Shown: piece by piece, positions 1-64,000 of the stretch | Position numbering within the stretch: the first letter of the stretch is position 1 | How the letters are laid out: each line of letters opens with the position of its first letter | From: Odoribacter sp. | GTDB lineage: Bacteria; Bacteroidota; Bacteroidia; Bacteroidales; Prolixibacteraceae | NCBI GenBank assembly: GCA_013824715.1 | Contig: PNOH01000023.1 | Span: forward strand, 1 to 64,000 | Direction: 5' to 3' | DNA length: 64,000 bases | Program-made: the position numbers and the translations under genes | The notes under the pieces: model-generated | Databases searched by the model: none | Told to the model about the DNA's origin: nothing | Seen by the model: only the letters and a program-made list of their open reading frames with translations

Positions 1-57
1 ACGGACAGAAAGGCGATAAAGGAAACCGTCCGCGCTAAAGCCTTTTTCAAAGCTTAA
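1..57 (+). CDS. C-terminal end of an unidentified gene (partial)
   Basis: Frame 1 is open from the first base of the window to a TAA at 55-57 and would encode the last 18 residues of a protein, ending KAFFKA. The piece is lysine-rich, as many bacterial C-termini are. It is too short to name or to prove coding; an open run of 18 codons can occur by chance. If real, it is followed by about 290 bp without a gene. Confidence 0.35.
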   Translation, partial: TDRKAIKETVRAKAFFKA

Positions 58-346
58 ACCTTACTTCGGACGGAAAAGAATAGGCCTTCAAAAATGTTGT
101 TACTTAAAAGATTTATGTCAATTGAATTGGCTAGGTTGAAAACCCCTTTTCCCGTAGAGAAATAACAATTCATAGTCAATGTCCTAACGGACAAAGGCTT
201 GATTCTATTTGATTTTCTTTTGATATTCATGTCCTGACGGACAAAACTTTGGAAAAGGTTTTTCCGGTATGATAGCCTACAAATTACAAATTTTCGTTTT
301 CTTTGTATTGAACGATGCAGATTTTAACTGAATTTCTTGAGTTACT
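58..346. other. Intergenic region upstream of the GntR regulator
   Basis: No gene is seen here. The region holds two near-identical palindromes (annotated separately) and an AT-rich stretch. A weak Bacteroidota-type -7 element (TTTCTTTG, one mismatch to TAnnTTTG) lies near 297-304, about 40 bp before the regulator's start codon. Confidence 0.5.
180..243. promoter_or_regulatory. Two TGTCC-N4-GGACA palindromes, possible GntR operator
   Basis: TGTCCTAACGGACA (180-193) and TGTCCTGACGGACA (230-243) are 14-bp palindromes differing at one base, both flanked by AT on the left and AA on the right, with starts 50 bp apart. They sit upstream of a FadR-type regulator, and such regulators often bind their own promoter as dimers. 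The core CCTAACGGA also occurs inside the dispersed intergenic repeat near 25307-25320 (reverse strand), so these may be repeat copies rather than operators. Confidence 0.4.
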
Positions 347-1078
347 ATGGATAAACTGGAAGATATTTTTCAAAAAATTGGCACTACGCAAACTTTAAGC
401 CAGAAAATCGAGCGGAACATCGAACGGGCTATCCGTGAAAAGAAATTGCCTATTGGCGCTAAACTTCCTTCTGAACGCGAGTTGTGTGAGATGTTTGCGG
501 TTAGCCGCACCGCACTTCGCGAAGCTTTACGGCGTTTAAGCGCCCGGGGTTTGATCGAAATCAGGAAGGGGAGTGGAATGGTCGTTACCAAAATCGAATT
601 AAAAGATGCCATCAGTTCGCTCAACTTGTATTACGACTTAAAGTTCGATGAAAACCTGATCAGTCAGATCATTGAACTCCGATTGGCATTCGAGCCTGAA
701 ATCGCCAAAATGGCCGCCATGAACCGCACTGATGAGGATTTGAAACTCATGGAAGCCAATTTGGTTGAATTTGCCAAATGCAATCCGGATAACACACAGT
801 TAGAGTCTGACATTGACAACCGTTTTCATCTGGCAGTTGCACGCGCTACCGAAAATCCGTTTGTGATTGTTACCATGGAGCCGGTTCACAGTCTTTTGCC
901 CCGGATGCGCAATTTTATTTATGCCAATATTGAAGGCGAAAAAGAGATTACCCTGGGATACCACAAGGAAATTGTCAATGCCATCCGCGAAAAAGACGCC
1001 GAACGTGCCTACGAGAAAATGCAGGCTCATTTGGACCGCAACATGCAGGTGTATAACAAATTCTTTAAACATACCTAA
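347..1078 (+). CDS. GntR/FadR-family transcriptional regulator
   Basis: A 243-residue DNA-binding regulator. The N-terminal winged helix-turn-helix of the GntR family spans about residues 15-85 and contains the typical LPSERELCEMFAVSRTALREAL recognition region (written here only as a family match). The rest, about 95-235, is an all-helical FCD (FadR C-terminal) ligand-binding domain with spaced Asp/His residues (for example HLAVARATENP and the late GYHKEIVNAI) that in this family bind a metal and a small organic acid. Family members usually repress genes for sugar acids or organic acids. The next gene, 42 bp downstream on the same strand, is a fructosamine-kinase-like protein; co-transcription is possible, but the target pathway cannot be read from the window. 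Start at ATG 347; no Shine-Dalgarno, as usual in Bacteroidota. Confidence 0.9.
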   Translation: MDKLEDIFQKIGTTQTLSQKIERNIERAIREKKLPIGAKLPSERELCEMFAVSRTALREALRRLSARGLIEIRKGSGMVVTKIELKDAISSLNLYYDLKFDENLISQIIELRLAFEPEIAKMAAMNRTDEDLKLMEANLVEFAKCNPDNTQLESDIDNRFHLAVARATENPFVIVTMEPVHSLLPRMRNFIYANIEGEKEITLGYHKEIVNAIREKDAERAYEKMQAHLDRNMQVYNKFFKHT

Positions 1079-1120
1079 ATCCCGGCTGGATTTCCATATT
1101 AGGTATCATTGAATCCATTT

Positions 1121-2017
1121 ATGTCATTTTTCAGCGAAAAAGAGATCATTCAGTTGTGCATCGAAAAACTGGCCCAAATCTATGGTTCATCGGCCAAATC
1201 ATTTAGCTCTCATGCTATCGGTGGTGGATGTATCAATCATGCGGTAAGAATCAGTTGTCCGGCAGGCGATTTCTTCCTGAAATGGAATGCCACGGCTCCA
1301 ACCGATATGTTTTTGAAAGAGGATGCTGGCTTGAATGAAATGTACCTGGCCAACTCTTCATTTTTAATCATCCCGAAAGTCATCTGGAGTAAAGAAGTTG
1401 ATGACTTACCCGGATTGTTGTTGTTGGAATACCTTCAGCCGGCAATTAACACTTCAGGATTTGATGAACGTTTGGGCAGGGGGATAGCACAGCTTCACTG
1501 CAAAAAGGCAACCGCATTTGGCTTTTACCATCCAAATTATTGCGGAACAACACTTCAGGATAATACATGGACCAACGATTGGCCTGAGTTTTTCGCACAA
1601 CGTAGGATTTGGAACATCGTACAACAAATCAGTTCTTCGCGTGTAATGTCGGTAGAGGATCAGAAAATCTATGAAAAATTGGTTGTTCGAATGCCTGAAT
1701 TACTGTCACATCAAACAGTTCCTTCGCTCATTCACGGCGATTTGTGGTCGGGTAATTACATGTACACGGCAAAAGGTCCGGCTTTGATCGATCCGGCCTG
1801 TTACTATGCCGACCGTGAAATGGAACTGGGAATGATGCAACTATTTGGCGGCTTTTCTGTTCAGGTTTGGGATGCCTATCAACAGGAATTTCCCCTTCAG
1901 AAAGGTTGGAAGGAACGAATTCGCCTGTACCAGCTTTATCATGACCTGAACCATTATTTGTTGTTTGGTGGTTCGTACGGCTGGCAAGCCATGCAGATTG
2001 CCAAAGAGTACCTTTGA
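1121..2017 (+). CDS. Fructosamine kinase family protein
   Basis: About 298 residues with a protein-kinase-like fold of the fructosamine-3-kinase/aminoglycoside phosphotransferase superfamily. Visible marks: a glycine-rich loop (IGGGCINHAVRI), the ATP-lysine region (DFFLKWN), the catalytic HGDLWSGN at about residues 205-212 with D207 as likely base, and the metal-binding DPACYYADRE about 16 residues later, a pattern characteristic of fructosamine kinases. The family phosphorylates ketoamines formed by glycation of proteins or amino acids, which promotes deglycation; the substrate here is unproven. I chose ATG 1121 over an upstream TTG (1109) because the family normally begins close to this point. 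Confidence 0.85.
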   Translation: MSFFSEKEIIQLCIEKLAQIYGSSAKSFSSHAIGGGCINHAVRISCPAGDFFLKWNATAPTDMFLKEDAGLNEMYLANSSFLIIPKVIWSKEVDDLPGLLLLEYLQPAINTSGFDERLGRGIAQLHCKKATAFGFYHPNYCGTTLQDNTWTNDWPEFFAQRRIWNIVQQISSSRVMSVEDQKIYEKLVVRMPELLSHQTVPSLIHGDLWSGNYMYTAKGPALIDPACYYADREMELGMMQLFGGFSVQVWDAYQQEFPLQKGWKERIRLYQLYHDLNHYLLFGGSYGWQAMQIAKEYL

Positions 2018-2037
2018 ATGGCTGATAATAAAAATGT

Positions 2038-2298
2038 ATGTTAAAATTGATTGGATATATTGTATTTGGAGTATCAATTTTGATATGGTTTTCGATTCCT
2101 GTTGTTCCATTTCTGGGTTTTACAGTTGGAAAGGCCTCCGGAATTACTACCGGATTGATCATTGCCGGTGAAATCACTTTTTATCTCAGTATTTTCATGA
2201 TTGGGAAAGAATTTCTGGTTAAACTCAAAAATATATTTAAGTTCCGAAAATCAAAAATAAAGTCACTGACCGAAAAATCAGATTCTATTGGAAAATAA
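2038..2298 (+). CDS. Small membrane protein, 'transporter suffix domain' type
   Basis: An 86-residue protein with two hydrophobic segments (about residues 5-27 and 36-58) separated by a short GKASGIT-type turn, then a basic lysine/serine-rich tail (about 60-86) expected in the cytoplasm. The sequence resembles small free-standing proteins annotated as 'transporter suffix domain-containing'; their biochemical role is unknown. It begins 20 bp after the fructosamine-kinase-like gene and is likely co-transcribed. It ends 46 bp from a convergent gene. Confidence 0.7.
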   Translation: MLKLIGYIVFGVSILIWFSIPVVPFLGFTVGKASGITTGLIIAGEITFYLSIFMIGKEFLVKLKNIFKFRKSKIKSLTEKSDSIGK

Positions 2299-2344
2299 AT
2301 TTGAAGAGTAGTTCTGCCTACCTATCTTCAGATGATACTAAATC

Positions 2345-3427
2345 TCAAACCAATTTTAACCGTTTCAGGATGAATTTGCCTAAACGATATACTCCCCAGA
2401 CAAGTGTAAAAACAAGCGCCAGGATTACCAGTGTTAATAGAAACGGATGGTCCAAAATGATCAAGATAAACCGGACTGTTCCATTCATTTTCTTTTGTTT
2501 GGTTATAGATCTTTGAATGTCAGGTTCTTTTTGATCAAAATCAATTGATTCAATTTTAGTCAGAAATCCTTTCTGAACCGAAGTTTCAAGACAAAAAATA
2601 TGTATTTCGCCGGTAAGTTTTGAAGCAATTAAAATATCCCGCTCAAGTTTATCCCAGCTCATTGATTTTAGCTCAATTCCTTCTATTACGACTCCACCGC
2701 CGGTACTGCCCAAAGCTATGGGCATTTTATCCTGATGGTAAAGCGGAATGATACCCGGATTATCAAATAAACTGGTATAGGCCATCGGGATTTCTTTTTC
2801 GGTTTCAATATCAATGATACCCAGAAGCTTTTGTAATGAGGTCGTTTTCTTTACCCGTTCTTCATAAATATATGGCATGATGTAGCTTTCAACCAAATAT
2901 CCATCAGCTTTCATCGTTGAGATTAACATTTGATAAATCGCTTTGCCCTCCTTTAGCGAATGAGTGTCGTAAAGTCGTTTGTAGGCTTTCCATGCCATTT
3001 TCCAGGGATGTGAAACCGCCAGTTTGGCATCGTTCATATCCGGTTCAAGGTCAATTCCAATTCCTTCCCATTTCAATTGATTTTCAGCCGTCCATGATTT
3101 AAAACCGGCATACCGTTTTACCGCTTTTTCACCATTATACATGTTAAACCAGTAGCCATCCTCCTCCGGGAGTAACAGCCATGCTACAATTGGAATACCT
3201 GCCTGATTCAGTTTTTGAATGGTAAGTGTTCTTTCAGGACTAAAGTCGTGCAGGCCAATTCGCACTGAAACCTGCATTTTAAAAAGCTGACCGATTAAGG
3301 CTGAATCGGAAAACAATTCGTTGAATTGCTTATTCGGAAGTTCACAGAAAAAGGAAAACCGGGGTCTTCCGGCATAACTCAGGTTGAAAAGAATAAGCAG
3401 CGATAAGGTTAATAGTGATTTTTTCAT
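2345..3427 (-). CDS. Exported protein with TIM-barrel-like domain and C-terminal membrane anchor
   Basis: A 360-residue protein of unknown function. A signal peptide (about 1-19, ending SYAG) is followed by a region with alternating strand-like and acidic motifs, including GIPIVAWLLLPEEDG and WEGIGIDLEPDMND, which resemble the strand ends of a TIM-barrel glycosidase or lipoprotein-type hydrolase. A strongly hydrophobic helix at about 328-350 followed by basic residues suggests attachment to the inner membrane with the bulk in the periplasm. No complete catalytic motif was recognised. It is a single-gene unit, convergent with the small membrane protein gene and upstream of the two-component pair, to which it is probably unrelated. 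Confidence 0.75.
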   Translation of the reverse strand: MKKSLLTLSLLILFNLSYAGRPRFSFFCELPNKQFNELFSDSALIGQLFKMQVSVRIGLHDFSPERTLTIQKLNQAGIPIVAWLLLPEEDGYWFNMYNGEKAVKRYAGFKSWTAENQLKWEGIGIDLEPDMNDAKLAVSHPWKMAWKAYKRLYDTHSLKEGKAIYQMLISTMKADGYLVESYIMPYIYEERVKKTTSLQKLLGIIDIETEKEIPMAYTSLFDNPGIIPLYHQDKMPIALGSTGGGVVIEGIELKSMSWDKLERDILIASKLTGEIHIFCLETSVQKGFLTKIESIDFDQKEPDIQRSITKQKKMNGTVRFILIILDHPFLLTLVILALVFTLVWGVYRLGKFILKRLKLV

Positions 3428-3521
3428 GCGTCATTCTTCAGTGATATTCAATAATAGCTATTTCGTTATCAAGCGATTTTAAAATAAAAATTAGTTCATT
3501 TTCACTTTTATATCCTTCATG

Positions 3522-4178
3522 CTATAATTCAACCAATCTGTTTTTGATGGCATAAACCACCAATTGGGCGGTGTTTTTGCTTTCGCTTTTTTCGAGAATA
3601 TTGGCTCGGTGCTTGTCAACTGTACGCTTGCTGATGAAAAGTTTATCTCCGATTTCCTGATTGGATAAGCCCTGGCAAATGAGGATAAGAATTTCCATCT
3701 CCCGCTCCGAAAGTTCGGAATGAAATTCTTTGCTTTTGGGTGATGATTTCAGGCTGTTGACCAGATTTTGAAGCAATTCGGACGAAAAATACGATCCGCC
3801 TTCGTAAACTATATCCAAAGCGGCATTAACTTCTTTGATGTCAGAATTTTTCAGAACAAAACCTTTAACTCCGGCATTAACCATTTTGTAGTAGTAATCT
3901 TCTTCGCCATACATCGAAAGGGTAATAATTTTCAGGTCCGGATATTTTTCATGAGCAAATGTTGCAGCTTCAATACCGTCCATTACTGGCATATTAATGT
4001 CGAGCAAGACCAAATCCGGAACATTTTTTTCGAGCATATCCAAAAATTGTTTGCCATTTGCTGCTTCAGCAATCACATGGTAATTTTCCAGGTTATTCAA
4101 TAAAATCCGAAGCCCATTTCTGAATAAGGTATGATCGTCAACAATAATTACTTTTCGTTTCAGTAGTTTACTCGTCAT
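3522..4178 (-). CDS. NarL/FixJ-type response regulator
   Basis: 218 residues: a receiver domain (about 8-125) with acidic pocket VDD, phospho-acceptor D60 in LVLLDINMP, conserved T/S (ITLSMY) and lysine (GFVLK), then a LuxR-type helix-turn-helix (about 150-212) with the signature LSEREMEILILICQGLSNQE. It is the output partner of the histidine kinase whose gene ends inside its start: the reading frames overlap by 11 bp (ATGCATGACGAG junction), implying translational coupling. The signal and target genes are not evident; the family commonly controls respiration, stress or adhesion genes. Confidence 0.93.
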   Translation of the reverse strand: MTSKLLKRKVIIVDDHTLFRNGLRILLNNLENYHVIAEAANGKQFLDMLEKNVPDLVLLDINMPVMDGIEAATFAHEKYPDLKIITLSMYGEEDYYYKMVNAGVKGFVLKNSDIKEVNAALDIVYEGGSYFSSELLQNLVNSLKSSPKSKEFHSELSEREMEILILICQGLSNQEIGDKLFISKRTVDKHRANILEKSESKNTAQLVVYAIKNRLVEL

Positions 4179-5127
4179 GCATCAGTACTTTAATGGTTAC
4201 CAAAGTTCCTTTTTTGTTTTCACTTTCAATATTAATTTCACCTTTCAGTGAATTAATACGTGAATAGATGTTTGAAAAACCCATACCGCTGCTTCCCTGT
4301 TGATCTATTATTTTACTCACATCAAAGCCTTTACCATCGTCTTTGTAAACAATGTTCAGGTATTGATCTTCTTTGGTCAAAGATATGTCGATCTTTCTAG
4401 CCCTGGCATGTTTAATCGTATTATTTATCAACTCGCACACTACGCGATAAAGTACAACTTCCACGCTGCTGTCGAAACGTTCATCTTTCAGGTCAGATTC
4501 GAGGTTAATACGGATGGTTTTGGTGATGTTGATTTTGTTGGTGAAGTTATTCAATGCCCTGATCAGCCCAAAGTTATTCAATATATGCGGGCTCAGGTTG
4601 TCTGAGATTTCCTTCAGGCTCTTGATGGCTTCGTTGATAACGAGTTCGGTGTTTTCAACAATTTCGCGGGATGCTTCGTCGTGTTTCATCTGGGCCAGCG
4701 ACGAAACCGACATTTTTACGCTCGAAAGCAGCGGACCAAGTCCGTCGTGAAGGTCTTTGGCAAACCGTTTTCTCTCCTTTTCTTCAGTTTGGATGATGGT
4801 ATTCAAAAACATTTTTTCAGTCAGGCGGCGCGAATCTTCAACCCGTTTCATGTATTTAAAAATCTTTTGGATCATGAAAACCCCAATGGCAAAAGCGAGC
4901 GATGTAATTACACCGCCCCAAACAAATATTTCACGGTAATCCTGAGGTTTGATGGGGGTTACATACGGCAGGAATTCCACCAGGCGCATAACGGCCATCA
5001 GGATAAACCCGAGGGTGAGGAGCATCCACGAAAAATTGTATTTGGTTACCCGGGTAAGTTTTAAGGCAACGGCCACTGCAAAAAATTGCAGGATGATGGC
5101 AATTACAAAAAGGATTTTTAGAATCAT
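4168..5127 (-). CDS. Membrane histidine kinase of the HisKA_3 family
   Basis: 319 residues. Three hydrophobic segments (about 3-22, 32-53 and 68-88) form a small membrane sensor without a recognisable periplasmic domain. They are followed by a short coiled coil, the HisKA_3 dimerisation/phosphorylation motif KDLHDGLGPLL with H127, and a HATPase_c domain (about 200-317) with N-box ELINNTIKHA, G1 box DDGKGFD and G2 region GSSGMGFSNI. It should autophosphorylate and pass the phosphate to the NarL-type regulator encoded by the overlapping downstream gene. A TAACTTTG -7 element lies 23 bp upstream of the ATG. Confidence 0.93.
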   Translation of the reverse strand: MILKILFVIAIILQFFAVAVALKLTRVTKYNFSWMLLTLGFILMAVMRLVEFLPYVTPIKPQDYREIFVWGGVITSLAFAIGVFMIQKIFKYMKRVEDSRRLTEKMFLNTIIQTEEKERKRFAKDLHDGLGPLLSSVKMSVSSLAQMKHDEASREIVENTELVINEAIKSLKEISDNLSPHILNNFGLIRALNNFTNKINITKTIRINLESDLKDERFDSSVEVVLYRVVCELINNTIKHARARKIDISLTKEDQYLNIVYKDDGKGFDVSKIIDQQGSSGMGFSNIYSRINSLKGEINIESENKKGTLVTIKVLMHDE

Positions 5128-5149
5128 GATTGTCCGTTTTGAGTTTAGA

Positions 5150-5157
5150 CAAAGTTA
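5150..5157 (-). promoter_or_regulatory. -7 promoter element (TAACTTTG) of the kinase-regulator operon
   Basis: On the minus strand TAACTTTG matches the Bacteroidota primary sigma factor -7 consensus TAnnTTTG and lies 23 bp before the kinase ATG at 5127. No convincing -33 TTG was singled out. Confidence 0.55.
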
Positions 5158-5358
5158 CATCCGAATAAAGGCAATATATGTATATCCATTCAACAAAAAT
5201 AAAAATTTATGATTCTGTTCTATTTATTAGTAATTATTTTTGAAATTGAATTTTAATAAGTTAAATTTTGGAAAAATAATTGTAACTTACCTACGAAGTT
5301 TCTTTCTGTAGGTCAGAACACTTTAGATGATTTAAGCTTATCAAAAAACTCAATTTTT

Positions 5359-7296
5359 ATGAAGATGAATCACATTAAATTAACCTTAGCTTTTTCAATG
5401 CTGGTCTTGTTAAGTTTTTCAGTTTTAGCACAAAAAACAAGTCTGCTTTTCTCAAAAAATCTTCTAAATAAAACTGGCAAATCAATTTCGATAGAATTAA
5501 CCGATTCATTGGGTAAAACACCAGTTGATGCTGTTTTTTTTAATAAATCAGATCTAATTTTTTTTCGGGTTAAACCTATTGAAGGGCAGGATTGGAATTT
5601 TTCGAAAAACGATTCAGAAAAGAAAGTAGCCGAAATAAAGGTGATTCAGGACAAAATTGTTTTGCCTGCAAAAAGGCTTAAGAATATTCAGGAAAAAGAA
5701 GATATTAAAGAGATAATCGTTTCCTATAATAAAGCTGCAATCAATATGTTTGCTACCTTCCGTTTTCAATTTGAAGAATTGTATTCGGAGCCGGTAAGTA
5801 TTCCTGAAATGTTATGGCCAAATTATAAAAAGTATGTGGATATTCTTGAAAAATCACAATACTTGCTTGCCGGCAATGATGCTATCGGAACTTTCCGTAC
5901 CGTAGCCAAGCTTTGGAATATTGATTCAAATCTTTCCAAATTCTCTTTCTATCAGTCATCTATCGAAACATTTAATAAAACAATTGAGAAAAATATTTCA
6001 GAGTCGGGTGATGAATTCCAGAAAAGTTTGGCAATTTTTCAGAAAAATTCAAACGAAAAGAACCTGATTAATCTGGTTCAGTTAAAAGATACTCTCCTGA
6101 AAAACCACAACGAAATACTAAAATTTGTGAACAAACCGCACGATGGTATTGAAGCCGGGAATTTTATTAGATCTTTTGAAAGCCTGAATCAAAAAATGTT
6201 GATTGATGTTTCAGATGCTGGGATATTATTCAAAAAGGCCATGCTAAGCATTTTCCAAACGAAAAGTTATGAGGACTATAAGTACAAGTTATATAATGAG
6301 TTATTGGCTCGATTACTTCTTTCGGTAGATAAAATTATGCCATTATCCAGCCTCGAAAATATTTATATCTCAAAACTTAAAAAATATCCACTTCTAAAAA
6401 ATGAATTGACAGATATGGGCTGGAGTGATGATTTTGCTATTATTTGCAGACTGTTAAACGACAACATCCATGATCAACTGTACCTTTTTAACGATACCGT
6501 AATTTCTCATTTCGCAAAGAATAAGGCAAGTGAACCGCAACCATTTTATTCAATTTATCATGCATTCAATAAATTGATTAATAAGGAGAAAGCTTTGTTT
6601 ATAAACCAAATCGAACAATGTATTACAACAGTTACCGATCGGGATTTGTTATCTGGGATGGATTTGAGTATCGCATTGGCTACTATGGATTCGATTGGGA
6701 ATGGGAAATTTTGGGCAATTGTTCAAAAAGGATATGAAACTCAGCAAAACGGAGCCTTTCAGGAGGCTAAAAAATATTATGACAAAGCTGAAAAACTTTC
6801 AATTTCTAATGAAGTCTTGTTTTTCCTGATGGGAGAGAATAGTTTCAGGTTGAATGACCGGTATAGTTCTGAAATATACTTTAACCGGGCATTGGCCATT
6901 AATCCGAAATTCATTTTGCCTAAATTGTTCAGAATAGAATTTTTAACCGAGGATAAAGATTATGAAACTGCGGTTAATTTGGTTAATGAGGCTATCAATA
7001 CCAACCCGATTTGGTATTTTTATCTGAAAAAGGCAATTTTATTTCAATTGCAGGGTAAAAACGAAGAAGCAAAGACTATTCTTCTGAATAATTGTATCGC
7101 ACTTAATTCGCATAGTTATGATCAGTATATAGTTTTGGGCGATATTTATCTGGCCTTGTCAGATGTAAAAAATGCGCGTGAAAGCTTTATGATTGCTGGA
7201 AATATAAATCCGAACGATAAACAATATAAGAAACGTATGGAATTATTGAAACAAATGTCTGAAAAGCCTGCTACTACTGTCAAATCTGTGAATTAA
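5359..7296 (+). CDS. Exported TPR-repeat protein of unknown function
   Basis: 645 residues. It has a signal peptide (about 1-24, ending VLAQ), a long region rich in Lys, Asn and Phe predicted mostly helical (about 25-440), and at the C-terminus (about 450-635) tetratricopeptide-like repeats such as GAFQEAKKYYDKAEKLS and the A-x-x-x-NP ends ALAINPKF, AINTNPIW and AGNINPND. The TPR part probably binds a partner protein in the periplasm or at the outer membrane. No enzymatic motif is visible. It is unusually AT-rich compared with the flanking genes. It stands alone, convergent with the TauE/SafE gene 33 bp downstream. A 6-bp inverted repeat (ACCTAC/GTAGGT, 5289-5313) lies in the leader. Confidence 0.75.
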   Translation: MKMNHIKLTLAFSMLVLLSFSVLAQKTSLLFSKNLLNKTGKSISIELTDSLGKTPVDAVFFNKSDLIFFRVKPIEGQDWNFSKNDSEKKVAEIKVIQDKIVLPAKRLKNIQEKEDIKEIIVSYNKAAINMFATFRFQFEELYSEPVSIPEMLWPNYKKYVDILEKSQYLLAGNDAIGTFRTVAKLWNIDSNLSKFSFYQSSIETFNKTIEKNISESGDEFQKSLAIFQKNSNEKNLINLVQLKDTLLKNHNEILKFVNKPHDGIEAGNFIRSFESLNQKMLIDVSDAGILFKKAMLSIFQTKSYEDYKYKLYNELLARLLLSVDKIMPLSSLENIYISKLKKYPLLKNELTDMGWSDDFAIICRLLNDNIHDQLYLFNDTVISHFAKNKASEPQPFYSIYHAFNKLINKEKALFINQIEQCITTVTDRDLLSGMDLSIALATMDSIGNGKFWAIVQKGYETQQNGAFQEAKKYYDKAEKLSISNEVLFFLMGENSFRLNDRYSSEIYFNRALAINPKFILPKLFRIEFLTEDKDYETAVNLVNEAINTNPIWYFYLKKAILFQLQGKNEEAKTILLNNCIALNSHSYDQYIVLGDIYLALSDVKNARESFMIAGNINPNDKQYKKRMELLKQMSEKPATTVKSVN

Positions 7297-7329
7297 ACAA
7301 TTGTATTCATTTGGAAATTGGGTTTTTCT

Positions 7330-8190
7330 TTATTTGTTCCGGATACCTGCAGACTTGAACATCACTACCGATGTGTAAAAAACGACCACGCATACGATCC
7401 ACTTCAGAACAATTAATGGCAATGATTTCACAACGAATGCTGCCAAAAATACACCTGCAGTGCCAGCAATGGTGAGCGCGATAGCTGTTTTTCGGTCGTA
7501 GGCATTTTCTTTGATGAAACGTGAACTTCCGGCCAGCATTAAGAGCGCGGTCGAAGTCATCATTAACGGAAATGCTGTTAACGGATGCATTCCCAGCGCA
7601 TAAACCATGGCCATACAGGGTGCATAAAATCCGATGCCGATGGTTTGCAGGGCGCCGAAAATGAAACTCATCACGATAATCAGCAACAATTTCCAGCCCG
7701 ACAGCCCATCAGCCTCGCCGCCTAATGGCAACAGTTCAATAAGCCCTGCCAGAATAACCAGTCCGACCAATAACAAACCGATTCCCATTCCGAGTTGGAT
7801 TCTGTTTCGCCTCAATCGTGCCACCACGCCCGCACCCAATAAGGCGCCCAGGCTCGCTGCTGCCGCTACCGAAACCAGCGTTACCGGATCAATTTCGACT
7901 GCCGTCATAAAAATAAAGGCTTGTGCCACGGTTGGGATGGTATTTCCAACATTCATGGTTCCCGGGATAATCCGGTCGTCAACCAGTTTAAAGAACTTAA
8001 ACAAGGCGGTTTGCTGCGCAAAGCTTCCGATTCCAAGAGTATCAAGGAAATTGGTGAATAATCCTATGCCTGAAAGTCCTGAATAAGGCTTAGCCGAAAA
8101 GGGTTTTCGGTTACGAAACACATCTTTGAAATAATAAAGGCTGAAAAAACCGGCCATCAGGCCGAGTAAGGTTTTGAGGATGATTACCAT
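7330..8190 (-). CDS. TauE/SafE-family membrane permease
   Basis: About 286 residues with roughly eight transmembrane helices. The two halves carry the glycine-rich pattern of the sulfite exporter/anion permease family (Pfam TauE), for example GALLGAGVVARL and FIFGALQTIGIGFYAPCMAM. Members move sulfite, sulfoacetate or other small organosulfur anions; the substrate cannot be read from sequence. I chose ATG 8190 rather than a TTG nine bases upstream. A gene for a tiny secreted peptide ends 54 bp upstream on the same strand and is probably co-transcribed. Confidence 0.85.
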   Translation of the reverse strand: MVIILKTLLGLMAGFFSLYYFKDVFRNRKPFSAKPYSGLSGIGLFTNFLDTLGIGSFAQQTALFKFFKLVDDRIIPGTMNVGNTIPTVAQAFIFMTAVEIDPVTLVSVAAAASLGALLGAGVVARLRRNRIQLGMGIGLLLVGLVILAGLIELLPLGGEADGLSGWKLLLIIVMSFIFGALQTIGIGFYAPCMAMVYALGMHPLTAFPLMMTSTALLMLAGSSRFIKENAYDRKTAIALTIAGTAGVFLAAFVVKSLPLIVLKWIVCVVVFYTSVVMFKSAGIRNK

Positions 8191-8244
8191 GGTTGGCAAA
8201 TTTTACCTGTTTAAAACTTCACAAGCGGAAACAGGTTCCGGGTT

Positions 8245-8400
8245 TTATTTAGTAGTCGCCTGAAGTGATTGAATATTTTTTACTTCAGAAGGAATTGGTT
8301 TTCCTGCTTCCTTGCCTTTTTGAGCTTCCTGAGCCGAAACCTGGTTGACAGATACAGCCATCAGGAATAGTACAACAAAAACATTCACTATTCTTTTCAT
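8245..8400 (-). CDS. Small secreted peptide, 51 residues
   Basis: An ORF with an excellent signal peptide: MKRIVN followed by a hydrophobic core and the cleavage region VSAQ at about residues 21-24. The mature part would be only about 27 residues (EAQKGKEAGKPIPSEVKNI and a short tail), hydrophilic and without cysteines. The signal-peptide pattern makes chance unlikely. It stands just upstream of the TauE/SafE permease gene in the same orientation. No homologous family was recognised; it could be a short exported peptide or the remnant of a longer periplasmic protein. Confidence 0.65.
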   Translation of the reverse strand: MKRIVNVFVVLFLMAVSVNQVSAQEAQKGKEAGKPIPSEVKNIQSLQATTK

Positions 8401-8457
8401 TGATGATGATTTTAGTGAATCCAAATTTATAAGAAATTGAAATTGTAAAGGGTTGAT

Positions 8458-8763
8458 TTAATGTTTGATTTCTTCCCTTATTTTTTTCGGATCCATCCGG
8501 TTGTCGAAAATGGCAACAATCCGAATGAATTTTGAATCATACCGGTAATAAAGCGTAGTTTGTTTGGTGACGATTAACTGATGAAGTTCTTTAGCAATTT
8601 CTGACCGTTGCGAACCTTCAGGAAATTTTTTAATTAAGTTAATTGATTTCTCCAGTTTATCAACGAATTCCTTTTTGACCTTATACGACCATTCCGATTC
8701 CAAATACTCAAGTAGTTTTTCAAGTCGGTTGGAAGCTCTTTTTGAAAGAATAACCTTCCTCAT
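8458..8763 (-). CDS. parE: ParE/RelE-family toxin
   Basis: 101 residues of the RelE/ParE superfamily (small alpha/beta mRNA interferase or gyrase-poison fold). Typical features: N-terminal strand VILSKRASNRLEKLLEYLE, the middle helix with FVDKLEKSINLIKKFPEGS, and the C-terminal strands TLYYRYDSKFIRIVAIFDNRMDP with basic surface residues. The pattern with 'LIKKFPEGS..' and 'IFDNRMDP' is closer to ParE-like than RelE-like proteins. The ATG overlaps the antitoxin stop codon by one base, a classic antitoxin-toxin arrangement. Confidence 0.88.
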   Translation of the reverse strand: MRKVILSKRASNRLEKLLEYLESEWSYKVKKEFVDKLEKSINLIKKFPEGSQRSEIAKELHQLIVTKQTTLYYRYDSKFIRIVAIFDNRMDPKKIREEIKH

Positions 8764-8984
8764 TACAGGTGTTTCTTGATGAATTCGTCGAAATCTATCG
8801 TCTCATTGTTCTCGATCTCTTCAATTCCCAACAAAATCTCTTCTTTTTTATCATTTTGCAAAGTCTCCCAAAAATCTGTTTTCGACTCCTTTTTCAATAG
8901 CTTTTTAATTGAATCAAGAATGCCTGGATTTTCAGTTTCAAGAACCATTTTCATGATTTCTATTTTTTCGGCCTGAATATTCAT
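8763..8984 (-). CDS. Antitoxin partner of the ParE-family toxin
   Basis: 73 residues, highly charged and acidic (about a quarter Glu). It begins with a stretch resembling an N-terminal helix (EKIEIMKMVLETENPGILDSIKKLL) and ends with an acidic, probably unfolded segment (ENNETIDFDEFIKKHL) of the kind that wraps toxins. There is no clear ribbon-helix-helix or HTH DNA-binding domain, so autoregulation may be weak or need the toxin. It is first gene of the two-gene operon, with a consensus -7 box 15 bp upstream. Confidence 0.8.
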   Translation of the reverse strand: MNIQAEKIEIMKMVLETENPGILDSIKKLLKKESKTDFWETLQNDKKEEILLGIEEIENNETIDFDEFIKKHL

Positions 8985-8998
8985 GGGTTTCGTTTTTA

Positions 8999-9006
8999 CA
9001 AAGTTA
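8999..9006 (-). promoter_or_regulatory. -7 promoter element (TAACTTTG) of the toxin-antitoxin operon
   Basis: A TAnnTTTG match on the minus strand, 15 bp before the antitoxin ATG. It implies a very short leader. Confidence 0.6.
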
Positions 9007-9107
9007 AAAATTTTGGAGATTTGGCAAACCGTTGTGAATATTGGATATTAACATTTCACGCGAGGAATAGTTATCATGCAAGTATAGAAGAGAGCGATGA
9101 GATAGAT

Positions 9108-9578
9108 TCATTCGTTATGCTGAAGCAATCCGGAACTGTCTTCAGTCGCCCTTTCCCATTCCCATCGTGAAATGCCTCCCCAATTCATGTACTTTTTATA
9201 TCCTGCTTTTTTTAGCGTTTTTGATGCAATTTTGGCCATTCCTCCAACCGTGCAATAAATAATCAGGTACTTGTCTTTGGGGATTTCGTTTAACCGGCTT
9301 GTGAGGATTGCGGCGGGGAATGATTTGGCAGTTGGGATGTGCCCATTAAAATAAGCTTTTTCAGAGCGGACATCAATAATCCAGATTGAATCAACCGGAT
9401 GATCAACGAGTTTTTTCAACTCTGATGGCTCAATATACTTCCTCAATACTTTACCTTCGGCTCCTGCCTGGCCAACATAAACCGACTGTCCGGCAGCAGC
9501 ACAGACAAGTACAGTATATAAAATCATAATGATGAGTGCGATTTTTGAAATGTGTTTTTGGGCAGATTTTGTGATCAT
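9108..9578 (-). CDS. Membrane-anchored or exported rhodanese-like protein
   Basis: 156 residues: an N-terminal hydrophobic segment (about 11-30), either signal peptide or anchor, then one rhodanese domain (about 45-150). The sulfur-accepting cysteine is C109 in YCTVGGMA. In active rhodaneses the six-residue loop is usually CRxGxR; here the closing arginine is replaced by methionine, so thiosulfate sulfurtransferase activity may be altered. The family transfers sulfane sulfur or acts as a sulfur carrier. A lipoprotein gene lies 53 bp upstream in the same orientation, probably in one operon. Confidence 0.85.
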   Translation of the reverse strand: MITKSAQKHISKIALIIMILYTVLVCAAAGQSVYVGQAGAEGKVLRKYIEPSELKKLVDHPVDSIWIIDVRSEKAYFNGHIPTAKSFPAAILTSRLNEIPKDKYLIIYCTVGGMAKIASKTLKKAGYKKYMNWGGISRWEWERATEDSSGLLQHNE

Positions 9579-9631
9579 ATTTACCCCCTTTCATTTCAAT
9601 CGTTTAGGAAAAACAATATCAAAAACTTTGG

Positions 9632-10084
9632 CTAGTCCTTTTTTATAAGTTCTGACTTACCACCCAGGATTAATCCTTTTCCTTCAACATAGCTAATCTT
9701 ACCCGATAAGGCTTCAAGCGTTAGTGATTTATCACCGCAGCAACGGCCATCGCAGGTAAAGGCAAATTTTCGGAATTTTATATTATTTTCAGAATCCTCA
9801 TGAATTGAACTTAAAGAAATTAATCCCTTTTCATTCGGAAGTTCAGTCCATTCGGGTTCGGCCTGAGTGTCTGAGATTTGTACCCAACCTTCAAACGCAT
9901 CCTTTACTATTCGTAATTTGATGTGTTGGTACATGGTACCTGTCATTTCATTTCCAATCCAGCTACCTTGTAAATCGTTCATTACCGCTTCATCATTGTT
10001 GATATCAGTTTTCGAACATGATGAAACAACTACTAATAGTAGGATGAATGCAGCACTACTAAGAAATGTTATAATCTTCTTCAT
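9632..10084 (-). CDS. Lipoprotein of unknown function
   Basis: 150 residues. A lipobox (VVSSC, Cys about residue 23) marks lipid attachment, probably to the outer membrane. The rest reads as a small beta-sandwich or barrel (LQGSWIGNEMTG, HIKLRIVKDAFEGWVQISD) resembling lipocalin-like 'gauge how much of X remains' domains in Bacteroidota, but no confident family was recognised. It contains a cysteine cluster TCDGRCCGD (about 110-118) that could bind metal or form disulfides. It is the first gene of a probable two-gene unit with the rhodanese. Confidence 0.75.
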   Translation of the reverse strand: MKKIITFLSSAAFILLLVVVSSCSKTDINNDEAVMNDLQGSWIGNEMTGTMYQHIKLRIVKDAFEGWVQISDTQAEPEWTELPNEKGLISLSSIHEDSENNIKFRKFAFTCDGRCCGDKSLTLEALSGKISYVEGKGLILGGKSELIKKD

Positions 10085-10128
10085 AAGTTGGGTTTTATCT
10101 TATCAGGATTTCTTCAAGTGATCGTTTA

Positions 10129-10136
10129 CAAATATA
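10129..10136 (-). promoter_or_regulatory. -7 promoter element (TATATTTG) of the lipoprotein-rhodanese unit
   Basis: Perfect TAnnTTTG on the minus strand, 45 bp before the ATG at 10084. A TTTG on the same strand at 10156-10159 is spaced suitably for the -33 element. Confidence 0.65.
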
Positions 10137-10219
10137 TCAACATTTAGTTTACATCCAAATTCTAAAAACTGTATGAGTGGACGATAAAGAAAATAAGTCA
10201 GGGTCTGTCTTTTGATCAA

Positions 10220-10263
10220 CGCTCCCTTCGATACCCCGAATACTCGGGGCTACTCAGGGAGCG
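10220..10263. repeat. REP-like palindromic repeat, copy 1
   Basis: CGCTCCC and GGGAGCG form outer arms, and an inner stem CCCCGAatacTCGGGG forms a stable hairpin. A nearly identical copy is at 20470-20512 and a decayed one at 11111-11149. The three lie between genes and have no coding capacity. This region (10085-10474, 390 bp) holds no gene; it contains this repeat, the next repeat and a hairpin. Confidence 0.85.
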
Positions 10264-10340
10264 GCGCATTGGACAACATTTGTAAATCCCAAAGTAAAGA
10301 AAATGCATTGTTTCTACAAGGTTAAACTCCCCGCATCCCG

Positions 10341-10396
10341 CTCCCTGAGCGTTCGGCTGAGCCGTTGTCGAAGTCGCCGAAGGCAGTCGAAGGGAG
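10341..10396. repeat. Second palindromic repeat with CTCCCT/AGGGAG ends
   Basis: The arms CTCCCTGAGC and the end GTCGAAGGGAG enclose internal inverted repeats (GGCTGAGCC). The ends match those of the copy at 10220-10263 in inverse order, so the two belong to the same or a related repeat family. Confidence 0.7.
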
Positions 10397-10433
10397 TTCT
10401 TCTTTGCTGGAGTTAAAAACTCAAAAACAACAA

Positions 10434-10454
10434 CCCCTCGTTACAAACGAGGGG
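10434..10454. terminator. Hairpin downstream of higA
   Basis: CCCCTCG, loop TTACAAA, CGAGGGG: a perfect 7-bp GC-rich stem about 20 bp beyond the higA stop codon. It lacks a clean T-tract on the minus strand, although TTGTTGTTTTTGAG follows, so termination is plausible but unproven. Confidence 0.5.
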
Positions 10455-10474
10455 CAGACCGAGCACGTAATTGG

Positions 10475-10774
10475 TTACAAGAATGTCAATCCGACTTTTT
10501 TATTTAGACCCTTCTCGAAAATCCGAATCAATGTTGATAATTGAATATTGCCTTTAGCGTTTTCAATTTTCGAAATATAGCTTTTCTTAGTTCCTGCTTT
10601 TATCGCAAGTTGTTCCTGAGTCATATTCGCAGTTTTTCTTGCTTCCTTAAGCATCTCGCTTACGATGAACATTTGAGCACCTTCTTCATATTCATTTCGG
10701 CTTTCAGTCCCAATTTTACCGTGCTCTTTTTCTATGAGTTCATCAAATGTTTTTATTCCTTTATAATCAGTCAT
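10475..10774 (-). CDS. higA: HigA-type antitoxin (Xre-family HTH)
   Basis: 99 residues with a classical five-helix Xre/HTH_3 domain at about residues 42-97 (ARKTANMTQEQLAIKAGTKKSYISKIENAKGN). An N-terminal helical extension (FDELIEKEHGKIGTESRNEYEEG) is typical of antitoxins encoded after a HigB toxin. Family role: neutralise HigB, an mRNA interferase, and repress the operon. ATG 10774 is preferred to an upstream TTG at 10795 because the TTG lies inside the end of the upstream higB remnant. The gene is intact although its toxin is not. Confidence 0.88.
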   Translation of the reverse strand: MTDYKGIKTFDELIEKEHGKIGTESRNEYEEGAQMFIVSEMLKEARKTANMTQEQLAIKAGTKKSYISKIENAKGNIQLSTLIRIFEKGLNKKVGLTFL

Positions 10775-10778
10775 GTTT

Positions 10779-10937
10779 TTATTTTTTAGATTCAAAATAC
10801 TCTTTCTTTATCCTCATTGCCTTTTCAATCTCATTAATTGGTGTTTTTTGTGTCTTTTAATGCTGTTTAACCTTTATATCCAGCTCTTTATAAAAGTCAG
10901 TGAAGTAGTCTCCGTGAAATATTATTTGTCTGGTCAT
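10779..10937 (-). pseudogene. higB: HigB toxin remnant with internal deletion
   Basis: Starting at ATG 10937 the minus strand reads MTRQIIFHGDYFTDFY... for 26 codons, which is the usual beginning of Bacteroidota HigB toxins. It then meets a TAA and, in the same frame, continues KTQKTPINEIEKAMRIK... to YFESKK and a stop at 10779, the usual end of the same toxins. About 55-65 codons of the catalytic middle (the part with LKHLTG...LYEIRV and FCFFD-type motifs in relatives) are missing. The remnant keeps the expected position 4 bp before higA. The toxin cannot be functional. Confidence 0.85.
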
Positions 10938-10954
10938 ATGCAAAAAGTTATCTC

Positions 10955-10962
10955 CAAAGATA
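10955..10962 (-). promoter_or_regulatory. -7 promoter element (TATCTTTG) of the higBA locus
   Basis: Perfect TAnnTTTG on the minus strand, 17 bp before the former higB start. The flanking GTTATC...GATAAC inverted repeat overlaps it and could be a HigA operator. Confidence 0.6.
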
Positions 10963-11110
10963 ACAAATTTTTTTCGAATTCCAAATATCTTAGTGAAATT
11001 GAAATGTCTTTCATGTACCGGGAATTATGCACCATAACGTTTGAGGCGATAAAAAGTGACGGTTTGTGTGGTTCGTTCTGGTCAACCAACACAATTGTAT
11101 GTGTGGCAAT

Positions 11111-11149
11111 ACTTCCTTCAATACCCCGAATATTTTAAGCTACTCTGGA
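11111..11149. repeat. Decayed copy of the REP-like repeat
   Basis: Matches the 10220 and 20470 copies over CTTC-ATACCCCGAATA and GCTACTC-GGA, but the stem bases opposite CCCCGA are lost (TTTTAA instead of TCGGGG), so the hairpin is broken. It lies in a 265-bp gene-free stretch between the higB remnant and the thioredoxin-like gene. Confidence 0.65.
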
Positions 11150-11202
11150 ATCAGTGCTTTGAATTACACCGGCATTTCGTAAAAGCCTAAAAACGCAAAC
11201 GT

Positions 11203-12741
11203 TTAAAAAAGTAATTCTCCTATCATTTTCTGCATTTTTTCCGTTCCGGGATAAGCGGTAACTTTGTTTTTCAATACACCTTTTGTGTTATAAAAAAGAT
11301 AAGTCGGTATTCCACTAAAACCAAAACTATCCATTACATATTCCCATTCATCCTTAGTCAGGTAATAATGCTCTCCCCCGATTATTTTGATTTTCTCTTC
11401 CCATAACTTTTGGGGAGAAGAGACACTTGTTATATATACAAAGATTACATCTTTACCATGCATTTCATTTTTGACATCTCTCGTCTCTTTCATTGCATCC
11501 ATACATGGGCCGCACCAGGTCGCCCAAAAATCGACTAAAACTGCTTTCCCTTTATATTTGGAGATGATGGCATTCATTAATGCTTCTTTGGGAACTGCCG
11601 GTGTTTTATTAACGACTGTTTTGAAATAGTTTTTTTCTTTTTCCAGTTTTATGACAACTTCATTCCTTTTTAAAAGAATTTTTGTAAACTCTTCATTCTT
11701 AAAATAGCTCCTGATATTTTCTTTCTGTTTATCCGACAAAGGTTTTAATTCATCATTAAATTGTCGGGCATAGGCATTGGCTGCAAGCATATCATAGAAC
11801 AAACCGGTATCCGAACCAATCAAATCGGCCATCGTTGTTTTTACTTCTTTAAGCCAGTCATTTACCGGGATATCTTTGATCGCGGGAATATTGAGCGTTT
11901 TATTGGAAAGTAAAGTTTGCAAAACCTCGAAGTAAGAGTAATTGTATAAATTCTGAGGATCGCTCAGTTTAAAATCTTTAAGAAACGCATAATATGACCT
12001 GTTTGGTTCCTGGGGCGTAAAATTATCGGGTGCTTCTTTAGGTTTAAAATTCCGATAGTTCTGAGATATAATGTTTCGATAGTCAAGAAGGCTAAATTGA
12101 AGATATGTTAATCTGCATTCATTTGTAATGTAGTTCTTTGCTTTTTCTGATATTATTGAATCATTTATTGATTTATTCAATCGGTCTACCAACAATTTTT
12201 CGATGGCAAAATGACTGAAATCTTCGGGCGTCATGTTATAAGTGCGCGTGGTATCATGGACACCAAAAAACTTAACATATATTTTTTCGTAATTTATTAT
12301 ATCATTGGAAGTTAATCCAAGACTGCTTTTCAAATTAGCGCTTATCTTACCGGTTCCATCAAAAGAGATTTCCAGTTTTGTTACTTCACCGGGTATCAAA
12401 CCGACGCAGAACCCATTGGAATTGAATATATCTGAACCAATGAGGCCAATCGTTGTGGTACACTCAACCGGAACTTCGAAATGAAAACTGCCATCTACAC
12501 TCAATTTCATTTTGAATTGACTCATTTCTGCTGTAACCGGATTTGGTACATACAAAATCAAAATAGGTGCTGCTTCACCTTTTTTCAGCTTGAAATTAGT
12601 GATCGTACCAGTCACTTTGGCGTTTCCTTCCTGTATTTTGGGATCAGGTAACCGATCATTTTGGGCATTTACGGCTGATAAAAACACTAAACATATACCA
12701 ATCAGTAAAATTGATTTTAAAAAAATTGTAACATTGCTCAT
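11203..12741 (-). CDS. TlpA-like thiol-disulfide oxidoreductase with long N-terminal domain
   Basis: 512 residues: a signal peptide (about 1-26), a beta-rich DUF4369-like region (about 35-140) that precedes many Bacteroidota thioredoxins, a helical linker (about 150-370), and a C-terminal thioredoxin fold (about 380-512). The redox centre is WCGPC at about residues 409-413 in FWATWCGPCMDA, and the cis-proline is in FSGIPTYLF. It acts in the periplasm or at the outer membrane, reducing or exchanging disulfides of exported proteins or cytochromes. It is divergent from the AddA-type helicase gene. Confidence 0.88.
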   Translation of the reverse strand: MSNVTIFLKSILLIGICLVFLSAVNAQNDRLPDPKIQEGNAKVTGTITNFKLKKGEAAPILILYVPNPVTAEMSQFKMKLSVDGSFHFEVPVECTTTIGLIGSDIFNSNGFCVGLIPGEVTKLEISFDGTGKISANLKSSLGLTSNDIINYEKIYVKFFGVHDTTRTYNMTPEDFSHFAIEKLLVDRLNKSINDSIISEKAKNYITNECRLTYLQFSLLDYRNIISQNYRNFKPKEAPDNFTPQEPNRSYYAFLKDFKLSDPQNLYNYSYFEVLQTLLSNKTLNIPAIKDIPVNDWLKEVKTTMADLIGSDTGLFYDMLAANAYARQFNDELKPLSDKQKENIRSYFKNEEFTKILLKRNEVVIKLEKEKNYFKTVVNKTPAVPKEALMNAIISKYKGKAVLVDFWATWCGPCMDAMKETRDVKNEMHGKDVIFVYITSVSSPQKLWEEKIKIIGGEHYYLTKDEWEYVMDSFGFSGIPTYLFYNTKGVLKNKVTAYPGTEKMQKMIGELLF

Positions 12742-12830
12742 GAAAATGTATTTTTCGTTTATAAAAAAGAATTGTTCTTATTGGATTTGTTCCGATAAAT
12801 AGCGACACTTCATAACCTTACCGCTGTAAA

Positions 12831-12853
12831 TAGGTCTGATTTTATCAGGCCTA
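12831..12853. promoter_or_regulatory. Palindrome in the divergent promoter region
   Basis: TAGGTCTGAT, spacer TTT, ATCAGGCCTA: a 10-bp inverted repeat with one mismatch, and a further half-site TAGGCCTGA begins at 12873. It lies in the 299-bp gap between two divergent genes (oxidoreductase and helicase), where an operator is plausible. No regulator can be assigned. The rest of the gap is AT-rich without a gene. Confidence 0.4.
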
Positions 12854-13040
12854 TTCATCAAAAATCGGACGTATAGGCCTGACGACTACCAATCTTTATT
12901 TCTTAAAGTTACAACCTTTTTTTTATATGAAACTACTTCAAAACCAATTCTTTTCCTGTACTTTTCAACAATTATCATTCATCCAAACCTAACCGTGCTT
13001 TCCGTATCGCAGATATGCTTACTTTTAGTTTTTTAAACTT

Positions 13041-16000
13041 ATGTCGCAACTCAAAGTATATAAAGCTTCTGCAGGATCCGGGAAAACTTTCCGGCTGGCC
13101 ATCGAATACATGAAACTAGCCCTGGCCAACGAATCCAATTACCGGCACATCCTGGCGGTAACCTTTACCAACAAGGCCACTGCCGAGATGAAATCGCGCA
13201 TCATTGGCGAGTTGCACCGGTTGGCCAAAGGTCGTGATTCGGTTTATATGGATGTTTTGGCACGAGAACTGGGCTGGCAACCTATGCAGGTGCAACGTCA
13301 GGCACAACTGGTTTTGAAACGGATTCTGCACGATTATTCGCGCTTTTCGATCAGCACCATAGACAGCTTTTTTCAGCGCGTCATCAAGGCATTTAACCGC
13401 GAACTGGGCATCAACGCGGCCTACAACGTGGAACTCGACGAAAAAAGTATTCTGGAGGAAGCGGCCGACCGCTTGATCCAGTCGGTGGAGGATGATCTGA
13501 AACTGTTGGAATGGCTCGATGCGTTTGCTTCCGACAAAATTCGCGAAGGCAAAGGCTGGAACCTGAAAAAGGACATCGTCCGTTTGGGAAGCGAGATTTA
13601 TAACGAAACTTTTAAATCGCTGAACGAAGCGTTGTACGAAAAACTGAACGACCGTTCATTTCTGCGCGAATACCGCGGAAAACTCAGCAAAATAATTGTT
13701 CTGTACGAAAATAAACTGAAGTCGCTGGGGCAGGAGGGTTTGAACATTTTAGTAATTGAAAACCTTTCGGCTGATGATTTTAAATCGAAGGGAAGTGGAC
13801 CTGCCGGAGGCTTTCAGAAAATGAAAGATTTAAAATTTGTTCTGAATATAACCACGATTAAATCTACCACCGAACTGTCGGCCTGGGTGACCGCTTCGAC
13901 CAAAGAACCGCAGAAGTCGCGTTTGGAAGTAGTGGTACACAGTAAACTGATGCCTAAAATGCAGGAAGCCGTGCACCTGGTCGAAACCCAGTCGCGCAAT
14001 TATATCACGGCAAAACTGATCATTAACCAGCTTTACACATTGGGTATCCTGGTTGATTTGCGCAAGGCTGTGAAAGACCTTTGTCGCGAAAAAGGGATTG
14101 TACTGATTTCCGATTCGGGCCATTTGCTCAAGAACGTGATCGCCGACTCCGAAACACCTTTCGTGTATGAAAAAACGGGTTCGGTTTACTCGCATTTTAT
14201 GATTGATGAGTTTCAGGACACTTCGGGTTTGCAATGGAATAATTTTCGTCCCCTGATCGGTAATTCACTTTCGGAAGATAACCTAAGCATGGTGGTGGGC
14301 GACGTAAAACAGGCCATTTACCGCTGGCGCAATGGCGACTGGCGTTTACTGGCAGGCAAGCTGGGCGAAAGCTTTCCGGCTTATGGCCTTCAGAATGAGG
14401 TTTTGATCAGCAACTGGCGCAGTCACGGAAAGGTCATTCGTTTCAACAATACGGTTTTTAGGCTGGCACCCGAAATCCTTCAGCAACATATCTATGGTGA
14501 ACTTTCAGAAGCCGGAATAGCCGAAAATCCGGTACAGATCACTATTCCGGAGGTATATGCCGACAGCGTTCAGGAAATTTCAAATATAGATGTGGCCGCT
14601 TTGGGATATGTCCGGGTACGGTTTCCGGAATCGAAAAAAGAAATTGCCGGCGAAAACGGGAAACTGATACTATCAGAGTTGGTGGAATCGGTAAAATTAC
14701 TTCAGGATCAAGGAGTAAAAGCGATTGAAATGGCGATTATAGTTCGCTATAAAAAGGAAGCCAGTCTGATTGCGGATGTGTTTCTGGAACAGAAAAGCCT
14801 GCCCGAAAACCGCAATTATAATTTTGATATTCTTTCCGGAGAATCGCTGTATATCGCTAATTCAGTTGTAATTGGCTTCGTAATTTCGCTGCTGACCAGC
14901 TTCCTGAATCCGGATGATCAGGTGGTGAAAGCGGAATTGAATTTTCTGTATTACCGGAAGATTTATCCGAGACTTGAAGAGCAGGGGACAAGGGGCATGG
15001 GGCAGGGGGAGTCAGAAGACCGAAGACCGGAGTCAGAAGACCGAAGTCAGAAGATCGAAGTCAGAAGATCGAAGTCAGAAGTCAGAAGTCCGGAGTCAGA
15101 AGACCGGAGACAGATGACCGAAGAACGAAGTCTGAAGGCTAACACGAAACCCGAAACCTGCAACTCGATGAAATCCGAAGATGGGAGCCTGGAATTTGGA
15201 ACCCGGAATTTGGAACCTGGAACTCCTTACGAACCTGATCTGAGTCTGCAGTTCGAAGTAATGAATTTACAGGAGAATGAATTATTGAAGTTTGTCGCGA
15301 GCAAGGAATTTCAGGAATTGATTACCGGGAAACCTATTCTGGAGATCATATACAGCATTTGTGAGAAATTTAATTTGTTCAGTCTGACCGACGAGTTGGC
15401 TTATTTGCAGGCTTTTGTTGATCAGATTTCGGTGTTTGAACGTAACAACGCTTCGGAACTGACCAGCTTTCTGAACTGGTGGAATGATAATGGCGATCGG
15501 TTTACCATTCCGATATCTGATAGTATTGATGCCATCAACGTATTAACGATTCATAAATCGAAAGGACTGGAGTTTACCCATGTTTTTGTACCGTTTTTCG
15601 ATTGGTCAGTTGAGCCGTCGTCGTTACCGGAACAGGCTCCGTTACTTTGGTGTAAACCAGATATTGAGCCATTTAATGAGATGGAACTGGTGCCGGTGAA
15701 GTATAAAAACGACCTGGCAAATTCAATTTTTTATCGCGAATTTTTTGCCGAGAAGTTTAACACTTACATTGATAACCTGAACCTGATGTATGTGGTTTTC
15801 ACTCGCGCCAAAGCTGGTTTGTGGATTTGGGCTTCGTTTTCCGACAAGCTAAAAACGGTTGGCGATCTGCTTAAACAGACCGTTGATAAGCAAACATTTA
15901 TGGGAACTGTTGGCCTTATGGAAGGGGAATCGGTTCAGTTTGCCGATGTTTATAATCCTGAAAATGGGTTGCTTGAACTTGGTGAAATCGTAGTCGTGGA

Positions 16001-16559
16001 AGAAACTCTGAAGAAGGAAAGCCGATTGATGAAAGATGTGCGCCTTTCGGAATTTGAATTTGCCGATTTCAGAAAGTTTCTGAAAATCCGCAGGCGCGGC
16101 GAAGATTTTTTTAGTAGTGATGACAAACGCCAATTGGGTATTAATAAAGGTAAGCTGATCCACGAAATACTATCGCTGGTTGATACTGCACAGGATTTGG
16201 AAAACGCAGTCAAACAGGTTGAAACGGAAGGGAAAATCGGGTCGGGTGAAGCCGGTCAAATACTATCGGAACTGACCGCATTGCTCAACGATCAGGAGAT
16301 AAAATCGTGGTTCGACGGAACTTTCAGGGTGGTAAATGAACGAAACATTTTAACCGGCCCGAATGGAATTAAGCGGCCCGACCGCATCATGATTGGCGCA
16401 GGCGAAGTAGTGGTTGTTGATTATAAATCAGGCGATGTGGAGTCGGACAAGTATAAATATCAACTGCGTTCGTATATTCGTGAATTGAAAAATTGTGGTT
16501 ACGAAAATGTGACAGGTTACATTTGGTACACCAGGCAGAATAAGAGGGTGAAAGTGTAG
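13041..16559 (+). CDS. AddA-type UvrD/Rep helicase-nuclease
   Basis: 1172 residues. An SF1 helicase: Walker A ASAGSGKT at residues 9-16, Walker B MIDEFQDTS at about 387-395, GDVKQAIYRWR (motif III region), and late motif IHKSKGLEFTHVF at about 836. The C-terminus is a RecB/AddA-like PD-(D/E)XK nuclease: RPDRIM, VVVVDYKSG and YQLRSY at about 1113-1150. It should resect double-strand breaks for recombination together with an AddB-like partner, which is not in this window. Between about residues 647 and 728 it carries an Arg/Glu/Ser-rich low-complexity segment encoded by repetitive DNA of intergenic type that keeps the frame open. It stands alone, divergent from the thioredoxin-like gene. Confidence 0.9.
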   Translation: MSQLKVYKASAGSGKTFRLAIEYMKLALANESNYRHILAVTFTNKATAEMKSRIIGELHRLAKGRDSVYMDVLARELGWQPMQVQRQAQLVLKRILHDYSRFSISTIDSFFQRVIKAFNRELGINAAYNVELDEKSILEEAADRLIQSVEDDLKLLEWLDAFASDKIREGKGWNLKKDIVRLGSEIYNETFKSLNEALYEKLNDRSFLREYRGKLSKIIVLYENKLKSLGQEGLNILVIENLSADDFKSKGSGPAGGFQKMKDLKFVLNITTIKSTTELSAWVTASTKEPQKSRLEVVVHSKLMPKMQEAVHLVETQSRNYITAKLIINQLYTLGILVDLRKAVKDLCREKGIVLISDSGHLLKNVIADSETPFVYEKTGSVYSHFMIDEFQDTSGLQWNNFRPLIGNSLSEDNLSMVVGDVKQAIYRWRNGDWRLLAGKLGESFPAYGLQNEVLISNWRSHGKVIRFNNTVFRLAPEILQQHIYGELSEAGIAENPVQITIPEVYADSVQEISNIDVAALGYVRVRFPESKKEIAGENGKLILSELVESVKLLQDQGVKAIEMAIIVRYKKEASLIADVFLEQKSLPENRNYNFDILSGESLYIANSVVIGFVISLLTSFLNPDDQVVKAELNFLYYRKIYPRLEEQGTRGMGQGESEDRRPESEDRSQKIEVRRSKSEVRSPESEDRRQMTEERSLKANTKPETCNSMKSEDGSLEFGTRNLEPGTPYEPDLSLQFEVMNLQENELLKFVASKEFQELITGKPILEIIYSICEKFNLFSLTDELAYLQAFVDQISVFERNNASELTSFLNWWNDNGDRFTIPISDSIDAINVLTIHKSKGLEFTHVFVPFFDWSVEPSSLPEQAPLLWCKPDIEPFNEMELVPVKYKNDLANSIFYREFFAEKFNTYIDNLNLMYVVFTRAKAGLWIWASFSDKLKTVGDLLKQTVDKQTFMGTVGLMEGESVQFADVYNPENGLLELGEIVVVEETLKKESRLMKDVRLSEFEFADFRKFLKIRRRGEDFFSSDDKRQLGINKGKLIHEILSLVDTAQDLENAVKQVETEGKIGSGEAGQILSELTALLNDQEIKSWFDGTFRVVNERNILTGPNGIKRPDRIMIGAGEVVVVDYKSGDVESDKYKYQLRSYIRELKNCGYENVTGYIWYTRQNKRVKV
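14981..15225 (+). repeat. Tandem degenerate repeat block inside the helicase gene
   Basis: About 245 bp of short repeats of the form GAAGACCGGAGTCA and GAAGTCAGAAGATCG, flanked by GGGGCATGGGGCAGGGGG and GGAATTTGGAACC runs. The same word families occur between genes at 20513-20546 and 22213-22277 (for example GACCGGAGACAGA and GAAGGCTAAC, reverse strand of 22213-22277). The length is compatible with the frame and adds roughly 80 residues between helicase motifs. Confidence 0.8.
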
Positions 16560-16590
16560 CTTGGAAGTGTTCAGTCCCGGTTGACTGAAA

Positions 16591-16702
16591 GTCATTGAAA
16601 GTCAATTGCTTCGCGTCATTAATAGTCATTCATGGTCATTATTATTCCGATCATGCCGCTTAAAAAAAAATGACCACCAATGACTTAATGACAATGAATG
16701 AC
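16591..16702. repeat. Imperfect inverted repeat of GTCATT words
   Basis: Repeated GTCATT/AATGAC words on the two sides of a TCATGCCGCTTAAAAAAAAA centre make a long imperfect hairpin in the 203-bp gap between the helicase and the T9SS cargo gene. It could terminate transcription from the helicase gene; no gene is present. Confidence 0.55.
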
Positions 16703-16762
16703 AAAATTGTTTCAGAAGTTGAGCATTGAAATAAAATTGAAAAATGATTCCGAAATAAAACG

Positions 16763-19700
16763 ATGAGGATAAAATTTGTATCAGCAATAGTAGTTCTGTT
16801 CGGTCTGTTGCCATTGTTTTCGGTGGCCGGCAATCCTTTGGAGCCCGATCCATGCCATTATTCAACCGAAGGAACAGATTTTTGGTTTGGCCTGATGCAA
16901 AACAGGAATACCGGCGCCACACATGTTACCGAAGTTACAGTAACTTCAAGGATTGGAGCAAATTTTACGGTTACTTATGGTCCGGGCGAAACCCCAATAG
17001 GAAGTTATACCGTACCCGCCAATAAATCAGTAATTGTTCCGATTAATTACAGTCTGCTGGAAGCACAGGGTTCGGAAAGCATTGAAAACAAAGGTATTCA
17101 TCTAGTTTCAGACAATCCGGTAAATGTTTATGCCTTAAATTACCGGACACGATCATCGGATGTCGCAGTTATTTATCCTACTGAATCGCTTGGACAAGAA
17201 TATTTTGCCATGTGTTATTCTCCCCGTTATACCACCAGCAACGAATCGAACAGTGAATTTTTAGTGGTAGCAACTGAAGATAATACTTTGGTTAAAATAA
17301 CTCCAACCCGATATACTGATAAAGGTAAACAGGCTAATCTTCCATTTACCATCACTTTAAACAAGGGGCAGTCTTATCAGGTACAGGCAGGGAACACCGA
17401 TCCTTCCGGAAAAGAAGACCTGACCGGTAGTTATGTCACAGCGAATAAACCCATCGCATTCTTTTCAGGTGCAAAAGCTGTAACAATACCTGTTGCCGGA
17501 TTTATTGGCGCATCCTATGATCATCTTTACGAGCAAATGCCGCCTACCAGCACCTGGGGAAAAGAGTTTTACGTGGTTCCGTTAAAACTGCGTTCAAAAG
17601 ATACTTACCGTGTTTTGGCGGCTGAAAATAACACAACAATCAGGATTGAAGGAACTGGTACAGTTGTAACACTGGCCCGCGGTGAATTCTATGAATTTGA
17701 GCTGAACAGCAACCAGGCTTGTCGAATCATTTCAAACCGTAAAGTTCTGCTTGCGCAGTTTTGCCGATCGCAAAATGCTGATGAGAATAACGGGGTAGGG
17801 GATCCGTTCATGATCATTTTAAGTCCGGTAGTTCAGAAGATAAGTGATGTGACCTTCGAAGCTTATGGGTCAGATCTGATCAGGAATATTTTTTACGTGA
17901 ATGTTATTACTGAAACGAAAGATGTATCTGCGATGTATCTGGATGGAGTTAATATCAGTACTTCCTTCAACCCATTTCCGAAAGGGGGGTACTCCTACGC
18001 ACAGATACCCACAAGCAAAGGTACTCACCAGTTGCAGAATACAGCCGATAAAGGTGGCTTTCTGGCCTTTATCTATGGTTTTGGCGATAGAGGAAGTACT
18101 GAATCTTATGGTTATGGCGTAGGTTTTAACCTGGATATTCAGCTCGATTTGGGAGGGAGTTTTGATATTGCCGATACACTTGTCGTATGCCAGGGAACTG
18201 AGGTGAAACTGGATGCCGGTGAATATTTTGAAACGTACCGCTGGAGTACAAAAGATACGACATCATTCATCATGGCATCTAAGGAAGGATGGCATTCGGT
18301 TCAGGTAATAACCGGAAGAGGATGCATAAGATCAGACAGCTTATATATCAGGATAAGCGATCCGAAAATGGTTTTGGGCAAAGATGCCAGTTCATGTGGC
18401 CCTGGAAAAATTGTACTCGAAGCAACCAGTGGTTTCAAATCGTATAAATGGCAGGATGGATCAACCGGAAATAAATTCAGGGTAGATAAAACCGGTGATT
18501 ATATTGTAACCGGAATTAATGAATTTGACTGTGAGGCTTCGGATACTGTGCATGTGGATGTTTTTCAGGTTCCTGAAGTGAAGATTAAGGGAGAAATACA
18601 TCATTGCGGTGTTTTTACTTCAGAACTTAAGGTTGATGTTACCAATTGTGATGCTTCGTTTTGGAATTATGCAGGTGCTGCAAAATGGACATCAACACCC
18701 GCCGGTCTGGAATTGTCAAATGAACAACCGGACAAGGTATCGCTGAAAGCAACTAAACCTGGCTTTTATACCGTGAATTACATTCTGACTACCAGGAATG
18801 GTTGTCAGGATTCTGATACATTTCAGGTTGGATTTTATGAAATCCCGGAATCAAGCTTCGAAGTTACTTCTCCAAATTCTACAGATAAATGCAGTACTTA
18901 TGAACGAATTGTGAAATACACGGGCAAGAGTGGCCCAACTGCTAAATTCAACTGGGATTTTGGGGGATTAGTTTTACTCGACCATCCCAGTCCGGATATT
19001 TATATGGTTTCGATTGGGGCCAATAAACGCAACCGGACTATAAAACTGGTTGTTGAGGAACACGGGTGCACCAGTTCGGAGACTTCAAAAACGATAGGAG
19101 TTGATCCCAAATTCAAGTATTGGGCAGAGGATGTGCATGGATGTGATTCATTGTGTGTGCAGTTTAGGAGCGAAGTGGCTATCATGGATTCGGTCGTTTA
19201 CCATTGGACTTTTGGCGACGGGGCAGTTTCAAAGCTTCAAAATCCGGTACATTGTTACCGCGATACTGGCAAATATGATGTTTCGTTGCTGGTCACCAAT
19301 GTGATTGATGGTTGCCGGAATGGTTCGGTTGAGCCTGAAATGATTCAGATTTTCCCCACTCCGAAAGCGGTCATTTCTGCCGATCCGGAGTTTTGTTACG
19401 AGGATACAGCCCATTTCGAATACCTCAATAGTAAAGAATATTCAAATTGCAAATGGTTTGCAAAGGGCAATCAACTGCTTTTAGACGAAAATATTAAAGC
19501 CAGTTACCGGCTCACCAATGAAATTTCGGAAGTCGGGTTTATGGTTGAGGAAAATGGCTGCTCGTGCGATACCTTAAAGGTTTTGGTCAAACGTAAACCT
19601 AATTTTGATTTTGAAGCCAGTGAAAATGAAATCTGTCAGCCGTTTCCGGTTGTACTGAGATCAATACCCAAAGATCCGGACCTGCAATTTAAATGGAGTG

Positions 19701-20374
19701 TTGATTCTTTGGCTCAAGTGGAAGGTGATTCGCTGAATCACCTGTTTCCGCAGGCAGGCTACTATGCGGTAACTTTGGAGGTTTTTTCAGCATTAACAGG
19801 TTGTTCCGATATTTTGACCAAAAAGAATTTTATACATGTATATCCGTTGCCCATCCCGAAATTTGAACAGAATTACAAAGTGGCTACCCTTGAACATCCC
19901 GATATTTCATTTTCAAACCAATCGGAAGGAGCTGTGAAATTTTATTGGGATTTTGGAGATGGGACTTCGAGTGAGGAAATGAGTCCGGGCCACAAATATG
20001 CCGATATTGGAGAATATCAGGTTATTTTACAGACATATTCTGATTTTGGATGTACAGATACGATCAGTTCAATGGTGAAAATTATTCCATTTACCTTCTT
20101 TGTCCCCAATGCGTTCAGGCCCGACAGCGATATTCCTGAAAACCGCATTTTCCTCCCCATTCGTGAAGGAATTGATCCGGAGAAATATAAATTTGAAATA
20201 TTTAACAGGGTTGGCTCAACTGTATTTGCAACGAGAAATCCTGAGAATGGCTGGAACGGCACCATGCCTGAAAATTCAAAAGCTGAACTTGGAATTTATG
20301 TTTGGATTGTACAATACTCCGACATACAGGGTTACGGGCATTTGCAAAAAGGAACAGTAATGCTGGTGAGGTAA
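16763..20374 (+). CDS. Gliding-motility/T9SS type B cargo protein with IgGFc-binding-like and PKD domains
   Basis: 1203 residues. Signal peptide (about 1-22), then an IgGFc-binding-like N-terminal region (about 30-460; STEGTDFWFGLMQN, NKSVIVPINY, FFSGAKAVTIP), several immunoglobulin-like/PKD modules (about 470-1100; FNWDFGG, YHWTFGDGAVSKLQNP, FYWDFGDGTSSEEMSPGH), and a gliding-motility-associated C-terminal domain (about 1108-1203) opening with FFVPNAFRPD and containing KFEIFNRVGSTVF and GWNGT. This last domain is the type B signal for secretion by the type IX system to the cell surface. The protein is probably a surface adhesin. The convergent next gene encodes PorP/SprF, the outer-membrane partner that type B cargo usually requires. 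Confidence 0.9.
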   Translation: MRIKFVSAIVVLFGLLPLFSVAGNPLEPDPCHYSTEGTDFWFGLMQNRNTGATHVTEVTVTSRIGANFTVTYGPGETPIGSYTVPANKSVIVPINYSLLEAQGSESIENKGIHLVSDNPVNVYALNYRTRSSDVAVIYPTESLGQEYFAMCYSPRYTTSNESNSEFLVVATEDNTLVKITPTRYTDKGKQANLPFTITLNKGQSYQVQAGNTDPSGKEDLTGSYVTANKPIAFFSGAKAVTIPVAGFIGASYDHLYEQMPPTSTWGKEFYVVPLKLRSKDTYRVLAAENNTTIRIEGTGTVVTLARGEFYEFELNSNQACRIISNRKVLLAQFCRSQNADENNGVGDPFMIILSPVVQKISDVTFEAYGSDLIRNIFYVNVITETKDVSAMYLDGVNISTSFNPFPKGGYSYAQIPTSKGTHQLQNTADKGGFLAFIYGFGDRGSTESYGYGVGFNLDIQLDLGGSFDIADTLVVCQGTEVKLDAGEYFETYRWSTKDTTSFIMASKEGWHSVQVITGRGCIRSDSLYIRISDPKMVLGKDASSCGPGKIVLEATSGFKSYKWQDGSTGNKFRVDKTGDYIVTGINEFDCEASDTVHVDVFQVPEVKIKGEIHHCGVFTSELKVDVTNCDASFWNYAGAAKWTSTPAGLELSNEQPDKVSLKATKPGFYTVNYILTTRNGCQDSDTFQVGFYEIPESSFEVTSPNSTDKCSTYERIVKYTGKSGPTAKFNWDFGGLVLLDHPSPDIYMVSIGANKRNRTIKLVVEEHGCTSSETSKTIGVDPKFKYWAEDVHGCDSLCVQFRSEVAIMDSVVYHWTFGDGAVSKLQNPVHCYRDTGKYDVSLLVTNVIDGCRNGSVEPEMIQIFPTPKAVISADPEFCYEDTAHFEYLNSKEYSNCKWFAKGNQLLLDENIKASYRLTNEISEVGFMVEENGCSCDTLKVLVKRKPNFDFEASENEICQPFPVVLRSIPKDPDLQFKWSVDSLAQVEGDSLNHLFPQAGYYAVTLEVFSALTGCSDILTKKNFIHVYPLPIPKFEQNYKVATLEHPDISFSNQSEGAVKFYWDFGDGTSSEEMSPGHKYADIGEYQVILQTYSDFGCTDTISSMVKIIPFTFFVPNAFRPDSDIPENRIFLPIREGIDPEKYKFEIFNRVGSTVFATRNPENGWNGTMPENSKAELGIYVWIVQYSDIQGYGHLQKGTVMLVR

Positions 20375-20469
20375 GATTAAAGGATTTACAATTTGCAATT
20401 TACCATTTACTATCGAATTTCCGTCTTAGGACTCCCGTCTTAGGACTTCGGATTTTCTCCTTCTAATAT

Positions 20470-20512
20470 GCTCCCCTCGATACCCCGAATACTCGGGGCT
20501 ACTCAGGGAGCG
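20470..20512. repeat. REP-like palindromic repeat, copy 2
   Basis: Same sequence as 10220-10263 apart from CCCT to CCCC near the left end; hairpin CCCCGAatacTCGGGG intact. It lies between the convergent cargo and PorP/SprF genes, where it may also end transcription from either side. Confidence 0.85.
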
Positions 20513-20546
20513 GAACTTCGGACTCCGAACTCCGAACTCCGAACTT
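20513..20546. repeat. Tandem CCGAACT repeat
   Basis: Four near-perfect 9-bp units (GGACTCCGAACTCCGAAC type) directly next to the palindromic repeat. The reverse strand (GTTCGGAGTTCGGAGT) resembles the repeat block inside the helicase gene. The adjacent 20400-20460 holds related words (CTTAGGACT). Confidence 0.75.
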
Positions 20547-20548
20547 CT

Positions 20549-21559
20549 TCAACGAATATCCCATTCGCCCGGAATTTCATAGAAGGGGAAGATGCTTTTC
20601 TTTCCCGGATCCTTTAACAGATAAGAAATCGAAATTTCAACCGCACCATGCGAGCGCAGACCAACTCCTTTTAGGTTCAAATCGTAAGTAATTGCTGTTT
20701 TCAATTGTTTGCCCACATAGCCAGCCATTACAATGCAATCAGCGCTTTTTCTGGTAGTTAATCTGTTCCATAATCCAAGTGAAAAACCTTTTCGGTTGGC
20801 ATATAATCCGTAAGTGATGTTTTTTTCGGTTCCTTGCGCCTGAAGGATAAAATTCGGATTGAATGTACAGTATTTCCGCAGGTGGCCGGGCTTGTACCAG
20901 GGAAGATTGATTTCAAGGTGCATGGTGTATTTCCGGTGAAGAAAATACGAATATCCGGTGTAGATGGATTGATCAGGTTCATGAAGATGGTCGCCTGCAA
21001 TTCCGAAAAAATACTTGTCGTTGAAAATCAGCAGGCCTGCTCCAAAATCAGGGAAAAGCCGGTTATTGTTATCAGGCATAGTTTCAGCGGTTGGTTGATG
21101 TTGTCCATAAATGGGATCAAGTCCGTCAGCAAAAATTAAGCGGTTAAAACTGAGCGAATTAAGCTGAGCTCCGGCAGTCAGGCTTCCGTACATGGTCCAT
21201 TTACGATTTATCCTGATTTCTTTCGAGTAGGCAAATTTAAAACTAGTTTCAGTATAAATCCCATCCCCCTGAACATCGTTGTAAAGCAAAAAACCTATTC
21301 CGCTGGTTATTTGAGGCAGATAGGTATCAAATGACGCAAAATAAGTGGTGTAAGCCTTATCCATCCCCGGCCATTGATTGCGGTATTGTACACCAGTTCT
21401 CGGAACTTTCATCGTTCCGGAATATGCAGGGTTCAAATAAACTGGGTTCATGAAAAATTGGGAGAAATAGACATCCTGTGCCTGTAATCTATTGCACCAA
21501 CCCGTAATTAAACTGATTATCAGGATCGTCTTGGTTAATACACGGGTAAATCTAGTCAT
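20549..21559 (-). CDS. PorP/SprF-family type IX secretion outer-membrane protein
   Basis: 336 residues with a signal peptide (about 1-27, ending LQAQ) and the family-typical start QDVYFSQFFMNPVYLNPAYSG followed by RTGVQYRNQWPGM. The rest is a predicted outer-membrane beta barrel with alternating aromatic strands. PorP/SprF proteins are thought to be barrel partners that allow attachment or secretion of type B CTD proteins; the cargo gene is convergent next door. A TAAATTTG -7 element lies 29 bp upstream. The core type IX secretion genes are elsewhere in the genome. Confidence 0.93.
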   Translation of the reverse strand: MTRFTRVLTKTILIISLITGWCNRLQAQDVYFSQFFMNPVYLNPAYSGTMKVPRTGVQYRNQWPGMDKAYTTYFASFDTYLPQITSGIGFLLYNDVQGDGIYTETSFKFAYSKEIRINRKWTMYGSLTAGAQLNSLSFNRLIFADGLDPIYGQHQPTAETMPDNNNRLFPDFGAGLLIFNDKYFFGIAGDHLHEPDQSIYTGYSYFLHRKYTMHLEINLPWYKPGHLRKYCTFNPNFILQAQGTEKNITYGLYANRKGFSLGLWNRLTTRKSADCIVMAGYVGKQLKTAITYDLNLKGVGLRSHGAVEISISYLLKDPGKKSIFPFYEIPGEWDIR

Positions 21560-21587
21560 TCAGGGAATCGCGGTAAAGTTGTCTGTT

Positions 21588-21595
21588 CAAATTTA
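21588..21595 (-). promoter_or_regulatory. -7 promoter element (TAAATTTG) of the PorP/SprF gene
   Basis: Perfect TAnnTTTG on the minus strand, 29 bp before the start codon. Confidence 0.6.
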
Positions 21596-21704
21596 TAAAA
21601 TAAAATAGATGAACCTTAGAATGAATCAGTTATTTCAGCTTATTTTCAATGCCAAAAAGAGAACAAAAAAAACCTGGTAAAAAGTCAAACCCTTGAAAAA
21701 AACT

Positions 21705-21712
21705 TATTTTTG
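21705..21712 (+). promoter_or_regulatory. -7 promoter element (TATTTTTG) of the DUF4293 gene
   Basis: Perfect TAnnTTTG, 18 bp before the ATG at 21730. Confidence 0.6.
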
Positions 21713-21729
21713 CAAAAAATTTTATAATC

Positions 21730-22173
21730 ATGATACAACGTATTCAAACTTTATACCTGCTGATTTCAGCTATTCTGATTGCTTTTTTAATTGTATTGCC
21801 ATTTGCAGAGATTTTATCAGATGGCGTAATTTATCAGTTCAATATTAAGGGGGTATTACTGGATGGTGTTTTAAAGAAAAGCGGAGCATTACTATCCATT
21901 TTGACCGGAATGGGTTTGGCAATGCATGGCTATGCAATTTTAAGTTTCAGAAATAGAACCAGACAAATAAGGGTAATCGTTTTTGCAATCCTGTTCTTAT
22001 TAGGTGTCATTGGCATGTTTTACTTCTTTACTTACTTTTCATTCAGCGGATCAAAAATCAGCTTTAAAATGGGTGCGATTTTTCCGATGGTTGCAATAAT
22101 TTTCGATTATCTGGCCATTCGGGCGGTTGGCAAAGACGAAGCGCTGATCCGTTCCATTGACCGGATCAGGTAA
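21730..22173 (+). CDS. DUF4293 family membrane protein
   Basis: 147 residues with four predicted transmembrane helices (about 8-27, 56-74, 82-104 and 115-132) and the characteristic family start MIQRIQTLYLLIS. DUF4293 proteins are small inner-membrane proteins almost confined to Bacteroidota; their function is unknown. Single gene with its own promoter. Confidence 0.9.
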   Translation: MIQRIQTLYLLISAILIAFLIVLPFAEILSDGVIYQFNIKGVLLDGVLKKSGALLSILTGMGLAMHGYAILSFRNRTRQIRVIVFAILFLLGVIGMFYFFTYFSFSGSKISFKMGAIFPMVAIIFDYLAIRAVGKDEALIRSIDRIR

Positions 22174-22212
22174 AAAAAGTTGCGGGTTCCGGGATTCGGA
22201 TTTCCAATTTCA

Positions 22213-22277
22213 TGCTCCCTTTCTGACTTCATTTGGTTTCGGGTTAGCCTTCGGACTTCTGTCTCCGGTCTCCAGAC
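22213..22277. repeat. Intergenic repeat related to the helicase insert
   Basis: The reverse strand reads GAGACCGGAGACAGAAGTCC and GAAGGCTAACCCGAAACC, very close to 15110-15160 inside the helicase gene. It lies between DUF4293 and the convergent LacI-type regulator gene. Confidence 0.75.
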
Positions 22278-22283
22278 TATTTC

Positions 22284-23303
22284 CTATTTCCGTATTGAAG
22301 ATTCCCTGACAATCAACTCGGTAGGAAGAACGATGGTTTGGTAAGTCCGCTCATTGTTTTCGATTTTTCGGATGATTAATTCGGCTGCTTTTTGCCCCAT
22401 CTCGAAACCAGGTTGAGCAATAGTTGAAATAGATGGGGATACGACTTTAGAATATGGTTCGTTGCTAAATCCAACAATTCCAACATCTTCAGGAATTCTG
22501 ATTCCCTTGTCCCTAAGGTAAATCATAGCGCTGAGCGCTGTAGTATCGTTTCCGCAGAAAATGGCATCGGGCGGATGGGGCAGGCTCATTAGATATTGTG
22601 TTGCAGCAACCCCGTCTTCACTGGTCAGCCTGTTAATATTTATCAATGATTCGTCGAATGGAATCCCATTCTTTCGGAGCGCTTCCATGTACCCGTTTTT
22701 TCGATTAAGATAAATCATGAGGTTTTGGGGGCCGGCTAAATGTCCAATCCGTTTGTATCCCTGATCAATTAAATGTTGGGTAACCCTGAATCCGCCTGCA
22801 AAATCATCAACAACAATTTTATCAGTTTCAATTTCGGGCACAGCGCGGTCGAAAAATACCAGTGGAATATTCTTTTTCCTGAAAAGTTTTAAATGTTCGA
22901 ATGTGCTGGCCTGCATGGCGATTGAAATAATCAGACCATCAACCCGGTTCGAAAACATGGATTGAACAATGTTAATTTCTTTGGCAGCAAGGTCGTTCGA
23001 TTGTGAAATGACCACCGTGTATCCTGCTTTATAGGCAACATCTTCAGCTCCACTGATCACCGATGAAAAGAAGTAACGGTTGATCAATGGAACAACAATC
23101 CCTATGGTATTCGATTTTTTGTTGCGCAGGTTTGATGCAAGTGTGTTTGGACGGTATCCTAATGAGTCGGCTATAGCTTTGATCTTTTCTTTTGTTTTAA
23201 GACTAATCCGTGGATTATCGTTTAAAGCCCTTGAAACAGTTGACGCAGAGATTTTCAGTTCTCTGGCTATATCGTGTATGGTAGGTTCCGAATTTTTGTT
23301 CAT
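22284..23303 (-). CDS. LacI/GalR-family transcriptional regulator
   Basis: 339 residues: an N-terminal LacI helix-turn-helix (about 8-55; TIHDIARELKISASTVSRALN, hinge YRPNTLASNL) and a periplasmic-binding-protein-like sugar sensor (about 62-339; NTIGIVVPLINRYFFSSVISGAE, GFSNEPYSKVVSPSISTIAQP). It is divergent from kduI-kduD and a GC-centred palindrome of LacI type lies in the shared promoter, so it most likely controls uronate degradation, with an intermediate such as KDG or an unsaturated uronate as inducer (inference). Its own -7 box CATATTTG deviates from consensus by one base. Confidence 0.93.
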   Translation of the reverse strand: MNKNSEPTIHDIARELKISASTVSRALNDNPRISLKTKEKIKAIADSLGYRPNTLASNLRNKKSNTIGIVVPLINRYFFSSVISGAEDVAYKAGYTVVISQSNDLAAKEINIVQSMFSNRVDGLIISIAMQASTFEHLKLFRKKNIPLVFFDRAVPEIETDKIVVDDFAGGFRVTQHLIDQGYKRIGHLAGPQNLMIYLNRKNGYMEALRKNGIPFDESLININRLTSEDGVAATQYLMSLPHPPDAIFCGNDTTALSAMIYLRDKGIRIPEDVGIVGFSNEPYSKVVSPSISTIAQPGFEMGQKAAELIIRKIENNERTYQTIVLPTELIVRESSIRK

Positions 23304-23371
23304 ATCAGTCTTGAATATTATGCAAATATGCTAATTATTTCTTTTTAAGCCATCAGGAATAAAATAGATAT

Positions 23372-23383
23372 GCAATCGATTGC
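23372..23383. promoter_or_regulatory. LacI-family operator, GCAATCGATTGC
   Basis: A perfect 12-bp palindrome with the central CG typical of LacI/GalR operators (compare GCAAACGTTTGC-like sites). It lies between the divergent regulator and kduI, 17 bp before the kduI -7 element, covering the -33 region, so binding would block RNA polymerase. The obvious ligand is the divergent LacI-type protein. Confidence 0.75.
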
Positions 23384-23400
23384 GCTTTATAAATAACTCT

Positions 23401-23408
23401 TATCTTTG
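23401..23408 (+). promoter_or_regulatory. kduI: -7 promoter element (TATCTTTG) of kduI-kduD
   Basis: Perfect TAnnTTTG, followed by a leader of about 80 bp before the kduI ATG. Confidence 0.7.
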
Positions 23409-23490
23409 CATAGAACTGAATTGTTTTTGGAATACCGAAAATAATCTCTTCAATTCGCAATAGAAATCAGAACTGTTAAATTGGGAAACT

Positions 23491-24333
23491 ATGTCAATTA
23501 TTTTTGAAGAACGATTTGCCTCACATTATCAGGACGTAAAACAGTATGACACCGCAAAGTTGCGTGCACATTTCCTGATTGAAACAGTCATGGAAGACGA
23601 CAAAATTCGACTGGTCTATTCGCATTACGACCGATACATTGCCGGTGGGGTAGTCCCTGCCAACGGTCCGCTCGAACTTACAGCAATTGACCCAATGAAG
23701 GCTCTTTATTTTTGCGAACGCCGCGAATTAGGAATCATTAATGTAGGAGCCAAAGGAATGGTTTTAGTTGATGGAACCGAGTATGTGCTCGATTTTAAGG
23801 AAGCCCTGTATGTCGGGAAAGGTGCCAGACAGATTATTTTCAAATCTGAAAGTACAACTTCCTCTGCCCGTTTTTACCTGAATTCAACTCCTGCACACAA
23901 AGAATTACCAACCAGGCACATTACTCTTAAAGATGCCAATGTGTTGCAAATGGGTTCACCGGCAACCTCCAACGAAAGGCAGATTAATCAGTTGCTGGTT
24001 AGTAAAGTGATTGAAACCTGCCAGTTGCAGATGGGAATGACCGAATTGCGGCCAGGAAGTGTCTGGAATACGATGCCAGCTCATACACACAGTCGCCGGA
24101 TGGAGGTGTATTTTTATTTCAATGTTCCTGAAGGTCAGGCAGTCTGTCACTTTATGGGTCAACCGCAGGAAACACGCCACATCTGGATGCAGAATGAACA
24201 AGCGGTGATTTCACCAAACTGGTCAATTCATTCGGCTGCGGGTACCAGCAATTACATCTTTATCTGGGGAATGGCAGGTGAAAATATGGATTATTCCGAC
24301 ATGGATGGTGTTCAGCCAAATCAATTGAGATAG
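23491..24333 (+). CDS. kduI: 5-dehydro-4-deoxy-D-glucuronate isomerase
   Basis: 280 residues, the normal length for KduI, a cupin-fold zinc isomerase. It converts 4-deoxy-L-threo-5-hexosulose uronate (from unsaturated uronates released by pectin or glycosaminoglycan lyases) into 3-deoxy-D-glycero-2,5-hexodiulosonate. The zinc ligands appear as H198, H200 and E205 in [12 protein letters not shown], with the later histidine in WSIHSAAG. Typical KduI passages include [12 protein letters not shown] and [13 protein letters not shown]. It is the first gene of a two-gene operon with kduD (18-bp gap), under the LacI-type operator. Confidence 0.96.
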
Positions 24334-24351
24334 TTTTATAATACAGCATTT

Positions 24352-25152
24352 ATGAACGAATTATTTGATCTGACAGGAAAGGTTGCCCTTATTACAGGCG
24401 GAACACATGGTATAGGAATGGCCATTGGTAAAGTGCTTGGTAAAGCGGGCGCTAAAATTTGTGTGAATGACCTAAGTGAAGAAAGACTCGAAAACTGTAA
24501 AAAAGAATTTCAGGCTGAAGGAATTGATGTTTTTACATTGGTTTTTGATGTGACTAATGAAGCTGATGTTGACAGAGGCATTTCGATCATCGAAAAAGAA
24601 ATAGGAAGCGTTGATATTCTGGTGAACAATGCCGGAATCATTAAGCGAATTCCAATTCTGGATATGCCGATTGCCGATTTTAAACAGGTGATTGACGTTG
24701 ATTTAATTGCTCCACTAATTGTTTCGAAGCGAGTTGCTCCGAACATGATTGCCAAACGCAGCGGTAAAATCATCAACATGTGTTCGATGATGAGTGTTTA
24801 CGGTCGTAATTCAGTTTCGGCCTATTCTTCGGCCAAAGGCGGATTGAAGCTTCTAACAGCCAACATGTGCTGCGAGTGGGCTAAATATAACCTTCAGATT
24901 AATGGCATAGGCCCGGGTTACATTGTGACTTCCCAGACCGGACCTATCCGCGAAAATGGCCATCCTTTCAATGATCTGGTTATGACCCGTACTCCGGCAG
25001 GACGTTGGGGTGAGCCTGAAGATGTTGGTAACGCGGCGCTGTTCCTTGCTTCCAAAGCCAGTGATTTTGTAAATGGGCACATACTCTATGTTGATGGAGG
25101 TATTTTGGCAAATTTCGGTTATGTGAAGGGCGAAAATGAATTGCCACAATAA
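24352..25152 (+). CDS. kduD: KduD-type short-chain dehydrogenase (2-dehydro-3-deoxy-D-gluconate 5-dehydrogenase)
   Basis: 266 residues, classical SDR: nucleotide-binding TGGTHGIG at about 16-23, NNAGI at about 91-95, catalytic serine in NMCSMMSVYG and YSSAKGG with the Tyr/Lys pair at about 162/166. KduD reduces 3-deoxy-D-glycero-2,5-hexodiulosonate to 2-keto-3-deoxygluconate, the step after KduI. Gluconate 5-dehydrogenases are close relatives, so the assignment rests partly on the kduI neighbour. KDG kinase and aldolase are not in the window. Confidence 0.9.
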   Translation: MNELFDLTGKVALITGGTHGIGMAIGKVLGKAGAKICVNDLSEERLENCKKEFQAEGIDVFTLVFDVTNEADVDRGISIIEKEIGSVDILVNNAGIIKRIPILDMPIADFKQVIDVDLIAPLIVSKRVAPNMIAKRSGKIINMCSMMSVYGRNSVSAYSSAKGGLKLLTANMCCEWAKYNLQINGIGPGYIVTSQTGPIRENGHPFNDLVMTRTPAGRWGEPEDVGNAALFLASKASDFVNGHILYVDGGILANFGYVKGENELPQ

Positions 25153-25228
25153 ATTAAAAGTCAATTTCTGTAACTGTAATTTTAATTTGTAGATCATAGT
25201 CGACCAACAAAATATTTTGATTAGAATT

Positions 25229-25386
25229 ATTTCGTACCTACGGCACTCTTAGTCTGGTTGGAAATGGCTGTTCTATTAATATTTGGTGCCCCTGGCACCG
25301 ATTTTAGTTCCGTTAGGAACGAAATATTTATAGAAAAAAAAATTGCAACTGCAAGAATGAAGCCCCGTAGGTGGCGAAATATCAGT
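25229..25386. repeat. Composite dispersed intergenic repeat
   Basis: In the 484-bp gap after kduD. ATTTCGTACCTACGGCAC (25229-25246) and GCCCCGTAGGTGGCGAAAT (25362-25380) are inverted relative to each other, enclosing hairpins GGTGCC-CCT-GGCACC (25285-25299) and GTTCCGTTAGGAAC (25307-25320). Repeats with 'CCGTAGG...GCGAAAT' ends are widespread in Bacteroidota intergenic DNA. No gene is present in 25153-25636. Confidence 0.75.
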
Positions 25387-25420
25387 ATAATTATTGAGAG
25401 AATAGATTAGTTTATATTTT

Positions 25421-25458
25421 AAAGGTTTGAAATTCAATTGAATTTCAAACCTTTTTTT
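25421..25458 (+). terminator. Rho-independent terminator of kduI-kduD
   Basis: A perfect 34-bp palindrome (25421-25454) with arms AAAGGTTTGAAATTCAA, closing directly into a run of seven T. It ends the kdu operon and separates it from the glycyl radical enzyme operon. Confidence 0.85.
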
Positions 25459-25520
25459 ATTCCTCTATGTTTCTAAATCACTTTTCCCTTTCCTTTTTTT
25501 TGTTTTCATAGAATTTTGTA

Positions 25521-25534
25521 GTTTCATATGAAAC
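25521..25534. promoter_or_regulatory. Perfect palindrome GTTTCATATGAAAC, candidate operator
   Basis: A 14-bp perfect palindrome 27 bp upstream of the -7 element of the activase-glycyl radical enzyme operon, hence around the -33/-40 region. The operon's last gene encodes a DeoR-family regulator, which makes it the first candidate ligand (inference). Confidence 0.5.
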
Positions 25535-25561
25535 CTAATTGTATTTTAAATGAAAATTATT

Positions 25562-25569
25562 TATATTTG
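25562..25569 (+). promoter_or_regulatory. -7 promoter element (TATATTTG) of the glycyl radical enzyme operon
   Basis: Perfect TAnnTTTG; the leader to the ATG at 25637 is about 60 bp. Confidence 0.65.
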
Positions 25570-25636
25570 CTGTGTAAATTCTTAGGATTTCTACCTGACC
25601 AGAAATTCCCGGAAATTTCAACTAAAATCAACTTGT

Positions 25637-26527
25637 ATGATCTTCAACATCCAAAGGTTTTCTACTCACGACGGACCCGGGATAAGAACTGTGATCTTTT
25701 ACAAAGGTTGTCCATTGCACTGTGATTGGTGCAGTAATCCTGAAAGTCAGGCGTTTGGATACAGCCTGATGTATGACAGACAGTTGTGCAAGAGTTTTGG
25801 AGATTGTTTAAAACAGGAATCCAATTACCTGTCAGCCGGAGAAAACAGAATTTTGGTTGATTGGGTGTCGGTTACCAAACCTGAAAAATTTAAAAATATC
25901 TGCGCTGCAAGAGCCCTGACCGTTTCAGGAGAAGAGAAGAGCATTGGAGAAATTATCGAAGAAATAGAAAAAGACCGGTCGTTTTTTGAGCAAGGTGATG
26001 GAGGAGTAACATTTTCGGGAGGCGAACCTCTCTCGCAGGGACCCGAACTTGATGTATTACTGCTTGAATTAAATAAGCTGAAAATAGGAGTTGCCATTGA
26101 AACATCGCTGTATGTTCCATGGGAAAATATCGAACGATGCCTGGGCAGAAACATTAACTTTTTGGTTGACCTCAAGCATACCGATTCCGATAAATTTAAA
26201 ATATTCACAGGCGGAAATGCTGATTTGGTCCTGTCGAACATTAAAAAGCTGGCTGCTTCAAATGAAAATATGACCATTCGTGTTCCGGTTATTCCTGAAT
26301 TCAACCATACATTTCAGGAAATGAAGAAAATAATCGATTTTACAGTTGCCCTGAAAACAGTCCGTGAAATTCATTTTCTGCCTTTTCATAACTTTGGAAG
26401 CGCCAAATACGAAATGCTGGGGATGGATTATAAATACTCAGGAATACGAAATCTGGTTGCCGATGAATTGGATGAATATGTGGTTTATGCTGAATCGGTT
26501 GGATTAATTGCAAAAATTGGAGGATAA
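25637..26527 (+). CDS. Glycyl radical enzyme activating enzyme (radical SAM)
   Basis: 296 residues. The family start FNIQRFSTHDGPGIRTVIFYKGC leads to the radical SAM cluster motif C25-x3-C29-x2-C32 (CPLHCDWC); SAM-binding GGVTFSGGEPL is at about 115-125. It uses SAM and a [4Fe-4S] cluster to place the glycyl radical on the enzyme encoded immediately downstream. Dehydratase-type activases normally carry a cysteine-rich ferredoxin-like insert after the first motif; here that insert (about 50-97) has only three cysteines (LCKSFGDCL and ICAARAL), so at most one incomplete auxiliary cluster is likely. Two bases separate its stop codon from the next start. Confidence 0.93.
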   Translation: MIFNIQRFSTHDGPGIRTVIFYKGCPLHCDWCSNPESQAFGYSLMYDRQLCKSFGDCLKQESNYLSAGENRILVDWVSVTKPEKFKNICAARALTVSGEEKSIGEIIEEIEKDRSFFEQGDGGVTFSGGEPLSQGPELDVLLLELNKLKIGVAIETSLYVPWENIERCLGRNINFLVDLKHTDSDKFKIFTGGNADLVLSNIKKLAASNENMTIRVPVIPEFNHTFQEMKKIIDFTVALKTVREIHFLPFHNFGSAKYEMLGMDYKYSGIRNLVADELDEYVVYAESVGLIAKIGG

Positions 26528-26528
26528 T

Positions 26529-28943
26529 ATGATAGAGATTGTAAAATCAGTAAAAGTTTCTGAAAGGATTTCAGGCTTACGTGAGAAGGTTTTGAGTACA
26601 AAGCCTACTGTTTGTACAGAGCGTGCAAGGTTTTACACTGAAGCTTATGCGCAGAATGAGGACAAGCCGATCATTATTAAACGAGCCATTGCACTGGAAA
26701 AAACCTTGTTGGGAATGACCATTTTTATTGATGAAGGTGAACTTATTGTTGGGAATCAATCTTCGAAACACCGTGCAGCCCCCATTTTTCCTGAATACGC
26801 TGTTGATTGGTTGCCTGAAGAAATGGATAGCCTCGATAAACGCTCAGGCGATGCTTTTTTTATTACCGATGAGCATAAAAAAGAGCTTGTTGAAATTGCT
26901 GCCTGGTGGAAAGGAAAAGTTTTGTACGATAAAGGAAGAGCCTTGATGTCGCAGGAATTGCGCGATTTGCAGGATTCATCCATCATAAAAGCCACAGGAA
27001 ACCTCACATCAGGCGATGCACACATTGCGGTTGATTTTTATAAAATTCTTGAAGTAGGATTAAATGGCTATCTGGATGAGGTATCGCTTTTTCATAAGCA
27101 GGTTAAGCGATATGAACAGGATGGTGTTCGGAAGGATCATTTTTACACCGCTCTGTCCATTTCAATCAAAGCGTTTCAGTCGTTTATTCTCCGGTTTCAG
27201 GAGCTCGCTTTGCAGCAAGCTGAAACCAGCAATAACACGGCAAGAACAGCAGAGCTTTTAACCATCAGCAACAATTGTAAGGTGATTGCTGAAAAAGCGC
27301 CCGAAAATTTCTATCAGGCATTGCAACTGGTGTATTTTGTGCAATTAATCCTCCAGATTGAAAGCAATGGCCATTCGGTTTCGCTTGGCCGCATGGACCA
27401 GTACCTCTATCCATTTTATAAAAACGATATTCTGGCAGGAAATCTTACAGAGGAATTTGCTTCAGAACTTCTTGAAAGCACCTGGATTAAGTTGCTTTCG
27501 GTAAATAAAATCAGGCCGTGGTCGCATACCCGGTTTTCAGCCGGAGGTCCGCTTTACCAGAATGTGACCATTGGCGGACAAACTACTGAAGGGCTTGATG
27601 CAGTGAATGAATTGAGCTTTCTAATCCTTCATTCGGTTGGCAAAATGAAACTTACCCAACCTAATCTTTCGGTTCGGTTTCATCAAAATATCAGTGAAAC
27701 TTTTATGAAGGAATGCATCAGGATTATTGAAAAAGGTTTTGGGATGCCGGCATTCAATAACGATGAAATAGTTATTCCCGGACTGATTAATCTTGGTGTA
27801 GAAAAGGACGATGCCTACAATTATTCGGCCATCGGTTGCATCGAAATCGCTGTTCCGGGGAAATGGGGCTACCGCTGCACAGGGATGAGTTTTCTGAACC
27901 TGATGCGCGTCATGCTGGCCTCCATGTACGACGGTTTGGATAAGTTTTCAGGCAAAACATTTTACAAGGGAATTGGAAATTTTGCAGATTTTAACTCGTT
28001 TGATGAACTGTATAAAGCCTGGCAGCATCAAATAAAATTCTATGCCCAAAAAACGGTTGAAATTGACACGGCTGTTGATACGGCTATTGAAGAATATGTA
28101 CCGGACATCCTCTGTTCGGCTTTTGTTGACAGTTGCATCAGTCGCGGTAAGACGATCAAGGAAGGTGGTTCAAAATACGATTTTGTTTCGGGTTTGCAGG
28201 TCGGGATTGCCAATCTGGGCAATTCACTTGCTGCCATCAAAAAACTGGTATTTGAAGAAAAGAAAATAACTCAGCACGAATTACTCCATGCCATTGAAAG
28301 TGACTTTGAAGGAAAAGAAGGAGAAAAGATCAGGTATATGCTGTTGAATTTTGCCCCAAAATACGGGAATGACGACGATTACGTCGATCTACTTTTACGG
28401 GACGCTTACCTTGATTTTATCCTTGAACTCGAAAAGTATCATACTACCCGTTATAACCGCGGCCCGATTGGTTGCCGGTATTACGCCGGAACATCAAGCA
28501 TTTCGGCCAATGTGCCTAGCGGATCGGTTGTTCCGGCCACGCCTGACGGTCGAAAAGCATTTACCCCTGTGGCTGAAGGCAGTTCTCCTTCATCAGGTAG
28601 TGATGTTTTGGGGCCAACTGCCGTTTTCAAATCGGTTTCCAAACTTCCGACTGAAAAGATCATGGGTGGGGTTTTGCTGAATCAAAAGCTGACTCCGGCG
28701 ACCATCAGCAGCGATGCCGACAAAGACAAGCTTGTTTCGATTTTGAGAACATTTTTTACCGATCTGAAAGGCTGGCATGTTCAATACAACATTGTTTCGA
28801 GAGAAACTCTCTTGGCTGCCAAAAGGGATCCGGAAAAGTATCGCGATCTTATTGTTAGGGTAGCGGGCTATTGCGCATTTTTTACTAACTTGTCGCCTGA
28901 CACGCAGGACGATATTATTGCGCGTACCGAACAAACCCTTTAA
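26529..28943 (+). CDS. Glycyl radical enzyme, dehydratase/C-O lyase type
   Basis: 804 residues from ATG 26529 (an upstream TTG would overlap the activase). The PFL/glycerol-dehydratase fold is recognisable throughout. The active-site loop IGCIE gives C437 for the thiyl radical and E439, the C-x-E pair found in glycyl radical dehydratases and other C-O lyases but not in pyruvate formate-lyase, which has two adjacent cysteines. The C-terminal radical loop RVAGYCAFF places the radical on G780. Substrate unknown. The neighbouring ROK sugar kinase suggests a phosphorylated polyol or anhydrosugar; E. coli YbiW and PflD, to my knowledge, act on 1,5-anhydrohexitol 6-phosphates. The enzyme is oxygen-sensitive, implying anaerobic use. 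Confidence 0.93.
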   Translation: MIEIVKSVKVSERISGLREKVLSTKPTVCTERARFYTEAYAQNEDKPIIIKRAIALEKTLLGMTIFIDEGELIVGNQSSKHRAAPIFPEYAVDWLPEEMDSLDKRSGDAFFITDEHKKELVEIAAWWKGKVLYDKGRALMSQELRDLQDSSIIKATGNLTSGDAHIAVDFYKILEVGLNGYLDEVSLFHKQVKRYEQDGVRKDHFYTALSISIKAFQSFILRFQELALQQAETSNNTARTAELLTISNNCKVIAEKAPENFYQALQLVYFVQLILQIESNGHSVSLGRMDQYLYPFYKNDILAGNLTEEFASELLESTWIKLLSVNKIRPWSHTRFSAGGPLYQNVTIGGQTTEGLDAVNELSFLILHSVGKMKLTQPNLSVRFHQNISETFMKECIRIIEKGFGMPAFNNDEIVIPGLINLGVEKDDAYNYSAIGCIEIAVPGKWGYRCTGMSFLNLMRVMLASMYDGLDKFSGKTFYKGIGNFADFNSFDELYKAWQHQIKFYAQKTVEIDTAVDTAIEEYVPDILCSAFVDSCISRGKTIKEGGSKYDFVSGLQVGIANLGNSLAAIKKLVFEEKKITQHELLHAIESDFEGKEGEKIRYMLLNFAPKYGNDDDYVDLLLRDAYLDFILELEKYHTTRYNRGPIGCRYYAGTSSISANVPSGSVVPATPDGRKAFTPVAEGSSPSSGSDVLGPTAVFKSVSKLPTEKIMGGVLLNQKLTPATISSDADKDKLVSILRTFFTDLKGWHVQYNIVSRETLLAAKRDPEKYRDLIVRVAGYCAFFTNLSPDTQDDIIARTEQTL

Positions 28944-28952
28944 AATCTGAAA

Positions 28953-29918
28953 ATGAAGAAAATTCTTTGCGGTGTTGACATCGGAGGCACCAAACTGTCA
29001 GTTGCGCTGGTTGATATTTCAGGAAAAATCATGGATGAAATTACCGATTTTGATCATGCTGAAAAGTCGGAACAAGGTTTAACCGATCAGGTGAGCGCTA
29101 ACATCAAAAAGCTCCTTCAAAAGAACAACTTGCAGGAAGCTGATTTGATTGGGATTGGAATTGGCTGTGCGGGACACATCCGTTTCAAGGATGGAGTGAT
29201 TATCACCACATCAAATCTGAAAGGGTTCAAGAATTATCCACTCCGCGATGCCGTTCAGGCAAATTTCAAGGTGCCGGTTATCCTCGATAATGATGCCAAT
29301 GCACAGGCTTTTGGCGAATTCAGGTTTGGGGCAGGGAAGGGATATAACGATATGGTGTTTTTGACCATCAGCACTGGCATAGGCGCCGGAATCATCATCA
29401 ATAACCGCTTATATCGTGGACTGACAGGTACCGCCGGAGAATTTGGCCACACCATTGTTGAACCCGAAAGTGAACTGACCTGTACCTGCGGTAACAGGGG
29501 CTGCCTGATGTCTGTTGCCTGCGGCATGGCGCTTCCACATCTTTTTCAGAAAAAAATAAAGGAAGGTATGGTTTCCAACCTTCAACTTCCTGATGGCTTT
29601 GAATATTCACAAGTAGATGGCAAACTCCTGAAACGCGGTCTGAGAATGAATGATCCGGTTTCAAAAGCGATTATTGCCGACAGCGGCAGGTATGTCGGGA
29701 TTGGGATTTACAATATCTTTCAGGCTTTAAATCCGCCATTGATTGTGTTGGGAGGCGGACTGCTGAGCTGGGGTGACTTTTACATAGATCAGATTCGGTC
29801 AACTTTTAACGAATATGTCCGCGATATGATTTTCGACCCGATTGATATCCGCGTTTCCGAAATAGGTTGCCATGCAGGCGTAATAGGCGCCGCTTCATTA
29901 GCACTGGAGACATGTTAA
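28953..29918 (+). CDS. ROK-family sugar kinase
   Basis: 321 residues: ATP phosphate loop GVDIGGTKLSVALVD (about 6-20), catalytic DNDAN at about 111-115, the second glycine motif STGIGAGIIINN, sugar-binding GEFGH (about 160-164) and the ROK zinc-binding cluster CTCGNRGC with H164. The residue after GCL is Met where most ROK sugar kinases have Glu (GCLE), which may signal a changed sugar specificity. It should phosphorylate a hexose-like compound in the cytoplasm. It lies 9 bp after the glycyl radical enzyme gene and overlaps the DeoR regulator gene by 7 bp, so all four are one operon. Confidence 0.92.
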   Translation: MKKILCGVDIGGTKLSVALVDISGKIMDEITDFDHAEKSEQGLTDQVSANIKKLLQKNNLQEADLIGIGIGCAGHIRFKDGVIITTSNLKGFKNYPLRDAVQANFKVPVILDNDANAQAFGEFRFGAGKGYNDMVFLTISTGIGAGIIINNRLYRGLTGTAGEFGHTIVEPESELTCTCGNRGCLMSVACGMALPHLFQKKIKEGMVSNLQLPDGFEYSQVDGKLLKRGLRMNDPVSKAIIADSGRYVGIGIYNIFQALNPPLIVLGGGLLSWGDFYIDQIRSTFNEYVRDMIFDPIDIRVSEIGCHAGVIGAASLALETC

Positions 29919-30655
29919 ACGAAAGGCAAAGCAAAATATTAAACCTGCTGAGCCGGGATGACCTGACTTCGGTCAATGATTTATCGTCCCAACTGAATGT
30001 TTCATCGGTAACTATCCGGCAGGATCTCAATTTTCTGGAAGGCGAGGGGCTTTTACGAAGGATTCACGGCGGAGCGGTACTCAAAGATGCGGATGACCTT
30101 TCCATCCGGTTGGGAGTCAACTACGACAAAAAACTTCGGATTGCTCAAAAGGTCGCAGGATTAGTAAAGGAAGGGGAAACGGTTTTGATAGAGTCTGGTT
30201 CGACCAATGCCCTTTTGGCCAGAGAACTAATCAAAAAGAATGTAACAATCATTACCACCAATGTTTACATTGCACGCCAGTTCAGGACAAATGAAACGGC
30301 CAATATTATTTTGCTTGGCGGAACTTATCAGCAAAAAAGCGAAAGTTTGGTCGGAAAAATAACAAAAGTCTGCCTTGATCACATTAACTTCGATAAAGCA
30401 TTTATCGGTATCGATGGTTATACTACGAAAGCCGGATTTACCATTCGTGATCTTTTCAGGGCAGAAATATCAAGCTACATCATAAAAAAATCATGCGATG
30501 TATTTATTGTTTCCGATTCCACCAAATTCGGAAAAACTGAATTGACCAATATTTGCTACCCGGCAGAAATCGGGCATGTTGCTACCGATGAAGACTTGCC
30601 ATTGGAGTTTAGGGATGAATTCAAAAGCGCCGGCGTAAATTTAATCCTTGCCTGA
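29912..30655 (+). CDS. DeoR-family transcriptional regulator
   Basis: 247 residues from ATG 29912. N-terminal winged helix (about 1-58; NERQSKILNLLSRDD, VSSVTIRQDLNFLEGEGLLRRIHGGA, the DeoR signature) and a C-terminal sugar-phosphate-binding DeoRC domain (about 75-230; LIESGSTNALLARELI, IGIDGYTTKAGFT, SDSTKFGK). DeoR regulators respond to phosphorylated sugars, matching the kinase in the same operon: the kinase product or the glycyl radical enzyme product is a likely effector. The start codon overlaps the kinase stop (ATGTTAA). A palindrome at 25521-25534 is a candidate operator. Confidence 0.93.
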   Translation: MLNERQSKILNLLSRDDLTSVNDLSSQLNVSSVTIRQDLNFLEGEGLLRRIHGGAVLKDADDLSIRLGVNYDKKLRIAQKVAGLVKEGETVLIESGSTNALLARELIKKNVTIITTNVYIARQFRTNETANIILLGGTYQQKSESLVGKITKVCLDHINFDKAFIGIDGYTTKAGFTIRDLFRAEISSYIIKKSCDVFIVSDSTKFGKTELTNICYPAEIGHVATDEDLPLEFRDEFKSAGVNLILA

Positions 30656-30749
30656 GAGCTATTCAAAATTTCTTTAAAACCCTGTCTGTCAGATTTGTAT
30701 TTCAACACTAAAAGTGCGTGAAAATTGTCTGGTTGCCGGATTGTGCAAA

Positions 30750-30788
30750 ATTTAATACATTTTAATCGTATTTTAATCGTATTTTAAT
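30750..30788 (+). promoter_or_regulatory. Tandem 11-bp direct repeats (TTTTAATCGTA), candidate OmpR-type operator
   Basis: ATTTAAT at 30750, then TTTTAAT at 30760, 30771 and 30782: spacings 10, 11, 11. Two units are identical 11-mers TTTTAATCGTA and the third is TTTTAATGATA. They end about 100 bp before the CRTAC-type gene at 30890. Similar arrays stand at 36277-36305 and 56994-57042. Direct repeats one helical turn apart are the hallmark of OmpR/PhoB-family binding. A perfect 8-bp inverted repeat (GAACCAAT/ATTGGTTC, 30809-30834) follows in the leader. Confidence 0.65.
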
Positions 30789-30889
30789 GATAATCAGGCA
30801 AGAGGCGTGAACCAATAGGCTGTTTGATTGGTTCAATGGGTATAAATTTCATGAATACCAGTTTCTAATTCTATCTTATTTATCAGTTT

Positions 30890-33800
30890 ATGGGTTCATT
30901 CTCTCTCTCCAAACTAACGAAAATTTTTGCTTTCTCTTTGTTAATCAGTTTTTTAATTTCCTGCAATCAGAAACCTTTGCTTTTTGAGCAGATCAAATCC
31001 TCCAAATCCAATATTCATTTTAATAACCTCATTGTTGAAAATGATTCCATCAATCAGTTGGATAACGGAAATGTTTTTAACGGGGGTGGGGTAGGCATCG
31101 GTGATTTTAACAACGACGGATTGCCTGATATATATTTTACCGCAAATCTTACTTCATGCAAGTTGTACCTGAATAAAGGTAACTTTTCGTTTCAGGATGT
31201 AACTGATGAAGCAAAAGTTACAGGCGAAGAAAAATGGTGCCGGGGTGTGGCTGTGGTGGACATTAACAACGACGGATGGCAGGATATTTATATTTCAGCA
31301 ACAATCTGGAAAAACACAGAAAAAAGAAAAAATATCCTTTACATCAATCAGGGGGCAGATGCCTACGGCGTACCGCATTTTACGGAAATGGCTGCCGAAT
31401 ACGGGCTTGACGATCAATCCCACACCACGCAGGCCGCTTTCTTTGATTACGACAACGACGGCGATTTGGATGTTTACCTGACTGTAAATGAAATTGCAGA
31501 CCGAAACTCTCCCTATGTTTTTCATCCGGTTGTCAAAGACGGTTCGAATTCAAGTACAGGGAAATTACTTCGGAATGAATTTAACAGTTCATTGAACCAT
31601 CCGGTTTTTACTGATGTTTCCAGGCAGGCCGGAATTCAGACTGAAGGATATGGAAATCAGGCCAGTATTACTGACATCAATCAGGATGGATGGAAGGATA
31701 TTTATGTAAGCAACGATTACCTCTCGAACGATTTGTTGTGGATCAATAACCGGAACGGAACTTTTTCGGAAATGCTTTCTTCAGCATTCAAGCATACTTC
31801 GAACAGCGCCATGGGGAACGATGTGGGCGATATCAACAACGATGGCCTGATGGACTTCATCACTCTGGACATGAACCCGGAAGACAATTACCGGAAAAAA
31901 ATGATGCTTCCCCCGGCCAGCTATCAGTTTTTTCAGAATTCAGAACAGTTTGGCTACAATTACCAGTATATCAGGAATACCTTACAACTGAATCAGGGAT
32001 TACGCCCCGATATGCCGGATTCATCCCGAATTCCGGTTTTTGCAGAAATCGCCTACTATTCTGGAGTTGAAGCCACCGATTGGAGCTGGACACCACTTTT
32101 GACCGATTTTGATAACGACGGCTACAACGATTTATTCATTGCAAACGGATTTCCGCGCGACATTACCGACCGTGATTTTGGAATGTTCCGGAGCAATGCC
32201 TGGGCCACCACTTCAAAAGCGGATATCCTGAAACAGGTTCCGGAAGTGAAAATTCATAATTACATTTATAAAAACAATGCGGACCTTACTTTTTCCGATA
32301 TGTCGGTGAAATGGGGTTTGTCGGAACCAACATTCTCAAACGGAGCTGCTTATGCCGATTTCGACAATGATGGCGACCTCGATCTGGTGGTTAATAATAT
32401 TAACGATAAAGCTTCTTTATACCGGAATAATTCCAGAGAGCTTAACAAGGAAAAGAGCCACTTCTTTCAGGTTCAACTGCTGGGAGATTCTTTAAACAGA
32501 AACGGAGTGGGAGCATGGATCGAGATTTATTACGATCAGGGTAAAAAGCAGGTTTGGGAAAATTCACCTTACCGGGGATATCTTTCAACTGTTGAACCCA
32601 GGGCGCATTTTGGTTTGGGAAGTATTACAAAACTTGATTCGTTGGTTGTACGCTGGCAAAACGACAAAAAAGAACTGTTCAGGGATGTTGCTGCTAATCA
32701 GATTTTGAAAGTAAGTTTGAAAAATGCAGGGGTTCATGATTCCCGGGCACAGAAAGAGACGGCGTCGAATGTTCTTTTTAAAGATGTAACCTCCTATTCA
32801 AAAATTAGTTATGCACAAAAAGAAACCGATTTTGTTGACTTCAATATCCAAAAATTAATTCCGCATAAATTCTCGGAATACGGGCCGGCTTTGGCTTCCG
32901 GTGATATAAACGGCGATGGTTTGGATGATCTGATTTCAGGAGGTTCGGCTGGTAATAGTGCGCAAATTTTTCTTCAAAAGAAGGATGGGACATTTAACCA
33001 GAAATCGCTGATTCCGGATTCCAAACTTTCCTCCAAAAACTGGGATGATATGGGAATCCTGCTGTTTGATGCCGATGGTGATGGCGATCAGGATTTGTAT
33101 CTGGTTTCAGGGGGATTCGAAAATGATCCGGGTTCGCCCGGTTACAGCGATCATTTTTATATGAACGATGGCAGGGGAAATTACACCGAAAAGGAGAATG
33201 TATTTCCTGAAAACCACACCAGCAAAGCCTGTGTGAGGGCAGCAGACTTTGATAAAGATGGCGACCTCGATCTCTTTGTCTCCGGAAGGGTTGATCCGTG
33301 GAATTATCCAAAACCGGTTTCAAGTTTTATTTACCGGAATGACTCAAAAAATGGAAAAATTAATTTTTCTGATGTTACCAAAGAAGTTGCCCCGGGTTTG
33401 GTCAATATCGGTTTGGTTTGTGATGCACTTTTTACCGATTTTAATAGCGATGGCTCGACTGACCTGATTTTGACCGGCGAATGGATGCCAATAACTTTCC
33501 TGTCCAATGAAAATGGTATTTTTAAAGATATAACAGCTTCTTCAGGAATCAATAGTCACACAGGCTGGTGGAACAGCATTTCAGGCGGTGATTTCGACAA
33601 CGACGGCGACATGGATTATGTGGTTGGGAACCTCGGACAAAATTCCTTTTTCAGGGCATCTGACAAGTATCCTGTTTCAATCATTTCAAGTGACTTCGAC
33701 AACAATGGCAGTTATGATGCTTTTCCATCACTTTACCTTGTAACAAGTCAGCAGGATTCTACTTTGAAGAATTTTCCGGCCCATGGCAGGGACGATTTGG

Positions 33801-34489
33801 TCAAGCAGATGATCCGTACACGAGTGAAATTTCAGAATTACAAATCACTGGCCGTATCAACCACTGACCAGTTGTTTCCTGAGAAACAATATCAGGGGGC
33901 ATTGAAACTTCAGGCAACCGATTTCAAATCGTCGTATTGCAGAAACGACGGAAACAATAAGTTTACGCTGATTCCGTTACCTGCAACTGTTCAGTTTTCG
34001 GCAGTTAACGGTATGATTACCGATGATTTTGACGACGATGGCAACCTTGATGTGATAATCAACGGCAACGATTATGGAACAGATGTTTTGGTCGGACGAT
34101 ACGATGCTTCAAACGGACTTCTGCTGAAAGGAAACGGGGAAGGTGATTTTACTGCCCTTTCCATTGCTGAAAGCGGAATTTTTATCCCCGGAAATGGAAA
34201 AGCTTTGGTAAAACTCAGAAGTTCAGGAGGAAACTACCTGGTAGCTGCCGCTCAAAACAAAGGCCCTTTGAAGGTATTTGAACTTGAAGAAAAAAACAAA
34301 AATGTTCCTGTTAAGCCTGATGATGTTAGCGCAGAGTTGCTGTTTAAAAATGGAAGTATCCAAAAGCAGGAGTTCAGTTACGGTTCCTCATTCTTGTCGC
34401 AATCAGCAAGGTTTTTAACCGTCGGCAGCAATCTGAAATCAGTTACAATAACCGGTAAACAAGGCCAAATACGAACATTTGACTTTTAA
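30890..34489 (+). CDS. CRTAC1/UnbV-type FG-GAP (VCBS) repeat lipoprotein
   Basis: 1199 residues. The lipobox LISC (Cys about residue 25) predicts an outer-membrane lipoprotein. Many FG-GAP/VCBS blades with Asp-rich calcium loops follow, such as GDFNNDGLPDIYF, FDYDNDGDLDVYL, TDFDNDGYNDLFI and ADFDNDGDLDLVV, making two beta-propellers (about 60-550 and 660-1120) separated by an ASPIC/UnbV-like module around 560-620 (NGVGAWIEIYYDQGKKQV, AHFGLGSITKLDSLVVRW). The family is common in Bacteroidota, often linked to SusCD loci, and is of unknown function; carbohydrate or protein binding at the cell surface is usually assumed. An array of TTTTAAT direct repeats precedes it. Confidence 0.9.
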   Translation: MGSFSLSKLTKIFAFSLLISFLISCNQKPLLFEQIKSSKSNIHFNNLIVENDSINQLDNGNVFNGGGVGIGDFNNDGLPDIYFTANLTSCKLYLNKGNFSFQDVTDEAKVTGEEKWCRGVAVVDINNDGWQDIYISATIWKNTEKRKNILYINQGADAYGVPHFTEMAAEYGLDDQSHTTQAAFFDYDNDGDLDVYLTVNEIADRNSPYVFHPVVKDGSNSSTGKLLRNEFNSSLNHPVFTDVSRQAGIQTEGYGNQASITDINQDGWKDIYVSNDYLSNDLLWINNRNGTFSEMLSSAFKHTSNSAMGNDVGDINNDGLMDFITLDMNPEDNYRKKMMLPPASYQFFQNSEQFGYNYQYIRNTLQLNQGLRPDMPDSSRIPVFAEIAYYSGVEATDWSWTPLLTDFDNDGYNDLFIANGFPRDITDRDFGMFRSNAWATTSKADILKQVPEVKIHNYIYKNNADLTFSDMSVKWGLSEPTFSNGAAYADFDNDGDLDLVVNNINDKASLYRNNSRELNKEKSHFFQVQLLGDSLNRNGVGAWIEIYYDQGKKQVWENSPYRGYLSTVEPRAHFGLGSITKLDSLVVRWQNDKKELFRDVAANQILKVSLKNAGVHDSRAQKETASNVLFKDVTSYSKISYAQKETDFVDFNIQKLIPHKFSEYGPALASGDINGDGLDDLISGGSAGNSAQIFLQKKDGTFNQKSLIPDSKLSSKNWDDMGILLFDADGDGDQDLYLVSGGFENDPGSPGYSDHFYMNDGRGNYTEKENVFPENHTSKACVRAADFDKDGDLDLFVSGRVDPWNYPKPVSSFIYRNDSKNGKINFSDVTKEVAPGLVNIGLVCDALFTDFNSDGSTDLILTGEWMPITFLSNENGIFKDITASSGINSHTGWWNSISGGDFDNDGDMDYVVGNLGQNSFFRASDKYPVSIISSDFDNNGSYDAFPSLYLVTSQQDSTLKNFPAHGRDDLVKQMIRTRVKFQNYKSLAVSTTDQLFPEKQYQGALKLQATDFKSSYCRNDGNNKFTLIPLPATVQFSAVNGMITDDFDDDGNLDVIINGNDYGTDVLVGRYDASNGLLLKGNGEGDFTALSIAESGIFIPGNGKALVKLRSSGGNYLVAAAQNKGPLKVFELEEKNKNVPVKPDDVSAELLFKNGSIQKQEFSYGSSFLSQSARFLTVGSNLKSVTITGKQGQIRTFDF

Positions 34490-34549
34490 AATACAAGGTT
34501 CTAAGCCGTTTGGTACGGATAGCCACGATTGAAAATGATCAAATATTTG

Positions 34550-34690
34550 AAACCTTATTTTCTATTTATAACCTTAGTAGCATGACATCAACCAACAAAT
34601 TCAACCTTATTTAATGGTCTGAAATCCAATAAGGTTAAAATTTATTTTCATCAATTGGCTACTAAGGTTTCTTTGAAAAATAAGGTTTTT
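34550..34690. repeat. Nested palindromic element, copy A
   Basis: About 140 bp built from three nested inverted pairs: AAACCTTATTTT (34550-34561) with AAAATAAGGTTTTT (34677-34690); AACCTTAGTAG (34570-34580) with CTACTAAGGTTT (34659-34670); AACCTTATT (34603-34611) with AATAAGGTT (34628-34636). A second element with the same plan is at 45662-45821. Both stand just upstream of genes for exported proteins in this locus. No coding capacity was seen. Confidence 0.8.
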
Positions 34691-34801
34691 GAAATTTGTG
34701 ACATGGATTAAAACGAACAATTCTGTAATATGAAAATATTTATACTACCCACACACTCCGACATAGAACCAAAACCAAACCTATTTTTAAAAATTGACTT
34801 T

Positions 34802-36118
34802 ATGAGAAGATTCAAACAAATTACAATTCTGGCCCTACTTAGTCTGGCAGTTGCAGGATGTACTCAAAAAAAAGCGCAACAGTTACCTGAAACAGAGATT
34901 TTGCATCAGAATCAGGATAAGCTGACACAAGTGATCATTTATGATGTTTTTACACCTCCGGTTGCGAGCAGGCTTTATGTTTATACTTCGCTGGCATCCT
35001 ACGAAGCCATTCGGTTTAAAAAGGAAGGGGCGCCTTCCATTGCGGCCAGATTAAGAGGATTTGCAGCAATGCCAGAACCTGAAAAAGGGAAAGACTACAA
35101 TTTCACCCTTGCCGCGACAAAAGCATTTTTTAATGTGGTCAGAAATGTCCGCGTATTTTCGGTTGACTCACTGACAGCCTATGAGGAATCAGTTTACAAC
35201 AGCTTTAAAGAAACGCTTGATGAGGCAACCTATAAACGATCGGTTGATTTTGGTGATTCTGTTGCAACAGTTATCCTGAAAAGGGCCAGCAAGGATGGCT
35301 ATGCGGCTTCAAGAGGAAAAGCCAAATACCTTGGAAGTAACGAACCGGGTAAGTGGAGGCCAACCCCGCCCGATTATCTCGACGGTGTCGAATGGTGCTG
35401 GAACACCATGAAACCCATGCTTATGGATTCAGCATCCATGTTTAAGCCGGACTTGCCGCCAGCTTTCAGCAAAGATACTTCAAGTGTATATTATAAAGGA
35501 TTGATGGAAGTTTACACCATCAGTAAGAACATCACCCAGGAGCAAAAAGATATTGCCAAATATTGGGATGATAATCCGTTAGTTATTGAACATTCCGGCC
35601 ACATGATGTTCGGTAACAAGAAGATTACTCCCGGTGGACATTGGATGGGCATTGCAGCCATTGCCTCAAAAACCTCGGGCGCCGATGAAGTAAAAACAGC
35701 ACAAGCCTATGCCTACACTTCCATTGCTTTATTTGAATCATTTCTTTCGTGCTGGGACGAAAAATACCGGAGCAGTTACATTCGACCGGTTTCTGCCATA
35801 AATGAAATGATTGACCCCAAATGGCTTCCATTCCTGCAAACACCGCCTTTCCCCGAATATACCAGTGGTCACAGTTCTATTTCCGCAAGTGCGGCAACAG
35901 TTCTCGCTGCCCTGTTTGGAAGTAATTTCGCATTTCATGATAACAGTGATCTCCAGTACATCGGGATGGAGAGGGATTTTAATTCTTTTGAAGAGGCTGC
36001 AGCCGAAGCATCGGTCAGCCGGATTTATGGTGGTATCCATTACCGCTTTACGGCTGATGTGAGCGCAGTACAAGGGAAGAAGCTGGGAGCTTTTATTATA
36101 GAGAAACTTGGGAAATAG
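34802..36118 (+). CDS. Vanadium haloperoxidase/PAP2-family lipoprotein
   Basis: 438 residues from ATG 34802, which gives a proper lipoprotein signal (MRRFKQ..., VAGC, Cys about 20); the upstream ATG at 34730 would add an unlikely leader. The three vanadate/phosphate-binding motifs of the vanadium chloroperoxidase/PAP2 superfamily are present near the C-terminus: K-x6-RP (KYRSSYIRP), SGH (YTSGHSSISASA) and R-x4-H (RIYGGIHYRF). Relatives either oxidise halides with peroxide or are acid phosphatases; sequence alone does not decide. It is probably attached to a membrane facing the periplasm. Element A lies upstream and a terminator hairpin downstream, so it is a single-gene unit. Confidence 0.88.
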   Translation: MRRFKQITILALLSLAVAGCTQKKAQQLPETEILHQNQDKLTQVIIYDVFTPPVASRLYVYTSLASYEAIRFKKEGAPSIAARLRGFAAMPEPEKGKDYNFTLAATKAFFNVVRNVRVFSVDSLTAYEESVYNSFKETLDEATYKRSVDFGDSVATVILKRASKDGYAASRGKAKYLGSNEPGKWRPTPPDYLDGVEWCWNTMKPMLMDSASMFKPDLPPAFSKDTSSVYYKGLMEVYTISKNITQEQKDIAKYWDDNPLVIEHSGHMMFGNKKITPGGHWMGIAAIASKTSGADEVKTAQAYAYTSIALFESFLSCWDEKYRSSYIRPVSAINEMIDPKWLPFLQTPPFPEYTSGHSSISASAATVLAALFGSNFAFHDNSDLQYIGMERDFNSFEEAAAEASVSRIYGGIHYRFTADVSAVQGKKLGAFIIEKLGK

Positions 36119-36193
36119 ATAATCAGGTTGAGGTACCGAGTATCAAAATCCAATAGCATCTGAATAAAAAGAGACTTACATCTCCTTTTCTGA

Positions 36194-36236
36194 AAAGGGA
36201 TTTCATCTGATCGAAAAAGATGGAATCCCTTTCTTC
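36194..36236 (+). terminator. Rho-independent terminator after the haloperoxidase gene
   Basis: A 15-bp stem with one G-U pair: AAAGGGATTTCATCT (36194-36208) against AGATGGAATCCCTTT (36218-36232), followed by a T/C-rich tail. Confidence 0.75.
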
Positions 36237-36276
36237 TTTTATGTCAATTATTAGTATTCACGCCATTTTTAGAGGA

Positions 36277-36305
36277 TTTTAATGCCATTTTAATTCGGTT
36301 TTAAC
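36277..36305 (+). promoter_or_regulatory. Tandem TTTTAAT direct repeats at 11-bp spacing
   Basis: TTTTAATGCCA, TTTTAATTCGG and TTTTAACATAG start at 36277, 36288 and 36299, exactly 11 bp apart. A near-consensus -7 element TATCATTG (36327-36334) follows 21 bp after the last unit, the distance expected for an activator bound just upstream of the -33 region. They precede the seven-gene operon that starts at 36360. Confidence 0.65.
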
Positions 36306-36359
36306 ATAGTGTGAACAGAATTGTATTATCATTGTAATTCTCTTTAGCCTGACATTGTT

Positions 36360-38060
36360 ATGCAAAAACCAAAAAAAATAACCAGAAAATCAACTATTTC
36401 CGGCCATTCTGTTTTTCTACTGATCGCTTTACTTTTTCTTGCCGGATGTAATTCCAATAATCCGTCCTCCAAAACTAAAAAACAGGCCAAGCTGACTGTT
36501 CCTGAGGCTAATGAAGATTTTTATCAGGAGATTGGCCAGGAAATTGGTTTGGATTTTGTCCATTCCATTGGTGACGATGAACTCGATAATATCATTGAGT
36601 CAGTTGGAGGGGGAGCGGCGCTCCTGGATTACGATCAGGATGGCTACATGGATATTTATGTGTGCAGTGGCAAATGGATTGAAACCTTCAGTAAAGGTAA
36701 AAAGCCGGATTTTAAGACTGAAAACCATCTGTTTCACAACCTGAAGAACGGAACTTACGAAGATGTAACCGATAAGGCCGGGGTTGGTGGCGACAGTTAT
36801 GGAATGGGCGTTACGGTGGGCGATTTCAACAATGACGGTTATCCCGATTTGTATGTAAGCAATTATGGTCCCAATGTGCTCTATAGAAATAACGGTAACG
36901 GAACTTTTAAGGATGTTACCAAACGCAGCGGTTTAGCCGGTGGAAATGAATGCAGCGTTGGAGCTGTCTGGTTCGATTACGACAACGATGGTTTGCTTGA
37001 TCTGTACGTGACCAATTACCTTTTCTTTGATCCTACCTACAAATATTTTTATGCTCCTGACGGCTTTCCGGGCCCAATGGCCTACGAAGTTCAGGCCGAC
37101 GTGCTGTATCATAACAAAGGAGACGGAGAGTTTGAAGATGTGACCGGGGCTATGGGAATTACCGATATTGACGGCCGGGGAATGGGCGCGGGAGCCGCTG
37201 ACTACGACGATGATGGTTTTGTTGATGTTTATGTGGCCAACGACCATTCACTCAATTACCTCTGGCACAACGACGGCGGCAAAGGTTTTACCGACAGGGG
37301 GACCATGTCGGGTACAGCTTTTGGTCAGAGTGGAGAAGGAACAGTCAGCATGTCGGTTGATTTTGCCGATTTCAATGGTGACGGTCTGCTTGATTTGTTT
37401 GTTTCTGATGATAAATATTGTTCACTCTATGAAAATATTGGAAACGGAGTTTTCAGCGATCAGTCTTATCAATCGGGAATTGCCATGCCAGCCGGTCAAT
37501 TTGTTGGCTGGTCATCCTCTTTCATTGACTATGACAATGACGGCGATGTGGATATCTTTAAAATTAACGGCGCCCTGAAACACCTCTATGGACATGAAGA
37601 TCAACTGTTTGAGAATATTGGCGACGGAAAATTCAAGGATGTTTCCGTAGAAAGAGGGAAGTATTTCAGTAAAGAACTTGTTGGACGCGGCGCCAGCTTT
37701 GGGGATTACGACAACGACGGAGATATGGACGCTTTCATTGTAAACCTGAATGACCGGCCTGTATTCTTACGAAACAACAAAGGCAATCAAAACAACTGGC
37801 TCACCTTAAACCTGATTGGACAAACCAGCAACAGGGATGGTATAGGCTCAAGGGTAAAACTGACGTCAGGGGGTGTAGTTCAGATTGCACAGAAAAAAAG
37901 TACTACTGGGTACCTTTCTCAAAATGACCCGAGAATGCATTTTGGGCTTGCAAAAAACGATGTGGTCGAGAATATCGAAATTAAATGGCCATCGGGACAA
38001 GTTCAGGTATTGGAGAATGTGAAAGCCAATCAGATACTTACAGTAAAAGAACCCAAATAA
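36360..38060 (+). CDS. CRTAC1/UnbV-type FG-GAP repeat lipoprotein
   Basis: 566 residues. Lipobox LAGC (Cys about 30). A single VCBS/FG-GAP propeller spans about 65-460, with calcium-type loops LDYDQDGYMDIYV, GDFNNDGYPDLYV, FDYDNDGLLDLYV and ADFNGDGLLDLFV. A C-terminal ASPIC/UnbV domain (about 475-560) contains NRDGIGSRVKLTSGG, RMHFGLAKND and IEIKWPSGQVQ. The domain order matches the human CRTAC1-like family. First gene of a tightly packed operon that runs to the DAHP synthase gene; the gap to the next gene is 9 bp. The TTTTAAT array upstream suggests control by an OmpR-type regulator. Confidence 0.92.
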   Translation: MQKPKKITRKSTISGHSVFLLIALLFLAGCNSNNPSSKTKKQAKLTVPEANEDFYQEIGQEIGLDFVHSIGDDELDNIIESVGGGAALLDYDQDGYMDIYVCSGKWIETFSKGKKPDFKTENHLFHNLKNGTYEDVTDKAGVGGDSYGMGVTVGDFNNDGYPDLYVSNYGPNVLYRNNGNGTFKDVTKRSGLAGGNECSVGAVWFDYDNDGLLDLYVTNYLFFDPTYKYFYAPDGFPGPMAYEVQADVLYHNKGDGEFEDVTGAMGITDIDGRGMGAGAADYDDDGFVDVYVANDHSLNYLWHNDGGKGFTDRGTMSGTAFGQSGEGTVSMSVDFADFNGDGLLDLFVSDDKYCSLYENIGNGVFSDQSYQSGIAMPAGQFVGWSSSFIDYDNDGDVDIFKINGALKHLYGHEDQLFENIGDGKFKDVSVERGKYFSKELVGRGASFGDYDNDGDMDAFIVNLNDRPVFLRNNKGNQNNWLTLNLIGQTSNRDGIGSRVKLTSGGVVQIAQKKSTTGYLSQNDPRMHFGLAKNDVVENIEIKWPSGQVQVLENVKANQILTVKEPK

Positions 38061-38069
38061 ACCTTGTAA

Positions 38070-39491
38070 ATGAAACGAAAAAGTTCGATATCAACTCTAC
38101 TGATCTTCTTTTCATTCAGCTTTTCATCGGTATTTTTATCCTCCTGCGGAAAAAAATCGCTAGAAGGGATGATGATATGTACCGAGGTGTCCGGTAAAAT
38201 TCAGCAACAGAATTTATGGAAAAGTGATACTCCTTCAAGAATTGTTGCCGTTGACCCAACCCAACCGGAAGGTAGTATCAAAGCGCTTACTGAGGGTTAT
38301 TATTCAGCACATTCGCCTGAAATTTCATGGGATGGAAAAAGCCTGTTGTTTACGGCAAAACAAAAACAAAACGATGAATGGCATATCTATGAAATGAACC
38401 TCGATAACTTCAAAATCAAACAGGTTACTTCCTCAGATGTTAATTGCAGCAATGCGGTTCATTTGCCCAACGGCCGGTTCGTTTTTGGCTTGTTAACCAG
38501 CAAGGATAGTGTAAAAACAGGACATCCGTTATTTACCTGTAATCCTGATGGATCCGACCCCAAGCAAATTACTTATAATCGCAACGCCTATTCTGCTTTA
38601 ACCGTTCTGAATGACGGTCGTGTTCTGGCCCTGGATAAAACAAGCAGTTCTGACAAGCAGAAAAACATCCTGATGGTTATGCGTCCCGACGGTACAAAAG
38701 CTGAATTGTTTTATGAGGGTCCTGCCGGGAGTAATCTGATAAGCAAAGTATCTGAAACAACAAACGGAAATATCTTTTTTGTTGAATCCGGCCCAGGAAG
38801 TCAGGATGGGACCGATATCACTTCCATCAGTTACAACCGCCCTTTGCATTCACGAGTAAACCTAACTTCAGAAATTAAAGGCGATTTTCAATCCGTATTT
38901 CCCATGCCATCTGGCAAGCTACTGGTTTCCTATCGTTCGTCTGAAACTGAACGGTATTCGGTTTATGAATTTGATCCGGAAAATAAGGTTTTAGGGAAGC
39001 CTGTTTATTCAAGTAGTGATTACGATGTGTGTGAAATTGCTGTCGTTCATCAACACGTAAGGCCTAAAAAGCTGCCCAGCGAAGTTGATTTTGGGGTAAA
39101 AACCGGTTTGCTTCTTTGTCAGGACATCAATTTTTTAGATCCGGATTTCATCAAAAATTCTCAGGTACTACAAAAGGCAGTTGCCATTGAAATCATGGGA
39201 ACCGATTCCGCGATGGGCGTTGTTCCTGTTGAAAAAGATGGCTCATTTTATTTAAAGGTTATTGCCGATACGCCTTTTCATATCCGCACTCTTGATGAAA
39301 ATGGCAAAATACTGAACCATTCTTGTGAATGGATTTGGATCAGGCCCAACGAACGAAGGGGTTGTGTGGGATGTCATGAAGACCACGAACAAACTCCGGA
39401 GAATCGTGTGCCCCTGGCTGTTAAAAATCTTCCGGTAAATGTGCCGGTTCATATTGAAAAGATTAAAGAGAAGAAGATTTCACTCGAATAG
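38070..39491 (+). CDS. HzsA-related lipoprotein with TolB-like propeller and CxxCH motif
   Basis: 473 residues. Lipobox LSSC (Cys about 26). The middle (about 60-330) reads as a TolB/WD-like propeller (SPEISWDGKSLLFTAKQ, ICTEVSGKIQ). The C-terminal part contains IRPNERRGCVGCHEDHEQTP with CVGCH at about 432-436, a c-type haem attachment motif in a context typical of proteins annotated as 'hydrazine synthase alpha subunit middle domain'. That label reflects a domain only; hydrazine synthesis is not implied. Likely a periplasmic or surface electron carrier. It is 2 bp from the next gene, a cytochrome c peroxidase-like protein, and so presumably works with it. Confidence 0.85.
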   Translation: MKRKSSISTLLIFFSFSFSSVFLSSCGKKSLEGMMICTEVSGKIQQQNLWKSDTPSRIVAVDPTQPEGSIKALTEGYYSAHSPEISWDGKSLLFTAKQKQNDEWHIYEMNLDNFKIKQVTSSDVNCSNAVHLPNGRFVFGLLTSKDSVKTGHPLFTCNPDGSDPKQITYNRNAYSALTVLNDGRVLALDKTSSSDKQKNILMVMRPDGTKAELFYEGPAGSNLISKVSETTNGNIFFVESGPGSQDGTDITSISYNRPLHSRVNLTSEIKGDFQSVFPMPSGKLLVSYRSSETERYSVYEFDPENKVLGKPVYSSSDYDVCEIAVVHQHVRPKKLPSEVDFGVKTGLLLCQDINFLDPDFIKNSQVLQKAVAIEIMGTDSAMGVVPVEKDGSFYLKVIADTPFHIRTLDENGKILNHSCEWIWIRPNERRGCVGCHEDHEQTPENRVPLAVKNLPVNVPVHIEKIKEKKISLE

Positions 39492-39493
39492 TT

Positions 39494-41530
39494 ATGAAGA
39501 TATCAACGAAAAAAATATGGATTTTGGGAATCCTTGTCGCCCTTGGATTGACCATTTATTTCCCGGGTCATCAATTTGCCAGAGCGCATGTCAATTACCA
39601 GACTGGCGTAGAAGACCATCCGCTTTCGTGCCTGAATTGTCATTTATATATTCTAAGTACTGGCCCAATTGCAAAAATGGTGAATGAGGATTATTACTCA
39701 CCCATTAATCTCGCTGTTTCGAAAGACGGAAGCCGTTTGTATGTAGTTGCCCAGGAAGGCAATGCTTTAATTACGGTTGATGCCAATCAGAATAAGGTTA
39801 TCAACAAGATTGGCGTAGGAGAACTCCCTCACAGCGTTGTTTTAAGTAATGACGGGAAAAATGCTTATGTCAGTAATCAATGGTCGGATAATGTTTCGGT
39901 TATTGATCTGAGTACATCCAAAGTAGTTGATACGCTCCAAACAGCAAACGGGCCTGCTGGACTTGCCTTAAGCGCCGATGGAAAAGTGCTTTATGCGGTG
40001 AATACTTATTCGTCAAATGTTTCAGTCATTGATCTTGAAACCGGAGAGGAACAAAAACGATTGGAAGTGGGAAACAATCCTACGGGAATTAAACTCTCTC
40101 CGGAAAAGAAGTTGCTCTTTGTAACCAGCAGGCGGGCCATTATAGCTCCGTATGGCGATCCTGTGAAAACAGAAATGACACTTATCAATGACAGTTCACG
40201 CAGAATTGAAGGATTCAAGACTCTCGAATCGGCCCACATTGCTGAAAATGTAGCTTTTACCCCGTCAGGAGATATTGCCGTTGTAACGCTGGTCCGACCT
40301 AAAAATTTAGTTCCGTCCATCCAGGTTGAACGTGGATTCATGATGAATCATGGAATCGGGATTTTCGAACAGAAGAAAGACGGAAGGATTATTCAGTTGC
40401 TGCTCGACGAGCCCAATGCCTATTATGCCGATCCGTTTGACGTTGTTATTACTCCTGATGGGAAAAAGGCCTTTGTGTCGAATGCCGGTGTGGATTGTAT
40501 CTCAGTTCTCGATATGGATTCTATCAGGGCGCTGATTACTGTTTCTACTCCTGAAATGCTCAATTCGTATGCGAATAATCTGGGAGTTAGCAGCCGTTAT
40601 GTGGTCAAACGAATTCCAACAGGTTCAAATCCAAAAGGACTGGCGCTTTCGCCCGATGGAAAAAAACTTTATGTTGCCGAACAACTTCAGGACAGGATTG
40701 CGGTAATCAACACTGAAAGCATGGAAACCATCTCAACCATTGATCTCGGCGGCCCAAAAAAAATTACCGTTTCGCGCAGGGGAAGAATACTTTTCGCCAA
40801 TGCCGGGCATACTTTTCAAAACCAATATTCATGTTATACCTGTCATCCTGATTACCATGAAGACGGGTTGGTCTATAACATGGCGTCAAAAGAAATGGGA
40901 CGAAACCTGACCAATACCCAATCGTTGAGGGACATCAGCAAAACTGCCCCATTTAAATGGAACGGAAAAAATCAGACGGTATATAAGCAGGATGGTATCC
41001 GTTTTTCAACTGTACTGACCAGGACCGAACAGTTTAGTTATCCCGATCTCGATGCCATTACTTCATTTATTTTGACCGGTATTTTTTATCCGCCGAATTT
41101 GCAGTATAACCCGACCAGGGAATTAACCGAAGCACAGCTTCGCGGTAAAGCAATATTTGAACGCACTGTTGATAATACAGGAAAAGAAATTCCACCGGAA
41201 AATCGCTGTATAACCTGCCATCCGGCGCCGTATTTCACCAACAGGAAACTTGCTGATGTGGGGACTTTGGCAGCTACCGATGACTCCATCCTGTTTGATG
41301 TTCCACATTTGAATAATATTTACGCGTCATCCCCGTATCTGCATGATGGGAGAGCGGCTACCCTCGAAGAAATATGGACCAAGTTTAGCCCGTATGACAA
41401 ACATGGCGTTGCAAACGATTTGTCAAAGATTGAATTAAATGAGATGATTGAGTATTTGAAAACTCTGAGCAGCCCTGATTATTATGAAAGTCTCAAAAAA
41501 GAAATACATACTGAAAATACCTCTAACTAA
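39494..41530 (+). CDS. Cytochrome c peroxidase-like protein with YVTN beta-propeller
   Basis: 678 residues. An N-terminal hydrophobic segment (about 8-24) is a signal peptide or anchor. A first c-haem motif CLNCH lies at 46-50. YVTN-type propeller repeats fill about 65-430 (SRLYVVAQEGNALITVDANQN, KNAYVSNQWSDNVSVIDLSTSK, KKLYVAEQLQDRIAVINTES). The C-terminal part (about 440-670) resembles the dihaem cytochrome c peroxidase/MauG family, with CYTCH (about 446) and CITCH (about 572) plus the family ending PHLNNIYASSPYLHDGRAATLEEI. It may reduce peroxide or oxidise a protein or small molecule in the periplasm. Part of the operon 36360-45575. Confidence 0.9.
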   Translation: MKISTKKIWILGILVALGLTIYFPGHQFARAHVNYQTGVEDHPLSCLNCHLYILSTGPIAKMVNEDYYSPINLAVSKDGSRLYVVAQEGNALITVDANQNKVINKIGVGELPHSVVLSNDGKNAYVSNQWSDNVSVIDLSTSKVVDTLQTANGPAGLALSADGKVLYAVNTYSSNVSVIDLETGEEQKRLEVGNNPTGIKLSPEKKLLFVTSRRAIIAPYGDPVKTEMTLINDSSRRIEGFKTLESAHIAENVAFTPSGDIAVVTLVRPKNLVPSIQVERGFMMNHGIGIFEQKKDGRIIQLLLDEPNAYYADPFDVVITPDGKKAFVSNAGVDCISVLDMDSIRALITVSTPEMLNSYANNLGVSSRYVVKRIPTGSNPKGLALSPDGKKLYVAEQLQDRIAVINTESMETISTIDLGGPKKITVSRRGRILFANAGHTFQNQYSCYTCHPDYHEDGLVYNMASKEMGRNLTNTQSLRDISKTAPFKWNGKNQTVYKQDGIRFSTVLTRTEQFSYPDLDAITSFILTGIFYPPNLQYNPTRELTEAQLRGKAIFERTVDNTGKEIPPENRCITCHPAPYFTNRKLADVGTLAATDDSILFDVPHLNNIYASSPYLHDGRAATLEEIWTKFSPYDKHGVANDLSKIELNEMIEYLKTLSSPDYYESLKKEIHTENTSN

Positions 41531-41536
41531 TTTAAT

Positions 41537-42733
41537 ATGAGAATTATGAAAATTACAATCAAAACTTCACCAATGCTGAAATCTGTAATTCTTGCTTTTA
41601 TTATTCTTTCAGGATTAACAGGAAATATGGAAAGAGTCTCAGCTTCAGGTTCCCCAAAAACCGGCAAGGAAATATCGAAAGCTAGCAATCAATCTTCCCC
41701 AAAAGAAACTTCAGTCAAGGCTGTTGCCAATGATTCAAAACCAATGCCGGTATATGGCCGTTGGAAGAATTTTACCACCAGGGACGGTTTGCCTTCTGAT
41801 AAGGCCTATGCAGTCCGAATCAATGGTAACCAGGTTTATGTAGGCACACACGATGGCCTGGCCGTTTATGAAAATGGAAAATGGCGGACCTATACCACCA
41901 AAGACGGTCTTCCCCACAATGGAATTGTAACCATTGATGTTAGCGAAGTGACCGGTGATGTTTGGATTGGAACCCTGGGTGGATTGAGCAGGTGGTCGGG
42001 TGGCAAATTCGAAAATTTCACCCAGTTAAACAGCGGTATGCCCAATGATTTGGTGTATGGCGTTTGCTGCGCTGGTAAAGATGTTTGGGTGGCCACAGGC
42101 GGTGGGGCTGGTCACTATGATACCAATCTGAAAAAATGGGAGATTTTTACAGAAAAAAACGCGCCTATGCATGAACCCTGGACCTACGGACTTTCTGCAG
42201 GCGATGGAAAGATATTTATTGCTGCATGGGGTGGAGGAGTCATCGAATACACCACAAGCACCAAAAAATTCAGGGATTATCGGGATCCTGACGGTGAAAT
42301 GGAAATTGACCTGCTTCCCAACGATGGCCCGGTCCATGATATTACTACCGGTACTTCCTGGGCCGATGGTAAATTGTGGGTATCCTCCTATTTCGGTTTG
42401 TGCAATTATGATGGCACAAAATGGAAAGGTTATTTTGACCACGACAGTGGCCTGGCCAGTAATTTTATCAATTTCATCAGGGCTGAAGGCCGGGTGGCAT
42501 TTATGTGTACCGATCAGGGACTTAGCAGTACCGACGGAACCAACTGGGTAACTTACAAGAAAAATGATAACAATGCTGATGGTAAAGCCATCGTTACTAC
42601 AAACGGGGTAAAAAAGGAAATACCCTTATCGCCATCAATATCGCATAATTTCATTATTGGCGTTGATGCAGATAAGGATTTTATTTGGGTAGCCACCTCC
42701 AGTGGAGTGAGTCGTGGTGAATTGCTTAAATAA
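41537..42733 (+). CDS. Exported two-component-regulator-type beta-propeller protein
   Basis: 398 residues with a signal peptide (about 13-37, ending VSAS) and repeated Reg_prop-like blades: WKNFTTRDGLPSDKAYAVRI, VYVGTHDGLAVYENGKWRTY, TGDVWIGTLGGLSRWSGGKF and DKDFIWVATSSGVSRGELL. Such blades usually form the sensor of hybrid two-component proteins, but here the kinase part is absent, so this is a free periplasmic propeller, perhaps a binding or scaffold protein. It starts 6 bp after the cytochrome gene. An ATG at 41546 or 41573 is also a possible start. Confidence 0.85.
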   Translation: MRIMKITIKTSPMLKSVILAFIILSGLTGNMERVSASGSPKTGKEISKASNQSSPKETSVKAVANDSKPMPVYGRWKNFTTRDGLPSDKAYAVRINGNQVYVGTHDGLAVYENGKWRTYTTKDGLPHNGIVTIDVSEVTGDVWIGTLGGLSRWSGGKFENFTQLNSGMPNDLVYGVCCAGKDVWVATGGGAGHYDTNLKKWEIFTEKNAPMHEPWTYGLSAGDGKIFIAAWGGGVIEYTTSTKKFRDYRDPDGEMEIDLLPNDGPVHDITTGTSWADGKLWVSSYFGLCNYDGTKWKGYFDHDSGLASNFINFIRAEGRVAFMCTDQGLSSTDGTNWVTYKKNDNNADGKAIVTTNGVKKEIPLSPSISHNFIIGVDADKDFIWVATSSGVSRGELLK

Positions 42734-42792
42734 TTGATTATGTGATTAATAAAAAACAAAAAAACCTTAAATCGAGGAATAAAAATAATAAA

Positions 42793-43368
42793 ATGGGAAA
42801 TTCTAAATTATTAATTGATCTGACAAGGCTTACTGATGGCGAGCGAATTGAAATGAAAAAATTGGGGATTTTATCGGATGCCGATACTATTGCTGAATCT
42901 GTCTATCCTTCCCTGCACAATGAAAGGCCACCGATTCCAAAGTATGTAACTCATGCTCCACATGTTATCAATGAGGCATACGATTATCAGAAACCATCTT
43001 CTTTTTCGCGTGCTTTACGTCTCGATCTTGGCGGATATAAGGTTCTGCTTATTTCAGGTACTGCCAGCGTTAATGAGCACGGTCAGGCCGAACATATTGG
43101 TGATTTTAAAGCCCAGCTATGGCGTACCTACGTCAATATTACCAATCTTCTGGCAGCCGAAGGAATGACCTGGCACGACATTGTCAGGACGACCAATTAC
43201 CTGAGGGATATTGAGCGTGATTATGCAGAGTTTAATAAAATCAGGACTACTTTTTACAATTGGATGAACCTTGATCCTTTGCCTGCCAGTACCGGAATTC
43301 AGGCAAGGCTGTGCTGGGAAACCCTTTTGGTTGAAATTGAAGCTTATGCAATCTGTAAAACATCCTAA
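42793..43368 (+). CDS. RidA/YjgF-family protein
   Basis: About 191 residues from ATG 42793; an upstream GTG would add a basic tail of low likelihood. The C-terminal 130 residues form a RidA fold (VLLISGTASVNEHGQAEHIGDFKAQLWRTYVNITNLLAAEGMTWHDIVRTTNYLRD), with a 60-residue N-terminal extension of unknown role. RidA proteins deaminate reactive enamine/imine intermediates from PLP enzymes; YjgF-fold relatives include chorismatases. The usual arginine of the RidA active site could be the one in GIQARLCWETLLVEIEAYA. Cytoplasmic; it sits between exported proteins and, two genes on, a DAHP synthase. Confidence 0.85.
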   Translation: MGNSKLLIDLTRLTDGERIEMKKLGILSDADTIAESVYPSLHNERPPIPKYVTHAPHVINEAYDYQKPSSFSRALRLDLGGYKVLLISGTASVNEHGQAEHIGDFKAQLWRTYVNITNLLAAEGMTWHDIVRTTNYLRDIERDYAEFNKIRTTFYNWMNLDPLPASTGIQARLCWETLLVEIEAYAICKTS

Positions 43369-43379
43369 TGACAACTATA

Positions 43380-44708
43380 ATGAAACGAATAATTTGGATA
43401 TCAGCTTTTTGTTATTTCATACTGATGGGCCAGGTTCCAAACCTGAACGCACAGGAAAAGAAAACCAATTATGGAAAAGCCACTGACGAGATTTTTCCAT
43501 ACGATAAATTTGCGAAAGCTTATAAATATCATTTTCTGACCCCCCTGGAGTTTTATGGCGCAGGCCGCGAAAAAACGGCCCCCAAAGACCTGAAAGAGGT
43601 ACGGATTGGTTTTCTTGGGCCACTGACCACTTCTGTGATGGTGCCACAGGGAATCCAGATGCTTCAGGGCGCTACCCTGGCTATGGAAGAGGCTAATAAA
43701 AAGGGTGGATACAAAGGATTGCCCTTTAAAATAATGGCCCATAACGATGCCGGATTATGGGGCGCTGCCGCCAACGAAGTGGTAAAAATGGACGATGAAA
43801 AGGTTTGGGCTTTTCTGGGTTCAATTGATGATATTGTATCGCATGTGGCTCTGCGTGCAGCATTGAAACTGGAGATCTATATGGTTTGTACCGGCGATCC
43901 TGATCCAACTTTTACTGAAACCAATATTCCCTGGCAATGCCGTGTGATTAGCGATGACCGGGCCAGTGGATATGCCCTTGTTAATTACATCCATAAAAAA
44001 AAGGGTCATAAGCGTGTGGCCATGATCAGGGTAAACGGAAGATATGGAAGGGTTGGAGTGAAGGAGTACGCAGATGCCGCTGTGCGATTGGGTTATCCTT
44101 TTGTAATCGAAGAACGTTTTAATGACGGAGAAACAGATTTTAAATCTCAAATTGAGCGGGTCAGGAAAACCAATCCCGATGCTATTCTGCTTTGGGGAAA
44201 TGCCAAAGAGTCGGCATTGGTTTTACAGCAAGTCCGGGCTGCTGGACTAAAACAGCCTGTATTTGGATCCGACCGCATGGTATCGCCTGAATTCCTTAAA
44301 ATAGCCGGCCCATTGGCCGATGGGATTGTTACAACCTGTCAGTACAATCCAAATTCTACCGATCCCAAGTACCTTGCATTTAAAGCAAATTATACCAAAA
44401 GATTTAACCAGGAGCCGGATGTTTTCGCTGCCCATGCCTATGACGGGATGAGTATTATTATTGACGCTATTAAGAAAGTGGGGCTTAACCGGGTACTTAT
44501 CCGCGATGTAATCGCTGGCCTGAAGGAATTCCAGAATTATCCGGGGGTGACCGGAAAAATTGTTTTTGATCACAGTTGGAATGATGTAAGCGATATTTAT
44601 ATGGCTGAAGTACGCAATGGTAAATTTGAATTTTCAGTTGCCCCTCCGATGGAGACTGGTCAACGGGCCGTAAATGGAAAAAAAGGAACGAACTCTTATA
44701 CCAATTAG
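43380..44708 (+). CDS. Substrate-binding protein of the branched-chain amino acid ABC family (Peripla_BP_6)
   Basis: 442 residues from ATG 43380 (an in-frame ATG at 43368 overlaps the previous stop codon). Signal peptide about 1-25 (LNAQ). A type I periplasmic-binding fold spans about 60-400: VRIGFLGPLTTSVMVPQGIQMLQGATLAMEEANKKGG, KVWAFLGSIDDIVSHVALRAALK, ERVRKTNPDAILLWGNAKESALVLQQVRAAGLKQPV, FAAHAYDGMSIIIDAIKKVG. These proteins bind amino acids, amides or aromatic compounds. No permease or ATPase gene is nearby, so it may be a sensor or chaperone for a small molecule rather than an importer. Same operon as the DAHP synthase that follows after 9 bp. Confidence 0.9.
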   Translation: MKRIIWISAFCYFILMGQVPNLNAQEKKTNYGKATDEIFPYDKFAKAYKYHFLTPLEFYGAGREKTAPKDLKEVRIGFLGPLTTSVMVPQGIQMLQGATLAMEEANKKGGYKGLPFKIMAHNDAGLWGAAANEVVKMDDEKVWAFLGSIDDIVSHVALRAALKLEIYMVCTGDPDPTFTETNIPWQCRVISDDRASGYALVNYIHKKKGHKRVAMIRVNGRYGRVGVKEYADAAVRLGYPFVIEERFNDGETDFKSQIERVRKTNPDAILLWGNAKESALVLQQVRAAGLKQPVFGSDRMVSPEFLKIAGPLADGIVTTCQYNPNSTDPKYLAFKANYTKRFNQEPDVFAAHAYDGMSIIIDAIKKVGLNRVLIRDVIAGLKEFQNYPGVTGKIVFDHSWNDVSDIYMAEVRNGKFEFSVAPPMETGQRAVNGKKGTNSYTN

Positions 44709-44717
44709 TTTTTAGCC

Positions 44718-45575
44718 ATGGAAAATGGTGCATGTAAAATTCCCATTAATGTTAGTTTTCAAGTTCCTGAAAAGGTAAGTCGAAAAACCGGGCAGGATTC
44801 AACAAAGGTGAATGTTGGTCAGGTTGAAATTGGCGGTTCACAAATTGTCGTAATTGCAGGTCCTTGTGCCGTTGAAAGCCGTGAACAGCTTTTTGAAACT
44901 GCCAGATCGGTAAAAGACGGAGGAGCACAAATTTTAAGGGGGGGCGCTTTCAAACCGCGTTCGTCGCCGTATAAATTTCAGGGTATGGGCGAAGAAGGAT
45001 TGAATCTTTTAAGAGAAGTCAGGAAGGAGACCGGGTTGCCTTTTGTTACCGAAGTGATGGATACCCGTCAGGTCGAACTGGTGGCAGAATATGCTGATAT
45101 GCTTCAGATTGGTTCACGAAACATGCAGAATTATCCTTTGTTAAAGGAAGCTGGCATGTGCCGGAAACCAATTCTTCTGAAAAGGGGGATGATGGCGACC
45201 ATTGAGGAGTTTTTACTTGCAGCGGAATACATTCTGAACCAGGGAAACGATCAAGTCATTCTCTGTGAGAGAGGGATTCGGACTTTTGAAACTTCCACCA
45301 GAAATACACTCGATCTGAGTGCAGTACCCATGTTAAAAAGCCTGACCCATTTGCCTGTATTTGTTGATCCAAGCCATGGAACAGGGCTTCGCTGGATGGT
45401 TCCTGCCATGGCCAAAGCTGCAGTGGCTGTTGGAGCAGATGGTTTGATTATGGAGGTCCATTATAAGCCGGAAGAAGCTTTGTGTGATGGATATCAGTCG
45501 CTTGACCTGCCGGAGTTTCATCAACTGATGATTGACCTTGGAAAAGTTGCTCAAGCCGTTGGAAGGGAAATCTAA
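44718..45575 (+). CDS. aroF: 3-deoxy-7-phosphoheptulonate (DAHP) synthase, type I-beta
   Basis: 285 residues. Condenses phosphoenolpyruvate and erythrose 4-phosphate, the first step to aromatic compounds. Family motifs: IAGPCAVES (about 54-62, metal-binding Cys), [41 protein letters not shown] and [11 protein letters not shown] (metal His), all intact. No ACT or chorismate mutase domain is fused, so it may be unregulated by aromatic amino acids; the first 45 residues are an unmatched extension. It is last in the operon with exported haem proteins, not with other shikimate genes, which suggests supply of a dedicated pathway. KDO-8-phosphate synthase is a relative but the motifs fit DAHP synthase. 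Confidence 0.92.
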
Positions 45576-45661
45576 TTGAAAAAAAGGGTTTTATTACGTT
45601 TGGCATAGGTAAAATTTACGCTTATAACAAGAATTTATATAATGAGAAAGCGTTGTTTCAG

Positions 45662-45821
45662 AATAACCTTATTTTTATTTTGGAAACCTTAGTAGAATAA
45701 CATAATCCTCTCTGTTTTTAAACCTTATTAACTCATCTATAAATCAATAGAAGGTAATAAGGTCAGAGATTCTTTCATAATCCACTTCTACTAAGGTTTC
45801 CATGACAAATAAGGTTTATAA
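45662..45821. repeat. Nested palindromic element, copy B
   Basis: About 155 bp with the same three-layer plan as copy A (34550-34690): ATAACCTTATTTTT (45663-45676) with ACAAATAAGGTTTATAA (45805-45821); GGAAACCTTAGTAGAA (45682-45697) perfectly inverted to 45786-45801; AAACCTTATTA (45720-45730) with TAATAAGGT (45755-45763). It lies 11 bp before the start codon of the second substrate-binding protein gene. The 256-bp gap 45576-45831 has no gene. Confidence 0.8.
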
Positions 45822-45831
45822 ACGTTTGACC

Positions 45832-46938
45832 ATGTTTCGGATTTACTTTCTGTTTCTTTTTGCAGCTATTTTGGTGTTTGACGGGCATACCCAGTCTAAT
45901 CAGGAACAGACAGTCAGACCTGTAAAAATCGGACTTCTGATTTCGGATAAAAAATCTGTAGCTGCAAAAAATGGCGCTGAATTGGCCATTTCTGAAGCAA
46001 ATGAAAAGGGCGGTTTTAATGGTAGGCCGTTCGAATTGGTGGTTCGTTCAATGGAAGGGCCCTGGGGTACGGGAGCAAAAGAAGCTGTCAACATGATCTT
46101 TAATGATGAGGTTTGTGCAATCATGGGTTCAACCGATGGAAGGAATGCTCACCTGGTTGAACAGGTTGCTACCAAGTCGCACGTTATTTTTTTATCAGCC
46201 TGGGCGGGTGATCCAACGCTTTCGCAGGCATTTGTTCCCTGGTTTTTTAGCTGTGTGCCCAATAACAATCAACAGGCTTCCGCCCTGGTTGAAGAAATCT
46301 GCCGAAAGCAAAACATCAGCCGTGTGGGAATGGTTTCCGATCAGGAATACGATTCACAATCAGCATTGAAAAGTTTTCTGAAAAAAGTAAAAATGGCCGG
46401 AAAACCTGATCCTGTGCAATTCAGTTTGGATGGCTCGGATCGTGATTTAGCTGATTTGCTGAATCAAATGGCTAAAGCTGATCTCAAGGGCGCTGTGTTG
46501 TTTGTAAAGCCTGAATCGGCCCTGAAAATAATTCAGCAAATGCAGGCAAAAAATATGAACATTCCTGTGTTTTCGACCTTGTCTGTTCTGGATGAAAATA
46601 AAGTTTCAAATTCGGAAATGAAAACGATGGAAAATCGAATACAGGTAACCTCAAGCCCGTGGTTGAAAACAAAGCGAAGTCCATTCAATGATGAGTTTCA
46701 AAAGAAATACGGTAATGTACCGGGAACTGTCGCTACTTTTGCTTACGATGGAATGAATCTGTTGATTGAAGCGATAAAAAAGTCAGGTCTTGATCGTGAG
46801 AAAATTCAAAAAGGCCTGTCCGAAATTCATTATGAAGGTGTTACCGGCCTCATTCAATTTGATCAGAAAGGGAATCGTTCAGGGTCTCTGATCGTAACTC
46901 CGGTTAAAAAGGGTTCTCCTGCAATACTTGAAAAATAG
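45832..46938 (+). CDS. Second Peripla_BP_6 substrate-binding protein
   Basis: 368 residues from ATG 45832, chosen because it gives a clean signal peptide (MFRIYFLFLFAAILVF, cleavage about 20); an ATG at 45802 lies inside palindrome B. Same fold as the protein at 43380: PVKIGLLISDKKSVAAKNGAELAISEANEKGG, VCAIMGSTDGRNAHLVEQVAT, DLLNQMAKADLKGAVLFVKPESALKIIQQMQ, TFAYDGMNLLIEAIKKSG. The two sequences are clearly paralogous but divergent, so they may bind different ligands. No transporter partner genes are present. Separate transcription unit from the DAHP synthase operon, with palindrome B between them. Confidence 0.9.
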   Translation: MFRIYFLFLFAAILVFDGHTQSNQEQTVRPVKIGLLISDKKSVAAKNGAELAISEANEKGGFNGRPFELVVRSMEGPWGTGAKEAVNMIFNDEVCAIMGSTDGRNAHLVEQVATKSHVIFLSAWAGDPTLSQAFVPWFFSCVPNNNQQASALVEEICRKQNISRVGMVSDQEYDSQSALKSFLKKVKMAGKPDPVQFSLDGSDRDLADLLNQMAKADLKGAVLFVKPESALKIIQQMQAKNMNIPVFSTLSVLDENKVSNSEMKTMENRIQVTSSPWLKTKRSPFNDEFQKKYGNVPGTVATFAYDGMNLLIEAIKKSGLDREKIQKGLSEIHYEGVTGLIQFDQKGNRSGSLIVTPVKKGSPAILEK

Positions 46939-46962
46939 CCGGATATGAATGCTTTTATTTCT

Positions 46963-46970
46963 TATTTTTG
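46963..46970 (+). promoter_or_regulatory. -7 promoter element (TATTTTTG) of the TPR-CRTAC gene
   Basis: Perfect TAnnTTTG with a leader of about 75 bp before the ATG at 47048. Confidence 0.55.
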
Positions 46971-47047
46971 AACCGAAAATCAAGCCAAAATGAAAATGTA
47001 ATCTCATAAAATTAGTTTATCCGACCAATCCAATAATATTTTCCCTT

Positions 47048-50000
47048 ATGAAACACTTTCTTTTTCTGTGCTTCGCTTTCCTTTCGATAACGATTCTTTT
47101 TAGTTGCAAGAATACTCCGAAAGATGACCGGCAAAAGGCCATTGATAAGATTTCAAACCAAACTCTTGGATTGGCCTATCTGGAAGAGTTTAAGCTCGAT
47201 GAAGCCGAAAAGGAATTCTTAAAACTGATTGACATTGCTCCAAACGAAAAAATGGGGTATGCCAATCTGGGCCTGACTTATCTCCGGATGGCGAAATATC
47301 CGGAAGCCGAAAAAGAACTTTTCAAAGCCATCGAAATTGATCCGAAAGATGCAGACATAAGGTTGCTACTGGCCACTGTTTATCAGGTCAACGATCAACG
47401 TGAAAAGGCCATTTCAGAACTTACAGAAGCGCTTAAATTTGCACCCGACCATATCAAAATACTTTACAATCTTTCGGAATTGTACTCTACAGGATCGGAT
47501 GCCGGATCACAAAAACAGCGTCAGGATTACCTTGTTCAGCTAGTCGAAAAAGCCCCTGACAATCTGGTTCCCCGACTTAATCTGACTGAAATCTATATCA
47601 AAAATGGAGAGACCGATAAGGCTATTGAGCAATTGGAGATTATTCACAAACAATTCCCCGAATTCCCCAAAGAAGCAGTTACTTATTTCGATAAAACAAT
47701 TTCGCTGCTTAAAAAGCATGATCAGCAGAATTCATTTATTCAATTTACCATTTTCCATAATTACATCAAGGTTACTTCACCATACCAGGCTGGAATCCTT
47801 GTGTTTAAAGGACCGGGTGGTTCATTGATCGGATTTCCGCTGATTACCTACGATCAGCAAAGCAATACCCAGACAATTGAAGGCAAATCGCTTCTTGACG
47901 TCATAAAATTTACGGATGTTACAGCCTCAGCCGGACTGAATGTAGTCACCTCGTTTAAAGAAGGTGAAAACCCGGAATACAGGAATTTTACTCATGTTGA
48001 AACGGCTGATTATGATGGTGATGGAGATGCCGATCTGTATGTTGGAGCTTATGATCCGGCTTCGGGTTCTTACAGGCATTTCCTCTTCAATAATGACATG
48101 GGTAGGTTTAAAGAGGTATCTGCCGAAGTCGGTATGAACCATTCGGGCAGGGAATCATCTGCCGTCTTTACCGATTATGACAACGATGGATTTTTGGATC
48201 TTTATATCACCCGTGAAGGTGGAGATATCTTATATCGGAATGCTGGTAAAGGAGTTTTTAAAGATGTTACTTCTGATGCAAAAATTGGCAGTAAAACCGG
48301 GGGGAACAAAGCGGTTTTTTTCGATTTGGATCACGACGGAGACCTTGATTTATTTGAAACAGGCTCTTCTTCAAACCTGGTTTTCAGAAATAACGGAGAT
48401 GGCGCTTTTCAGGAGCGTGCCACTGAGATGGGACTTTCAGGAACAGGGGTAAATAGCCAGGATGCCACCTTTGGAGATTTTGACGATGATGGTGATATTG
48501 ATCTTTTTGTGGCCAATGAAAAAACCAGCAACAGTCTGTATTCGAACCAGAGACAGGGAATTTACAACGATGTTACCGAAAAATCTGGCTTGAAAAGTAA
48601 AGGCGGTTCAAGCGCTGTTGCAGTTGGCGATTGTAACAACGATGGTTTCCTCGACCTGTTTGTTACGTCCATGAATGGTGAAAATACCGAAATGTATCTG
48701 AATAAAGGAAACGGAATTTTTGAACTTGCCAAAAACACGCGGCAAATGTTTGCAGCTCTGAAACAAGTTAAAGTCAATGATGCCAAATTTCTGGATTTTG
48801 ACAATGATGGATTTCTGGATATTTTGGTTGCCGGGGAATCTTTAGATAAAAGCGGGCGAGGCCTGATACTTTATCACAACGACGGCAATGGGATTTTTAC
48901 TGATGTTTCCAAACTTTTACCTGAAGGACCAAAATCCGGAAGACAAATTGCCCTGTTCGATTACAACGACGACGGTGACCTTGACATTGCCTTAGCTGGA
49001 ACCAATGGCGGTGTATTTCTGTTACGCAACGATGGCGGGAATATCAATCATTTTGTCAACATGAAACTGGTTGGCTTGCGGGCAGGAAGCGCCAAGAATA
49101 ATCATTTTGGAATCGGGGCCAAAGTTGAGATGCGTTCAGGTGATTTGTATCAATCGCTGGTAGTAACCGAACCCGGTGTTCATTTCGGTTTGGGTAACCG
49201 CACCAAAGCTGATGTCATCCGAATTACGTGGACCAACGGTGTTCCGCAAAATATATTTATGCCCGGAGCCGATCAGGCCATCATCGAGGCACAAACCCTG
49301 AAAGGTTCCTGTCCGTTCCTGTACACGTGGAATGGAACTGAATATGTTTTTGCCAAGGATATTATCTGGAGAAGCGCACTGGGAATGCCTCTTGGAATTA
49401 TGGGTGGTACCACCAAATACGGATTTGCTGATGCCTCGGACGATTATATCCGGATTCCGGGTGAAATGATGCAGCCCAAAGAAGGCAAATATTCCATTCA
49501 GGTAACTTCCGAACTTTGGGAAACCATTTATATAGACCAGATTCAACTGGTGGCTGTTGATCATCCTGATTCAGTTGATATATACGTCCCTGAACAATTT
49601 ACACCACCTCCTTTCCCGGGTTGTAAAATTTACCAGGTCAGCCAAAAGCATTTCCCGGTTTCAGCCATTGATTCGGAAGGGAACGATGTTCTTGCATTGG
49701 TCACTGAAGAAGATGATAAATACGTTGCCGGATTCACACCGGATAAATACCAGGGAATCACTGAAATGCACGAGCTGATTCTTGATCCTGGCAAAGAAGG
49801 ACTAGCTAAAAACCTGTTCCTTTTCCTGAATGGATGGATATTCCCGTCAGATGCCAGTATCAACGTGGCTATTTCTCAATCTGATGCACTGAAGGTTATG
49901 TCGCCTGAAATTCAGGTCATCAATAAAAAAGGAGAGTGGGAAACAGTCGGTAACCTGGGCTTTCCAATGGGTAAAGACAAAATGGTCATTGCCGATCTTT

Positions 50001-50608
50001 CAGGAAAATTCCTTTCCGGCGATCGCCGCATTAAAATCAGGTCGAATATGGAAGTTTACTGGGACCAGATTTTCTTTTCAGAAGTTAATACCAATTATCC
50101 AATCAATAAAACGGTATTAAATCCTGAATCGGCCGATATTCATTATCGTGGTTTCTCAAAGAGTTACCGGAAAGGTGGCCGTTACGGACCGCATTGGTTC
50201 GATTATTCTTCGGTTGACAAAAACCGGAAATGGCGCGACCTGACCGGAAATTATACCCGGTACGGAGACGTTTTACCACTTCTGACAAGTTCTGATAACA
50301 AATATATCATTTCGAATGCCGGTGATGAGACTACCATCAGTTTCGATGCCAAAGTGCTGCCGCAATTAAAGAAAGGCTGGAAAAGAGATTTTCTGATCCA
50401 TAGTGTGGGATGGGTGAAGGATGGCGATATCAATACTGCTTTGGGAAGTACTGTATTACCGCTTCCATTCCATGGCATGAAAAGTTACCCTCCTTCCAGA
50501 GAGGATGTTTTTCCGAATGACCCGGCGCTTCAGCGATACCTTCAGGAATATAACACCAGGGTTGTTAACCACGACGATTACCGAAATTCACTAAAAAACA
50601 GAAACTAA
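47048..50608 (+). CDS. TPR and FG-GAP repeat (CRTAC/UnbV-type) lipoprotein
   Basis: 1186 residues. Lipobox LFSC (Cys about 20). TPR motifs at about 38-230 (YLEEFKLDEAEKEFLKLIDIAPNEKMGYANLGLTYLRMAKYPEAEKELFKAIEIDP), then a VCBS/FG-GAP propeller (about 290-670; ADYDGDGDADLYV, TDYDNDGFLDLYI, GDFDDDGDIDLFV), an ASPIC/UnbV module (about 675-745) and a long C-terminal domain (about 755-1180) opening with CPFLYTWNGTEYVFAKDI. This combination recurs in large exported proteins of Bacteroidota, Acidobacteria and Planctomycetes, without known function. It is followed after 2 bp by another CRTAC-type gene, so the two are co-expressed. Confidence 0.9.
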   Translation: MKHFLFLCFAFLSITILFSCKNTPKDDRQKAIDKISNQTLGLAYLEEFKLDEAEKEFLKLIDIAPNEKMGYANLGLTYLRMAKYPEAEKELFKAIEIDPKDADIRLLLATVYQVNDQREKAISELTEALKFAPDHIKILYNLSELYSTGSDAGSQKQRQDYLVQLVEKAPDNLVPRLNLTEIYIKNGETDKAIEQLEIIHKQFPEFPKEAVTYFDKTISLLKKHDQQNSFIQFTIFHNYIKVTSPYQAGILVFKGPGGSLIGFPLITYDQQSNTQTIEGKSLLDVIKFTDVTASAGLNVVTSFKEGENPEYRNFTHVETADYDGDGDADLYVGAYDPASGSYRHFLFNNDMGRFKEVSAEVGMNHSGRESSAVFTDYDNDGFLDLYITREGGDILYRNAGKGVFKDVTSDAKIGSKTGGNKAVFFDLDHDGDLDLFETGSSSNLVFRNNGDGAFQERATEMGLSGTGVNSQDATFGDFDDDGDIDLFVANEKTSNSLYSNQRQGIYNDVTEKSGLKSKGGSSAVAVGDCNNDGFLDLFVTSMNGENTEMYLNKGNGIFELAKNTRQMFAALKQVKVNDAKFLDFDNDGFLDILVAGESLDKSGRGLILYHNDGNGIFTDVSKLLPEGPKSGRQIALFDYNDDGDLDIALAGTNGGVFLLRNDGGNINHFVNMKLVGLRAGSAKNNHFGIGAKVEMRSGDLYQSLVVTEPGVHFGLGNRTKADVIRITWTNGVPQNIFMPGADQAIIEAQTLKGSCPFLYTWNGTEYVFAKDIIWRSALGMPLGIMGGTTKYGFADASDDYIRIPGEMMQPKEGKYSIQVTSELWETIYIDQIQLVAVDHPDSVDIYVPEQFTPPPFPGCKIYQVSQKHFPVSAIDSEGNDVLALVTEEDDKYVAGFTPDKYQGITEMHELILDPGKEGLAKNLFLFLNGWIFPSDASINVAISQSDALKVMSPEIQVINKKGEWETVGNLGFPMGKDKMVIADLSGKFLSGDRRIKIRSNMEVYWDQIFFSEVNTNYPINKTVLNPESADIHYRGFSKSYRKGGRYGPHWFDYSSVDKNRKWRDLTGNYTRYGDVLPLLTSSDNKYIISNAGDETTISFDAKVLPQLKKGWKRDFLIHSVGWVKDGDINTALGSTVLPLPFHGMKSYPPSREDVFPNDPALQRYLQEYNTRVVNHDDYRNSLKNRN

Positions 50609-50610
50609 GG

Positions 50611-52305
50611 ATGTTGAAACGATTTGGAAGTATAGGAATTTGTTTGTTTTTATTGAGCCTGCCTGTTCTGTTGCCAGCCCAGCAGAAGAAAGTGATGTTT
50701 AATGATGTGACAGCTAAAGCTGGTATAAATTTCAAATACACCATTGGTGATTACTCCTACAAAAATATCATTGAGAGCAGCGGATCGGGGATAACCGTAT
50801 TCGATTACAACAACGACGGATTCATGGATATTTACCTGATGAACGGAACCTACCTGGAAGGAATTTCGGATCCGGCAGGAAAAGTATTCCGCAATTCGCA
50901 CAACGAACTCTACAAAAACAATGGCAATGGCACATTTTCCGAGGTTTCTGAAAAAGCTGGCGTGGCTGGTAAACAATGGTGTATGGCAGCCAGCGCTATC
51001 GATCTGGATAACGATGGTTTTCAGGATTTATATGTGCTGAATTATGGCCCAAATGTATTCTATCACAACAACGGCAATGGCACTTTTACCGATATTACTT
51101 CAAAATTGGGTCTTGCCGGACCGGATAAACTCAATGGATTTGCCAAATGGAGCATTGGCGCTTCATTCTGGGATTATAACCTCGACGGGAGGCTGGATGT
51201 GATGGTCGGAAATTTTATGGCTTTCGATCCGGCCTATTTCACGCCGGGCTCGCCGGATATGATGCCGAGTCCGACTGAATATAAAGGACAGGCTTCATTT
51301 TTATACGAGCAGCAATCCAACGGGAAATTTATAGATGTAACCCAAAAGAACAACCTCTTTTATCCTGATTCAAAATGCATGGGTCTGACGGTATTGGATA
51401 CTGATGATGATGGGGACCTGGATATTTTTCAGGCTAACGACCATCAGTTGAACTTTCTCTTCAGGAATGATAAAGGTGTATATAATGAAGTGGGAATTGC
51501 CAGCGGAGTTGCGGCAAACAGTAAAGGCAGAGTCACCGGTTCGATGCACCCTACGATTGGCGATGTGGATGGGGATGGCTTGATTGACATTTTGGTTACT
51601 GATCTCGATTACGGTGCGCTTTATAAAAATATGGGTCAAGGCATTTATGCTGATATTACCGAAAACAGTGGAGCCGCTGCAGCTATGGAAGGCAAAGGTA
51701 GTTGGGGAGCAGCGCTTTTTGATTACGATAATGACGGTGATTTAGACCTGATTGCTGCCAACGGCACTGCCGAGGAATTAATACTTCAATATCCGGTTCT
51801 GCTTGAAAACAATGGTAAAGGACATTTCAGAAATGTTGGAAAAGACCGTGGCGCCTATTTTACCACAAAAAAATCGGGCAGGGGATTGGCCATCTGCGAT
51901 TTTGATAACGACGGAAACCTCGATGTGATCGTCTCTCATGTTGACAATAAACCGGTAGCTCCAGCCCTTCTCAGAAATGAAGGTGGAAATGGGAATCACT
52001 GGCTCGGGTTGACCTTGAAAGGCAAAAATGGACCGGCTTCTGCAATTTCTGCTAAAGTTACAATCACCGCCGGAGGAAAGAAACAGGTGCATGTTAACCA
52101 GTGGGCAACTAGTTACCTTTCGAATAATGAACCACGTCTCCATATTGGGTTGGGGCAACAAAAGCAGATTGATCAGGTGGAAATAAACTGGTCGGATGGG
52201 AAGAAGGAAATATTCAAAAATATTGGTTGCGACAAGTACCTGACTATTCTTCAGGGAACGGGCATCGCATCGCAATACCCCATCCCCAACCCTTCCCCAA
52301 AATAG
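50611..52305 (+). CDS. Exported CRTAC1/UnbV-type FG-GAP repeat protein
   Basis: 564 residues with a signal peptide (about 1-23, LPAQ) rather than a lipobox. One FG-GAP propeller (about 35-455; FDYNNDGFMDIYL, IDLDNDGFQDLYV, WDYNLDGRLDVMV, CDFDNDGNLDVIV) and a C-terminal ASPIC/UnbV domain (about 465-550; RLHIGLGQQKQIDQVEINWSDGKKE). Closely similar in layout to the protein at 36360. The last residues (YPIPNPSPK) are encoded by the left arm of an intergenic-type inverted repeat that supplies the stop codon, so the natural C-terminus has probably been altered. A short AAGG precedes the ATG. Confidence 0.92.
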   Translation: MLKRFGSIGICLFLLSLPVLLPAQQKKVMFNDVTAKAGINFKYTIGDYSYKNIIESSGSGITVFDYNNDGFMDIYLMNGTYLEGISDPAGKVFRNSHNELYKNNGNGTFSEVSEKAGVAGKQWCMAASAIDLDNDGFQDLYVLNYGPNVFYHNNGNGTFTDITSKLGLAGPDKLNGFAKWSIGASFWDYNLDGRLDVMVGNFMAFDPAYFTPGSPDMMPSPTEYKGQASFLYEQQSNGKFIDVTQKNNLFYPDSKCMGLTVLDTDDDGDLDIFQANDHQLNFLFRNDKGVYNEVGIASGVAANSKGRVTGSMHPTIGDVDGDGLIDILVTDLDYGALYKNMGQGIYADITENSGAAAAMEGKGSWGAALFDYDNDGDLDLIAANGTAEELILQYPVLLENNGKGHFRNVGKDRGAYFTTKKSGRGLAICDFDNDGNLDVIVSHVDNKPVAPALLRNEGGNGNHWLGLTLKGKNGPASAISAKVTITAGGKKQVHVNQWATSYLSNNEPRLHIGLGQQKQIDQVEINWSDGKKEIFKNIGCDKYLTILQGTGIASQYPIPNPSPK

Positions 52306-52326
52306 GGAAGGGAGTTTGGGATGGGG
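52278..52326. repeat. Inverted repeat overlapping the end of a CRTAC-type gene
   Basis: CCCCATCCCCAACCCTTCCC (52278-52297) pairs with GGGAAGGGAGTTTGGGATGGGG (52305-52326) with one small bulge. The TAG stop codon of the upstream gene lies in the loop. It may act as terminator or mRNA end stabiliser. Confidence 0.75.
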
Positions 52327-52379
52327 AACCCTGGAAGTATGATCTTTTAGGAACATACTTTCTAGTTTTGCAGGATGCC

Positions 52380-52408
52380 AAGTCCCCCGTTTGGGGGATT
52401 TAGGGGGC
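52380..52408. repeat. CCCCC/GGGGG hairpin repeat before the asparagine-synthetase-like gene
   Basis: AGTCCCCCGTTTGGGGGATT (52381-52400) followed by TAGGGGGC: a compact hairpin of a type common between Bacteroidota genes. With the repeat at 52278-52326 it fills most of the 187-bp gap; the last 80 bp are AT-rich and hold no recognised promoter box. Confidence 0.65.
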
Positions 52409-52492
52409 AATATCAGATTTATACTATTATTTCATTACCTATCAAATTCGTGGTAGAAACATAAAAGAAAAGTAACTCAAAAAACAAAGAAT

Positions 52493-53821
52493 ATGAACAG
52501 CATGTATGTGAGCAAATTGGTGGACCTCACCCTGCCGGAAAAGAATGTTATTTATAACATGACTCATGAGGAAGCAGTTGAATTGGTTAAATCTGGCGAT
52601 GTAGAAGCAGTCCGAAAGATTGACGGGCAGTTTTCCCTGGTTTCTGTCGAAGGTAAAACCATCCGGATGGCACGGTCTATTGGTCGTCCGTTGCGTTATT
52701 TTATTGCCAAGAGACCAATCGGCCCTCAGTTGGTCATTGCTGAGAGGATTGATGTCATTTTCGATTATCTGAAACAGGAAGGCATGGACCATCAGTTCCA
52801 TCCATCATACACCCGGATGGTTCCCGCGCATTACATTACCAAAATTGAATTGTTGGGTTGTCCTGATCCAAATCCGGTTTACACTCGTTTCTTTACGCCC
52901 GAACGCAATAAATTCGTTCCGGAAGACGCCGGTCGGGTTGCTGCCGATTACATTGGAACCGTTTACAACGAAATTAAAAAATGGCTGAAATACCGTGCAA
53001 CTTCAGGACCAATTGGGGTAACGTTTTCTGCCGGTATCGACAGTGGATCTGTATTTTTGCTTACTTATCATGCTTTGATAGAACTTGGTGAAAGTCCATC
53101 GCGCCTAAAAGCATTCACACTTTCGATTGATGGCGATGGTGCAGATTTGCTTCAGGCAAGAAAATTTTTGGAAGCCGTGAATCTCGAGATGTTTCTGGAA
53201 CCCATTGAGGTTGAGTATTCCGCTTTGGACTGGAAAAAAGCAGTAACCATTACAGAAGATTATAAACCTCTTGATATACAGGCAGCTACCATGAATTTGG
53301 CGCTGCTTCAGGGAATCAGGTCACGTTATCCGGAATGGAAATACATTCTCGACGGCGATGGTGGTGATGAGAACCTGAAAGATTATCCGATTGAGGAAAA
53401 TCCTGAACTGACCATCCGCAGTGTGCTCAATAACCTGATGTTGTATCACGAAGGCTGGGGTGTGGAGTCAATCAAGCATTCTTTGACTTATTCAGGAGGA
53501 TTGAGCCGTGGTTACATGAGAACATTTGCCCCGGCAGATTTGCTCGGTTTCGAGGGATTTAGTCCATACACTCTGCCCAATGTGATCGAGATTTCAGAAG
53601 GAATTCCTTACATTGATCTGACCAATTGGGATCACCAGAAACTGTATGATTTAAAAGGACAATTTGTTTCTCAGGGTGTAAAAGCCATTACAGGAATGGA
53701 TATGCCGGTCTTTCCCAAAAGGCGCTTTCAGCATGGTGCAGCCTCTGAAAAATCATTTAAAAAGCATTTTCCTGAACGTGAAATAACCTACCGGAAAGAA
53801 TTCCTTTCAAAATATGAGTGA
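52493..53821 (+). CDS. Asparagine synthetase-like ATP-dependent amide ligase
   Basis: 442 residues. The C-terminal part (about 150-400) is an asparagine synthase/beta-lactam synthetase-type domain: PP-loop FSAGIDSGSVFL at about 175-186 for ATP, AFTLSIDGDGADLLQARKFLE, and YILDGDGGDENLKDYP at about 285. The N-terminal 140 residues resemble a class II glutaminase domain (FSLVSVEGKTIRMARSIGRPLRYF) but lack the N-terminal catalytic cysteine, since the protein starts MNSMYV. It therefore probably uses ammonia or an amine, or closes a ring, rather than hydrolysing glutamine. It overlaps the radical SAM gene by 8 bp, so the two act together. Substrate unknown. Confidence 0.88.
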   Translation: MNSMYVSKLVDLTLPEKNVIYNMTHEEAVELVKSGDVEAVRKIDGQFSLVSVEGKTIRMARSIGRPLRYFIAKRPIGPQLVIAERIDVIFDYLKQEGMDHQFHPSYTRMVPAHYITKIELLGCPDPNPVYTRFFTPERNKFVPEDAGRVAADYIGTVYNEIKKWLKYRATSGPIGVTFSAGIDSGSVFLLTYHALIELGESPSRLKAFTLSIDGDGADLLQARKFLEAVNLEMFLEPIEVEYSALDWKKAVTITEDYKPLDIQAATMNLALLQGIRSRYPEWKYILDGDGGDENLKDYPIEENPELTIRSVLNNLMLYHEGWGVESIKHSLTYSGGLSRGYMRTFAPADLLGFEGFSPYTLPNVIEISEGIPYIDLTNWDHQKLYDLKGQFVSQGVKAITGMDMPVFPKRRFQHGAASEKSFKKHFPEREITYRKEFLSKYE

Positions 53822-54770
53822 TCAACGGGAACCGGTAACTTTTGACAAATGGATTTTAGACAATCGTGGAACGAAAAATCCGGTTGATCCGTTCAAACCA
53901 TATTTCTGGCTGGCTGAAAAAGAACGACAGGTTTCGGGTGAAACAGAAAATACCGGAACGATTTTTCTGACCAACATGGAATGTCCGTTTCATTGTCTGA
54001 TGTGCGATTTATGGAAGAATACCACCGATCGTCCGGTTCCTGTTGGCGCTATTCCGGCACAAATTGAATGGGCGTTGGAACAGATGCCCAATGTCAAACA
54101 TTTGAAACTGTACAACAGCGGAAGTTTTTTTGATGAAAGGGCAATTCCGGTTGCTGATTATCCGAAAATCGCTTCACTTTTAAATGGCTTTGAAACGGTC
54201 ATTGTCGAAAGTCATCCCAAATTCATTAACGAAAGCTGTCTGCAATTCAGGGATATGTTAAAACCTGAATTACAGATCGCAATTGGTCTCGAAACCGTAC
54301 ATCCTCAAATTCTCCGGAAGCTTAATAAGCACGTGACGATTGATAATTTTCGCGATTCAGTAAAGTTTCTTGCCAGAAACGGTATCCGTTCCCGGGCTTT
54401 TATTTTGCTACGGCCTCCGTATCTTACCGAATCAGAAGGAATATTTTGGGCACAAAAGTCAATTGATTTTGCTTTCAGCGTTGGTGTAGAATGTTGCATC
54501 ATCATTCCTGTCAGGGCTGGCAATGGCGCTATGGAACAATTATTGGGAAGAGGTGATTTTAGCCTTCCCAAAATTGAATCGCTGGAAACCGTCCTGCAAT
54601 ATGGTATTGGCCTCAAAGCCGGGCGGGTCTTTGCCGATACCTGGGATTTGGGTTTGTTTTCCACCTGCCCGAAATGTTTGGAACAGAGGATTAACAGGAT
54701 TAATGCCATGAATCTGAATCAGGAAGTTGTTTTTCGCGAAAAGTGCATTTGTGAAGCAATTGAAATCTAA
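53814..54770 (+). CDS. Radical SAM protein partnered with the amide ligase
   Basis: 318 residues. The cluster motif C57-x3-C61-x2-C64 (NMECPFHCLMCDLWKN) is followed by a radical SAM partial barrel (LYNSGSFFDERAIP, ELQIAIGLETVHPQILRKLNKHVTIDNF, RAFILLRPPYLTESEG). The C-terminus adds four cysteines, C285, C288, C311 and C313 (STCPKC and KCIC), which could bind zinc or a second iron-sulfur cluster. The overall pattern recalls the TIGR01210/RaSEA-like group, some of which modify tRNA bases, but the neighbour is an amide ligase rather than a tRNA enzyme. Start ATG overlaps the ligase stop (ATGAGTGA). No precursor-peptide gene is seen nearby. It is the last of the co-directional genes of this locus. 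Confidence 0.88.
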   Translation: MSDQREPVTFDKWILDNRGTKNPVDPFKPYFWLAEKERQVSGETENTGTIFLTNMECPFHCLMCDLWKNTTDRPVPVGAIPAQIEWALEQMPNVKHLKLYNSGSFFDERAIPVADYPKIASLLNGFETVIVESHPKFINESCLQFRDMLKPELQIAIGLETVHPQILRKLNKHVTIDNFRDSVKFLARNGIRSRAFILLRPPYLTESEGIFWAQKSIDFAFSVGVECCIIIPVRAGNGAMEQLLGRGDFSLPKIESLETVLQYGIGLKAGRVFADTWDLGLFSTCPKCLEQRINRINAMNLNQEVVFREKCICEAIEI

Positions 54771-54777
54771 GTAGTAA

Positions 54778-56148
54778 TTAGATTTTCGATGGTAGTTTTA
54801 CGATTACCTTGGTTCCGTTTCCAGGCTCGGATGAAATCCTTATTGTTCCTTTGTGTGTTTTAATAATCTGATTGACAAGCTGAAGACCTATTCCTGTTCC
54901 CGGATATTCGATCGCGTTGGAGGCACGGTAAAAAGGTTCAAATACTTTTTGCAGGTCAGCTTCTGAAATACCAATGCCGTGGTCGGTAAATACCAGTTCG
55001 ATATGTTGACCAGTGTGTTCCATTTGAATGTCAACTGAATGATCATCTGAATATTTACAGGCATTGTCAATGATATTTGAAAGTGCTGCCTTTATCAAAG
55101 ATTCATCTCCATTCACAACCAGGTGATCCGAATCTGTAAGCGATTCACCCAGTGAAATATTAACATGATAATTCTTGTAGTGCTTTTGAATCTCTTCCTG
55201 TGCCTGCCAGAGAACTTCATCAATTCTGACTTCCTTGTCTATATTGATGATACTCTCTGATTTTGACCTTGCAACCATGAGTAAGCGGTTCGAAAGTATA
55301 ATCAGTGATTTGATGTCATCAAGAACCGATTCAATGGCAGCCTTATATTCCTCCGATGAACGGTCTTTCAACATCAGAACCTCCAGTTGTCCGTTTATTG
55401 AAGTGAGTGGGGTCCGGAGTTCATGTGAAGCATTGGAGATAAAATCCTTCTGAACGGCAAATGATGCTTCCAAACGTTCAAGCATATTATTGAAGGTTTT
55501 TGCCAGTTTCCCGATTTCATCCGATTCGTTGTTAACCGGTACCCTCAAATTCAGACTGGCAATAGAAATTTCTTCAACTCTTTTTACCACATTGCTCATA
55601 GGTTTCAATGCTCTTCCTGAATATATCCATCCCGCAAATGAGAACAAAACCAGACTGAGGCAGCATACCAGAACAAGTATAAACCTTAATTTTGCCAGAT
55701 AAAAGGATCCTTCAATATCGGTGGCTGCAGCTAATACGACAAACCTGTCGAGCTTGGCTGCATACAACACGCCAACAACTTCGTAGTTTCCCTGTTTGTA
55801 GGTTACATTCTCGAGCAACCTTATCCTTTCCAGAACGCTGTCAATTATTTTTATTTCATTGGATGGATCAGTAGAATAAATAACATCATTAAGGAAGTTT
55901 AGAACGATGATTTTCTCATTAATCAGATTAACAGGATTGTCCTTCTCCAGTCTCAAGACCCGGTCAGGATCAATTACTTTGGCCTCAAGCAGGAGCCTGG
56001 CGGTGCTCTTGGCTTTATTTCTTAAACGGTTGTTAAAATCTTCTTTTCTGAAGCTTGCAGAAGAATAATATGTAATCAATGAAGCAAAGATCATTATTAT
56101 TACTCCCCATAAAAGGAACTGTAATGTTAATCTGGTCCTGATCTGCAT
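54778..56148 (-). CDS. HAMP-domain sensor histidine kinase (OmpR-system type)
   Basis: 456 residues from ATG 56148. Transmembrane helices at about 9-30 and 155-177 enclose a periplasmic sensor of about 125 residues. HAMP domain about 178-231 (SGRALKPMSNVVKRVEEI). Phospho-acceptor H242 in SNASHELRTPLTS. ATPase domain about 345-455 with N-box AALSNIIDNACKYS, G1 TDHGIGI and G2 YPGTGIGLQLVNQIIK. It partners the regulator whose stop codon lies one base upstream of this ATG. It sits convergent with the radical SAM gene, 7 bp away. The sensed signal is unknown; a cell-envelope or nutrient cue is likely. Confidence 0.94.
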   Translation of the reverse strand: MQIRTRLTLQFLLWGVIIMIFASLITYYSSASFRKEDFNNRLRNKAKSTARLLLEAKVIDPDRVLRLEKDNPVNLINEKIIVLNFLNDVIYSTDPSNEIKIIDSVLERIRLLENVTYKQGNYEVVGVLYAAKLDRFVVLAAATDIEGSFYLAKLRFILVLVCCLSLVLFSFAGWIYSGRALKPMSNVVKRVEEISIASLNLRVPVNNESDEIGKLAKTFNNMLERLEASFAVQKDFISNASHELRTPLTSINGQLEVLMLKDRSSEEYKAAIESVLDDIKSLIILSNRLLMVARSKSESIINIDKEVRIDEVLWQAQEEIQKHYKNYHVNISLGESLTDSDHLVVNGDESLIKAALSNIIDNACKYSDDHSVDIQMEHTGQHIELVFTDHGIGISEADLQKVFEPFYRASNAIEYPGTGIGLQLVNQIIKTHKGTIRISSEPGNGTKVIVKLPSKI

Positions 56149-56149
56149 A

Positions 56150-56827
56150 CTATAAATCTCCGAAAATATAACCAAAGCCAACTTTGGTATGGATTAGCTT
56201 TTTATCGAATCCTTTGTCGATCTTTTTTCTTAAGAAATTCACATATACATCAACAACATTGGTTCCGGAATCAAAACTGACGTCCCAGACTTTTTCAACA
56301 ATGTCGTTTCGTGAAAGTACCCGCCCGCTGTTTCTCATGAAAAACTCAATCAATGCAAACTCTTTGGCTGTAAGTTCTATTTGAGTGATTCCCCTTTTAA
56401 CCGTTTTCCGGTTGAGATCCAGTTCAAGATCACCAAAAATGAGTTTATTTGACTGATCCACCGCTTTGTTTGCTGTTTTTAAAAGTACCTTAATCCTGGC
56501 AAGTAACTCCCTAAATTCAAATGGTTTAATCATATAGTCATCAGCTCCTGCATCAAATCCGATTAGCTTATCATCAGTGGTTCCTAGAGCTGTGAGCATT
56601 AGAATTGGGATATCCGGGTTTTTCAATTTAAGCTTTTTACATAAATCCAGTCCACTTATTCCGGGAATGATGATATCCAAAATAAACAGGTCGTATTGAT
56701 ATTGGTGGGCAAGATTGAAGGCAGATAATCCGTCATAAGCAATCTCCGCTTCATAGTTGCTCTCTTCAAGTCCTTTTTTTATAAATGAAGCTACTTTTGG
56801 TTCATCTTCAACTATAAGTATTCTCAT
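56150..56827 (-). CDS. OmpR/PhoB-family response regulator
   Basis: 225 residues from ATG 56827 (a TTG just before is less likely). Receiver domain about 1-118 with D51 as phospho-acceptor in LFILDIIIP and K in DYMIKPFEF; winged helix of OmpR/PhoB type about 128-225 (KLIFGDLELDLNRKTVKRG, RNSGRVLSRNDIVEKVWDVSFDSGTNVVDVYVNFLRKKID). Such regulators bind direct repeats about 11 bp apart. Arrays of TTTTAAT with that spacing are found in its own divergent promoter region with susC (56994-57042) and in front of two CRTAC operons, so this regulator is the leading candidate for controlling all three. Confidence 0.94.
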   Translation of the reverse strand: MRILIVEDEPKVASFIKKGLEESNYEAEIAYDGLSAFNLAHQYQYDLFILDIIIPGISGLDLCKKLKLKNPDIPILMLTALGTTDDKLIGFDAGADDYMIKPFEFRELLARIKVLLKTANKAVDQSNKLIFGDLELDLNRKTVKRGITQIELTAKEFALIEFFMRNSGRVLSRNDIVEKVWDVSFDSGTNVVDVYVNFLRKKIDKGFDKKLIHTKVGFGYIFGDL

Positions 56828-56993
56828 CAATTTTGATTTTATTTTTTAATTATTCAAAAACTTCCCGAATTCTCCTCAATTCAGCAATATTAAGAATTTT
56901 CGCACGAACTTAAGGTTGTATGAATAAAAAAAATGGGTAATTGTCTTATTTACAATATAGGAATAAAAAAAATACTTAAACAGAACCGGGAAG

Positions 56994-57042
56994 ATTAAAA
57001 AGAAATTAAAGCCAGATTAAAAAAGATTAAAAAAAGTTAAAA
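56994..57042 (-). promoter_or_regulatory. Five tandem ATTAAA direct repeats between the regulator and susC genes
   Basis: ATTAAAA 56994, ATTAAAG 57005, ATTAAAA 57016, ATTAAAA 57026, GTTAAAA 57036: spacings 11, 11, 10, 10. On the minus strand they read TTTTAAT, the unit found at 30750-30788 and 36277-36305. They end 39 bp before the susC -7 element. The array may regulate susC, the divergent two-component operon, or both. The rest of the gap 56828-57156 is AT-rich with no gene. Confidence 0.65.
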
Positions 57043-57081
57043 AATTGGAGGTGTTTATTTTTGTTTATTTGATAAGTTTCC

Positions 57082-57089
57082 TACCTTTG
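57082..57089 (+). promoter_or_regulatory. -7 promoter element (TACCTTTG) of susC-susD
   Basis: Perfect TAnnTTTG with TTTG at 57060-57063 at an 18-bp spacing as -33 element, matching the Bacteroidota promoter layout. Leader about 67 bp. Confidence 0.7.
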
Positions 57090-57156
57090 ATCAGATTATG
57101 CAATTAATAATTCTATTTATCTAACTAATTTATTCTAAATTTAAAAACAATTGACT

Positions 57157-60100
57157 ATGCAAATTACTACAATTGTGCGGCGTACAGCGCTGATTTTTCT
57201 CAGCATGGTCTTTTCGGTGGGCATCGTTTTTGCTCAGCAAAGAACCATTACAGGGAAGGTCACTGCGGAAGGAGAGGGGCCTGTTCCTGGCGTAACTGTT
57301 GTTGTCCAGGGGACAACTGTCGGAACTATCACTGACATGTCAGGTGCCTATTCCATTAGGGTACAAGGTCCTTCATCAGTGCTTGTCTTTTCATTTGTCG
57401 GTTATCAAACCAAACAGGTTACTGTAGGCTCTCAATCCACTATTGATGTGGTATTGATATCCGATGTAGTTGCTGTTTCGGAAGTTGTTGTAACAGGTTA
57501 CTCTTCCCAGCGAAAGAGGGACATTACAGGTGCAGTTGGCGTTGTTGAAACGACTGCATTAAAAGCTGTTCCAACCGGAAACATTACCAGCCAATTGCAA
57601 GGACGTACTTCCGGGATTACCGTAGTTGGATCAGGACAACCTGGGCAAACATCAAGGTTAAGGATCAGGGGATTCAGTTCATTCGAGAACAACGATCCTC
57701 TTTATATTGTTGACGGTGTTCCCACACAGAACATTGCTTCGATTAACCCCAATGATGTTGAATCAATTTCTGTTCTTAAAGATGCCGGCGCGGCTTCAAT
57801 TTACGGATCACGCGCATCAAACGGGGTTATCGTTATTACAACGAAAAAAGGTGCAATTGGTGTTAAGGTAACCTACGACATGTACACCGGTACCCAGCTT
57901 CCTGGTGGAGGTCCAACAAAGGATTTGCTTAATACCAAGGAATACGCAAACCTTCAGTGGTTGGTATATAAAAATGATGGAACAACTGAAACACACCCAA
58001 TTTACGGTCCATCGTCGAATGCAACTCCAACATTACCAAGCTGGGCTGCAGATACCGACTGGTATAAAACGATTACCAGGAATGCAAGTATATCGAACCA
58101 TGATGTTACCCTTTCCGGTGGTAACGATAATGCGAAATTCTTTGCAGGAGTTGGCGCTTTTATTCAGAATGGTATTATTAAACATACCGACACCAAGAAA
58201 TATACGGCCCGTTTCAACTCTGAATTTAAAATACTTGAAGGACGCGTAACCATTGGCGAAAATTTTGCAATGACTTATGGTTCAAGTCACGGTGTTGGAA
58301 ACCTTAATGAAGGCAGTCCGATCCAAATGGGTCCTTACCGGTCGCAACCCATTGTTCCAGCTATCATTACTACGCCAATTAAAGGTACAGCGCGTAATTT
58401 CGTGCCCGGAGAATATGGTGGAACCGGTCTTATTGCGCGTTTAGGTAATAATAGCAATGTTTTGGCAAACCTTGAAAGAGCCAAGGACAACAACAACTAC
58501 AATTTAAGCTTAATTGGAAGCGCCTTTGTTGATGTGAAGATCATGGATGGTTTGAATTTCAGGTCAAGACTAGGAGGTACATTCTTTAATGGAGCTTACT
58601 ATTCATTCAACCATTCGACCTACGAAAGGTCAGAAAACGTTGCTACCCCAAGTATGACTGAAGGGGCTAATTATGGTGGCAACTGGACCTGGGCGAATAC
58701 TGTTTCATATAACAAAACATTCGGAGATCATAAAGTTTCTGCTGTAGCAGGTTACGAGAGCAATAAAATTAGTATTTATCGTGAACTCAGCGGTCAACGT
58801 GCAGGATATTTTTCTGATGCTATAGATTACCGTAACTTGTCAAACGGTCAAACCATTGTTGCTGCTAATTCATTCGTCAGTACACCGGTTACTTTGGTTT
58901 CTCAATTTGCCAAAGCCGATTATTCATTCAGGGATAAATATTTGTTTAGCGCAACTATCCGTCGTGATGGTTCTTCAGTATTCAGCGATGATAAGCGTTA
59001 CGGAATTTTTCCATCGTTTTCTGCCGGATGGCGTATCAAAGACGAATCGTTCCTTAAAGACCTTAGCTGGCTTAATGATTTGAAATTAAGAGGTTCGTGG
59101 GGTACAATGGGTAACCAGCTTGCAGTTAGCCCGGCAAATGCTTATTCACTGTATGGTGGAGAGACAAATAACTCTTTCTACGACATCAGCGGAACTGGTA
59201 ACTCTTCAGCTCAGGGATTTCGCAAGAACCGGATTGGTAATCCTGATGCACAATGGGAAATCAATGTTACCACTGACATCGGTTTTGAGGCAACTCTTTT
59301 CGACAGCAAAATAGGAATCGTTTTCGACTGGTATTCCAAACAGACCAAAGACCTGTTATTCAATCCTGAATTACCAGGAACTGCTGGTAGCTCAAGTCAG
59401 CCTTTTGTAAATATTGCATCCATGTCAAACAAAGGTCTTGATATTGAATTAACTTACAAAAATACATTTGGAGATCTTGGTTTTAATGCAAGCGCTGTAA
59501 TTACTACGGTGAATAATGAGATTACTAAAGTTGCTGATGGTGTAAATTTCTTTGACTGGGGTGGATCAAGAATCGGATCTTACAACAGAAACCAGGTTGG
59601 ACATCCAATGTCATCATTCTTTGGTTACCAGGTAGCTGGTCTTTTCCAAAACGATGCTGAAGTTGCTTCCGCTGCTAAACAGGACGGCGCTGCACCAGGA
59701 TTTTTCAGATATGCTGATATCAACAACGATAAGGTAATTGATCCTAAAGACAGAACCTTTATTGGCAATCCAAATCCTGATTTTACTTACGGTTTGAACT
59801 TAGCATTTACCTATAAGAACTTTGATATTTCTACTTTCCTTTATGGTTCACAGGGCAATGATATTTTCAATAACAACAAATGGTGGGTTGACTTCTGGCC
59901 TTCTTTCCAGGGACAAAAAAGTCAGGACCTGCTGTATCGTAGTTGGACTACTTCAAATACCAGCGCTACTGTTCCAAAAGCATCCAACAAGTCAAATTTC
60001 TCAACCAATACAGTTTCTTCAAGTTACTACTTAGAGGATGGTTCATTCGTCAGGATGAAAAACCTGCAAATTGGTTATACAATGCCTGCCAGCAGCTTAA

Positions 60101-60276
60101 GTAAAGTATATCTTAAATCAGTAAGAGTATATGTTCAGGCTGTTAACTTATTCACTATTACCAAGTACTCAGGATTAGATCCTGAAATTGGCGGAGGTGA
60201 CCGCGCTTTCGGCGTGGATTCCGGTAACTACCCCAATGTGAAGCAATTCATTATAGGTCTCAATCTTACTCTGTAA
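57157..60276 (+). CDS. SusC/RagA-family TonB-dependent outer-membrane transporter
   Basis: 1039 residues from ATG 57157 (a TTG six bases before is less likely). Signal peptide about 1-28 (FAQQ), a carboxypeptidase-like beta-sandwich (about 29-115; TITGKVTAEGEGPVPGVTVVVQG), a plug domain (about 118-235; SEVVVTGYSSQRKRDITGAVGVVE, VDGVPTQNIASINPNDVESISVLKDAGAASIYGSRASNGVIVITTKKG) and a 22-strand barrel ending FIIGLNLTL. It imports oligosaccharides or other large nutrients together with the SusD-type lipoprotein encoded 19 bp downstream. No glycosidase gene follows in the window, so the substrate is unknown. Array 56994-57042 lies upstream. Confidence 0.96.
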   Translation: MQITTIVRRTALIFLSMVFSVGIVFAQQRTITGKVTAEGEGPVPGVTVVVQGTTVGTITDMSGAYSIRVQGPSSVLVFSFVGYQTKQVTVGSQSTIDVVLISDVVAVSEVVVTGYSSQRKRDITGAVGVVETTALKAVPTGNITSQLQGRTSGITVVGSGQPGQTSRLRIRGFSSFENNDPLYIVDGVPTQNIASINPNDVESISVLKDAGAASIYGSRASNGVIVITTKKGAIGVKVTYDMYTGTQLPGGGPTKDLLNTKEYANLQWLVYKNDGTTETHPIYGPSSNATPTLPSWAADTDWYKTITRNASISNHDVTLSGGNDNAKFFAGVGAFIQNGIIKHTDTKKYTARFNSEFKILEGRVTIGENFAMTYGSSHGVGNLNEGSPIQMGPYRSQPIVPAIITTPIKGTARNFVPGEYGGTGLIARLGNNSNVLANLERAKDNNNYNLSLIGSAFVDVKIMDGLNFRSRLGGTFFNGAYYSFNHSTYERSENVATPSMTEGANYGGNWTWANTVSYNKTFGDHKVSAVAGYESNKISIYRELSGQRAGYFSDAIDYRNLSNGQTIVAANSFVSTPVTLVSQFAKADYSFRDKYLFSATIRRDGSSVFSDDKRYGIFPSFSAGWRIKDESFLKDLSWLNDLKLRGSWGTMGNQLAVSPANAYSLYGGETNNSFYDISGTGNSSAQGFRKNRIGNPDAQWEINVTTDIGFEATLFDSKIGIVFDWYSKQTKDLLFNPELPGTAGSSSQPFVNIASMSNKGLDIELTYKNTFGDLGFNASAVITTVNNEITKVADGVNFFDWGGSRIGSYNRNQVGHPMSSFFGYQVAGLFQNDAEVASAAKQDGAAPGFFRYADINNDKVIDPKDRTFIGNPNPDFTYGLNLAFTYKNFDISTFLYGSQGNDIFNNNKWWVDFWPSFQGQKSQDLLYRSWTTSNTSATVPKASNKSNFSTNTVSSSYYLEDGSFVRMKNLQIGYTMPASSLSKVYLKSVRVYVQAVNLFTITKYSGLDPEIGGGDRAFGVDSGNYPNVKQFIIGLNLTL

Positions 60277-60295
60277 TTTTATAAACTAATTGAAT

Positions 60296-62017
60296 ATGAA
60301 AAAGAATAAAATATTATTTACCATAGTCCTGGCGGTATTTGCCATTTTGGGTGGCTGCAACAAGGATTTTCTGGAAATCAAGCCAAAAGGGAGCTTGGAT
60401 GAAGGGGTTTTGGCGACCGAAAAAGGTGTTAATACCCTCCTGATTGGAGCTTATTCCTTGCTCGATGGTGTATCTTCACAATTTGGATGGGAAGCAGCTT
60501 CTTCCAACTGGGTATATGGCGATATCCGTGGAATGATTGGAAACAAAGGAACTGATGCAGGCGACCAACCTGATATTAATCCTCTTCAATCATTTTCTGA
60601 AACTTCTACAAACCCTTATCTGAATGTAAAATGGAGATCAGTTTATGAAGCAATTTCAAGATGCAACAGTGTTATTACCGTATCTGGAAAAGCTTTGGCG
60701 GCTGGTACTATAACTAAAGAGCAAAGTGATTTGTTCGTAAAACAAGCAAGAGCTTTGCGCGGATGGTATCACTTTGAAGCATGGAGGATGTGGGCAAAAA
60801 TTCCATACATTGATGAAAAAACTGATCAGTCAAAAGTTGCAAATACAGCAGATGTAAAAGCGCTGATCTTAGCCGACCTTCAGGAAGGTACTACATTGCC
60901 TAACAACATGGGTCAGGTTGGAAGGTTCAACGGAACTGTAGCCAATGTTCTTTTGGCTAAGGCCAAAATGCAGATGAACAAAGACTGGGCTGGAGCTTTG
61001 GCAAACTTAAATGCTGCTAAAACAGGGACAAAAGCCAATGGTGCTCCAATTGGACTTGCTCCAACCTATGGCGAAGTATTTGATATCGTTAACAGGAATG
61101 GTATTGAATCAGTTTATACCGTACAGTACTCTGTGAATGATGGTTCTGGTGGTTGGAACGGCGGTTGGGGAGAAGTTTTGAACTTCCCTTACAAAGGCAG
61201 TGGCGGATCACCAGGTGGATGCTGCGGTTTCTTCCAGGCTACCCAGGAATTTGTGAATTCATTCCGGACAACTGCTGACGGATTGCCAATGCTTGACAAT
61301 TCGTACAACAATTTCCCGGTTAAAAGCGATCAGGGTTTAACTCCTTCCCAGCCTTTTACTCCTGATGCCGGCAACCTTGACCCACGTCTTGACTGGTCTA
61401 TTGGCCGTCGCGGTATTCCATATTGGGATTGGGGAAAACATACCGGTTCAGACTGGATTCGCGACCAATCGTATGCTGGTCCATACAGCCCAAAGAAACA
61501 GGTTTATCAGAAAAAACAGACAGGTCAATATACCGAAGTTGGAAACTGGACATCAGGTTGGACAGCCAACGGATATCGCATGATACGTTATGCTGACATC
61601 TTGTTGTTAGCTGCTGAATGTCAGGTTGAAACAAATGACCTTGCCGGTGCGCTTGCCAATGTAAATGCTGTACGTAACAGGGCTGCCAATCCTGATGGTT
61701 TTGTAATGGATGGCGATGCACCTGCCGCTAAATATGTTGTTGCTCCTTATAAACCATTTACTGATCAAAACCAAGCTCGTTTAGCTCTCAGGATGGAACG
61801 GAAACTTGAGCTCGGTATGGAAGGCCACAGATGGTTCGATTTGAACCGTTGGGGAATTACACAAACCGAACTCAACAGGGTTCTTGCTTATGAAAGAACA
61901 GTGCCATGGGGTAACTCCATGTACGGTTCTGCAACTGTAGGCCCGGAAGATGCTACTTATCCTATTCCTCAACGTCAGATTGACTTGAGTAACGGTAAAT
62001 TGGTACAGAACAGGTAA
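60296..62017 (+). CDS. SusD/RagB-family nutrient-binding lipoprotein
   Basis: 573 residues from ATG 60296. Lipobox LGGC (Cys about 21), then the family-typical start NKDFLEIKPKGSL, SusD N-terminal helical region with TPR-like repeats (about 60-230; SVYEAISRCNSVI, LFVKQARALRGWYHFEAWRMWAKIP) and a C-terminal SusD domain ending RMERKLELGMEGHRWFDLNRW and YPIPQRQIDLSNGKLVQN. It caps the SusC transporter at the outer surface and binds the ligand. It is closed by a terminator hairpin just downstream. Confidence 0.96.
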   Translation: MKKNKILFTIVLAVFAILGGCNKDFLEIKPKGSLDEGVLATEKGVNTLLIGAYSLLDGVSSQFGWEAASSNWVYGDIRGMIGNKGTDAGDQPDINPLQSFSETSTNPYLNVKWRSVYEAISRCNSVITVSGKALAAGTITKEQSDLFVKQARALRGWYHFEAWRMWAKIPYIDEKTDQSKVANTADVKALILADLQEGTTLPNNMGQVGRFNGTVANVLLAKAKMQMNKDWAGALANLNAAKTGTKANGAPIGLAPTYGEVFDIVNRNGIESVYTVQYSVNDGSGGWNGGWGEVLNFPYKGSGGSPGGCCGFFQATQEFVNSFRTTADGLPMLDNSYNNFPVKSDQGLTPSQPFTPDAGNLDPRLDWSIGRRGIPYWDWGKHTGSDWIRDQSYAGPYSPKKQVYQKKQTGQYTEVGNWTSGWTANGYRMIRYADILLLAAECQVETNDLAGALANVNAVRNRAANPDGFVMDGDAPAAKYVVAPYKPFTDQNQARLALRMERKLELGMEGHRWFDLNRWGITQTELNRVLAYERTVPWGNSMYGSATVGPEDATYPIPQRQIDLSNGKLVQNR

Positions 62018-62036
62018 AATTAATTTACTATATGAG

Positions 62037-62073
62037 AAAGTGGGCTACCAATATGGTAGTCCACTTTTTTTTT
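62037..62073 (+). terminator. Rho-independent terminator of susC-susD
   Basis: A 14-bp stem, AAAGTGGGCTACCA against TGGTAGTCCACTTT with one G-U pair and a 3-nt loop (62037-62067), then a run of T to 62073. It directly abuts the promoter of the next gene. Confidence 0.85.
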
Positions 62074-62080
62074 ATATTTG
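62073..62080 (+). promoter_or_regulatory. -7 promoter element (TATATTTG) of the partial CRTAC gene
   Basis: Perfect TAnnTTTG overlapping the end of the terminator T-tract, 35 bp before the ATG at 62116. Confidence 0.6.
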
Positions 62081-62115
62081 CTGCTCGTTTAAAACCTAAT
62101 GTAACTAAAATTAAG

Positions 62116-64000
62116 ATGAGGAATCTATTGTTATTAGTCTGTACCGCGTTAATCTCCGCTTGTTCCGAATCACCTCGATTTCAGCTTATGAGCGCCAGCA
62201 GAACCGGAATTGATTTCAAAAATACGGTTACTGAAACCGACAGTTTTCATGTGATGAGTTACGAATACATCTATAATGGCGCTGGTGTCGGTATCGGTGA
62301 TTTGAATAATGATGGACTCCAGGATATCATTTTTGCAGGGAACCAGGTTTCTCCCAAAGCTTATTTAAATACCGGTAATTTTAAATTTAAGGATATTACT
62401 GAAAATTTTACCGGGCTTACCAATAATCAATGGTTCAGCAGCGTAACTCTTGCCGATGTTAATGGTGATGGATGGGTGGATGTGTATTTCACTTCAACAG
62501 CGAGTCAAAATCCTAAGAAATGTTTGAACAGGTTATGGATCAATAATGGTGTAAAGGAAGGTAAAGACCCAACTTTCACTGAAATGGCAGAGAAATTTGG
62601 AATAGCCAATGAGGATCAGTCAGTCAATGCAGCCTTTTTTGATTATGACAGGGATGGAGACCTTGACCTTTATATCCTGAATAATACGTTGACTCAGCGG
62701 ATGAACACTTCGTACCGAACAAAAGTTACGGATGGAAGCGCTGCCAATAATGATAAACTTTACCGGAATAATAGCGATGGTACTTTTACTGATGTAACGC
62801 TTGAAGCAGGTATTCTGTATGAAGGATTCGGACTTGGACTGGCTATTGGCGACGTAAATAAGGACGGATATCCTGACATTTATGTTTCAAACGACTATAT
62901 GTCGAATGATTTGCTTTATCTTAATCAGGGAAATGGAACCTTCAAAAACGAGATTCGAAAATATTTGTCGTACCAGACTAAATCATCGATGGGCAATGAT
63001 ATGGCTGACGTAAATAATGATGGAAACCTGGACATCATGACTTTAGACATGTTGCCTGAGAAATACTACAAAAAGAAACAAACCATCAACGGGTTCAGCT
63101 ATATTTTCTATGTCAATGATGCAAAATATGATTACGAGCACCAGTATCTCCGGAATATGCTTCATCTTCATAACGGGTTTATAAACGATGAAATGCTTCC
63201 CTATAGCGAAGTGGGTCAGATGATGGGTGTTTATGCGACCGAATGGAGCTGGTCGCCCTTATTTGCTGATTATGACAACGATGGTGATAACGATTTGTTG
63301 GTTACGAATGGATATCCTCGCGACATGACTGACAAGGACTGGACCCGCATGAAAGCACAGGTTTATGGATTTGTTGGCGACGAAAAATATGTGATTGATT
63401 TGGCCCCGGCATTAAAAGTGCCCAATCTCGCCTTTGAAAATACTGGCAATCTTCACTTTGAAAATAAATCAAAAGAATGGTTGCCGGATATTCCTTCATA
63501 CTCTTATGGAGCTGCGTTTGTTGATTTGGATAACGATGGCGACCTTGATTATGTGACCAATAATCTGAATGACGAAGCTTTTATCCTAAAGAATAACACA
63601 ATGGAGAAATCAGACGGCAAAACTGGGTTCCTGAAAATAAAACTTACCGGAAAAGGAAGCAATACCATGGCCATTGGCGCTAAAATTGAGTTGTGGGGCA
63701 ATGGTAATTATCAGTTTGCCGAGCACTTTATGACCAGAGGATATGCTTCGTCAGTTGATCCAATTGTTCATTTCGGGTTGGCTGCCAACTCAGTTATTGA
63801 TTCGGTTAAAGTTACCTGGCCTGCTTCAGGAGAGGTATCATTGCTGAAGGATATTAAGATCAATCAGCAAATTGAAATGAATGAGAATGGTTCAAAACCT
63901 GCAACAAAGAATAAAAGAATTTCCGGAACCGGTGATTATTTGTTTATCAAAAGAGACGGATTGATCAATTATACTCATGACCAAAAGGATTTCATTGATT
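62116..64000 (+). CDS. CRTAC1/UnbV-type FG-GAP repeat lipoprotein (partial, runs off the window)
   Basis: Open from ATG 62116 to the last base (628 codons seen, no stop). Lipobox ISAC (Cys about 15). FG-GAP loops GDLNNDGLQDIIF, ADVNGDGWVDVYF, FDYDRDGDLDLYI and ADYDNDGDNDLLV; ASPIC-like region at about 515-590 (NTMAIGAKIELWGNG, VHFGLAANSVIDSVKVTW). Same architecture as the 1199-residue protein at 30890, so a second propeller probably follows beyond the edge. It follows susC-susD with its own promoter, the usual neighbourhood for this family in Bacteroidota. Confidence 0.93.
   Translation, partial: MRNLLLLVCTALISACSESPRFQLMSASRTGIDFKNTVTETDSFHVMSYEYIYNGAGVGIGDLNNDGLQDIIFAGNQVSPKAYLNTGNFKFKDITENFTGLTNNQWFSSVTLADVNGDGWVDVYFTSTASQNPKKCLNRLWINNGVKEGKDPTFTEMAEKFGIANEDQSVNAAFFDYDRDGDLDLYILNNTLTQRMNTSYRTKVTDGSAANNDKLYRNNSDGTFTDVTLEAGILYEGFGLGLAIGDVNKDGYPDIYVSNDYMSNDLLYLNQGNGTFKNEIRKYLSYQTKSSMGNDMADVNNDGNLDIMTLDMLPEKYYKKKQTINGFSYIFYVNDAKYDYEHQYLRNMLHLHNGFINDEMLPYSEVGQMMGVYATEWSWSPLFADYDNDGDNDLLVTNGYPRDMTDKDWTRMKAQVYGFVGDEKYVIDLAPALKVPNLAFENTGNLHFENKSKEWLPDIPSYSYGAAFVDLDNDGDLDYVTNNLNDEAFILKNNTMEKSDGKTGFLKIKLTGKGSNTMAIGAKIELWGNGNYQFAEHFMTRGYASSVDPIVHFGLAANSVIDSVKVTWPASGEVSLLKDIKINQQIEMNENGSKPATKNKRISGTGDYLFIKRDGLINYTHDQKDFID

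Follow-up and report, generated by a model that had tools for sequence, protein, structure and literature searches.

The three arrays of TTTTAAT-type units found in the window (the whole 64-kb stretch of DNA analysed here) each stand in front of a gene group, with their units one helical turn apart. This raises the question whether the gene groups answer to a single regulator. The answer favoured here, with a probability of roughly 0.77, is that the arrays are predicted operators of the OmpR/PhoB-family response regulator (RR) encoded at 56150–56827, which would place the ASPIC-bearing gene groups under one signal. The units reported in the first-pass annotation, with their steps of 10–11 bp, were recovered at all three places. 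The features concerned are:

30750–30788, forward strand: array 1, with ATTTAAT (one mismatch) at 30750 and TTTTAAT at 30760, 30771 and 30782, in steps of 10, 11 and 11 bp
30823–30850, forward strand: candidate −33 TTTG (30823–30826) and −7 TAAATTTC (30843–30850), a consensus match only
30890–34489, forward strand: FG-GAP/UnbV_ASPIC protein of 1199 aa, the first gene after array 1
34730–36118, forward strand: PAP2-like protein, scoring just over the cut-off (27.4 versus 27.2)
36266–36305, forward strand: array 2, with a degenerate TTTTTAG at 36266, TTTTAAT at 36277 and 36288, and TTTTAAC at 36299, in exact 11-bp steps
36316–36323, forward strand: −7-like element CAGAATTG, with its TTG beginning exactly 15 nt downstream of the final array-2 unit
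36360–45575, forward strand: operon after array 2, encoding an ASPIC protein of 566 aa, HZS-alpha-like, HZS-beta-gamma-like, unknown and RidA-like proteins, a periplasmic binding protein and DAHP synthase
45802–54770, forward strand: co-directional continuation, encoding a binding protein and TPR/FG-GAP/ASPIC, ASPIC, Asn-synthase-like and radical SAM proteins
54778–56181, reverse strand: sensor histidine kinase (HK; HAMP, HisKA, HATPase_c)
56150–56827, reverse strand: OmpR/PhoB-family RR, the proposed activator
56994–57042, reverse strand: array 3, five TTTAAY units in 10–11 bp steps, directed at the RR gene rather than at susC
57060–57089, forward strand: susC promoter-like TTTG-N18-TACCTTTG, a consensus match only
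57157–62017, forward strand: SusC (ATG at 57157; listed ORF from 57151) and SusD
From 62032, running past the window end: ASPIC gene after SusD

The PAP2-like gene is co-directional with the gene at 30890–34489 and possibly belongs to the same transcription unit. The gene order of the 45802–54770 stretch is retained in G004, G077 and G384. All eight ASPIC/UnbV genes found in the genome lie within the two array-bearing clusters. Pfam scans retrieved no metal resistance family in the operon.

Within the window, arrays 1, 2 and 3 are the only places where two or more exact TTTTAAY units follow one another at 10/11-bp steps, and three chains of three units were observed against a mean of 0.0 in 300 dinucleotide shuffles. 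In the whole 4.6-Mb genome, the strict 11-bp pattern has two matches, arrays 1 and 2, versus none for a reversed-pattern control. Three exact TTTAAY units with an 11-bp period occur at four sites, being the three arrays and a forward array at C2:192306. The latter precedes the second SusC-SusD-ASPIC cluster of the same genome, which supports the earlier idea that the redox-like operon and SusCD genes are connected. When up to two mismatches are allowed, this pattern becomes uninformative (40 matches versus 29 in the control), so only exact or near-exact matches carry weight. Such arrays are therefore not a common product of AT-rich DNA in this genome, which would have spoken against the first-pass annotation. 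A composite search (four units, N15 and TTG, up to three mismatches) gave eight matches in the genome versus none in the control. Convincing ones are only those at C36 (one mismatch; the array at C36:40466 precedes a gene for a 287-aa protein) and at array 2 (two mismatches, two registers); those with three mismatches lie at C2, at three C14 sites and in one C26 tandem repeat. Matches at C10 and C26 are 11-bp TTCAATAGTCA tandem repeats and were left out of account.

Among genomes carrying the array-2 operon, the presence of the RR tracks that of the array. Twenty such genomes, phylogenetically non-independent, were found by the first gene of the operon. A good array stands before the operon in each of the five whose RR reaches 73% identity or more, versus none of the 15 without such an RR (Fisher 6e-5, kinship ignored). 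The orthologous operons of G004, G086, G091, G384 and fen_957 each carry a counterpart of array 2. Upstream of the operon gene of G055, which lacks the RR, there is a weak reversed match with 4 of 24 mismatches, equal to the limit used for related-RR loci; the match in its relative G048 is poorer. In whole genomes, four-unit arrays with up to two mismatches were detected in all six RR-bearing genomes (7, 3, 1, 3, 4 and 4 matches, counting overlapping registers and two G000 tandem repeats; control, 1 in total) and in none of the four RR-less operon genomes searched. In G384, the RR-HK pair (RR 73% identical), the array and the orthologous operon are directly consecutive, and they lie in the same neighbourhood in G091 and fen_957, separated by one to three genes. 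Tracking and adjacency both support the earlier proposal of one regulon under an OmpR/PhoB-type regulator. Of the eight family genomes with a strict array, four (G024, G030, G063 and G094) have no RR match at 1e-60.

The RR consists of a receiver and a winged helix, both over the Pfam cut-offs (Response_reg, 98.8 bits; Trans_reg_C, 86 bits). In an alignment of 11 sequences, the acidic pocket, phospho-accepting Asp and conserved Lys (E7, D8, D51 and K101) are invariant and the recognition helix is nearly so. By analogy, the arrays would be a predicted class II activator operator of the PhoB/PmrA-like kind. In the pho box bound by PhoB, tandem 11-bp direct repeats replace the upstream promoter box at a fixed distance from the downstream box. 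Such repeats at a fixed distance are common to both systems, whereas the unit sequence differs and the RR scores under the NCBIfam cut-offs (183.8 versus 296.2 bits; Bacteroides PhoB, 181.6 versus 270 bits). The best NCBIfam matches of the RR and HK are CusR/CopR/CzcR and CusS-type kinases (235.4 and 213.3 bits), both under the curated cut-offs of 279.2 and 292.55; CusR sites are palindromes. According to the excerpted text of PMC3973317, the PmrA (BasR) box has the half-sites CTTAAT/CCTAAG, and in Salmonella CTTAAG and XTTAAT with five base pairs between, thus sharing with the arrays head-to-tail TTAA-core hexamers 11 bp apart. The RR also resembles BasR chains in the PDB (E 7e-33). However, the PmrA box has two half-sites versus three to five units here, the RR lies under the PmrA equivalog cut-off of NCBIfam (147.9 versus 330 bits), and the window promoter looks like the Bacteroidota −33/−7 type. 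Among the matches listed from the open-licence PMC literature, no description of an operator like these arrays was found, which is weak evidence of novelty.

With regard to spacing, 21 of 32 arrays (phylogenetically non-independent; background 0.022) have a −7 TTG that begins at +15 from the last unit. All six operon-linked arrays, i.e. array 2 and its counterparts, share this fixed operator-to-−7 distance, and arrays 1 and 3 lack it. A TTG at the −33 distance is absent from five of the six operon promoters, G004 having one 22 nt before its −7, and the −7 of array 2 itself is without the TA of the consensus.

Based on sequence, co-occurrence, adjacency and spacing, the following model can be proposed. 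The kinase would phosphorylate the RR, and phosphorylated dimers would then occupy the TTTTAAY units head-to-tail at 11-bp intervals, four units taking up two dimers. At array 2, which is near certain as a predicted operator, the third unit would occupy the place of the −33 box with the −7 box at a fixed distance, so that the RR would replace an apparently missing −33 and recruit RNA polymerase (class II activation). Activation rather than repression is presumed, as are the position relative to the start site and a single transcript over 36360–54770. Array 1, a likely operator, lies upstream of the candidate −33 in a class I-like position, such that the RR would act from about two turns further upstream of the −33/−7 pair; its counterpart at the G004 orthologue has four units with one mismatch. 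Array 3 is plausible as an operator but weaker, because it is reversed, A-tract-like and off-spacing. Lying inverted upstream of a consensus susC promoter, it may have susC, the RR-HK operon or both as its target. As an outcome, the hydrazine-synthase-like periplasmic operon, two SusCD importers and the other ASPIC groups would come under one signal.

Array 3 alone might instead represent phased A-tracts (curved DNA or an UP-like element) that enhance a strong susC promoter, with arrays 1 and 2 as operators, a serious possibility that nevertheless falls short of an even chance. Its A-runs of up to seven at 10–11 bp and its reversed orientation fit such a role, as do comparable A-rich arrays, likewise reversed, found before SusC-like genes in G024 and G094, both without an RR match at 1e-60, which loosens the proposed tie between array 3 and the RR. 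However, the RR-bearing G384 has, before a SusC-SusD-ASPIC cluster at G384:C57, a perfect four-unit array that is inverted like array 3 and consists mostly of A-runs of four, and the same kind of cluster at C2 has a forward array. The susC gene of G091 has no array upstream and that of fen_957 only a weak one (four mismatches). Array 3 is the same in G004, but this G000/G004 conservation was dropped as proof because the flanks are equally conserved. The expected conservation in relatives was seen for array 2, at five orthologous operons, while strict conservation of array 3 is limited to one close relative.

The earlier claim that the RR controls all three units is backed by array/RR tracking at the operon and weakened by the inverted array 3 with its lack of promoter spacing, and also by a paralogous RR at C73:545–1207. 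This paralogue shares 61% identity with the window RR and differs little from it in the recognition helix, so that either regulator may bind a given array. Arrays 1–3 could be operators of the paralogue, or common to both, the ASPIC genes then being no private regulon of the window RR, but this is unlikely. In its favour are the related arrays at C36:40466 and, in the neighbourhood of the paralogue, at C73:1298–1325. On the other hand, array and operon directly adjoin the 73% RR in G384, and genomes with 60–61% RRs, such as G016 and G009, have neither the operon nor a strict TTTTAAYx3 array, G016 having a four-unit array with one mismatch at another target. No operon genome with a 60%-type RR alone was seen, so the two regulators are not cleanly separated. 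In favour of the main reading, a good array lies within 1.5 kb of just two of the eight OmpR-type regulators of the genome, the window RR and its C73 paralogue. Finally, although intergenic DNA is AT-rich and unrelated 11-bp tandem repeats exist at C10 and C26, chance sequence or a microsatellite has virtually no standing as an explanation, being contradicted by the empty shuffles and reversed whole-genome control by spacers that vary although the units are kept, and by the recurrence of arrays at the operon in genomes whose orthologous protein is 69–76% identical.

The operator reading extends beyond this genome. A four-unit T(C/T)TAAY array (up to 4 mismatches in 24) was found at 47 of 80 named related-RR loci, versus 8 of 239 control segments, and in 40 of the 47 it follows immediately on the kinase gene; the other 33 loci have none at this threshold. 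Cultivable Pontibacter, Dyadobacter and Runella also have members of this RR family. The order RR-HK-array occurs in G384, G091, G110, G016, G250 and G204. In a motif-free count over 73 post-HK segments, the commonest 6-mers repeated at 11 bp are TCTAAT (23), TTCTAA (21) and TTTAAT (13), the last being so repeated once in 660 controls. The evidence is evenly poised on a phylum-wide code of this Bacteroidota RR subfamily, in which arrays of four T(T/C)TAAY units with an 11-bp period would usually lie right behind the RR-HK genes of the regulator itself, the TTTTAAY type having the −7 TTG 15 nt after the last unit, and which would have been recruited in the lineage of the window for a dedicated regulon of all ASPIC genes, including the hydrazine-synthase-like complex and SusCD importers. 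Residue 199 is not Y in 25 of 28 cases of the TTTTAAY type (F in 21) and is Y in all 24 of the TTCTAAY type. Such an F/Y exchange in the recognition helix may serve to distinguish T from C in the unit; the association was set aside as proof of a specificity switch, since the tree gives only one (starred branches) to three independent pairs.

Since the pairing of RR and repeats recurs in related bacteria, the three gene groups are probably switched on together. This suggests co-induction of the CRTAC1/hydrazine-synthase-like operon with a TonB/SusCD importer and offers a handle on the conditions under which this operon is expressed. For Bacteroidota, it would provide a predictive operator rule, leading from the RR type in a genome to the array and from there to the target promoters.

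The three TTTTAAT-type arrays described in the first-pass annotation were all recovered at their positions, and the observation is real. Exact TTTTAAY chains (at least two units, 10-11 bp) occur in the 64 kb only at these arrays, and 300 shuffles contained no three-unit chain. In the whole own genome (G000; 4,602,615 bases, 85 contigs, given C-numbers), the strict pattern has two matches, arrays 1 and 2, while TTTAAY repeated three times at 11 bp has exactly four: arrays 1, 2 and 3 and C2:192306. The 11-bp tandem repeats of the TTCAATAGTCA type at C10:55768-55817 (L250) and C26:33806-33866 (L259) resemble the array in relaxed searches.

Features of the window (C23) and the fourth array
30750-30788 (+), array 1
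36266-36305 (+), array 2, with an extra, degenerate fourth unit
from 36360, operon with an UnbV_ASPIC (ASPIC) first gene
38070-39491, hydrazine synthase alpha relative, 1 CXXCH motif
39494-41530, beta-gamma fusion relative, 3 CXXCH motifs
54778-56181 (-), sensor histidine kinase (HK)
56150-56827 (-), OmpR/PhoB-family response regulator (RR)
56994-57042 (-), array 3
from 57151, SusC ORF
C2:192306-192344, fourth array, ~130 bp upstream of a SusC-SusD cluster that includes three ASPIC genes (L051, L052)

A genome search found eight UnbV_ASPIC genes, five in C23 and three in C2, so all four exact sites lie at two ASPIC clusters. Each ASPIC gene is co-directional with, and downstream of, an array. 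Judged by gene order, 36360-54770 would form one transcript. Upstream of the fourth array, C2:187450-192112 (L051:2450-7112) encodes a dCache histidine kinase, a DegP-like protease and a sigma-70-like factor.

The arrays are best read as predicted operators of the window RR, with a probability of roughly 0.77. RR and HK adjoin array 3, and RR carries Pfam Response_reg and Trans_reg_C. In the 140 genomes of the family, RR has matches at 74-89% identity in only three besides its own, G004, G086 and G091, the next best being 63%. The first gene of the operon has matches of at least 63% in 14 of the 140, and arrays stand at the operon in G000, G004, G086 and G091. A strict array is absent genome-wide from the remaining ten, which also show no good array in the stretches examined or 600 bp upstream. 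An evenly drawn order-level sample of 393 genomes added six with the operon (G384, G146, G263, G269, G349 and G493). Of these, only G384 has an RR match at 1e-84 (73%), and there RR, HK, array and operon are consecutive (L121); in the other five, no array was found up to 1.5 kb from the operon gene. Thus, an array stands at the operon in 5/5 genomes with RR versus 0/15 without it, the order-level negatives being scanned locally only, except G146. Whole-genome scans of G146, G077, G066 and G036 gave no match. The RR-negative G055 has a reversed four-unit match (4/24 mismatches) ~100 nt upstream of the operon gene, which, if counted, makes the tally 1/15; its relative G048 has a poorer reversed match. 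The MAG fen_957 (Bacteroidales, PMIJ01000114.1; L137) was left out of the table because it was found through its RR. Here SusC-SusD-ASPIC is divergent from RR-HK, which is followed by one gene, a perfect four-unit array and the operon.

Strict arrays occur in eight of the 140 family genomes, and in four of these (G024, G030, G063 and G094) RR has no match at 1e-60. Their arrays, none at the operon, may be chance, A-tracts or another regulator's sites; in G024 and G094 the array is reversed and upstream of a SusC-like gene.

For array 3 as an operator, the evidence runs both ways. In its favour, its five units lie beside RR and 109 nt upstream of the susC ORF, and SusC-SusD-ASPIC is preceded by a perfect four-unit array, likewise reversed, in G384 (L260) and by the forward array on C2. 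Against it stand its inverted orientation, its promoter spacing (see below) and the reversed arrays of G024 and G094. In addition, the G091 SusC (30% identical, not an orthologue) has no array in the ~850 nt available, and that of fen_957 is preceded by a forward set of just two good and two poor units. The annotation's interpretation, one regulon under this RR, was mostly right.

The Bacteroidota promoter has a -7 element, TAnnTTTG, ending in TTG. Of 32 hand-kept arrays, related ones included, 21 have a TTG that begins exactly 15 nt beyond the last unit (+15), versus a rate of 0.022 at other tested positions. If this TTG ends the -7 element, the third unit falls, by arithmetic, at the -33 position. 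The +15 TTG is present at each of the six arrays linked to the operon (G000, G004, G086, G091, G384 and fen_957); a TTG at the -33 distance is absent in five and present in G004. This G004 TTG and the weak G055 match slightly reduced the probability of the main reading. For array 1, a candidate -33/-7 pair lies ~20 bp further downstream. Array 3 has neither the +15 TTG nor such a pair in its own direction, and a consensus susC promoter in the opposite one.

Next to related regulators, 11 arrays were found in 10 of 30 family RR loci (at least 48% identity; shuffle mean 1.45). As an own-genome control, the loci of eight Trans_reg_C proteins were used: good arrays occur at the window RR and at its 61% identical C73 paralogue, a poor one (3 mismatches) at C14, and none at the remaining five. 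The best 80 of 576 relatives, named loci of genome_contigs (including L214, titled Beijerinckiaceae, and L138, apparently the same record as G250), gave strict TTTAAY arrays in 13 loci, with 14 in 265,587 bases near RR-HK versus 6 in 1,160,974 in the rest of these loci, a tenfold density. In a motif-free count of 73 post-HK segments, the 6-mers most often repeated at 11 bp were TCTAAT (23), TTCTAA (21) and TTTAAT (13), the last once in 660 controls; no count exceeded 2 at periods of 9, 10, 12 and 13. A four-unit T(C/T)TAAY array (at most 4/24 mismatches) was present in 47 of these best 80 and absent in 33, versus 8/239 controls. The +15 TTG count of 22/47 is slightly inflated, as ties went to arrays with it. 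Forty of the 47 lie directly behind HK, and the next open frame is co-directional in 38, frame calling being crude. The +15 TTG is present in 11/12 post-HK arrays with fewer than two TCTAA units and 8/28 with at least two; TTCTAAY arrays (L168, L201, L208 and others) mostly lack it. A terminator-like hairpin immediately follows 3/40 post-HK arrays, which would place the operator on the 3' side of its own operon.

According to NCBIfam, RR resembles CusR/CzcR regulators and HK their kinases, both under the curated cut-offs; RR is also below those for PhoB and PmrA. Of known operators, the PmrA box (PMC3973317) comes nearest in sequence. The recognition helix GTNVVDVYVNFLRKKID varies little among RRs with TTTTAAY arrays. 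Residue 199 is Y instead of F in 24/24 TTCTAAY-type RRs and also in 3/28 of the TTTTAAY type, a pattern in which ancestry and function are inseparable here. The paralogous RR is the probable binder of two related arrays, one before a 287-aa coiled-coil protein (C36:40466-40504, L011) and one before a citrate-transporter-like gene (C73:1298-1325, L114). In G004, G016, G110 and G262, too, coiled-coil proteins of similar size are preceded by arrays.

The adjacent genes with heme-binding motifs at 38070-41530 match PDB 5c2v (E 2.2e-18, 7.1e-50 and 5e-15) and score well under the NCBIfam hydrazine synthase cut-offs. Their companions in the same Bacteroidota operon are CRTAC1/ASPIC, DAHP synthase, RidA-like, Asn-synthase-like and radical-SAM genes. 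The layout resembles the clade III clusters described in PMC12758564, which have CRTAC1 upstream of the alpha gene and encode two ABC binding proteins downstream. Since the abstract of that paper states that key residues are not conserved in distant homologues, and scores are far below cut-off, the operon should not be called anammox.

Among the matches listed, no literature description of an operator of this class was found. From sequence comparison, the arrays are a predicted new operator class of the OmpR/PhoB tandem-direct-repeat kind, widespread in Bacteroidota.
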